Source: Alphaproteobacteria bacterium
GTDB taxonomy: Bacteria > Pseudomonadota > Alphaproteobacteria > JAEULC01
Assembly: GCA_020851015.1 (NCBI GenBank)
Contig: JADZDN010000084.1
Span: 1 to 27,019 of the forward strand
Length of the DNA stretch: 27,019 bases
Reading direction: 5' to 3'
Below, piece after piece: positions 1-27,019 of the stretch. The notes under the pieces are model-generated. The model saw nothing but the letters and a program-made list of their open reading frames with translations, was not told the DNA's origin and ran no database searches. Numbering within the stretch: the stretch's first letter is position 1; the number at the start of each line of letters is the position of its first letter. Made by a program: the position numbers and the translations under genes.

Positions 1-794
1 GCCCAGATGTACAGGAAGATCAGCGACCAGAAATGCACGATCGACAGGCGGTAGGAATAGACCGGACGGTCGGCCTGCTTCGGCACGAAGTAGTACATCA
101 TGCCGAGGAAGCCCGCGGTCAGGAAGAAGCCGACCGCGTTGTGGCCGTACCACCACTGCGTCAACGCGTCCTGGACGCCGGCCCAGACTATATAGCTCTT
201 CGAGCCCGTGAGCGAGACCGGCACGGCCAGGTTGTTGACGATGTGCAGCATCGCGATGGTGATGATGAAGGCGCCGTAGAACCAGTTCGCCACGTAGATG
301 TGCGGTTCGCGCCGGATCGCCAGCGTGCCGAAGAAGACGACCGCATAGAGCACCCACACGATCGTCAGCCACAGGTCCACGTACCATTCCGGCTCGGCGT
401 ATTCCTTGGACTGCGTGACGCCCATCAGGTAGCCGGCGACCGCCATGAGCAGGAAAAGCTGGTAGCCCCAGAAGACCACCCAGCCGAGGTCTCCGCCGAA
501 CAGGCGCGCGCGGCAGGTCCGCTGCACGACGTAGAAAGAGGTCGCGATCAGCGCATTGCCGCCGAAGGCGAAGATCACGCCCGAGGTGTGGATCGGCCTG
601 ATTCGTCCGAACGAGAGCCAGGGCAGGTCGAAGTTGAGCGCCGGCCAGGCAAGCTGCGAGGCCGCCAGCAGCCCTGCCGCCATGCCGGCGAGGGACCACA
701 CCATGGCGGCGATCACGCCTGCCTTGACGATGTCCTCGTTGTAGTCGATCTGGGTCGAAGTGGCGGTAGATGCGGTCATGGCCTGTGCGCTCAC
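1..794 (-). CDS. ccoN: cbb3-type cytochrome c oxidase subunit I (CcoN), 3' part outside window
   Basis: This is the N-terminal 264 or so residues of the catalytic subunit of the high-affinity cbb3 haem-copper oxidase, an inner-membrane enzyme that reduces O2 at low oxygen tension. The reading frame stays open off the left edge. Visible family marks are the [19 protein letters not shown] helix with the low-spin haem His, the [10 protein letters not shown] segment that carries a CuB-ligand His, and the following [11 protein letters not shown] helix. I chose GTG at 794 because GGGGAA lies seven bases upstream; an in-frame ATG at 779 is the alternative. It is divergent from the TauE-like gene, with one FNR box (879-892) between them, as expected for an FNR/FixK-controlled cco operon. 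The family is about 490 residues, so roughly half is missing. Identity is very secure. Confidence 0.95.
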
Positions 795-878
795 GTAATT
801 TCCCCGCTGCGTGCCGTGGACGGTGCAGTCGTCCTATGCATCGGCGTGTTGTATGAACCCTCGGGCAGGGGCCGTTCA

Positions 879-892
879 TTGACCTAAATCAA
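879..892. promoter_or_regulatory. FNR/FixK box between ccoN and the TauE-like gene
   Basis: The sequence TTGACCTAAATCAA matches the FNR/FixK consensus TTGAT-N4-ATCAA at nine of ten fixed bases. Its centre is 885.5. On the plus strand a TATATA at 917-922 lies about where the -10 of a class II promoter (box at -41.5) belongs. On the minus strand weak -10 candidates (CATACA at 855-850, TACAAC at 853-848) lie at nearly the same distance towards ccoN. The single box may therefore serve both genes. Confidence 0.85.
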
Positions 893-953
893 GCAGCCCG
901 GCGGCGGGCCGGGCGATATATATCGTGGAGGACCGGCAAGGACATACCAGCGC

Positions 954-1721
954 GTGTGGCAGGAACTTGCGACCCATTGCGGTGCGGCAATCGCCGCACA
1001 TGGCAGCCTGATGCTGGCCCTGTTCTCCGCGGGGCTGGCGGGCGGCGTTTCGCATTGCGCGGGCATGTGCGGACCGTTCGTGCTGGCGCAGGTGGGCGCG
1101 CGCGTCCTTCCCATGAAGACCCCGGCAGCATCGCCCAGCTACGGCGAACTGGCGCGGTTGCGCGGCGCCATGCTCGTTCCCTACCATCTGGGCCGCGCCA
1201 CCAGCTACGCCGCGCTGGGCGCGCTGGCGGCCTTGGTCGCTGGCGGCCTGGCCGCATTCGTGCAGCTGCCTTGGATCGCGGCCGGGCTGCTGCTGGCGAC
1301 CGCGGTCGTGTTTCTGGCGGCAGGCTTGCGCGGGGTCGTGCCCGGGCTTGCGGCGCTTCCCGGCATTGCGCGCGCCGGCGCGGTGCTGCGCGCGGGCGAA
1401 TCACTGGCGCGATTCACGCGGCCGCTATGGACCGCGCCGCTGGGCTGGCGCGGCTATGGGCTTGGCGTGGCGCTGGGCTTCAGTCCGTGCGGGCTGGTCT
1501 ATGGCGCGGTGGCCGCCGCCGGATCGACCGGCAGCCCGACGGCGGCCGCCCTCGGCATGCTGGCTTTCACGGCGGGCACGGCGCCCAGCCTGATCGCGGT
1601 CGGCTGGCTGGGTGCGCTCGCGGCGAATCGGTTCAAGGACCTTGCCCGCTATGTTGCGGTGCCGTTGATGCTGGTCAACGCGGCCGTGCTGGCCCATCTG
1701 GCCTGGCGTCTGGTCCAATAG
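954..1721 (+). CDS. TauE/SafE-family (UreH_2-like) membrane protein
   Basis: A 255-residue polytopic membrane protein. Near residues 33-41 it has the motif SHCAGMCGP, and near 173-185 GFSPCGLVYGA. These paired cysteine motifs mark the UreH_2/DsbD-like transmembrane family, often labelled sulfite exporter TauE/SafE and commonly found beside cbb3 oxidase genes. The Cys-containing helices suggest metal or thiol handling for oxidase maturation, but that is inference from neighbourhood. The start is GTG at 954, with AAGGA at 938-942. The gene is divergent from ccoN across an FNR box, and the predicted class II transcript would have a leader of about 27 bases. Whether it moves copper, reductant or something else cannot be told from sequence. 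Confidence 0.85.
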   Translation: MWQELATHCGAAIAAHGSLMLALFSAGLAGGVSHCAGMCGPFVLAQVGARVLPMKTPAASPSYGELARLRGAMLVPYHLGRATSYAALGALAALVAGGLAAFVQLPWIAAGLLLATAVVFLAAGLRGVVPGLAALPGIARAGAVLRAGESLARFTRPLWTAPLGWRGYGLGVALGFSPCGLVYGAVAAAGSTGSPTAAALGMLAFTAGTAPSLIAVGWLGALAANRFKDLARYVAVPLMLVNAAVLAHLAWRLVQ

Positions 1722-1740
1722 GCGCGCGGCGCATTGCCAA

Positions 1741-1754
1741 TTGATCTGGATCAA
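1741..1754 (+). promoter_or_regulatory. Consensus FNR box with class II promoter
   Basis: TTGATCTGGATCAA is a perfect TTGAT-N4-ATCAA palindrome, centre 1747.5. A TATGAT at 1777-1782 occupies exactly the -12 to -7 position if the box is at -41.5, giving a start site near 1789. This is textbook class II FNR geometry driving the gene at 1801 and probably fnrL and the radical SAM gene behind it. Confidence 0.92.
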
Positions 1755-1800
1755 CGAATAAACCGTTATGCGCGAATATGATTTTGGGCATGAGTCTTGA

Positions 1801-2355
1801 ATGGGATTTCCTGCATTGGTCGAAGAAGCATTGATTGCGCGTCTCCTGGACCGGTCGAAGATCGACCAGGCCTATCCGCTCGTGCGCAGCCTGGTGCCCG
1901 GCATTACGCTCAGCCGGTGGAACGCTTTCGTGCGCCCGCAGCTCATCGTGCATTCCTCCGCTTGGCCGCATGGCGTGATGACCATCCAGAACCACAAGGG
2001 CTACATCCTGGGCTTGTTCAGCTTCGAGGTGCGCGACGACCTTTATGAGAGCCGCACGCTGTGCGTCGACACCATCGTCGTGCCCAATATACCCGGCCGC
2101 GACCTGATCTGGTTCGCCATCGCCGACGCCACCGATCAGCTGGCAAAGATGAACGACTGCCGCGCGGTCCGCGCCGGCCTCAACGAGGAGCTGGGCGGCG
2201 ACGCCCAGGATCGGCTGTGGGTCGGGAGCTCGCTGCAACGCTCGGGCTACGTGCTCGAGGGCGTGCGGGCGTTCAAGCGGTTCGACGGTGATGCGCTGTC
2301 CGCCGTGCCCGGCCGGCCCGGCGGCGCCGACGGCCGCAGCCAGCGCCGCGCCTGA
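1801..2355 (+). CDS. Unknown protein, possible GNAT-fold acetyltransferase
   Basis: A 184-residue soluble protein with no family I can name. The middle (about residues 66-150) runs as a strand GYILGLFSFEV, a strand LCVDTIVVP, a loop PNIPGRD then a helix, a strand RAVRAGL, and a late SGYVLEGVRAFKRF. That order resembles a GNAT N-acetyltransferase, with PGRD where the acetyl-CoA loop would lie, but the glycine-rich Q/R-X-X-G-X-G/A signature is not clean. The last 20 residues are Ala/Gly/Arg-rich and look disordered. ATG 1801 is the first usable start and lies only about 12 bases after the predicted transcription start, so the leader is very short and has no strong ribosome site. It is first in a likely operon with fnrL (28-base gap). 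Confidence 0.8.
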   Translation: MGFPALVEEALIARLLDRSKIDQAYPLVRSLVPGITLSRWNAFVRPQLIVHSSAWPHGVMTIQNHKGYILGLFSFEVRDDLYESRTLCVDTIVVPNIPGRDLIWFAIADATDQLAKMNDCRAVRAGLNEELGGDAQDRLWVGSSLQRSGYVLEGVRAFKRFDGDALSAVPGRPGGADGRSQRRA

Positions 2356-2383
2356 TCCGCCGGACTGGAGAAGGGGTGATGGC

Positions 2384-3127
2384 GTGGCGCGCTTGACCAT
2401 CGCGGCGCAGGCCGAACGGCCGGTACAGACCGAGACGCTGCCCAGCGCCTGCGAAAATTGCGGCGTGCGCGACTTTTCCGCCTGTGCGCCGCTGAACGAC
2501 AGCGAGCTGTGCCGGCTCGGCGCGTTGATGACGACCCTCAACATCGAGCCGCACCAGCCGATCTTCAGCGAAGCCGATGCCGCCGACCACGTGTTCACGC
2601 TGACCGCCGGCGCGGTGAAGATCTACAAGCTTCTGCCCGACGGCCGGCGCCAAATCACGGGCTTCCTGTTCCCCGGCGACTTCCTGGGCCTGACCCACAA
2701 CGCGCTTTACGCCTACAGTGCCGAGGCGATGACGACAACGCGACTGTGCCGCTTCCCGCGCAAGAAGCTGGAGGCGCTGCTGGACGAACTGCCGAAGCTG
2801 GAGCAGCGGCTGCTTGGCATGGCGTCGCACGAGCTGGCGGCCGCGCAGGACCAGATGATGCTCCTGGGGCGCAAGTCGGCCAGGGAGCGCGTGGTGTCGT
2901 TCCTGCTGTTGCTGTCCAACGGCGCGGTGCGGCGCGGCCAGCCCGACAACCCGGTGGCCGTGCCGATGACCCGCAACGACATCGCGGATTTCCTCGGCCT
3001 CACGGTCGAGACGGTCAGCCGGACGATGACGCAGTTGAAAACGCAGAAGCTGATCGAGTTGCTGGACGAGAAGCAGGTCCGCTTGAACCGGATCGAAGCG
3101 CTGCGCGAGATCGCCGGCGGCTTCTAG
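2384..3127 (+). CDS. fnrL: FNR-type oxygen-sensing transcription regulator (FnrL)
   Basis: A Crp/Fnr-family regulator of 247 residues. From the chosen start the cysteines fall at 23, 26 and 34 (C-X2-C-X7-C), and a fourth lies at 122 (TTTRLCRF), the ligand set expected for an oxygen-labile [4Fe-4S] cluster. A cyclic-nucleotide-binding-like beta roll fills about residues 45-150, then a long dimer helix, then a winged helix. Its recognition helix carries E209, S212 and R213 (ETVSR), the residues that read TTGAT half-sites in E. coli FNR, with the same numbering. GTG 2384 is preferred over the upstream ATG 2288, which overlaps the previous gene, because GGAGAAGGGG lies just before it and the numbering then matches FNR. 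It probably activates the eight boxes in this window and, through 1741-1754, itself. Confidence 0.93.
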   Translation: MARLTIAAQAERPVQTETLPSACENCGVRDFSACAPLNDSELCRLGALMTTLNIEPHQPIFSEADAADHVFTLTAGAVKIYKLLPDGRRQITGFLFPGDFLGLTHNALYAYSAEAMTTTRLCRFPRKKLEALLDELPKLEQRLLGMASHELAAAQDQMMLLGRKSARERVVSFLLLLSNGAVRRGQPDNPVAVPMTRNDIADFLGLTVETVSRTMTQLKTQKLIELLDEKQVRLNRIEALREIAGGF

Positions 3128-3163
3128 GAGCCGGCACGGCGGTCGGAGAGGGACGGGACAGCG

Positions 3164-4282
3164 ATGGATTGCGGAGACGCGCTGCGCCGGCTTCCGGCGC
3201 CCGAGCCGGCGGCCGGTATCGCCGCCTACGAGCGCGAGCGCGAACTGGCGCTGGCGCGCTCGCCGGCGTGCCGGGCGAACTACGAGCGTTATTTGGCGGG
3301 GCGCCGGCGCGCGGCGGCGGTCGACTACCTGCCGATCAAGCTCGACATCGAAAACACCAGCCGCTGCAACGTCCGCTGCACGATGTGCGTCGTCAGCTCG
3401 TGGGCCAAGGGGAAACGGGCGGACGACCTGCCGCTGGCGGCCTTCAAGCGTCTGATCGACGAGCAGGTGGGGCTGCTGGAGATCAAGCTGCAGGGCATCG
3501 GCGAGCCGACGCTGCAGCGCGACGACTATTTCGCGATGATCCGCTACGCGCGGCAGAAGCACATCTGGGTGCGCACGACCACCAATGGCTCGTTGCTGCA
3601 TCTCAACGACAATGCCCGCAAGCTGATCGAGTCCGACGTCAACGAGCTGCAGATCTCGATCGACGGGGCGTCGCGCGCGGTCTACGAGGCGATCCGGCGC
3701 GGCGGAGTCTTCGACCGCGTCATGAAGAACGTCCGCGCCGTCAACGACTGCCAGCGCCGGGCCGGCGTCGAGCGCACCAAGATGTGGACGGTGGTCCAGA
3801 AGGGCAACATCCACGAACTGGAGGCGCTGGTCGACCTGGCGGCGGAATTGGGTTTCACCAACCAGGTGTTTTCGCTGGAGCTGTCGGACTGGGGCATCGC
3901 GGAGTGGCACGACCGCAACGCGGCCGCGGCCGTCGAGGCGGAGCTCGAGATCAGCCGCCTGGCGGCGCTGGTCGAACGCGGCGAGCGCCTGGGCGTGCGG
4001 GTGCGTTTCTGGAACGTCACCCAGAAATACGGCTTCGATTCACCGGATAGCTTGTGCCCGTGGCCGTTCGAGCGCGCCTATGTCTCCTCCGACCTGCGCG
4101 TCGTGCCCTGCTGCTTCATCGGCAACCCCGACGTCGCGGAGATCGGCTCGGGGCTTGGCGGCGGCGCCGGTTTCGAGGGGGTGTGGAAGGGCGACGAGTT
4201 CCGTAGGTTCCGGCAGGCGCACCTGGATGGCACGCCGCCGGACTATTGCCGGAACTGCTATCGCAGCGGCGCGGCTTCCTGA
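3164..4282 (+). CDS. Radical SAM/SPASM-domain protein
   Basis: A 372-residue radical S-adenosylmethionine enzyme. The cluster motif CNVRCTMC (C68, C72, C75) follows a strand KLDIENTSR, and a GIGEPTL segment after it resembles the SAM-binding GGE motif. The C-terminal third has a SPASM-like cysteine set (LCPWPF, VVPCCFIG, then CRNC near the end) expected to hold auxiliary Fe-S clusters. SPASM proteins mature peptides, cofactors or enzymes. No precursor-peptide gene is evident nearby, so the substrate is unknown. It starts 36 bases after fnrL and probably shares its transcript, consistent with an oxygen-sensitive enzyme made at low oxygen. It converges on the CBS-BON gene with a 23-base gap. 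The N-terminal 55 residues are Arg/Ala-rich and not recognised. Confidence 0.88.
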   Translation: MDCGDALRRLPAPEPAAGIAAYERERELALARSPACRANYERYLAGRRRAAAVDYLPIKLDIENTSRCNVRCTMCVVSSWAKGKRADDLPLAAFKRLIDEQVGLLEIKLQGIGEPTLQRDDYFAMIRYARQKHIWVRTTTNGSLLHLNDNARKLIESDVNELQISIDGASRAVYEAIRRGGVFDRVMKNVRAVNDCQRRAGVERTKMWTVVQKGNIHELEALVDLAAELGFTNQVFSLELSDWGIAEWHDRNAAAAVEAELEISRLAALVERGERLGVRVRFWNVTQKYGFDSPDSLCPWPFERAYVSSDLRVVPCCFIGNPDVAEIGSGLGGGAGFEGVWKGDEFRRFRQAHLDGTPPDYCRNCYRSGAAS

Positions 4283-4305
4283 TCCTGCCTCCGCCGCGCC
4301 GTCGC

Positions 4306-5001
4306 TCAGACCAGGATGGCCGGCGGCACGTAATAGACCATGTGGTCCTGCAGCCCGCGCACGCCGGCAATCCGCTCGACCAGGACGTGGATCGCGCTGC
4401 GCTCGCCGGCGGTGAACACCGTGCCCCACAGATGCACGACGCCGTTATGCACCACCACGTTGGCGGTGCTGCCCGGGGCCCAGCGCTGCTTGCGCAGCTC
4501 GGCCATCACCCTGGCCCGGATCGCGGCGTCGTCGGGCGTGGAGTCCGGCACCACCAGCCGCGGCAGGCTGGCGATGGCCTGGACCAGATTCGCGCGGCTG
4601 ACGATGCCGACGACGGAAGACCCCCGCATGACCGGGACGCGCTTGATGTGCTTGGTCTCGAGGATCTCGGCGATCTCCGACAGCGAGGCGGATTCGACGA
4701 CCGTCACCGCGCCGGGGGTCATCACGTCGCGCACGTGCAGGCCGAATGCCTTGACGTATTCCTTGGCGCGGGTCTCGTAGCCGGTCACGAACTCCAGCCA
4801 CCAGGACCGCTTCTTCTCGGTATGGGTCTCCTCGCGGTGCAGCAGGTCGCCTTCGCTCACCATGCCGACGAGCTTGCCGTTCGTCTCGACGACCGGCAGC
4901 GCGCTGACGCGGTGCTTGACCATGAGCTCGGCCGCGTGCTGGACCGTGTCGGCGGGAGCGACCGAGACGACGGCGGCTGTCATGATGTCGGAAGCCTTCA
5001 T
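4306..5001 (-). CDS. CBS-pair and BON-domain protein
   Basis: A 231-residue soluble protein. Two CBS domains (about residues 1-60 and 95-150; KASDIMTAAVVSVAPADTV and VRDVMTPGAVTVVESASL) form a likely nucleotide-sensing Bateman module. A C-terminal BON domain (about 165-225; NVVVHNGVVHLWGTV) follows. Proteins of this architecture are common in alphaproteobacterial stress and microaerobic gene sets; the ligand is not known. ATG 5001 is chosen over the longer frame to 5097 because AGGAG precedes it and the CBS domain begins right at MKASDIM. The longer form would translate through the FNR box at 5084-5097. Its position downstream of that box suggests induction at low oxygen. Confidence 0.9.
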   Translation of the reverse strand: MKASDIMTAAVVSVAPADTVQHAAELMVKHRVSALPVVETNGKLVGMVSEGDLLHREETHTEKKRSWWLEFVTGYETRAKEYVKAFGLHVRDVMTPGAVTVVESASLSEIAEILETKHIKRVPVMRGSSVVGIVSRANLVQAIASLPRLVVPDSTPDDAAIRARVMAELRKQRWAPGSTANVVVHNGVVHLWGTVFTAGERSAIHVLVERIAGVRGLQDHMVYYVPPAILV

Positions 5002-5083
5002 TGGCGGAACTCCTGCAAAGCGATCCGCTGGGACCGGATTGATGACGTTGTCGAGAACGTTAGAGGCTGGAAGGGGGCCTGCA

Positions 5084-5097
5084 TTGAGCCAGATCAA
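5084..5097 (-). promoter_or_regulatory. FNR/FixK box upstream of the CBS-BON gene
   Basis: TTGAGCCAGATCAA has one off-consensus base in the left half. On the minus strand TCTAAC at 5064-5059 is the best -10, which would put the box centre near -38.5, slightly short of the ideal -41.5. On the plus strand a class II start would fall inside the chaB start codon, so the site more likely serves the CBS-BON gene. Confidence 0.75.
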
Positions 5098-5129
5098 GCA
5101 CTACCGGGCTGGGCGGGACTGAAAAATCC

Positions 5130-5339
5130 ATGCCTTACCGGGATCGCGACGACCTGCCCGCGACGCTGCGACAGCGCCTGCCGCCGCATGCACAGGACAT
5201 CTACTGCCAGGCGTTCAACCACGCCTGGGTCGCCTATGGCGACCGCCCGGACCGCGAGGCGATCGCGCACCGCGTGGCCTGGGCGGCGGTCAAGCGCGGC
5301 TATCGCCGGGAGGGCGAGGTCTGGGTGCCGCGGGATTGA
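5130..5339 (+). CDS. chaB: ChaB family protein
   Basis: A 69-residue protein matching the ChaB family almost end to end: MPY at the start, LP near residue 9, LPPHAQDIYCQAFNHAW in the middle and the conserved HRVAWAAVKRGY near the end. ChaB is named for a gene beside the E. coli cation antiporter chaA, but its molecular role is not settled. Here there is no ChaA neighbour. ATG 5130 is the only good start; the ribosome site is weak. It is divergent from the CBS-BON gene, and the gene behind it on the other strand ends six bases after its stop. How it is transcribed is unclear, since the FNR box at 5084-5097 is too close to act as a class II activator site. Confidence 0.92.
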   Translation: MPYRDRDDLPATLRQRLPPHAQDIYCQAFNHAWVAYGDRPDREAIAHRVAWAAVKRGYRREGEVWVPRD

Positions 5340-5345
5340 GCCTGG

Positions 5346-6449
5346 TCACCGCAGCCGCCGGAACATCAGGGCCGCCGCGGCCAGGGTGACCGCGGCGATC
5401 GGCAGGAGGGGCCAGAGCTGCTGGAGCGCGAGGGCGGGCGGCAGATCCTGCAGGAACAGGCCGCGCAGCACGGCCATCGCGTAGCGGACCGGGTTGACGT
5501 AGGTCAGCCATTGCACCGCGTCGGGCATGTTGGCGATCGGCGTCGCGAAGCCGGAAAGGATCACGGCTGGCACCAGCGCCAGCATGGCGCCCAGCATCGC
5601 CTGCTGCTGGGTCTGCGACACCGCCGATATCATCAGCCCGATGCCGATCACCGCCATGACGAAGAGCACCAGCGCCAGATAGAACAGGGCCAGGCTGCCG
5701 CGGAACGGCACGCCGAACCACAGCATCGCCGCGGCCAGAATGACCGATGCCTCGATGAGCCCGATCAGCAGCGCGGGCAGCGCCTTGCCGAGCAGGATCT
5801 CGAACGGGCGGAGCGGCGTGACGAGAAGCTGGTCGAACGTGCCAAGCTCGCGCTCGCGCGCGACCGACAGGCAGGTGACCAGCACCGCGGCGATCAGGGT
5901 CAGGGTTGCCACCAGCCCGGGCAGGATGAACCACTGGCTTTCCAGCACGGGATTGAACCACGCCCGCTCGACCAGGGTGGCGCGCTGCGTGCGTCCGCTC
6001 GCGGCGGCCAGCTCGGCGCTGAAGCCGTCGGCGATGGCGTTGACGTAGCCCAGCACGGCCTGCGCCGTGTTCGAATGTCGCCCGTCCAGCAGCACTTGCA
6101 CTGGGGCGGCACGGCCCGCCTTGATGTCGGCCGTGAAGGTCTGGCCGATATGCAGCACCATCGCCACGCGCTGACGGTCCAGCAGGTCGCGCGCCGCCGC
6201 GGCCGCGTCGACCGTGGCCGCCAGGCGGAAGCCGGGCGAGCCGGCGAAGCGGGCGGCGAATTCGCGCGCCATCTGGCCGCGGTCCTCGTCCCAGAGCGCG
6301 TAGCGGACGCGATCGACGTTGTAGGTGGCGGCATAGGCGAACAGCGCGAGCTGGATGATCGGCGGAACGATCAGCACGAGGCGCGAGCGGCGGTCGCGCC
6401 AGATCGCCAGCAATTCCTTCAGCACCAGCGCCGCGATCCGCGCCCACAT
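5346..6449 (-). CDS. ybhR: ABC-2 type exporter permease (YbhR-like)
   Basis: A 367-residue inner-membrane permease: one N-terminal membrane segment after KELLAIWRDRRSRLVLIV, a large periplasmic domain (about residues 45-170), then five hydrophobic segments with the ABC-2 signature SVARERELGTFDQLLVTPLRP between the first two. The start ATG at 6449 lies four bases after the stop of the preceding permease, so the two are cotranscribed. The size and order (membrane-fusion protein, double ATPase, permease, permease) match E. coli YbhG-F-S-R (about 332, 578, 377 and 368 residues). E. coli YbhFSR has been linked to drug and Na+/Li+ export. The substrate here is unknown. The symbol is given by architecture, not by proven orthology. 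Confidence 0.88.
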   Translation of the reverse strand: MWARIAALVLKELLAIWRDRRSRLVLIVPPIIQLALFAYAATYNVDRVRYALWDEDRGQMAREFAARFAGSPGFRLAATVDAAAAARDLLDRQRVAMVLHIGQTFTADIKAGRAAPVQVLLDGRHSNTAQAVLGYVNAIADGFSAELAAASGRTQRATLVERAWFNPVLESQWFILPGLVATLTLIAAVLVTCLSVARERELGTFDQLLVTPLRPFEILLGKALPALLIGLIEASVILAAAMLWFGVPFRGSLALFYLALVLFVMAVIGIGLMISAVSQTQQQAMLGAMLALVPAVILSGFATPIANMPDAVQWLTYVNPVRYAMAVLRGLFLQDLPPALALQQLWPLLPIAAVTLAAAALMFRRLR

Positions 6450-6453
6450 CGCG

Positions 6454-7581
6454 CTAGTCCAGCCGCCGGCGCGTGCGCAGCCCGGTGAGCGTCAAGAACA
6501 GCACCGCGAAGCCGGCCATGCCCGCCATGTTGGGCAGCAGTACGCCCCACACGTCGCCCGCCAGGAACAGCGTCTGCAGGCAGGCGACGAAATAGCGGGC
6601 GGGAATCACCTGGGTCACCCACTGCACGACGGTCGGCATCGAGTCGATGTCGAAGATGAAGCCCGACAGCATGAAGGCGGGCATGTAGGAAGCGACGATC
6701 GCGATCTGGCCGGCGACGAACTGGTTGCGCGCGGCGGTCGAGATCAGCAGCCCCAGCCCGAGCGCGCCGAGGAGGAACAGCGAGGTCGCCAGCAGCAGCG
6801 CGCCGATGGAACCGCGCAAGGGGACATGGAACAGGAACAGCCCCATCAGCACCGAGACCGCCATGCCGCCCAGGCCCAGCACGAAATAGACCGCCATGCG
6901 GCTCAAGGTCAGCTCGGCCATGCTGGCCGGCGTCACCATCATCGCCTCCATCGTGCCCCGCTCCCATTCGCGCGCCACCACCAGCGCCGTCAGCATGGCG
7001 CCGATCAGCGTCATGACGATGGCGATCACGCCAGGCACCAGGAAGTTGGTGCTGCGCAGTTCCGGGTTGAACCAGACGCGCGGCTCGATCACGACGCCGG
7101 CATCGCCCGTCTCGCCGCGCCGGCGCAGGTCCTGCTGCAGCCAGGTCGCCGCCGCACCGCGGGCATAGGCGCCGACGAAGCGCGCGGTGTTGGCGTCGGT
7201 GCCGTTGACGATCACCTGGGCCTGGGCGGCGCCGCCGCCGCGCCAGGAGCGCGTGGCATCGCCCCGCAGCACCACGATGCCGTCGACCTCGCCGGCGGTG
7301 AGCGCGGCTTCGGCCGCGTGCACGTCGGTCATCGCCACCGGCCGGATATAGGGCGAATTGGCGAAGGATTCGAACAGGCTGCGCGTGTCCCCGGTGATGT
7401 TCTCCATCACCACCACGACGGGCAGGTGGCGCACGTCCAGCGACACGCCATAGCCGAACAGCAGGAGCAATATCAGCGGCATCACGAAGGCGATGGCGAT
7501 GCTGGACGGGTCGCGCACGACCTGCAGCGTCTCCTTGCGCATCAAGGCCGCGACGCGCCGCGCGGCGGCCCGCGCCGTCAT
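6454..7581 (-). CDS. ybhS: ABC-2 type exporter permease (YbhS-like)
   Basis: A 375-residue permease with the same plan as its neighbour: an N-terminal RKETLQVVRDPSSIAIAFVM segment leading into the first membrane span, a periplasmic domain to about residue 180, then five further spans containing VVAREWERGTMEAMMVTP. ATG 7581 overlaps the ATPase stop in an ATGA, indicating translational coupling. The two permeases are paralogues and presumably form a heterodimeric channel. A much longer frame upstream is simply the ATPase gene read out of phase. Confidence 0.9.
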   Translation of the reverse strand: MTARAAARRVAALMRKETLQVVRDPSSIAIAFVMPLILLLLFGYGVSLDVRHLPVVVVMENITGDTRSLFESFANSPYIRPVAMTDVHAAEAALTAGEVDGIVVLRGDATRSWRGGGAAQAQVIVNGTDANTARFVGAYARGAAATWLQQDLRRRGETGDAGVVIEPRVWFNPELRSTNFLVPGVIAIVMTLIGAMLTALVVAREWERGTMEAMMVTPASMAELTLSRMAVYFVLGLGGMAVSVLMGLFLFHVPLRGSIGALLLATSLFLLGALGLGLLISTAARNQFVAGQIAIVASYMPAFMLSGFIFDIDSMPTVVQWVTQVIPARYFVACLQTLFLAGDVWGVLLPNMAGMAGFAVLFLTLTGLRTRRRLD

Positions 7582-9380
7582 GCCGCCGCCTTGTTGCTGG
7601 CGCCGATCAGCGCGATGAAGGCATCTTCCAGCGATGGGCGCGGCAGCTCCGCGGTCGCGACTCCCGCCTTCAGCGCGGCCGGGGTGGCGACCGCGGCCAG
7701 CCGTCCGCGGTCGATGATGGCGAGGCGGTCGCAGTACTCCGCCTCCTCCATGAAATGCGAGGTGACCAGCACCGTCACGCCGCCTTCCGCCAGCGCGGCG
7801 ATGCGCAGCCAGAAGGCGCGGCGCGTCAGCGGATCGACGCCGGAAGTCGGCTCGTCGAGGAACAGGATGGCCGGCTCGTGCATCAGCGCCGCGCCCAGCG
7901 ACAAGCGCTGCTTGAAGCCGAGCGGCAGGTCGTTGCAGGTGGAATCCGCCTCGGCGCGCAGCTCGAACTCGTCCAGCACCCAGTCGACGCGCCGGTCGCG
8001 CCGCCGCCGGTCGAGCCCGTAGGCGCGGGCGAAGAACGCCAGGTTCTGGCGCGCGGTCAGGTTGCCGTACAGCGAGAATTTCTGCGCCATGTAGCCGATG
8101 CGGGCGCGCGCGGCGGCGGCCGAGCGGCCAAGGTCGATCCCCGCCACGCGCGCCAGGCCGCCGCTCGGGGCCAGCAGGCCGCAGAGCATGCGGAAGATCG
8201 TCGATTTGCCGGCGCCGTTGGGGCCGAGCAGCCCGAAGATTTCGCCGCGGCGGACGCTGAAGTTCACGCGGTCGACGGCGACGAAGGAACCGAAGCGGCG
8301 GGTAAGGTCGCGCACGGCGATGATCTCGGCGTCGGCCGGCCCGTCCGGCACCGCGACCGCCGGCACCGCGACCGCCGGCACCGCGACCGCCGGCGCCGCC
8401 GGCGGCGTGCGCCGGGCGGGCGCCAGCCGCGCCACGAACTCGTCCTCCAGCTCCGAAACAACGGGCGTGACCGCCTGGGCCTCGAGAGCGGCCGGCGAGG
8501 GCGGGTTCGCGCCTTCGCGCAGCAGCAGGCGGACGCCATCGCCGCGAATGGCGGCGTCGATGACGCCCGCGTCCTGCATGGCCAGCGCCTGTACCCGCCG
8601 GCGCCCCGGAGGCGGCGCCTCGGCCAGCAGGACGCGGCCCGCGAGACGGCCGACGAAATCGCCCGGCGGGCCCTGGTCGAGCAGGCGGCCTTCGTGCAGC
8701 AGCAGAACGTGCCGGCTGCGCTCGGCCTCGTCCAGATAGGCGCTCGTCCACAGCACGGTCATTCCGTCGCCGGTCAGGCGCTCGACGATGCGCCAGAGCT
8801 GGCGGCGGGAGAGGGGATCGACGCCGACCGACGGCTCGTCCAGCAGCAGCAGGCGCGGCCGCGCCAGCAGCGAACAGGCCAGGCCCAGCTTCTGCTTCAT
8901 GCCGCCCGAGAGCTGGCCGGCCAGCCGGCCGGTGAACGGCGCCAAATCGGTGAAGGCCAGGAGCTCGCCGAAGCGCTGCCGGCGCTCGGCCCCGACGACC
9001 TGGCGCAGGTCGGCGTGTAGCGCCAGGTTCTCGGCCACGGTCAGGTCCTCGTACAGGCCGAAGCGCTGGGGCATGTAGCCGATTTCGGCCTGAACGCCGG
9101 TCGCGTCCACCGCGATGTCGTGCCCCAGCACGTGGATGCTGCCGCCGTCGGCCCGCAGCAACCCGGCGATCAAGCGCAAGAGCGTGGTCTTGCCGGCGGC
9201 GTCGGGCCCGACCACGGTGGTGATGCCGCCCGGGGCGATCGCGAAGGCGAGGCGATCCAGCGCGACGACGCTGCGGTCGCCCGCGCGGAAGCGCTTGGTC
9301 AGCTCGCTGACGACGATGGTGGGGGCGGGCTCGGCGGGGGCCGGATGAGCTGGGGCCGGATGGATGGAGGGCGGCGTCAC
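7578..9380 (-). CDS. ybhF: Fused double-ATPase subunit of ABC-2 exporter (YbhF-like)
   Basis: A 600-residue cytoplasmic protein with two ABC ATPase domains in one chain. The first (about residues 22-235) has Walker A GPDAAGKTT, signature LSGGMKQKLGLA and Walker B LLLLDEPSVGVD. The second (about 352-575) has Walker A GPNGAGKST, an altered signature LPLGFKQRLSLG and Walker B ILFLDEPTSGVD. They are joined by a linker that includes three copies of AVAVP, encoded by a perfect 15-bp repeat. GTG 9380 is chosen because it overlaps the stop of the upstream membrane-fusion gene (GTGA) and excludes 88 out-of-family residues; no good ribosome site is needed with such coupling. The length is close to E. 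coli YbhF (578) and not RbbA, which also carries a permease domain. Confidence 0.92.
   Translation of the reverse strand: MTPPSIHPAPAHPAPAEPAPTIVVSELTKRFRAGDRSVVALDRLAFAIAPGGITTVVGPDAAGKTTLLRLIAGLLRADGGSIHVLGHDIAVDATGVQAEIGYMPQRFGLYEDLTVAENLALHADLRQVVGAERRQRFGELLAFTDLAPFTGRLAGQLSGGMKQKLGLACSLLARPRLLLLDEPSVGVDPLSRRQLWRIVERLTGDGMTVLWTSAYLDEAERSRHVLLLHEGRLLDQGPPGDFVGRLAGRVLLAEAPPPGRRRVQALAMQDAGVIDAAIRGDGVRLLLREGANPPSPAALEAQAVTPVVSELEDEFVARLAPARRTPPAAPAVAVPAVAVPAVAVPDGPADAEIIAVRDLTRRFGSFVAVDRVNFSVRRGEIFGLLGPNGAGKSTIFRMLCGLLAPSGGLARVAGIDLGRSAAAARARIGYMAQKFSLYGNLTARQNLAFFARAYGLDRRRRDRRVDWVLDEFELRAEADSTCNDLPLGFKQRLSLGAALMHEPAILFLDEPTSGVDPLTRRAFWLRIAALAEGGVTVLVTSHFMEEAEYCDRLAIIDRGRLAAVATPAALKAGVATAELPRPSLEDAFIALIGASNKAAA
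8347..8391. repeat. Three tandem 15-bp repeats inside the ATPase gene
   Basis: The unit GGCACCGCGACCGCC (plus strand) occurs three times without mismatch at 8347-8361, 8362-8376 and 8377-8391. In the gene it encodes AVAVP repeated in the linker between the two ATPase domains (about residues 331-345). The length is a multiple of three, so copy-number change would lengthen or shorten the linker without a frameshift. Confidence 0.95.
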
Positions 9381-10390
9381 GGCGCGGCGGCCAGGCGGAT
9401 CGTCACCGGCATGCCCTGCCTCAGCGCGGCGTCGGGGTTGCTCACATGCACGCGCAGGCGATAGACGAGCTGCGTGCGCAGCTCGGGCGTCTCCACGGTC
9501 TTGGGCGTGAACTCCGCGGTGGGCGCGATGTAGCCGACCCAGCCCTGGTAGGCCTGGCCCGGCCGGCTGTCGGTCTGCACCTCGACCGGCATGCCAGGCT
9601 TGACCGCGCCCAGCAGGGTCTCGGGCACGTAGGTGCGGATCCACACCTTGTCGGTCAGCGCGACCGTGTAGATGGTCGAGTTCGGCAGCACGACGGCGCC
9701 GGGCTCATGCACGCGCGTCAGCACGATGCCCTGGCTGGGCGCGGTCAGGGTCGTGTGCTTGTAGCGGTTGCGGGCCAGATCGAGCGTCGCCTCCTCGGCG
9801 CGGAGCTGGGCGCGCGCCTGCTCGATCTCCTCGCGGCGCGGCCCGGCGACCGCGAGCGCTAGCGTCTCGCGCGCCGCCCTCAGGCGGCCGGTTGTCTCGT
9901 CGAGGGCGGCGCGCGCATCCTCGAAGGCCTGCTGCGCGACCGTGCCGGTGGCCACCAGCGCTTGGCGGCGGCGGAAGACCGCCTCGGCGTTCTCCTGGGT
10001 CGCGGTCAGCGTCGCCACGTCGGCGCGCGCGCGTTCGATCTCCTCGAGCCGAGAGCCGGCCTCGAGCTTGTCCAGCACGGCCTTCTGCGCGTCGCGGCGC
10101 GCTTCGGCGAGCCGCACGGCCTGGGCATAGAGTTCGGAATCCAGCACGGCCAGCACCTGGCCGGGGGCGACGGCGTCGCCTTCCTCGACCTTGAGCTCGG
10201 CGATACGACCCTCGGCGTCGAACGCCAGGTCGACCTGGCGGATATCGACATTCCCGTAGAGCAGCACGGTTTCCGGCGTGCCGCGCCCGCTCAGCAGGCC
10301 GCCCCAGGTCGCAAGCGGGCGGCGCGCCAGGAAAACGACGACCGCCACGGCCACCGCGATCGCGATCAGGACGACAAGCCAGCGGCGCAT
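9377..10390 (-). CDS. ybhG: HlyD/YbhG-type membrane-fusion protein
   Basis: A 337-residue periplasmic adaptor. A single N-terminal membrane anchor (about residues 4-22) is followed by a biotinyl-lipoyl-like half (GRIAELKVEEGDAVAPGQVLAVLDS), a long Ala/Arg/Glu-rich coiled-coil hairpin (about 85-205), the second lipoyl half (LTAPSQGIVLTRVHEPGAVV) and a C-terminal beta domain. This is the usual order for the family. It begins at ATG 10390 and its stop overlaps the ATPase start. It follows the universal stress protein gene by 55 bases, so one transcript from the FNR boxes near 11400 could cover all five genes. The outer-membrane partner is not in this window. Confidence 0.92.
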   Translation of the reverse strand: MRRWLVVLIAIAVAVAVVVFLARRPLATWGGLLSGRGTPETVLLYGNVDIRQVDLAFDAEGRIAELKVEEGDAVAPGQVLAVLDSELYAQAVRLAEARRDAQKAVLDKLEAGSRLEEIERARADVATLTATQENAEAVFRRRQALVATGTVAQQAFEDARAALDETTGRLRAARETLALAVAGPRREEIEQARAQLRAEEATLDLARNRYKHTTLTAPSQGIVLTRVHEPGAVVLPNSTIYTVALTDKVWIRTYVPETLLGAVKPGMPVEVQTDSRPGQAYQGWVGYIAPTAEFTPKTVETPELRTQLVYRLRVHVSNPDAALRQGMPVTIRLAAAP

Positions 10391-10445
10391 CGGCGAATTC
10401 CCGTATAGGGCGGCGGGGCCGCCCGAGACGCGGCGGCCCCGAAGC

Positions 10446-11303
10446 TCAATGTACCATGAGCACCGGGATCGTCGCGCCGCGCAGCATGTTCTCGGTCACG
10501 CCGCCGAACACCCACTCGCGCAGCCGGCTGTGGCCGTAGGCGCCCATCACGAGCAGCCCGGCGCCCGCCTCGCCAGCGGCGGTCAGCAGCATCTGCGCGG
10601 TGTTGCGCGATTGCGCATCCAGATGCCGGTGTTCCACTGCCGCATATAGGCGGCGCAGGGTGACAACAAGCCGCTCGGTATCGATCGCGGCCTCCTGGCC
10701 TCCTTCGCGGGCGGTAAGGACGACCACGCGCTTCGCCTTCGCCAGGAACGGCGCCGCCGCCCCGATCGCGCGGGCCGATTCCCGGCTCGATTTCCAGGCG
10801 ACGGCGATCGTTTCGATCGCCAGCGCGCCCTCCGTCGGCAGCAGGACCGGCCGGCCGGAATCGAACAGCGCCGCTTCCAGGGCGATCCGTTCCTCGGCGC
10901 CGAAGCGGGCAGGGCGTCCGAGGACCGTCAGGTCGGAACTGCGGGCGAAACGGGGAATCCACTCATTCTCGCGGCCCTCCTTGGCATGCCAGCCCGCCGT
11001 CACGCCACCCGTGCCGGCCCGCTCCGCCCCCAGCGCGAGCTTGGCGCCGTCGGCGAAGCGCTGGACCAGGGCGCGTGCAGCCACCTGCTGCGCGGCGGCT
11101 TCCTCCTCGAGCCGGTCCATCAGACCGGCGGAGAGGCCGACGCCGCCCTCGACCGCCAGGTTCGCCGCCATCTCGCCCGGGCTCGGCCGGACATAGAGAA
11201 AGTCGATGTGACCGCCGAAACGCGCCGCCACGTCCAGCGCGCCCTTGAAGACCGCGCTGTCGGTGTCGTTGCCGGTCACGGGAACGAGGATCGTTTTCGG
11301 CAT
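10446..11303 (-). CDS. Tandem universal stress protein (two UspA domains)
   Basis: A 285-residue protein with two UspA folds (about residues 1-150 and 155-285). The first begins KTILVPVTGNDTD and has no clear nucleotide-binding loop. The second ends LLVMGAYGHSRLREWVFGGVT, which fits the G-X2-G-X9-G ATP-binding pattern. ATG 11303 has GGAG nine bases upstream. FNR-controlled tandem UspA proteins are known from Pseudomonas and other microaerobic regulons, where they aid survival without oxygen; a similar role is inferred here. It has a paralogue at 16408-17244 whose final domain is closely similar (GAYGHSRLRE, FGGV, then PVLM). It is the first gene of the exporter operon. Confidence 0.93.
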   Translation of the reverse strand: MPKTILVPVTGNDTDSAVFKGALDVAARFGGHIDFLYVRPSPGEMAANLAVEGGVGLSAGLMDRLEEEAAAQQVAARALVQRFADGAKLALGAERAGTGGVTAGWHAKEGRENEWIPRFARSSDLTVLGRPARFGAEERIALEAALFDSGRPVLLPTEGALAIETIAVAWKSSRESARAIGAAAPFLAKAKRVVVLTAREGGQEAAIDTERLVVTLRRLYAAVEHRHLDAQSRNTAQMLLTAAGEAGAGLLVMGAYGHSRLREWVFGGVTENMLRGATIPVLMVH

Positions 11304-11397
11304 GATCGGTTACTCCGTCGGGCAAAAGCGCCAGCATGCGTACGGCAGGTTGGGACAATAACGTTGGCCCAGTAGAACCCGACTTGCCAAGCGGGCA

Positions 11398-11411
11398 TTG
11401 ACGTGGATCAA
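11398..11411 (-). promoter_or_regulatory. FNR/FixK box, proximal to the stress-protein/exporter operon
   Basis: TTGACGTGGATCAA, centre 11404.5. On the minus strand TCTACT at 11376-11371 sits about where a class II -10 belongs, giving a start near 11364 and a 60-base leader to the stress protein gene. It is paired with a second box exactly 35 bp away at 11433-11446. Confidence 0.88.
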
Positions 11412-11432
11412 GCAGGCCGGAGCGCCGCAGGC

Positions 11433-11446
11433 ATGATTTGGATCAA
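11433..11446. promoter_or_regulatory. Second FNR/FixK box, 35 bp from the first
   Basis: ATGATTTGGATCAA, one base from consensus, centre 11439.5. It would be at about -76.5 for the minus-strand stress protein promoter. For the plus-strand gene at 11561 the nearest -10-like sequence is TAGATA at 11477-11482, which places the box near -49.5. That is not a classical distance, so its effect on that gene is uncertain. Confidence 0.75.
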
Positions 11447-11560
11447 TGCCGCTTTGCCTCGGGCCCGGAGACTGGATAGATACGGTGGACGGCCTGGATG
11501 GAAAGCCCCGCCATCGCGGCCGGCAGGTGTTCCAGGGGAACCGACAAGGAGTGATGCGCC

Positions 11561-11923
11561 GTGGCGCTGCGTAAGATCCGTCTGGAGTTGGCCCGCTGCC
11601 CCGAGTTCCCAGAGGGCAGCGCCGGGCATGGCTATGAATTCGTGGCGCCGCTGGACAGCGCGGGCAACTTCGACGCCGCCGAATGGCGCAAGGCGCGCGC
11701 GAAATGCACCGTGCGGCGGTTCTGGGGCAAGGACCCCGCCGAATCCGGGGTGCTGGTCCATACCGGCAAGGGCCGCTGGGCCTTCTCCTATGTTCCCAAT
11801 GAGACCGACGACGACGAGCCGATCTTCCAGTTCGACCGCCACGTCTTCCGCCAGGGCGAATACGTGTCGATCACTGAGCATGACGGGGTGCAGCGGCCGT
11901 TCCGGATCGCCACGGTCGGCTGA
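11561..11923 (+). CDS. Conserved-looking small protein of unknown function
   Basis: A 120-residue soluble protein, not recognised. It is rich in aromatic and charged residues with alternating beta-like stretches (KIRLELARCPEF, GYEFVAPLD, VRRFWGKDP, RWAFSYVP, YVSITEHDG, PFRIATV), so an all-beta fold is likely. It has two cysteines (13 and 49), spaced unlike a redox or zinc motif. GTG 11561 is supported by AAGGAG about ten bases upstream. Coding character is strong and the frame is free of upstream extension. It lies divergent from the FNR-controlled stress protein, across two FNR boxes, so it may belong to the same regulon. No function is assigned. Confidence 0.8.
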   Translation: MALRKIRLELARCPEFPEGSAGHGYEFVAPLDSAGNFDAAEWRKARAKCTVRRFWGKDPAESGVLVHTGKGRWAFSYVPNETDDDEPIFQFDRHVFRQGEYVSITEHDGVQRPFRIATVG

Positions 11924-11938
11924 GCGCGGGTCGCCGGG

Positions 11939-12763
11939 TCAGGCGCCCGGGCGCACCGGCGGCCGGGGCCGGGTCGGCAGGTATTCGACCGTGGGCGAGT
12001 TGCGCACGGGCTGCGGATAGAGCGCCATCAGTTCCAGCACGTCCTCGGGCATGTCGGTATTGACCGTCAAACCAAGATGCCCCGCCTCGATCGGGGTGAT
12101 CGGGTAGTCGTGCGTCCAGCGCCCGCTGGTGAGAATGGTGGCGATCTCCTCGGCCTTTTCCTTCGCCATGTCGTCGGCCAGCAGTTCGACGCAGGCCCGG
12201 CGCACCTGCTCGGTCGCCTTGCGGCCGATATCGGCCAGGATCAGCGTCTCGTCGTCGATCTCGCCGATCGGTTTCTGCTCCACGACCTTCAGCAGCGAGG
12301 CCGCCGGGAAGTTCTTGATCTGCGGGTCGATCGGGCCCAGGACCGAATGCGGGCACAGCACGATCTGGTCGGCGGCCAGCGCCACCAGCGTGCCGCCGGA
12401 CATCGCCATGTGCGGCACGAAGACCGTCACCTTGGCCGGATGGTTGTTGATGGCGCGCGCGATCTGCAGCGCGGCGAGCACCAGTCCGCCAGGCGTGTGC
12501 AGGATCAGGTCCAGCGGCTGATCGGGAGAGGTCATGTGGATCGCCCGGATCACCTCCTCGGAATCGTCCATGTCGATGTAGCGCATCAGCGGGAAGCCAA
12601 GCAGGCTCATGGTTTCCTGCCGGTGCACCAGGGTGATGACGCGGCTGCCGCGGACGGACTGGATCTGGGCGATCTTGCGCTGGCGCAGCGCGATCAGCAC
12701 GCGCTGGCGCATCATCGGCCAGAATGCCATCGCAAGGAATATCAGCCAGAAGAATTCGCTCAC
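11939..12763 (-). CDS. ClpP-class membrane serine protease (SDH/SppA-like)
   Basis: A 274-residue protein of the serine dehydrogenase proteinase family (ClpP/crotonase fold). An N-terminal membrane segment (about residues 3-17, FFWLIFLAMAFWPMM) is followed by a basic stretch, then the ClpP-like core: DLILHTPGGLVLAALQIARAI supplies the oxyanion-loop glycines, and HMAMSGGTLVALAAD carries the likely nucleophile Ser. The later VLGPIDPQI is also typical. It probably acts at the cytoplasmic face of the membrane; targets are unknown. ATG 12763 lies 57 bases after the CBS gene stop on the same strand, so the two are likely cotranscribed from the FNR-boxed promoter upstream of the CBS gene. The last 20 residues are Pro/Arg-rich. 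Confidence 0.9.
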   Translation of the reverse strand: MSEFFWLIFLAMAFWPMMRQRVLIALRQRKIAQIQSVRGSRVITLVHRQETMSLLGFPLMRYIDMDDSEEVIRAIHMTSPDQPLDLILHTPGGLVLAALQIARAINNHPAKVTVFVPHMAMSGGTLVALAADQIVLCPHSVLGPIDPQIKNFPAASLLKVVEQKPIGEIDDETLILADIGRKATEQVRRACVELLADDMAKEKAEEIATILTSGRWTHDYPITPIEAGHLGLTVNTDMPEDVLELMALYPQPVRNSPTVEYLPTRPRPPVRPGA

Positions 12764-12820
12764 GAGTCCCCCTGCCGTGGCTGGGTGCCGGCGCGGCGTC
12801 GGGCAGCAGCGCCTAAGCGG

Positions 12821-13249
12821 CTACCATATACGCTCCCACAACCCGGTCTCCTCGTCGAGTTGGGCTTGTTCGAGGCCACGGAAATCGCCGCGCGAGACGA
12901 TGCCGATCACATGCTTGCCGTTGCCGACGATCGGCACGTGGCGGAAGCCGCCGTCCTGCATCAGCCGCAGCGCGTCCACGGCCGTGCTGCCCTTGGCCAT
13001 CGCGGCCGGGTTGGCAGTCATGACGTCCGCCAGCTTCGTCTTGGCCGGATCCTTGCTTTCCGCCAGCACGCGGCCGACGGCGTCGCGGCCGGTGAAGATG
13101 CCGACCAGGCGATCCTCGCCCTCGACCACCAGCACCGCGCCGCAGCGATGGTCGCGCATCAGCTTGCATGCTTCCTTCACCGACGCGCCGGACGCAAGCT
13201 TCACCGGCTTCTGGTTGCGGACCAGGTCGCCGACATGCCGTTGAGTCAT
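12821..13249 (-). CDS. Two-CBS-domain protein
   Basis: A 142-residue protein made only of a CBS pair (about residues 5-65 and 75-132; HVGDLVRNQKPVKLASGASV and KLADVMTANPAAMAKGSTAV). Such stand-alone Bateman modules bind adenine nucleotides or regulate partners; no partner is fused here. ATG 13249 has AGGGA close upstream. An FNR box at 13336-13349 with a correctly spaced -10 marks it as a low-oxygen gene. The ClpP-class protease gene follows. It is distinct from the CBS-BON protein at 4306-5001, which has longer spacing between repeats. Confidence 0.92.
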   Translation of the reverse strand: MTQRHVGDLVRNQKPVKLASGASVKEACKLMRDHRCGAVLVVEGEDRLVGIFTGRDAVGRVLAESKDPAKTKLADVMTANPAAMAKGSTAVDALRLMQDGGFRHVPIVGNGKHVIGIVSRGDFRGLEQAQLDEETGLWERIW

Positions 13250-13335
13250 GATCTGTCCCTTTTCTCAAGGAGGCGCTGGCGATGTCGCGCCGCGCAAGAA
13301 CCGAATCCTAATACGCAGGACAGGATGCGGCGACA

Positions 13336-13349
13336 TTGACATGCGTCAA
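13336..13349 (-). promoter_or_regulatory. FNR/FixK box upstream of the CBS-pair gene
   Basis: TTGACATGCGTCAA is a perfect inverted repeat (TTGAC/GTCAA), centre 13342.5. TATTAG at 13313-13308 on the minus strand is exactly at the class II -10 position, with a start site near 13301 and a leader of about 50 bases. Confidence 0.85.
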
Positions 13350-13355
13350 CCGCGG

Positions 13356-14369
13356 TCAAGGCGGCAACGCAAACGCGGCCAGCACCGGCGCGTGGAACGA
13401 ACCGAACCGGCGAGCTCCCGCCGGGGCATCGAGCACCTCGTCCGGAAGGCCCTGGTTGAACACCTCGGCGCGACGGCAGAGGCCCGCCAGGCCGCGGGAC
13501 ACCAGGATATGGTCGAGCATGACCGGTTCGCCGGCGTGGACGACGGAATAGCGGCGTTCCCGCGGCAGGCTCTGCTCCAGTGCCGTCATGGCGCGGGCCG
13601 CCACGGCAGGATTGCCGGTGTCGTCGGCGCTGCCCAGGATGATGCGCGCCGGCACTTCGCGGTGGTCGGCGTTGAAATCGCCGCATACCGCGATCAGGGC
13701 GTCCGGCTCGGCGTCGAACAGCCCATCGATGAACAGGCGCGCCTCCAGGGCCTGGCCGTTCCGTTTCAGCGCCGCGAGGTAGTACCCCTCGGCCCAGCCG
13801 GCGACGCTTTTCCAGACGAACGCGGACAGCTTCTGGCCTGGAATGGTGGCCGCCAGCGGCGCTTTCAGGTGAAGGTTGACGACGTGCAGGCTGCGTCCCG
13901 CCGGCAGCGCGAGGGCCGCATACTGGATCGGCCGGTCGAAGCGCGCCTCGATCCGGTCCTGGCCGCCGGTGACCGCGACCGTCAGCGGGGGCACCAGTTC
14001 GTGCCAGATCTGGCGGGACGCCGCGACCGTGTATCGTGACAGCACCACCAGGTTGTGGCGGTCGGCCGGCCCGACCCCGCCGGAACTCGTCATCGCTACG
14101 CGATGGAAGGCGGCATAGGGCGTCCCGGCCAAGAGCCGGTCGAGCGCGCCCAGCACGCGCTTCTCGTGCGGGCGCGTCTCCTCGGCATCGACCTCCTGCA
14201 GGCAGAGGATGTCGGCGTCGAGCCGCGCGAGATGCTCGCGCAGGACATCGACACGCATCTCCAGCGGCGCCTCCGCGCCGGTCCGCAGTCCGAGGCTTTC
14301 GACATTGAAGGTGGCGATACGGAATCCGGCGCCAGGCCGAACGCTCGGCGGTGCCGCGGTGCCGCTCAT
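13356..14369 (-). CDS. Endonuclease/exonuclease/phosphatase-fold protein
   Basis: A 337-residue protein of the EEP superfamily (DNase I, AP endonuclease and phosphodiesterase relatives). Motifs in order are FRIATFNVESLG (metal Asn), ILCLQEVDAEE (metal Glu), LHVVNLHLKAP, ALIAVCGDFNAD (catalytic Asp/Asn) and VMLDHILVS. The terminal SDH motif of the family is here SFH (residues 324-326): the His is kept but the usual Asp is Phe. Members of this fold cleave nucleic acids, lipids or small phosphodiesters, and the substrate cannot be assigned. ATG 14369 lies six bases after the phaC stop, so it is cotranscribed with phaC, an unusual partnership. No signal peptide is seen. Confidence 0.87.
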   Translation of the reverse strand: MSGTAAPPSVRPGAGFRIATFNVESLGLRTGAEAPLEMRVDVLREHLARLDADILCLQEVDAEETRPHEKRVLGALDRLLAGTPYAAFHRVAMTSSGGVGPADRHNLVVLSRYTVAASRQIWHELVPPLTVAVTGGQDRIEARFDRPIQYAALALPAGRSLHVVNLHLKAPLAATIPGQKLSAFVWKSVAGWAEGYYLAALKRNGQALEARLFIDGLFDAEPDALIAVCGDFNADHREVPARIILGSADDTGNPAVAARAMTALEQSLPRERRYSVVHAGEPVMLDHILVSRGLAGLCRRAEVFNQGLPDEVLDAPAGARRFGSFHAPVLAAFALPP

Positions 14370-14375
14370 CGGCCG

Positions 14376-16235
14376 CTAGCGGGCAAGAACGTAGCTGCCC
14401 GGCGCGTCTGCCAGCGGCGGGAAGCCGGCTTCGGCCGCGCCCATGGCGGGCAGGGGGCCAGGATCGCCCGACCATGCCTCCAGCCACGCGCCCCAGGCCG
14501 GCCACCACGATCCGTCATGCTGCTTGGCATGGTTGAACCAGGTATCGGGATCGACGTGGTAGTCGCCATGCGCGATGGTGCCGATGCGGTACTGGCGCTG
14601 CGGTCCGGCCCCGTTCGCCTGCGGTTCGCTGACGATGCCGGCATTGTGCCCGCCGCTGGCCAGCACGAAGGTGACGTCCGACTGGGTCAGCCAGTTGATC
14701 TTGTAGACCGACCGCCACGGCGCGATGTGGTCCCGCGTGGTCGATACCGCGAAGATCGGCACCTTGATGTCCGCCAGCGATACCAGCTCGCCGCGCGCCT
14801 GGAAGCGACCCTCCGCCAGGTCGTTCTCGAGGAACAGCTTCTGCAGGTATTCCGCGTGCATGTGGTAGGGCATCCGGGTGGCATCGGCGTTCCAGGCCAT
14901 CAGGTCCGTCATCGGCGTGCGCTCGCCCAAGAGGTATTCGCGGACCATGCTGGACCAGATGAGGTCCTGCGACCGCAGGAGCTGGAACGCGCCCGACATC
15001 TGGTGCGTGTCGAGGAACCCCTGGTCCCACATCATGTCCTCGAGCCATGCGACCTGGCTCTGGTTGATGAACAGCATCAGCTCGCCGGCCTCGGTGAAAT
15101 CGGTCTGCGCGGCGAACAGCGTCACCGACTTGAGCACGTCGTCGCCGGCGCGCGCCAGCTTGGCGGCGGCGATCGCGAGCAGCGTGCCGCCCAGGCAGTA
15201 GCCGGCCGCATGCACCTTGGGCGCGCCGGGCACGATCGCGCGCACGGCCTCCAGCGCCTTCAAGGGGCCGAACTCCAAGTAGTCGTCCATCGACAGGTCG
15301 CGGTCGGTGGCAGTCGGGTTCTTCCACGAAACCATGAACACGGTATGGCCGCGGTCGACCAGGTAGCGCACCAGGCTGTTGGCCGGCGAGAGATCGAGGA
15401 TGTAGTACTTCATGATCCAGGCCGGAACGATCAGCACCGGCTCGGGGCGCGCCGTGGTCGTCATCGGCGAATACTGGATCAGTTCGATCAGCCGGTTGCG
15501 GTAGACGACCTTGCCCGGCGTGATCGCCACGTCGCGGCCGACCTGGAAGGCGTCGGCGCCGACGGGCGGCCGGCCCAGCAGCACGCGCTCGGCGTCTTCG
15601 ATCCAGTTCTGGCAGCCGCGCCACAGGTTCTGCCCGGCCTGTTCCGCCGTCACCCGCAGAACCTCGGGATTGGTGGGCAGGAAATTCGCCGGCGACAGCG
15701 CGTCGAGGATCTGGCGCATGGCGAAATGCACGACCTCGGCATGGCGCGGATCGACGCCGCGGATGTCGGTGGTGGCGTTGTGCCACCATTGCTGGGTGAA
15801 CAGGAAGCCCTGCCAGATCAGCGGGAAGGGTTGGCGCTGCCAGTCCGCGCCCAGGAAGCGCCGGTCGCCCGGCAGCGGCTCGATCGCCGGGGCCGCCGCG
15901 CTGTCGACGCGCGCCCGGTTGATGTAGTCGAGGTAGCGCAGCCATTTGCGCATCGCCTTGCGCAGCAGCTCGGCCTGCTTGCCGGGCGCGTTCGCCAGGT
16001 GGATGCCCCAGTCGGAGAATGCCTGCTGCAGCGCCGCCGGCGACAGGCCGCCGGTGAACTGCGCTTGCCAGGCGTGGACCAGTCGGTCGATCGGAAATCC
16101 GTGCGCGTCGACTTCCTCGTCCGCGGGCGGGGCTGGCGGCACCGTGGCGAGGACGGGCGCCGCCCGTGGGCGCCGCGCCGGGGTGGCGACGGCCGCCGTC
16201 TTCGACCTGCGCCGAGCGGGCAAATGGGTCGCCAT
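14376..16235 (-). CDS. phaC: Poly(3-hydroxyalkanoate) synthase (PhaC)
   Basis: A 619-residue PHA polymerase that links 3-hydroxyacyl-CoA units into storage granules. The alpha/beta-hydrolase core has the modified lipase box GYCLGG with nucleophile Cys347. The other triad members are Asp502 (STTRDHIAPW) and His530 (SGGHNAGIV). The N-terminal domain includes QQWWHNATTDIRGV and KVVYRNRLIELIQYSP, both typical of single-subunit (class I) PhaC. The first 40 residues are Ala/Pro/Arg-rich. ATG 16235 has GAGG upstream; GTG 16241 is an in-frame alternative. No PhaA, PhaB, phasin or PhaR gene is adjacent. Its promoter region carries two FNR boxes, suggesting polymer synthesis is used as an electron sink at low oxygen, an inference consistent with known PHB physiology. 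Confidence 0.95.
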   Translation of the reverse strand: MATHLPARRRSKTAAVATPARRPRAAPVLATVPPAPPADEEVDAHGFPIDRLVHAWQAQFTGGLSPAALQQAFSDWGIHLANAPGKQAELLRKAMRKWLRYLDYINRARVDSAAAPAIEPLPGDRRFLGADWQRQPFPLIWQGFLFTQQWWHNATTDIRGVDPRHAEVVHFAMRQILDALSPANFLPTNPEVLRVTAEQAGQNLWRGCQNWIEDAERVLLGRPPVGADAFQVGRDVAITPGKVVYRNRLIELIQYSPMTTTARPEPVLIVPAWIMKYYILDLSPANSLVRYLVDRGHTVFMVSWKNPTATDRDLSMDDYLEFGPLKALEAVRAIVPGAPKVHAAGYCLGGTLLAIAAAKLARAGDDVLKSVTLFAAQTDFTEAGELMLFINQSQVAWLEDMMWDQGFLDTHQMSGAFQLLRSQDLIWSSMVREYLLGERTPMTDLMAWNADATRMPYHMHAEYLQKLFLENDLAEGRFQARGELVSLADIKVPIFAVSTTRDHIAPWRSVYKINWLTQSDVTFVLASGGHNAGIVSEPQANGAGPQRQYRIGTIAHGDYHVDPDTWFNHAKQHDGSWWPAWGAWLEAWSGDPGPLPAMGAAEAGFPPLADAPGSYVLAR

Positions 16236-16289
16236 GGCCACCTCGTCTTCCGTCCTTTTCCTGTGTATGGTCCATGCTGCCCTGGCGCG

Positions 16290-16303
16290 TTGACCTGAAT
16301 CAA
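16290..16303. promoter_or_regulatory. FNR/FixK box nearest phaC
   Basis: TTGACCTGAATCAA, centre 16296.5. For phaC on the minus strand a class II start would fall near 16255, and the only -10 candidates (CATACA 16269-16264, TACACA 16267-16262) are weak. For the plus-strand stress protein it would be the distal site near -76.5, exactly 35 bp from the proximal box. Confidence 0.85.
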
Positions 16304-16324
16304 CGGTAACCGGGTGCCCGGCGG

Positions 16325-16338
16325 TTGATCTGGGTCAA
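16325..16338 (+). promoter_or_regulatory. FNR/FixK box nearest the second stress protein
   Basis: TTGATCTGGGTCAA, centre 16331.5. TGAAAT at 16360-16365 is close to the class II -10 position, giving a start near 16372 and a leader of about 35 bases before the stress protein gene. Confidence 0.85.
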
Positions 16339-16407
16339 GGCGCCCGGTCGACCTTGCGGTGAAATGCGCCGGATCAGTCGTCAACGGAGAATATCGTCGG
16401 AGGCCCG

Positions 16408-17244
16408 ATGCAACTGCGCGAAATCGCCGTCTATGCGGACGCGTCCGAAGCCAGTGCGACCTGTCTCGACACCGCTGCCGCACTGGCATCGGCGCACCAG
16501 GCGCATCTCGTGGCCTTCCACGTCAAGGGCAGGCCGGTGGCGTTTGCCGACATGAGCGGCACCATGTCGGCCGACCTTATCGCGTTGCAGGAGGAATACG
16601 CGCGCCAGGAGGCGGCGAAGGCCCAGGCCGCGGTGCGCGCCGCCGAACAGCGCAGCGGGCTTAAGATCGAATGGCGCATGGCTGAAGGCGATATCGCCGC
16701 GACGGCGCTGCTCTATTCGCGCTATGCCGATCTGGTCGTGGTCAGCCAGGCCCCGATCGATGACAGCCGCGGCGCGCCGGCCATCGACATGCCGGAAACG
16801 CTGGTGATGGGTTCGGGCCGGCCGGTCCTGATCGTCCCGCGCTACGGCAAGTTCCCGACCGTGGGACAGCAGGTGCTGATCGCCTGGAAGCGCACGCGCG
16901 AGGCCACGCGCGCCGTCCACGAGGCGCTGCCGATCCTCGAGCGTGCCAAGTCGGTGCGCGTCGTGGAGTTCAATCCGGCCCGGGACGAGGCGCAGGAGCA
17001 CATTCCCGGCGCGGATATCGCCGCGCACCTCGCGCGGCACGGCGTCAAGGTCGAAGTGTCGTCGATGACCGTCAGCGGCGAGATCGATGTCGGCGACGCG
17101 GTGCTGTCGACCGCTGCGGACCAGGGCGTCGATCTGCTGGTGCTGGGCGCCTACGGCCACTCGCGCTTGCGCGAGTTCGCGTTCGGCGGGGTATCGCGCC
17201 ACCTGCTGCAGCACATGACCGTGCCCGTGCTGATGTCGCACTAG
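16408..17244 (+). CDS. Tandem universal stress protein (two UspA domains)
   Basis: A 278-residue protein with two UspA-like halves. The first (about 1-150) starts LREIAVYADASE and is degenerate at the nucleotide loop. The second (about 155-278) ends LLVLGAYGHSRLREFAFGGVS, the G-X2-G-X9-G ATP-binding pattern. ATG 16408 has GGAGG five bases upstream. It is a paralogue of the protein at 10446-11303, but the N-terminal halves have diverged strongly, so this is an old duplication. Its promoter carries two FNR boxes with the same arrangement as that paralogue. It ends 23 bases from the convergent receiver gene. Confidence 0.93.
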   Translation: MQLREIAVYADASEASATCLDTAAALASAHQAHLVAFHVKGRPVAFADMSGTMSADLIALQEEYARQEAAKAQAAVRAAEQRSGLKIEWRMAEGDIAATALLYSRYADLVVVSQAPIDDSRGAPAIDMPETLVMGSGRPVLIVPRYGKFPTVGQQVLIAWKRTREATRAVHEALPILERAKSVRVVEFNPARDEAQEHIPGADIAAHLARHGVKVEVSSMTVSGEIDVGDAVLSTAADQGVDLLVLGAYGHSRLREFAFGGVSRHLLQHMTVPVLMSH

Positions 17245-17267
17245 GCCGCGACGGCGGCTCGAGAAGC

Positions 17268-17717
17268 TTAGAGCGCGGCTTCCGGCGTTGAACGCGCCCC
17301 GACGCCGCGCACCGCGCGGCGGATCGCCGCGATGGTCAGCGGCTTGCGCAGGACGCTCGAGACTCCGTTGGCGAGCAGCCGGCCATAGTCGTCCGCCATG
17401 GCAGTCAGGGCGATGATGGGCGCGGCCCGCAGTTCAGGCGTCGATCGCAGCCATTCCACGACTTCCGAGCCCGAGGCATCGCCCAGCTGAAGGGAGACCA
17501 GGACCAGGTCGGGCGGATGGCGCCGCGCCGCCGCCATCGCGGCGACGGCGCTGGTATGGGTCTCGACGGCGCAGTCCTTGCCGGCGAGCGCGGCGCGGCA
17601 CAATGCGAAGGTCCCGACGTCGCGGTCGACGACAAGAACACGCCTGCTTCCGCCCTGTTTCTTCGCAGGCTTCGCTGGCCCGTCGCGTCGGCGCGGCTGA
17701 TTGCTTTTCGATGTCAT
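17268..17717 (-). CDS. Receiver-only protein lacking the phospho-acceptor Asp
   Basis: A 149-residue protein with a basic tail (residues 1-26) and one response-regulator receiver domain (about 27-140). It keeps the acidic pair as DRD (31-33), the Thr of IIALTAM and the Lys of LRKPLT. The phospho-acceptor position in DLVLVSLQLGD is Ser75 (codon TCC at 17495-17493), where an Asp is normal. It has no output domain. Cysteines lie at 40 and 49. It starts 21 bases after the stop of the fixK-type gene on the same strand and so belongs to its operon. FixT, the anti-kinase of FixL encoded near fixK in some alphaproteobacteria, is also a receiver-like protein, so a FixT-like role is a reasonable hypothesis but not shown by the sequence. 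Confidence 0.88.
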   Translation of the reverse strand: MTSKSNQPRRRDGPAKPAKKQGGSRRVLVVDRDVGTFALCRAALAGKDCAVETHTSAVAAMAAARRHPPDLVLVSLQLGDASGSEVVEWLRSTPELRAAPIIALTAMADDYGRLLANGVSSVLRKPLTIAAIRRAVRGVGARSTPEAAL

Positions 17718-17738
17718 TGCGGCGCGCCCGTACCGCGG

Positions 17739-18458
17739 TCAGGCGCAGGCGTCTTGCGCCAACGCACCCGCGGCCAGTTCTTCCAGCCGGTCGCGATCCA
17801 ACAGCTTGATCGCGGTCGGCGACGTAAGCGCGATCAGGCGATCACGCTTCAGGCGGGCCAGCGTGCGGCTGACGGTCTCGACGGTCAGGCCCAGATAGTC
17901 GGCGATGTCGCCGCGCGACATCGGGATCTGCACCGCGTTGCCGGGTGCGGCGTCGCCCTGCAGTTCCGCCATCGCCAGAAGAAAGCTCGCCATCTTCTCG
18001 GCGGCTGTCTTGCGGCCAAGCAGGAGCATCTGGTCTTGCGCGGCGCGCAGCTCGTCCGACGTAGCGGCCAGTAGGCGCAGCGCCAGGCTGGGGTTCTGGT
18101 CGACCATGCGCTGGAACCCGGTGCGCGGATAGCGGCAGAGCGTGACCTCGGTCACGGCTTCCGCGGTGTGGGTGAAGTTGTCCTGCAGCAGCAGGTTCAG
18201 GAAATGGCCGGCCGCCAGGAACCCGGTGATCTGGCGCCGCCCATCCGGCATCAGCTTGTGCAGGCGGACGATGCCGGAGACGACCTCGTACAAGCCCTCG
18301 GTTCGCTCGCCCTCGGCGAAGATCGTGGTCCCGGGCTGCTGTTTGAACGTCGAACTGATGGTGGCGATGGACGCGACCGGGCGGGACGCACCCCGCGCAT
18401 CGAAGGCGGCCCGCGGACGCATGGACTGGGTGGTGTTGGTGGCGACGCCGTGCAACAT
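17739..18458 (-). CDS. fixK: Crp/Fnr-family regulator without Fe-S cysteines (FixK-type)
   Basis: A 239-residue regulator with a cyclic-nucleotide-binding-like beta roll (about 32-140), dimer helix and C-terminal winged helix. The recognition helix LTVETVSRTLARLK has the same E, S and R contacts (194, 197, 198) as the FnrL protein at 2384-3127, so both should read TTGAT half-sites. It lacks the N-terminal cysteine trio; only C108 and a near-terminal C238 remain, so it cannot hold an FNR-type cluster and is probably controlled at transcription, as FixK proteins are. ATG 18458 has GAGGGG six bases upstream. The fixK symbol rests on this architecture; a DNR-like or other Crp/Fnr subgroup is possible. 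Confidence 0.87.
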   Translation of the reverse strand: MLHGVATNTTQSMRPRAAFDARGASRPVASIATISSTFKQQPGTTIFAEGERTEGLYEVVSGIVRLHKLMPDGRRQITGFLAAGHFLNLLLQDNFTHTAEAVTEVTLCRYPRTGFQRMVDQNPSLALRLLAATSDELRAAQDQMLLLGRKTAAEKMASFLLAMAELQGDAAPGNAVQIPMSRGDIADYLGLTVETVSRTLARLKRDRLIALTSPTAIKLLDRDRLEELAAGALAQDACA

Positions 18459-18567
18459 CTCAAGCCCCTCTTTCGTCTGGCGAACGTTGACGTTGACGAG
18501 AGGCTAGGCGGCGAATGTCACGGCTTGATGCCCGCGCGGCCGGGCTGTGTGCTCATGTGTGTCGTTG

Positions 18568-18586
18568 TGTGACAGCCTGTGACAGC
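18568..18586. repeat. 9-bp direct repeat upstream of the fixK-type gene
   Basis: TGTGACAGC occurs at 18568-18576 and again at 18578-18586, one helical turn (10 bp) apart, 110-128 bases upstream of the fixK-type start codon. In-phase direct repeats are typical of response-regulator operators, but I cannot name the protein. Confidence 0.5.
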
Positions 18587-18619
18587 GCCGCGGCGCCGGA
18601 GGCTTGTCAACAACTTGAT

Positions 18620-18634
18620 TAATAATGATTATTA
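18620..18634. promoter_or_regulatory. AT-rich 7-1-7 palindrome, Fur-box-like
   Basis: TAATAATGATTATTA is a perfect palindrome around G18627. It differs from the Fur 7-1-7 consensus TGATAATNATTATCA by one base in each arm. It lies in the only AT-rich spot of the region, about 160 bases upstream of the fixK-type gene and about 40 bases beyond the end of the molybdoenzyme gene. TATTAA within it could also serve as a -10 on the minus strand. Confidence 0.55.
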
Positions 18635-18672
18635 GCTTGGTGGCTTTCTTCTTGCGGCAAGCGGCGCGGCAA

Positions 18673-20694
18673 TCAGCTCCAGGCCGCCACGTCCAGGAAC
18701 GTGCTCTGGTAGGTCGCGCCCTCGCCCATGTCGCTGTAGCGGTCCGAGCACAGCATGTTGATCGTGCCCGAGACGGCCTCGTCGTCCGGCCGCTGCCCCG
18801 GCACCAGTACCGCTCCGGGCTGGATCTCGTCGCTGATGCGCAAGGTCAGGCCGACGGCGCCGCGATCGTTGAACAGGCGCACTTTCTGCCCCTGGGTCAG
18901 GTTCCGCGCCTTGGCGTCATCGGGATGCAGCACGCAGGCCGGCGCGCCCTCGCGCTTCAGCAAGAACGCCACGCCGGCATAGACGGTGTGCGGCTGGAAA
19001 TAGCCGGGCGTCGTCAGCAGGCGCAGCGGCCACTTGGCGGCGTCCTTCACCTCCTGCGGGTCGGGCGTCCAATCGGGCATCGCGGGCGTTCCCTTGGCCG
19101 CGAGCGCCTCGGAATGGAATTCCAGCTTGCCCGAGGGCGTGCGGAATTCCTGCGGCCCTTGGGGCGCCACGCGCACCGGCCCGGCCGTGCGCAGCGCGTC
19201 GGGGTCGTAGGCGGCGACCTGGCCCTTGGCGCCGCGGAACAGTTCGCGCAGCAGTTCCTCGGGCTTCATGCCGAAGACGGGATCGTTGAGGCCCATGCGC
19301 GTCGCCAGGGTCTGCGCCAGGTGCATGTTCGACCTGGCCTCGCCCTGCGGCTCGACCGCCTTGGGGCCGTATTGCATGTAGTAGGTACCGTAGGCGCGGT
19401 AGAAGTCCTCGGTCTCCAGATAGGTCGCGGCCGGCAGCACGATGTCGGCGTATTTCGCGGTCACTGACAGGAACGGGTCGTGGACCACGGTGAACAGATC
19501 CTCGCGCCGCAGCGCGCGGCGCAGCTTGATGACGTCCGGGTTGGTGATGGCCGGGTTGTTGGCGCCGATGAACAGCGCGCGGATCGGCGGGTCCTTCAGC
19601 TCCAACAGCGCCTCGGCCATGCGCAGGTGGTTGACGGTGCGGGTCTGCGCCGGGCCCGAGGGCTTGCGGATCGCGGCGTAGTTCAGCTCGAACGAATCGG
19701 CCGTCGCCATCAGCGCGCCGCCGCCCTTTTTCGCGTAGGCGCCGGTCACGCCCGGCAGCAGCGCCACGCTGCGGATCGCCTGGCCGCCCTGGGCGAGCCG
19801 GCTCATGCCCTCGCCGATGCGGATATAGGCCGCCTTGGCCTTGCCGTACATGGTGGCGAACTTCTCGATGTCGGCGACGGGAACGCCGGTGACCTGCGAG
19901 GTATGGGACGGGGTGAAGCGCGGCAGGACCTCGCGCTCGACCTTGTCGAAGCCCAGGGTATGGCGCGCGATGTACCCGCGGTCGCACAGCTTGTCGCGCA
20001 CCAGGATGTGCATGACACCGAGCGCCAGGGCGGCGTCGGTGCCGATCTTGACCTGGATGTGCCAGTCCGCGCGCTCGGCGGTTTTGCTGCGGCGCGGCTC
20101 GATCACCACGACCGGCACGCCGCGCTTGCGCTGCTCCTCGGCCTTGGCCCAGAAGTGCACGTTGACGGCGACCAGGTCGCAGCCCCAGGCCACGATCAGG
20201 TCGGAATCGACGATCGACTCGGGATCGGCGCCGCCGATCGGGCCGACCGTCGCTTCCCAGGCGGCGCTGGCGCAGCTGTCGCAGATGGTGCCGGCGTTCA
20301 GCCGGCTGACGCCCAGCGCGTGGAACAGTCCCAGCATCAGGCCACGGTTCATCTGGCCCTGGTGCGCGCTGTAGGCGTAGCCGAGGATCGCCAGCGGACC
20401 GGACTCGGCGATGATCGACTTCCACTTGCCGGTGATCTCGTCCAGCGCCTGATCCCAGGTGATCGGCGCGAACTTGCCTTCGCCCTTGGGCCCGACGCGG
20501 CGCAGTGGCGTCTTCAGGCGCTGCGGCGAGTTCACCAGCTCGGCGTCGCGGTTGACCTTGGCGCAGGCGAAGCCGGCGGTGAAGGGCTGGTCGGGGTCGC
20601 CCTGGACCCGGACGAGCTTGCCGTTCTCGACATGGGCCAACAGCGAGCACAGGTCGGGGCAATCATGCGCGCAGACCACGCGAACGGTTTCCAC
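18673..20694 (-). CDS. Molybdopterin-dependent oxidoreductase (BisC/Fdh superfamily)
   Basis: A 673-residue Mo-bisMGD enzyme of the COG0243 type. The N terminus has an Fe-S motif, C-X3-C-X3-C (CAHDCPDLC) followed about 27 residues later by a fourth Cys (GFACAK). The central domains include GTICDSCASAAW, a possible Mo-ligand region, GCDLVAVNVHFW and VVVIEPRRSKTAERADWHI, and the molybdopterin dinucleotide-binding C-terminal domain begins near residue 550. There is no Tat signal, so it is cytoplasmic. GTG 20694 is chosen because GGAGG precedes it and the Fe-S domain begins at once; the open frame continues upstream without family similarity. No electron-transfer subunit is adjacent. The substrate is unknown. 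The D-2-hydroxyacid dehydrogenase gene lies 130 bases upstream on the same strand. Confidence 0.92.
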   Translation of the reverse strand: METVRVVCAHDCPDLCSLLAHVENGKLVRVQGDPDQPFTAGFACAKVNRDAELVNSPQRLKTPLRRVGPKGEGKFAPITWDQALDEITGKWKSIIAESGPLAILGYAYSAHQGQMNRGLMLGLFHALGVSRLNAGTICDSCASAAWEATVGPIGGADPESIVDSDLIVAWGCDLVAVNVHFWAKAEEQRKRGVPVVVIEPRRSKTAERADWHIQVKIGTDAALALGVMHILVRDKLCDRGYIARHTLGFDKVEREVLPRFTPSHTSQVTGVPVADIEKFATMYGKAKAAYIRIGEGMSRLAQGGQAIRSVALLPGVTGAYAKKGGGALMATADSFELNYAAIRKPSGPAQTRTVNHLRMAEALLELKDPPIRALFIGANNPAITNPDVIKLRRALRREDLFTVVHDPFLSVTAKYADIVLPAATYLETEDFYRAYGTYYMQYGPKAVEPQGEARSNMHLAQTLATRMGLNDPVFGMKPEELLRELFRGAKGQVAAYDPDALRTAGPVRVAPQGPQEFRTPSGKLEFHSEALAAKGTPAMPDWTPDPQEVKDAAKWPLRLLTTPGYFQPHTVYAGVAFLLKREGAPACVLHPDDAKARNLTQGQKVRLFNDRGAVGLTLRISDEIQPGAVLVPGQRPDDEAVSGTINMLCSDRYSDMGEGATYQSTFLDVAAWS

Positions 20695-20767
20695 TGCTTC
20701 CCTCCTCGATAGCCCGCGGGCCGACGGCAGCGCCGGGCGGCGGACATCGCACCCATTTGCCACCAAA

Positions 20768-20788
20768 TTGGGGCCGAAAGCGGCCCAA
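20768..20788 (-). terminator. Hairpin between dehydrogenase and molybdoenzyme genes
   Basis: A six-base stem GGGCCG/CGGCCC with loop AAAG (20771-20786) extends by TT/AA past a bulged G. On the minus strand it is followed by a short CAATTT rather than a real T-run, so termination may be weak or partial. A smaller CCAAT-AGG-ATTGG hairpin (20807-20819) sits right after the dehydrogenase stop. Confidence 0.45.
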
Positions 20789-20824
20789 CAAAAGAGCCAG
20801 TTCAGGCCAATAGGATTGGTCCGC

Positions 20825-21820
20825 TTAGCCGCGCGTCTCGGCGGCGTAGTCCACCAGGTATTCGACCGGCCTGCCGTCGAAGAACGCCTCCAGGTTCTGG
20901 AAGGCGAACGCCATCTTCTTGCCGAAAGCGTCCCGCGTGCCGGCCGCGACATGCGGCGTCAGCACGACGTTGGGGAAGGCGTAGAGCGGGTGGTCGGGTC
21001 CGCTCGGCTCCTGCTCGAACACGTCCAGCGCCGCGCCGGCGATCCGCCCGTCGCGCAGGGCCGCCACCAGCGCCTGCTCGTCGACGATGCCGCCGCGCGC
21101 CGCGTTGATCAGGAAGGCGGTGGGCTTCATGCGCGCCAGCGCCTCGGCGTCGATCATGCGGCGGGTGGATGCGGTCAGCGGCACGTGGACCGTGACGATG
21201 TCGGATTCGGCCAGCAACCGGTCGAGCGGCACCTGCGTGATGCCCAGCTCCTGGCGGCGGGCCTGCGGGATGTCGATGATCTCGTGATAGATCGCCCGCA
21301 CGCCGAACGGCTTCAGACGCTCGGCCAGCCCGGTGCCGATCCGGCCCATGCCGATGATGCCAACGGTCTTGCCGTAGAGCTCGTAGGTGCAGTGGCGGAT
21401 CTGGTTGATGTGGAAGCGGCCCTGGCGCAGCTCGGAATCGAGATAGGGCAGGCGCTTCATCACCGCGAACATCAGCATCAGCGTGTGCTCGGACACGCCG
21501 GTGGACGTGCCGCCCGGGGTGATGGCCAGCGGGATGCCGCGCTCGGCCAGCGCCGGCCAGTCGACCGTGTCGTGGAACCCCACGCCCTGGTGCTGCGCGA
21601 TCCGCAACCGCTTGGCCGCCGCGATGCGCTCGCGCGTGAAGTGCTCGGCCGAGCAGATCACCGCATCGGCCTCGGCCAGCTTGGTCAGGCACTCGGCTTC
21701 GTCCGGCGTCTCAAGCGTCATCAGCTCGAAGCCCGGCCGCAGCGCATCCCGCACCATGCGGTAGAGGTCGGCGTTGCCGTGGCAGAGATAGAGGACGCGC
21801 TTCTGGTTGGTCCGGGTCAT
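20825..21820 (-). CDS. D-isomer-specific 2-hydroxyacid dehydrogenase
   Basis: A 331-residue NAD(P)-dependent dehydrogenase of the D-2-hydroxyacid family (D-lactate, glycerate, phosphoglycerate type). The Rossmann motif GIIGMGRIGTGLAERL, the catalytic-region Arg in LINAARGGIVDE, the Glu in ALDVFEQEP and the His in LTPHVAAGT are all present. ATG 21820 is preferred over upstream starts because MTRTNQKRVLYLCHG begins the fold; GAGG lies about ten bases before it. The substrate cannot be told. It is divergent from the small unknown gene at 22025, and the nearby HpcH/HpaI aldolase could make or use 2-keto acids, which suggests but does not prove a shared pathway. Confidence 0.93.
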   Translation of the reverse strand: MTRTNQKRVLYLCHGNADLYRMVRDALRPGFELMTLETPDEAECLTKLAEADAVICSAEHFTRERIAAAKRLRIAQHQGVGFHDTVDWPALAERGIPLAITPGGTSTGVSEHTLMLMFAVMKRLPYLDSELRQGRFHINQIRHCTYELYGKTVGIIGMGRIGTGLAERLKPFGVRAIYHEIIDIPQARRQELGITQVPLDRLLAESDIVTVHVPLTASTRRMIDAEALARMKPTAFLINAARGGIVDEQALVAALRDGRIAGAALDVFEQEPSGPDHPLYAFPNVVLTPHVAAGTRDAFGKKMAFAFQNLEAFFDGRPVEYLVDYAAETRG

Positions 21821-21974
21821 GGGGCAGGGGCCTCGGGCGACGGCGTTGATCGGTGTTCGGCGGCGCATGGAACATGGAAACGCCATGCAGCGCAATCGGC
21901 GGCTGGCCGGCCCGGCGGGGTCGGATTACTATCGCCAAGGAGAATGCAGGAGGCGGCGCGGGCATGCGGAAACC

Positions 21975-22028
21975 ATGAATGCAAGCGCGGCGAAGCCGGC
22001 GATCCGCAGCGGCGGCAAGCCAAGATGA
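21975..22028 (+). other. Possible 17-codon upstream ORF coupled to the next gene
   Basis: ATG 21975 opens a 17-residue frame (MNASAAKPAIRSGGKPR) whose TGA overlaps the ATG of the next gene at 22025 in an ATGA. The next gene has almost no ribosome site of its own, so translational coupling is plausible. It could equally be chance. An in-frame extension of the next gene to ATG 21944 is the competing explanation. Confidence 0.3.
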
Positions 22029-22426
22029 ACCGCGCGCGCGAGGTTGCGCGCGGCCCGGGCGGGCGCGTGCTGGTGATGGACACGATCACGCGGGCGACCG
22101 CCGAGGATGCCGGCGCGTTCGTGGTGTCCGGCTCGCATGGTGGCGAGACGGCAGCGTCCTTCGCGGTTGGCAAGGGGCTGGCCGGCGCCTTCTTCAACGA
22201 CGCGGGCGTCGGCAAGGAAGGCGCGGGCACGAGCGGCTTGGCCCTGCTCGAACGCCACGGCATCGCCGCCGCCGCGGTATCCCACGAGAGCGCGCGAATC
22301 GGCGACGCCATGGATAGCTGGGAGAGCGGCGTGATCTCAAAGGTCAACGCGCCGGCCGGCGCGCTGGGGCTGGCGGCGGGCCAGCGGCTGCGCGACGCGC
22401 TGACGCGGCTGGTCGCGCGAAGCTGA
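22025..22426 (+). CDS. Small conserved-looking protein of unknown function
   Basis: A 133-residue protein, not assigned to a named family. It starts with a strand RVLVMDTITRA, then a loop VVSGSHGGETAASFAV, FNDAGVGKEGAGTSGLALLERHGIAAAAV, and SARIGDAMDSWESGVIS. The Gly/Asp/Ser-rich loops on an alternating alpha/beta frame suggest a small-molecule-binding or catalytic fold. I have a sense of similar uncharacterised proteins near aldolase or dehydrogenase genes, but cannot name one. ATG 22025 is the likely start; ATG 21944 in frame would add 27 residues with no visible conservation, and ATG 22079 is also possible. It is followed after 54 bases by the aldolase gene. Confidence 0.7.
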   Translation: MNRAREVARGPGGRVLVMDTITRATAEDAGAFVVSGSHGGETAASFAVGKGLAGAFFNDAGVGKEGAGTSGLALLERHGIAAAAVSHESARIGDAMDSWESGVISKVNAPAGALGLAAGQRLRDALTRLVARS

Positions 22427-22480
22427 CTTGCGACGCTTCCATGGTAAGGTCGCCGCCCTGGACCTGACAGGGGAGACCGG

Positions 22481-23284
22481 ATGTTCCGTCCGAACGCGCT
22501 GAAGCGCAGGCTGGAGAAGGGCAAGAAAGCCTTCGGGGTGTTCCTCGAATTGGGCCATCCGCCGATCGCCGAAATCACCGCCGCCGCCGGCTACGATTGC
22601 GCGCTGATCGACCGCGAGCACGGCTGCCAGGGCGACATCGCCTCGGCGGTGCCCGAGATGCTCGCGGTCCAGGCCCATGGCGCGACGGCCCTGCTGCGCG
22701 TGCCGGCCAACGACCCCGTCTGGATCAAGCTGGCGCTGGATGCGGGCGTGGAGGGGATCATGATCCCGGCGATCCTCGACGCGGCGGCGGCGCGGCGCGC
22801 GGCGGAGTCCTGCCGCTACCCGCCCAACGGCTTTCGCGGCTTCGCGGTGCCGGTCGTGCGCGGGTCGGGCTACGGCCACCATGCCGAGGCCTATCTGCGC
22901 GAGATCGAGCGCGAGCTTTTGGTGATCGGCCAGATCGAGACGGGATCGGGGGTCGAGGCCTGCGAGGCGATCGCCGGCACGGATGGCATCGACATGATCT
23001 TCATCGGCCCCTACGACCTGGCGGCCAACCTGGGCTATCTGGGCCAGCCCGACCACAAGGAGGTGGTGAAGGCGATCGCGCGGGTCGAGAAGGCGGCCAA
23101 GAAGAAGCGCAAATGGCTGGGGGCGATTCCCACGCCGGGCCGCAGCGCGGCCCAACTGTTCGACGACGGCATCGACCTGGTGATCACGCATTGCGACGTG
23201 GTGATGCTCCGCGAGGCGGCGCGGGCGGATGTCGCGGCGATGCGCAAGCTGACGCGCCGGGCGGGCGGCAAGTCGCGGAAATGA
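22481..23284 (+). CDS. HpcH/HpaI-family aldolase
   Basis: A 267-residue class II (metal-dependent) aldolase of the 2,4-dihydroxyhept-2-ene-1,7-dioate/2-keto-3-deoxy-sugar-acid type. The TIM-barrel marks are ELGHPPIAEI, CALIDREHG (the family usually has D-X-E-H-G; here the X is Arg), LLRVPANDP, GVEGIMIP, IGQIETGSGVE (metal Glu) and DMIFIGPYDL (metal Asp). ATG 22481 has GGGGAGA close upstream. The last four bases overlap the NAD(P)HX repair gene, implying coupling. The products are likely pyruvate plus an aldehyde, or the reverse reaction; which aldehyde is unknown. Confidence 0.93.
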   Translation: MFRPNALKRRLEKGKKAFGVFLELGHPPIAEITAAAGYDCALIDREHGCQGDIASAVPEMLAVQAHGATALLRVPANDPVWIKLALDAGVEGIMIPAILDAAAARRAAESCRYPPNGFRGFAVPVVRGSGYGHHAEAYLREIERELLVIGQIETGSGVEACEAIAGTDGIDMIFIGPYDLAANLGYLGQPDHKEVVKAIARVEKAAKKKRKWLGAIPTPGRSAAQLFDDGIDLVITHCDVVMLREAARADVAAMRKLTRRAGGKSRK

Positions 23285-24750
23285 CCGCACCGCTGGAGAT
23301 CCTGTCGGTCGCGGAGATGACCCGCTGCGACCAGGCTGCCGTCAAGGCAGGCACGCCCGGAGCGGAGCTGATGCTGCGCGCCGGCTCGCAGGTTGCCGCC
23401 GAGCTGGTGAAGCGCTGGACGCAGCGCCCGACCGTGGTGCTGTGCGGGCCGGGCAACAATGGCGGCGACGGGTTCGTCGTGGCGCGCGTGCTGGCCGGGC
23501 TGGGCTGGCCGGTGCGTGTGGCGCTGCTGGGGCTGCGCGAGCGGCTGACCGGCGACGCGGCGGCGCACGCCGCGCGCTGGACCGGCCCGGTCGAGCCCTT
23601 GGAGCCGCGCTCGATCGACGGCGTCGAGTTAGTCGTGGACGCGTTGTTCGGCGCCGGCCTGTCGCGCGCGATCGGCGACGATCTGGGCCAGATCTTCGCG
23701 GCCCTGCACAAGCGTGGCGTGCCGGTCGTTGCGATCGACGTGCCGAGCGGCGTACATGGCGACTCCGGCCAGGCGATGGGCAATCCGCCGCAGGCCGCGC
23801 TGACCGTCACCTTCTGCCGCAAGAAGCCGGCGCACCTGCTGCTGCCCGGCCGCGCGCTGTGCGGCGAGATCGTGGTGGCGGACATCGGCATCGCCGACGC
23901 GATCGTGACGGAATGCGGGGCGACGGCACTGGAGAACGCGCCCGAGCTGTGGCGCCACGTCTTCCCGCGTCCCAGGCCTGGCGACCACAAGTACAGCCGC
24001 GGCCATGCCATCGTCGTGGGCGGCGCGCACATGACCGGCGCGGCGCGGCTGGCGGCACGCGCGGCGATGCGCATCGGCGCCGGCATCGTGACCCTGGCCA
24101 GCCCGGCCGACATGGTGGTGCACTACATGGGCTGGCTGCCTCATGTCGTGGTCAAGCCGGTGCGCGACACCGCCGCCTTTGCCGAGATGCTGGCCGAGCG
24201 GCGCGCGGCGGCCGCGCTGGTCGGACCGGGCAACGGGCTGGTCGGCGGCACGCGCGAACGCGCGCTGGCGGCGCTCGCCGCGCGCAAGCCCTGCGTGCTG
24301 GACGCCGATGCGCTGAGCGTGTTCGAGCATACCGTGCCGCTGCTGCAGCAGTCGCTGCACGACGGCTGCGTTCTGACCCCGCATGACGGCGAGTTCGAGC
24401 GGCTGTTCACCCATCGCGACGGCGGGCGGCTGCAGCGCGCCCAGGCCGCCGCCCGGCAGTCCGGCGCCGTGATCCTGTTCAAGGGCTACGACACGGTGAT
24501 CGCCCATCCCGACGGGCGCGCGGTCATCAATGCCAACGCCCCGGCCACCCTGGCGACGGCCGGGGCGGGGGACGTGCTGGCGGGCATGGTGGTCGGGCTC
24601 CTGGCCCAGGGCATGCCGCCGTTCGAGGCGGCCTGCGCGGCCGTTTGGCTGCATGGCGAGGCGGCGGCCTCGTTCGGGCCGGGATTGGTTAGCGAGGATC
24701 TGCCCGATTTATTGCCAGCCGCGCTGCGGCATGTCCGGGCGGTCATGTGA
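23281..24750 (+). CDS. nnr: Bifunctional NAD(P)H-hydrate epimerase/dehydratase
   Basis: A 489-residue fusion that repairs hydrated NAD(P)H. The N-terminal YjeF_N epimerase (about 1-210) has GPGNNGGDGFVVAR, VVDALFGAGLSR and VAIDVPSGVHG. The C-terminal carbohydrate-kinase-like dehydratase (about 225-485) has GHAIVVGGAHMTGAARLAA, LVGPGNG, LTPHDGEFERL, LFKGYDTVIAHPDG and the LATAGAGDVLAGMVVGLLAQG nucleotide-binding loop. ATG 23281 overlaps the aldolase stop in ATGA. The longer open frame upstream is the aldolase gene read out of phase. The length is normal for the fused form. It is a housekeeping enzyme; no special regulation is visible. Confidence 0.96.
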   Translation: MTAPLEILSVAEMTRCDQAAVKAGTPGAELMLRAGSQVAAELVKRWTQRPTVVLCGPGNNGGDGFVVARVLAGLGWPVRVALLGLRERLTGDAAAHAARWTGPVEPLEPRSIDGVELVVDALFGAGLSRAIGDDLGQIFAALHKRGVPVVAIDVPSGVHGDSGQAMGNPPQAALTVTFCRKKPAHLLLPGRALCGEIVVADIGIADAIVTECGATALENAPELWRHVFPRPRPGDHKYSRGHAIVVGGAHMTGAARLAARAAMRIGAGIVTLASPADMVVHYMGWLPHVVVKPVRDTAAFAEMLAERRAAAALVGPGNGLVGGTRERALAALAARKPCVLDADALSVFEHTVPLLQQSLHDGCVLTPHDGEFERLFTHRDGGRLQRAQAAARQSGAVILFKGYDTVIAHPDGRAVINANAPATLATAGAGDVLAGMVVGLLAQGMPPFEAACAAVWLHGEAAASFGPGLVSEDLPDLLPAALRHVRAVM

Positions 24751-24789
24751 CCGCTCAAGCCACTGTGATTGGCGCGGGCGCGGGTAAGC

Positions 24790-24795
24790 TATAAT
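24790..24795 (+). promoter_or_regulatory. Consensus -10 upstream of the DsbD-N-like gene
   Basis: A perfect TATAAT in an otherwise GC-rich gap, 43 bases before the start codon. The best -35 is TTGGCG at 24769-24774 with a short 15-base spacer, so the promoter call rests mainly on the -10. Confidence 0.55.
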
Positions 24796-24837
24796 CATTC
24801 GAGTCGGTGCCATGGGGTATCGGACGCGGGAGCGGAC

Positions 24838-25710
24838 ATGGCCAGGATCGCGGGCCGGCAGGGACCAGGAGCGGCGCGGCGGCTTTGCGCCGCGGCGCTG
24901 GGCCTTGCGGTATTTTCCGTGATGGGCGCTCCGGGCCTTGGCGCGGCCGAGGAGCTGGTCAAGCCGCGGCTCCTGTCCGAGAGCGCGTCGATCAGGCCGG
25001 GGGCGACCGCGTGGCTGGCCGTCGAGCTGACCATGCAGCCGGGCTGGCACACCTACTGGCGCAATCCCGGCGATGCGGGGCAGCCCACGGAGATCGCCTG
25101 GACGCTGCCCGCCGGATTCTCGGCCGGCGAGATGCAGTGGCCGGTTCCCAAGCCATTCGCGACCGAGATGGTGACCAGCTACGGCTACGCGGGCAAGGTC
25201 GCGCTGCTGACGCCGGTCGCCGTGCCGTCATCGGCCGAGGCCGGCACGACCGCGACGATCGCCGCCGGCGTGACCTGGCTTGTGTGCGAGAAGATTTGCG
25301 TGCCGGGCGAAGCCAAGCTGGATATCAAGCTGAAGGTCGCCGCCGACGCGCCGGCCGATGCGGCCAATGCGGCGGTCTTCGCCCAGGCGCGCGAGGCCCT
25401 GCCGCGGCCCGCCAAGGACACGGCGGCCGGCCGGGCGACGGACGAGGCGATCACGCTCGACCTGCCGGCCGCGCTGGCGGAGGGCGTCGGCGCGGGCGAC
25501 GTCGCCTTCCTTCCCTTCGACGATGCGCTGATCGACCATGGGGCCGAGCAGCGGCTGCAGCGTTCGGACGGCCGCACGACCTTGACCTTGCGCCGCGGCG
25601 CCAAGCTCGGCCCGCTGACGGGGGCGATTCCCGGCCTGCTGGTGGTGCGCGACAAGTCCGGCGCCGCGCAGCAGGCCTATGACCTGACCGTCGCGATGAC
25701 GGCACGATGA
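24838..25710 (+). CDS. Exported DsbD N-terminal-domain-like protein
   Basis: A 290-residue protein with a signal peptide (basic start, hydrophobic LCAAALGLAVFSVM, likely cut after GLGAA near residue 35). The body matches the periplasmic N-terminal domain of DsbD/ScsB-type thiol:disulfide interchange proteins: LVKPRLLSESASIRPG, QPGWHTYWRNPGDAGQPT, and the cysteine pair in TWLVCEKICVPGEAKL. The membrane electron-transfer domain and C-terminal thioredoxin domain of full-length DsbD are absent; the gene ends naturally after the second beta region. ATG 24838 is supported by GGGAG six bases upstream. With the downstream redoxin (31-base gap) it likely forms a periplasmic thiol-redox pair, which is inferred from position. 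Confidence 0.87.
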   Translation: MARIAGRQGPGAARRLCAAALGLAVFSVMGAPGLGAAEELVKPRLLSESASIRPGATAWLAVELTMQPGWHTYWRNPGDAGQPTEIAWTLPAGFSAGEMQWPVPKPFATEMVTSYGYAGKVALLTPVAVPSSAEAGTTATIAAGVTWLVCEKICVPGEAKLDIKLKVAADAPADAANAAVFAQAREALPRPAKDTAAGRATDEAITLDLPAALAEGVGAGDVAFLPFDDALIDHGAEQRLQRSDGRTTLTLRRGAKLGPLTGAIPGLLVVRDKSGAAQQAYDLTVAMTAR

Positions 25711-25741
25711 TCCCGAACCGGTTCACCTGAAGGAGGTTCCG

Positions 25742-26359
25742 ATGAACAGGCTTCTCGCTTCCGTCTCGGTCGCCGCGGTGCTGGCCTTTGCCGGCGCCGC
25801 CATGGCCGAGGTCAAGGTCGGCGCGCCGGCCCCCGACTTCAAGGCCACGGACAGCAACGGCAAGACCGTCGCGCTGTCGGAGTTCAAGGGGAGGACGGTG
25901 GTCATGGAGTGGACCAACAACGGCTGCCCCTACGTGAAGAAGCACTACGGCGCCGGCAACATGCAGGCGCTGCAGAAGAAGTACACGGGCGAAGGCGTGG
26001 TGTGGCTGACCGTGGCCTCGTCGCCGCAGGGCGAGCAGGGTTACGTAACCGCGGCCGAGGCGAACAGCGACACCAAGACCCGCGGTGCGGCGCCGACGGC
26101 GGTGCTGCTCGATTCCAAGAGCAACATCGCGCGGCTCTACGAGGCGCGCAACACGCCGCTGATGGTCGTGGTCGACGCCAAGGGCCAGGTCGCCTACCTG
26201 GGCGCGATCGACGACAAGCCGACCGCCAACCCGGCCGACATTCCCGGCGCGAAGAACTACGTGGCCCAGGCGCTGGACGAGATCAAGGCCGGCAAGCCGG
26301 TCTCCGTCGCCTCGACCAAGGCCTATGGCTGCTACGTGAAGTACGCGCCGCAGAGCTGA
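25742..26359 (+). CDS. Exported redoxin/thioredoxin-fold protein
   Basis: A 205-residue periplasmic protein with a signal peptide (cut likely after AAMA, residue 22). The AhpC/TSA-redoxin core follows: KVGAPAPDFKATDSNGKTVAL, then VVMEWTNNGCPYVKKHY with a single active-site Cys where thioredoxin has CXXC, then TPLMVVVDAKGQVAYLGAID. A second Cys lies in the C-terminal YGCYVKY, a motif that recurs in this redoxin subgroup, so the two may form the working disulfide. ATG 25742 has AAGGAGG five bases upstream. It follows the DsbD-N-like gene and is probably cotranscribed with it. A shortened relic of this gene lies directly downstream (26378-26470). Confidence 0.92.
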   Translation: MNRLLASVSVAAVLAFAGAAMAEVKVGAPAPDFKATDSNGKTVALSEFKGRTVVMEWTNNGCPYVKKHYGAGNMQALQKKYTGEGVVWLTVASSPQGEQGYVTAAEANSDTKTRGAAPTAVLLDSKSNIARLYEARNTPLMVVVDAKGQVAYLGAIDDKPTANPADIPGAKNYVAQALDEIKAGKPVSVASTKAYGCYVKYAPQS

Positions 26360-26377
26360 GCGGCGCGAACAGAGCCC

Positions 26378-26470
26378 ATGGCCGCGACCGTCGGCGCGGA
26401 CAGCGCGGGCAAGACGGTCGCCGACCGCCTCGACCAAGGCCATGGCTGCGGCGTGAAATACGCGGGGTAG
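26378..26470 (+). pseudogene. Internally deleted relic of the redoxin gene
   Basis: A 30-codon frame from ATG 26378 to TAG 26468-26470. Its first part (MAATVGADSAGKTVA) resembles the redoxin after the signal-cleavage region (MAEVKVGAP, DSNGKTVA). Its end (GHGCGVKYAG) resembles the redoxin C terminus (AYGCYVKYAP). The DNA over 26424-26461 also matches 26313-26350 closely, with a one-base deletion. About 150 codons of the middle are missing. It is best read as a decayed tandem copy; whether it is ever translated is unknown. Confidence 0.65.
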
Positions 26471-26492
26471 TCCCGCTTCGCCCAATTCCGTC

Positions 26493-26515
26493 ATGGCCGC
26501 ACTTGTTGCGGCCAT
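26493..26515. repeat. REP-like hairpin
   Basis: ATGGCCGCA and its exact complement TGCGGCCAT flank the five-base loop CTTGT. A related but less perfect unit, GCCGGGACA paired with TGTCCGGC, lies at 26612-26638 and shares the ATGGCCG core. On the plus strand the first could also act as a terminator for the redoxin operon, though no T-run follows. Confidence 0.6.
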
Positions 26516-26611
26516 CCACGTCGATGCGCCAGCTAAATTGCCGCGGACATCTGCACGCGCATGCCCGGCGCCAGCCTTTCGTGCGACTGACGGCGCATGA
26601 CGACGTGGATG

Positions 26612-26638
26612 GCCGGGACAAGCCCACGGCTGTCCGGC
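26612..26638. repeat. Second REP-like hairpin
   Basis: Arms GCCGGGACA (26612-26620) and TGTCCGGC (26631-26638) pair with one bulged G around a ten-base loop. Together with the hairpin at 26493-26515 it looks like a pair of repetitive extragenic palindromes. Confidence 0.5.
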
Positions 26639-26698
26639 TGAGCGTTTGACGAATTGCACGCGAGCCAGTACCGATCGGGCTTTTGACAATTTCGAGTC

Positions 26699-26721
26699 CC
26701 CCCTCCCCTTGCGGGAGGGGG
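26699..26721. repeat. C/G-rich perfect hairpin
   Basis: CCCCCTCCC and GGGAGGGGG pair around the loop CTTGC, followed by a further purine-rich GGGGGAGGGGG run at 26725-26735. This kind of C-run/G-run hairpin recurs in intergenic DNA of many GC-rich proteobacteria. Confidence 0.65.
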
Positions 26722-26786
26722 ATAGGGGGAGGGGGCGTCGCGTTTTCGCGCGATCGGCCGCGCGGCGTGGATCGAGCGGAACGCGA

Positions 26787-26972
26787 GGAAACCACCAAGG
26801 CACCAAGGAAGGGAAAAGAGACTCGCCGTCAGGACGTCGCGGACACCACGTCGGAACGGGCGCGCGGCCAAGCGCCGCGCAAAAAACCCTCTCGCTTCGT
26901 CTGGCGCCGTGTCCGTGATGTCGTGGCGGATCAATCCGTCTTTCTTGGCGTCTTGGCGCCTTGGTGGTTTCC
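26787..26972. repeat. 186-bp element with 21-bp inverted ends
   Basis: The left end (26787-26807, beginning GGAAACCACCAAGGC) and the right end (26952-26972, ending GCCTTGGTGGTTTCC) are reverse complements at 20 of 21 positions. Beyond the arms the ACCAAG/CTTGG theme repeats. No coding sequence is convincing inside. It may be a small non-autonomous mobile element or a dispersed intergenic repeat; target-site duplications were not evident. Confidence 0.65.
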
Positions 26973-27019
26973 AAGGGTTCTGAACGCTCGCGGCGCGCGG
27001 GCGCATCGCGAGGACGCGC

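Follow-up and report, generated by a model that had tools for sequence, protein, structure and literature searches.

The window analysed here is a 27,019-nucleotide stretch of alphaproteobacterial DNA (contig JADZDN010000084.1, assembly GCA_020851015.1). At its left edge, the 5' part of ccoN, encoding subunit I of a cbb3 oxidase, lies on the reverse strand and runs off the window (1..779; TIGR00780, 5.3e-115, first half of the model). This is the only part of the oxidase operon held by the window; it is 94% identical to ccoN of the nearest relative, the MAG SJ314, where ccoN, FixO and FixP are consecutive. Four forward-strand genes follow, encoding a DsbD_2-type membrane protein (954..1721; PF13386, 9.1e-34), which we also take to be TauE-SafE-like, a member of an unnamed family of 184 aa (orf184, 1801..2355; no Pfam or NCBIfam match), the CRP/FNR regulator FnrL (2384..3127; PF00027, PF13545) and a radical SAM/SPASM protein with no substrate assigned (3164..4282; PF04055, 1e-18; PF13186, 2.7e-07). 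A CBS-CBS-BON protein is encoded on the reverse strand (4306..5001; PF00571, 3.7e-30; PF04972, 1.9e-13) and a ChaB-family protein on the forward strand (5130..5339; PF06150, 2.9e-20). Back on the reverse strand, an exporter (5346..10390) comprises two ABC-2 permeases (PF12698 twice), a double-ABC ATPase (PF00005 in two stretches) and an HlyD-type protein (PF16576), a layout that we assume to be YbhGFSR-like, and is followed by a first universal stress protein (usp1, 10446..11303, reverse; PF00582 in two stretches, 7.6e-21).

Further right, orf120, from a second unnamed family of 120 aa, is on the forward strand (11561..11923; no Pfam or NCBIfam match). The reverse strand then encodes a ClpP-like serine proteinase of the Clp fold (11939..12763; PF01972, 1.7e-111), assigned to the SDH family by NF047768 (402.6 bits, above the cut-off of 250), a CBS-pair protein (12821..13249; PF00571, 4.4e-23), an endonuclease/exonuclease/phosphatase family protein (13356..14369; PF03372, 1.3e-16) and a PHA synthase homologue (14376..16235; PF07167, 1e-56). 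The latter has the PhaC fold and the cysteine nucleophile motif GYCLGG at residue 345; since its score against the class I model TIGR01838 (536.5 bits) is below the cut-off of 622.65, we describe it as a PhaC homologue and do not assign it to class I. A second universal stress protein (usp2, 16408..17244, forward; PF00582 in two stretches, 3.5e-19), a single-domain response regulator (17268..17717, reverse; PF00072, 2.6e-14) and a FixK-like CRP/FNR regulator (17739..18458, reverse) complete the series. The gene identities proposed in the first-pass annotation agree with our Pfam and NCBIfam searches; its text leaves out chaB (5130-5339) and the open reading frames at 1801-2355 and 11561-11923.

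The two regulators are of different types. FnrL has four ligand-type cysteines, in a CX2CX7C arrangement (Cys 23, 26 and 34) plus Cys 122; the name denotes its group here, following the cysteine rule in the available part of PMC2908626, and its score against the NCBIfam model NF045989 (177 bits) is below the cut-off of 300. The FixK-like protein has no N-terminal cysteines and only Cys 108 and 238, and thus fits the FNR/FixK group without the full set of four. Its best PDB relative is FixK2 (4i2o, 1.2e-35, 126.7 bits, against 75.3 bits for DNR), and its score against NF050806 (162 bits) is under the cut-off of 300. Both proteins share the recognition helix VETVSR. An Fe-S FnrL and a cluster-less FixK had been announced inside or next to 879 to 16,338; both types are indeed present, and fixK lies 1.4 kb beyond this end. 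No fixLJ was found among the annotated genes of the window, and a single receiver-domain protein adjoins fixK.

Eight 14-bp sites with no more than two mismatches to TTGAT-N4-ATCAA had been listed in six intergenic gaps, and we recovered all of them at the reported positions and in this number of gaps. The gaps span positions 781-953, 1722-1800, 5002-5129, 11304-11560, 13250-13355 and 16236-16407. They are TTGACCTAAATCAA (879..892), between ccoN and the DsbD_2 gene, with 8 of 8 core letters conserved; TTGATCTGGATCAA (1741..1754), facing orf184-fnrL-radical SAM; TTGAGCCAGATCAA (5084..5097), between the CBS-BON gene and chaB; TTGACGTGGATCAA (11398..11411), on the usp1 side, and the variant ATGATTTGGATCAA (11433..11446), on the orf120 side; TTGACATGCGTCAA (13336..13349), facing the CBS gene; TTGACCTGAATCAA (16290..16303), on the phaC side; and TTGATCTGGGTCAA (16325..16338), on the usp2 side. 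At the same tolerance, the whole window contains 15 matches (mean of 2.31 and maximum of 6 in shuffled sequences), the seven others being intragenic (1665, 1975, 3083, 3473, 3593 and 15064) or outside the annotated stretch (24469). The statement that all sites are intergenic therefore holds for the eight selected ones but not for the whole set, because the site at 1665, TTGATGCTGGTCAA (1665..1678; 9 of 10 bases), sits in the DsbD_2/TauE-like gene.

Seven of the eight listed sites have an exact TTGA-N6-TCAA core, the site at 11433 carrying a single core-letter change (ATGA). With the unlisted site at 1665, the window thus holds eight exact cores (879, 1665, 1741, 5084, 11398, 13336, 16290 and 16325). 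Markov models of order 1 and order 3 predict 0.07 and 0.17 per window, respectively, and the simulations (400 and 200) gave 2 at most. Seven of the eight exact cores lie in intergenic DNA, which represents 7.5% of positions 1-18700 on the gene map. The boxes are located upstream of genes and are kept in relatives: for nine boxes compared between the window and SJ314, 72 of 72 core letters are identical, as are 591 of the 871 surrounding letters (P about 2e-11 for the 64 core letters that are left when 1665 is omitted). The variant at 11433 is identical in SJ314 over all 14 letters. The core at 1665 is also kept there, within a conserved coding stretch, and is probably a coding coincidence. For 4 of the 10 orientations counted as gene-facing, a hexamer with at least four matches to a -10 element is found 20-23 nt past the box (background 6.3%), for instance TATGAT 22 nt downstream of box 1741 (TATCAT in SJ314), TATTAG 22 nt downstream of box 13336 and TGAAAT 21 nt downstream of box 16325. 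The six other orientations show a three-match hexamer only, and 832 of 2806 background positions (about 30%) have at least three matches.

The order of the island is conserved in SJ314, which is collinear with it; synteny in related genomes had been proposed as a check. A comparison of site density with the genomic background had been proposed as well, and we carried it out in this relative rather than in the window's own genome. The 5.6-Mb SJ314 genome contains 61 exact boxes (14 for the reversed control), 8 of which fall within the 15.4 kb of the island, i.e. 0.28% of the genome; for stringent boxes, the count is 7 out of 39. The density is therefore not similar everywhere. Among the matches listed, positions are available for 50 of the 61 exact boxes and for all 39 stringent ones. 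Of the 32 stringent boxes outside the island, 17 are intergenic and 7 are in genes, and ten genes scanned beside the intergenic ones include two more CRP/FNR regulators, an Hsp20 and another CBS-BON protein. SJ314 also carries genes for a NorB-type NO reductase and SirB between the response regulator and usp2. In a more distant relative (G004), a rearranged island gathers ChaB, USP, PHA synthase, CBS-BON, CBS, orf184, orf120, FixK and response regulator genes with 7 of the 15 stringent boxes of the genome. Most other relatives examined have only fragments of the island. For the radical SAM gene of two of them (L062 and L063), the 20 kb examined contain no exact box, and none lies within 24 kb of orf120 and a USP gene in Azospirillum brasilense.

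The first-pass annotation considered this mixture of genes as not usually seen as one system. Similar gene sets under FixK2 or FnrL control are in fact documented, with combinations that vary, and are found again in other genomes together with boxes; such clusters have been described before in relatives such as soybean-nodule bacteria, and the mixture is not unusual. In the excerpts of the sources available, FnrL sites with the same motif occur at cco, usp, fnrL and phbC in Rhodobacter (PMC2908626), and FixK2 sites, again with this motif, at phaC2, usp and CBS genes in Bradyrhizobium (PMC6515984, PMC9104804, PMC10888616). According to the same excerpts, the boxes of Bradyrhizobium phaC2 and of the adjacent CBS gene are reverse complements, so that the two genes presumably share one box. 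As far as these excerpts go, the FixK2 clusters of Bradyrhizobium diazoefficiens (bll6060-blr6074; fixJ-bll2758-fixK2 with blr2761-blr2762-fixNOQP; blr4635-blr4655) bring together, like the window, USP, CBS, phaC2, ABC transporter, CRP/FNR, response regulator and cbb3 genes. They also include a GNAT gene, the genes of each run having close numbers, and, unlike the window, are spread over separate clusters, with a transporter of the MCE/Mla type rather than YbhGFSR. In Rhodobacter sphaeroides, the available part of PMC2908626 gives cbb3, USP and fnrL genes as consecutively numbered (ccoNOQP-uspA-fnrL) with FnrL sites, the ccoN box being of the ATGA type like that at 11433; phbC is a separate FnrL target, and the cluster is smaller than that of the window, with no CBS, protease, exporter or FixK gene mentioned in that part.

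By our own wording, an lxa-like/FixK2 cluster groups USP, CBS, PHA and oxidase or regulator genes with FNR/FixK sites, and this grouping is found in the window. The low-oxygen-activated (lxa) locus of Burkholderia cenocepacia itself is likewise compact, with six USPs and a link to anoxic persistence; from the parts of the sources available (PMC6127331, PMC9104464, PMC3759415), it differs in its 50 genes and betaproteobacterial host, and the comparison covers gene content. A similar cluster is carried by plasmid pShin-04 of Shinella sp. HZN7, with a PHA synthase homologue, three USPs, three exact boxes, a GNAT and a P-type ATPase; it differs from the window by argF, phosphoketolase and acetate kinase and has no oxidase, FnrL or protease gene in 21.7 kb. 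The DosR regulon of Mycobacterium tuberculosis has a regulator class and a motif that differ from those of FNR/FixK. Its link with hypoxia survival and its 10 USPs among 48 genes, as given in the excerpt of PMC6127331, make it an analogy only.

Taken with the number, clustering and conservation of the boxes, this gene content very probably makes the stretch a chromosomal hub of a low-oxygen FNR/FixK regulon. The host is probably an uncultured alphaproteobacterium, as judged from a MAG protein with 95% identity. When oxygen falls, FnrL would regain its [4Fe-4S] cluster, dimerise, bind the TTGA-N6-TCAA palindromes in the six gaps and recruit RNA polymerase, at least partly at class II spacing. 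The cluster-less FixK, for which the motif is identical, may use these sites too, provided that it is produced or activated in some other way. The expected outputs would be respiration at low oxygen through the cbb3 oxidase, feedback on the regulator through a putative orf184-fnrL-radical SAM operon, stress and energy sensing through the USP, CBS and ChaB proteins together with the protease, storage of carbon and reductant through the PHA synthase, and joint activation of a predicted USP-YbhGFSR exporter operon with the other targets. The low-oxygen stress hub described for the FixK2 clusters of Bradyrhizobium and, by analogy, for the lxa locus would be present here as a single compact island that reshuffles and carries regulators of both types, in a lineage of Alphaproteobacteria represented here by MAGs alone, and the SDH-type protease, the YbhGFSR-like exporter and ChaB would be added to the candidate targets. 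The first-pass annotation had suggested a compact, self-contained low-oxygen programme. The low-oxygen hub is indeed the best reading, but the stretch is not self-contained: 32 of the 39 stringent SJ314 boxes are elsewhere, outside boxes adjoin the further CRP/FNR regulators, Hsp20 and CBS-BON genes, and no exact box was found upstream of fixK.

Real boxes could also belong to ordinary single FNR targets that are neighbours by accident, without a selected island. Several of the gene types are known as single FNR/FixK targets in the available part of PMC2908626, and only fragments occur in most relatives examined. Against this, the concentration of boxes in SJ314, the differently ordered island of G004 and the comparable clusters in Bradyrhizobium (as excerpted) and on the Shinella plasmid make such an accident unlikely. 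Still less probable is a response to NO or nitrosative stress through a same-motif superfamily member of the DNR type. According to the available part of PMC2908626, the motifs of FNR, FixK and DNR hardly differ, and SJ314 provides both the NorB-type NO reductase gene and two more box-adjoining CRP/FNR genes; however, the window lacks an NO reductase gene, its regulators are FnrL with four cysteines and a FixK-like protein nearer to FixK2 than to DNR, and cbb3 oxidase and USP genes are core FNR targets in the same source, where one USP is also under DNR. Chance palindromes or a composition effect can practically be dismissed: some exact cores do lie in genes (1665 here and 7 of the 32 stringent outside sites in SJ314), but the expected numbers, the intergenic bias and the conserved core letters argue against it.

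The low-oxygen hub also provides its main new leads with orf184 and orf120, whose families often adjoin FNR/FixK boxes. Box distances for both were counted from where the tblastn match begins rather than from a verified start codon. Among 19 genes of the orf184 family, 15 have a box no more than 350 bp upstream of their match (control 0 of 19), and 17 adjoin a CRP/FNR-family gene or ccoN (a CRP/FNR gene in 14); no plasmid match was obtained for orf184. The orf120 family has 2446 homologues; of 48 regions, 14 show a box no more than 300 bp upstream of the match (control 0 of 48) and 19 have no exact box within 1.5 kb. Profile searches against the PDB gave nothing credible for orf120 (E 0.54); for orf184 they gave a ZntA fragment (E 0.011) and a zinc ATPase (1.2), which we do not believe. 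We likewise discarded the Pfam hits obtained at E up to 1, i.e. DUF3721 once (E 0.2) among 17 orf184 members and, among 26 orf120 members, CDC48_2 in 11 (best E 0.016) and three further single weak matches. Both families might belong specifically to the alphaproteobacterial low-oxygen regulon, as members not recognised until now, and orf184, with its boxes and its frequent position beside CRP/FNR genes or ccoN, might work directly with FnrL, perhaps as a modulator or sensor partner, in a feedback of the island; we advance this only tentatively and consider it rather doubtful. Their location by FNR boxes makes a low-oxygen function of both families testable in cultivable relatives.

For a mobile island, we found no tRNA, no Rfam family at gathering score and no transposase among the Pfam matches. 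Two genes were rejected as island markers. The radical SAM gene was detected in 4 of 59 genomes at E 1e-20, G001 included; it has 943 homologues, 120 of which, among the matches listed, carry generic names or none. For the SDH protease, the island is missing from 16 of 17 loci. In these 16, some of them short, weak double-ABC matches occur besides the protease in three and USP matches in none, which gives a rough check on the USP counts. An exact box is located 181 and 26 bases before the protease match in L011 and L017, respectively.

The island in the first 16.4 kb of the window is a genuine FNR/FixK hub and is conserved; it is of an ordinary kind, unusually compact in layout and with some new candidate members. 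We infer its expression, binding and function. The eight FNR/FixK sites of the first-pass annotation (879, 1741, 5084, 11398, 11433, 13336, 16290 and 16325) are present as claimed. All eight are intergenic, as it stated, but this does not hold for an exact core at 1665, which is intragenic and had not been listed. Site 11433 has one core letter altered from the exact TTGA-N6-TCAA. The window contains eight exact cores, where Markov models predict 0.07 (order 1) or 0.17 (order 3) per window; all eight are inside the first 16.4 kb. Seven of them lie in intergenic DNA, although only 7.5% of positions 1-18700 is intergenic.

We assigned the genes of the window (27,019 bases, 69.3% G+C) using open frames, G+C at third codon positions and matches to Pfam/NCBIfam. 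From the left, they are ccoN (5' part) and those for a DsbD_2/TauE-like protein, orf184 (1801-2355), FnrL, a radical SAM/SPASM protein, a CBS-BON protein, ChaB, a four-gene ABC-2 exporter with a YbhGFSR layout, a universal stress protein (USP1), orf120 (11561-11923), an SDH-type Clp-fold protease, a CBS pair, an endonuclease/exonuclease/phosphatase, a PHA synthase homologue, USP2, a single-domain response regulator and a FixK-like regulator. Past the island (18673-26359), genes for a molybdopterin oxidoreductase, a 2-hydroxyacid dehydrogenase, an HpcH/HpaI aldolase, a DsbD-N protein and an AhpC/TSA protein are found, and this segment has no exact box; two stretches within it, 21896-22480 and 23285-24768, carry no assigned gene. 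The PHA synthase homologue (14376-16235) may be an active synthase; its NCBIfam class I score (536.5) is well below the cut-off (622.65). In the available part of PMC10888616, Bradyrhizobium PhaC2 is assumed not to be an active synthase.

We counted ten orientations in which a box faces a gene (two each for 879 and 5084; one each for 1741, 11398, 11433, 13336, 16290 and 16325). A TATAAT-like hexamer (at least four matches, starting at base 21-24 past the box) was found in 4/10 of them, versus 6.3% of intergenic positions. The clearest are TATGAT toward orf184-fnrL-radical SAM (1741) and TATTAG toward the CBS-protease pair (13336), both of which fit the box-to-hexamer spacing of class II FNR promoters. 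The other six orientations show three TATAAT matches; since about 30% of background positions (832/2806) have three or more, the promoter evidence for these six is weak.

Searching genome contigs for the SDH protease gave 17 loci, one of which, in MAG SJ314 (L012), encodes a protease 95% identical to that of the window. The island genes of this nearest relative, ccoN included, are identical in kind and order to those of the window. Between the response regulator and USP2, SJ314 carries a NorB-type NO reductase gene and a SirB gene (L046:16066-18798), both absent from the window. When the six gaps were aligned, the core letters of nine boxes (1665 and 11433 included) were identical at 72/72 positions, versus 591/871 for the other letters. 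Site 1665 is kept in SJ314, but so is the coding sequence around it; without this site, the conservation of core letters gives P ~2e-11 at the background of the remaining gap letters.

We then considered box density across the SJ314 genome (5.6 Mb), which has 61 exact cores (reversed-motif control, 14), 50 of them with listed positions, and 39 stringent sites (TTGAY-N4-RTCAA; control, 3), all listed. Its 15.4-kb island contains 8/61 exact and 7/39 stringent sites (Poisson P ~1e-11 and ~3e-11, respectively; ~1e-9 once multiplied by site number), values that are somewhat generous because the interval is defined by its own outermost sites. Judged by the stringent sites, all of which were listed, no other group in this relative is as dense as the island, which bears out the clustering first reported. 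The view of a self-contained programme is not supported: 32 of the 39 stringent sites are elsewhere, and the island is thus not the whole programme. Further relatives have 15 (G004), 67 (G002) and 21 (G003) stringent sites.

By frame calls, the 32 outside sites are intergenic (17), at gene edges (8) or intragenic (7). From the genes adjoining the intergenic ones, a selection of ten was scanned for families: two CRP/FNR regulators, Hsp20, a CBS-BON protein, a metallo-beta-lactamase-fold protein, an HlyD protein and a PEP-CTERM protein were named, one gene had a sub-threshold match only and two had no family match. Contig 121 carries a second small group, three stringent sites in 12 kb, with the middle box separating a divergent gene pair, one E1-dehydrogenase and one PRPP-synthetase-like; a nicotinate phosphoribosyltransferase gene is downstream of the latter. 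Four stringent sites in 14.6 kb on contig 8, with two alternating letterings, have the look of a repeat, not of promoter sites. The two CRP/FNR-family genes among the ten scanned (L150, L156) each adjoin an identical box, TTGATTCAGGTCAA, hinting at a possible regulator cascade.

The island genes had been described as not usually seen as one system; clusters reported in the literature compared here do not support this. In Bradyrhizobium diazoefficiens, the USP gene bll6069, phaC2 (bll6073) and the CBS gene blr6074 are induced by microoxia and given as direct FixK2 targets; a CRP/FNR gene (bll6060), ABC/Mla genes and a GNAT gene, with numbers near bll6069-blr6074, are induced and absent from the direct-target list (PMC6515984, in part). 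The phaC2 and blr6074 boxes are mutual reverse complements, and fixJ-bll2758-fixK2 and blr2761-blr2762-fixNOQP were units cloned on single fragments (text portions and plasmid table of PMC9104804). FnrL sites of Rhodobacter sphaeroides include ccoN (ATGA-type box), uspA, fnrL and phbC (excerpts of PMC2908626), and the low-oxygen lxa locus of Burkholderia cenocepacia has 50 genes, including six USPs (excerpts of PMC6127331, PMC9104464). For the SDH protease and the YbhGFSR-like exporter, these partial sources on the compared systems gave no precedent in such clusters.

FnrL has Cys 23, 26, 34 and 122; the FixK-like protein has Cys 108 and 238 only, and both share a VETVSR helix. Because both score under the NCBIfam FnrL and FixK cut-offs, we apply these names at group level, following the cysteine rule (PMC2908626, in part). 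No exact box lies ahead of fixK in the window. In the sample of PMC4999443 (read in part), the Rhodospirillales, Rhodobacterales and Sphingomonadales have the Fe-S type only; depending on the order of its host, the regulator pair of the window may be unusual.

Two unnamed families are encoded here. In a sample of 240 genomes from the class, 18 contain the orf184 family (184 aa), with 19 genes, and 15/19 of these (14/18 without SJ314; control 0/19) have an exact box no more than 350 bp upstream of the match. Within ~1.5 kb, a CRP/FNR gene is found in 14/19, ccoN in 4/19 and either in 17/19. The orf120 family (120 aa; 2446 homologues, no Pfam match) is present in 46/240 genomes. Among 48 regions, a few of them short (47 loci from this sample plus G003), an exact box is within 300 bp upstream of the match in 14 (reversed motif, 0; 12/46 without the two island genomes) and within ~1.5 kb in either direction in 29 (reversed motif, 1), leaving 19 with none. 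These regions (up to ~10 kb) include a USP match in 31, a CRP/FNR gene in 8, a CBS gene in 5 and phaC in 2. A counter-example is Azospirillum brasilense, in which orf120 and a USP occur with no exact box in 24 kb.

Other versions of the island also exist. On a single 36.5-kb contig, G004 has a rearranged one with seven exact boxes (7/15 of its stringent sites): ChaB, USP2 (61%), a cation P-type ATPase, PHA synthase (74%), CBS-BON, CBS, an ADP-forming acyl-CoA-synthetase-like protein with a GNAT domain, orf184 (48%; no exact box upstream), orf120 (72%), a sensor kinase, FixK (62%), response regulators and an MFS transporter. In G002, a box lies ~85 bp ahead of an SDH protease-PHA synthase pair. 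Named plasmids were sought by PhaC match (8/222 records listed, three examined): on pShin-04 of Shinella sp. HZN7, three USPs and three boxes accompany a PhaC homologue, pPAN2 of Paracoccus pantotrophus has a box ~140 bp ahead of its PhaC homologue, and p1 of Methylocella tundrae has two boxes, neither adjoining PhaC. A Ciceribacter plasmid typed as conjugative (L067) bears an SDH protease relative among genes for Hsp20, FtsH, a rhomboid protease and TrxC, a stress-gene setting that differs from that of the window.
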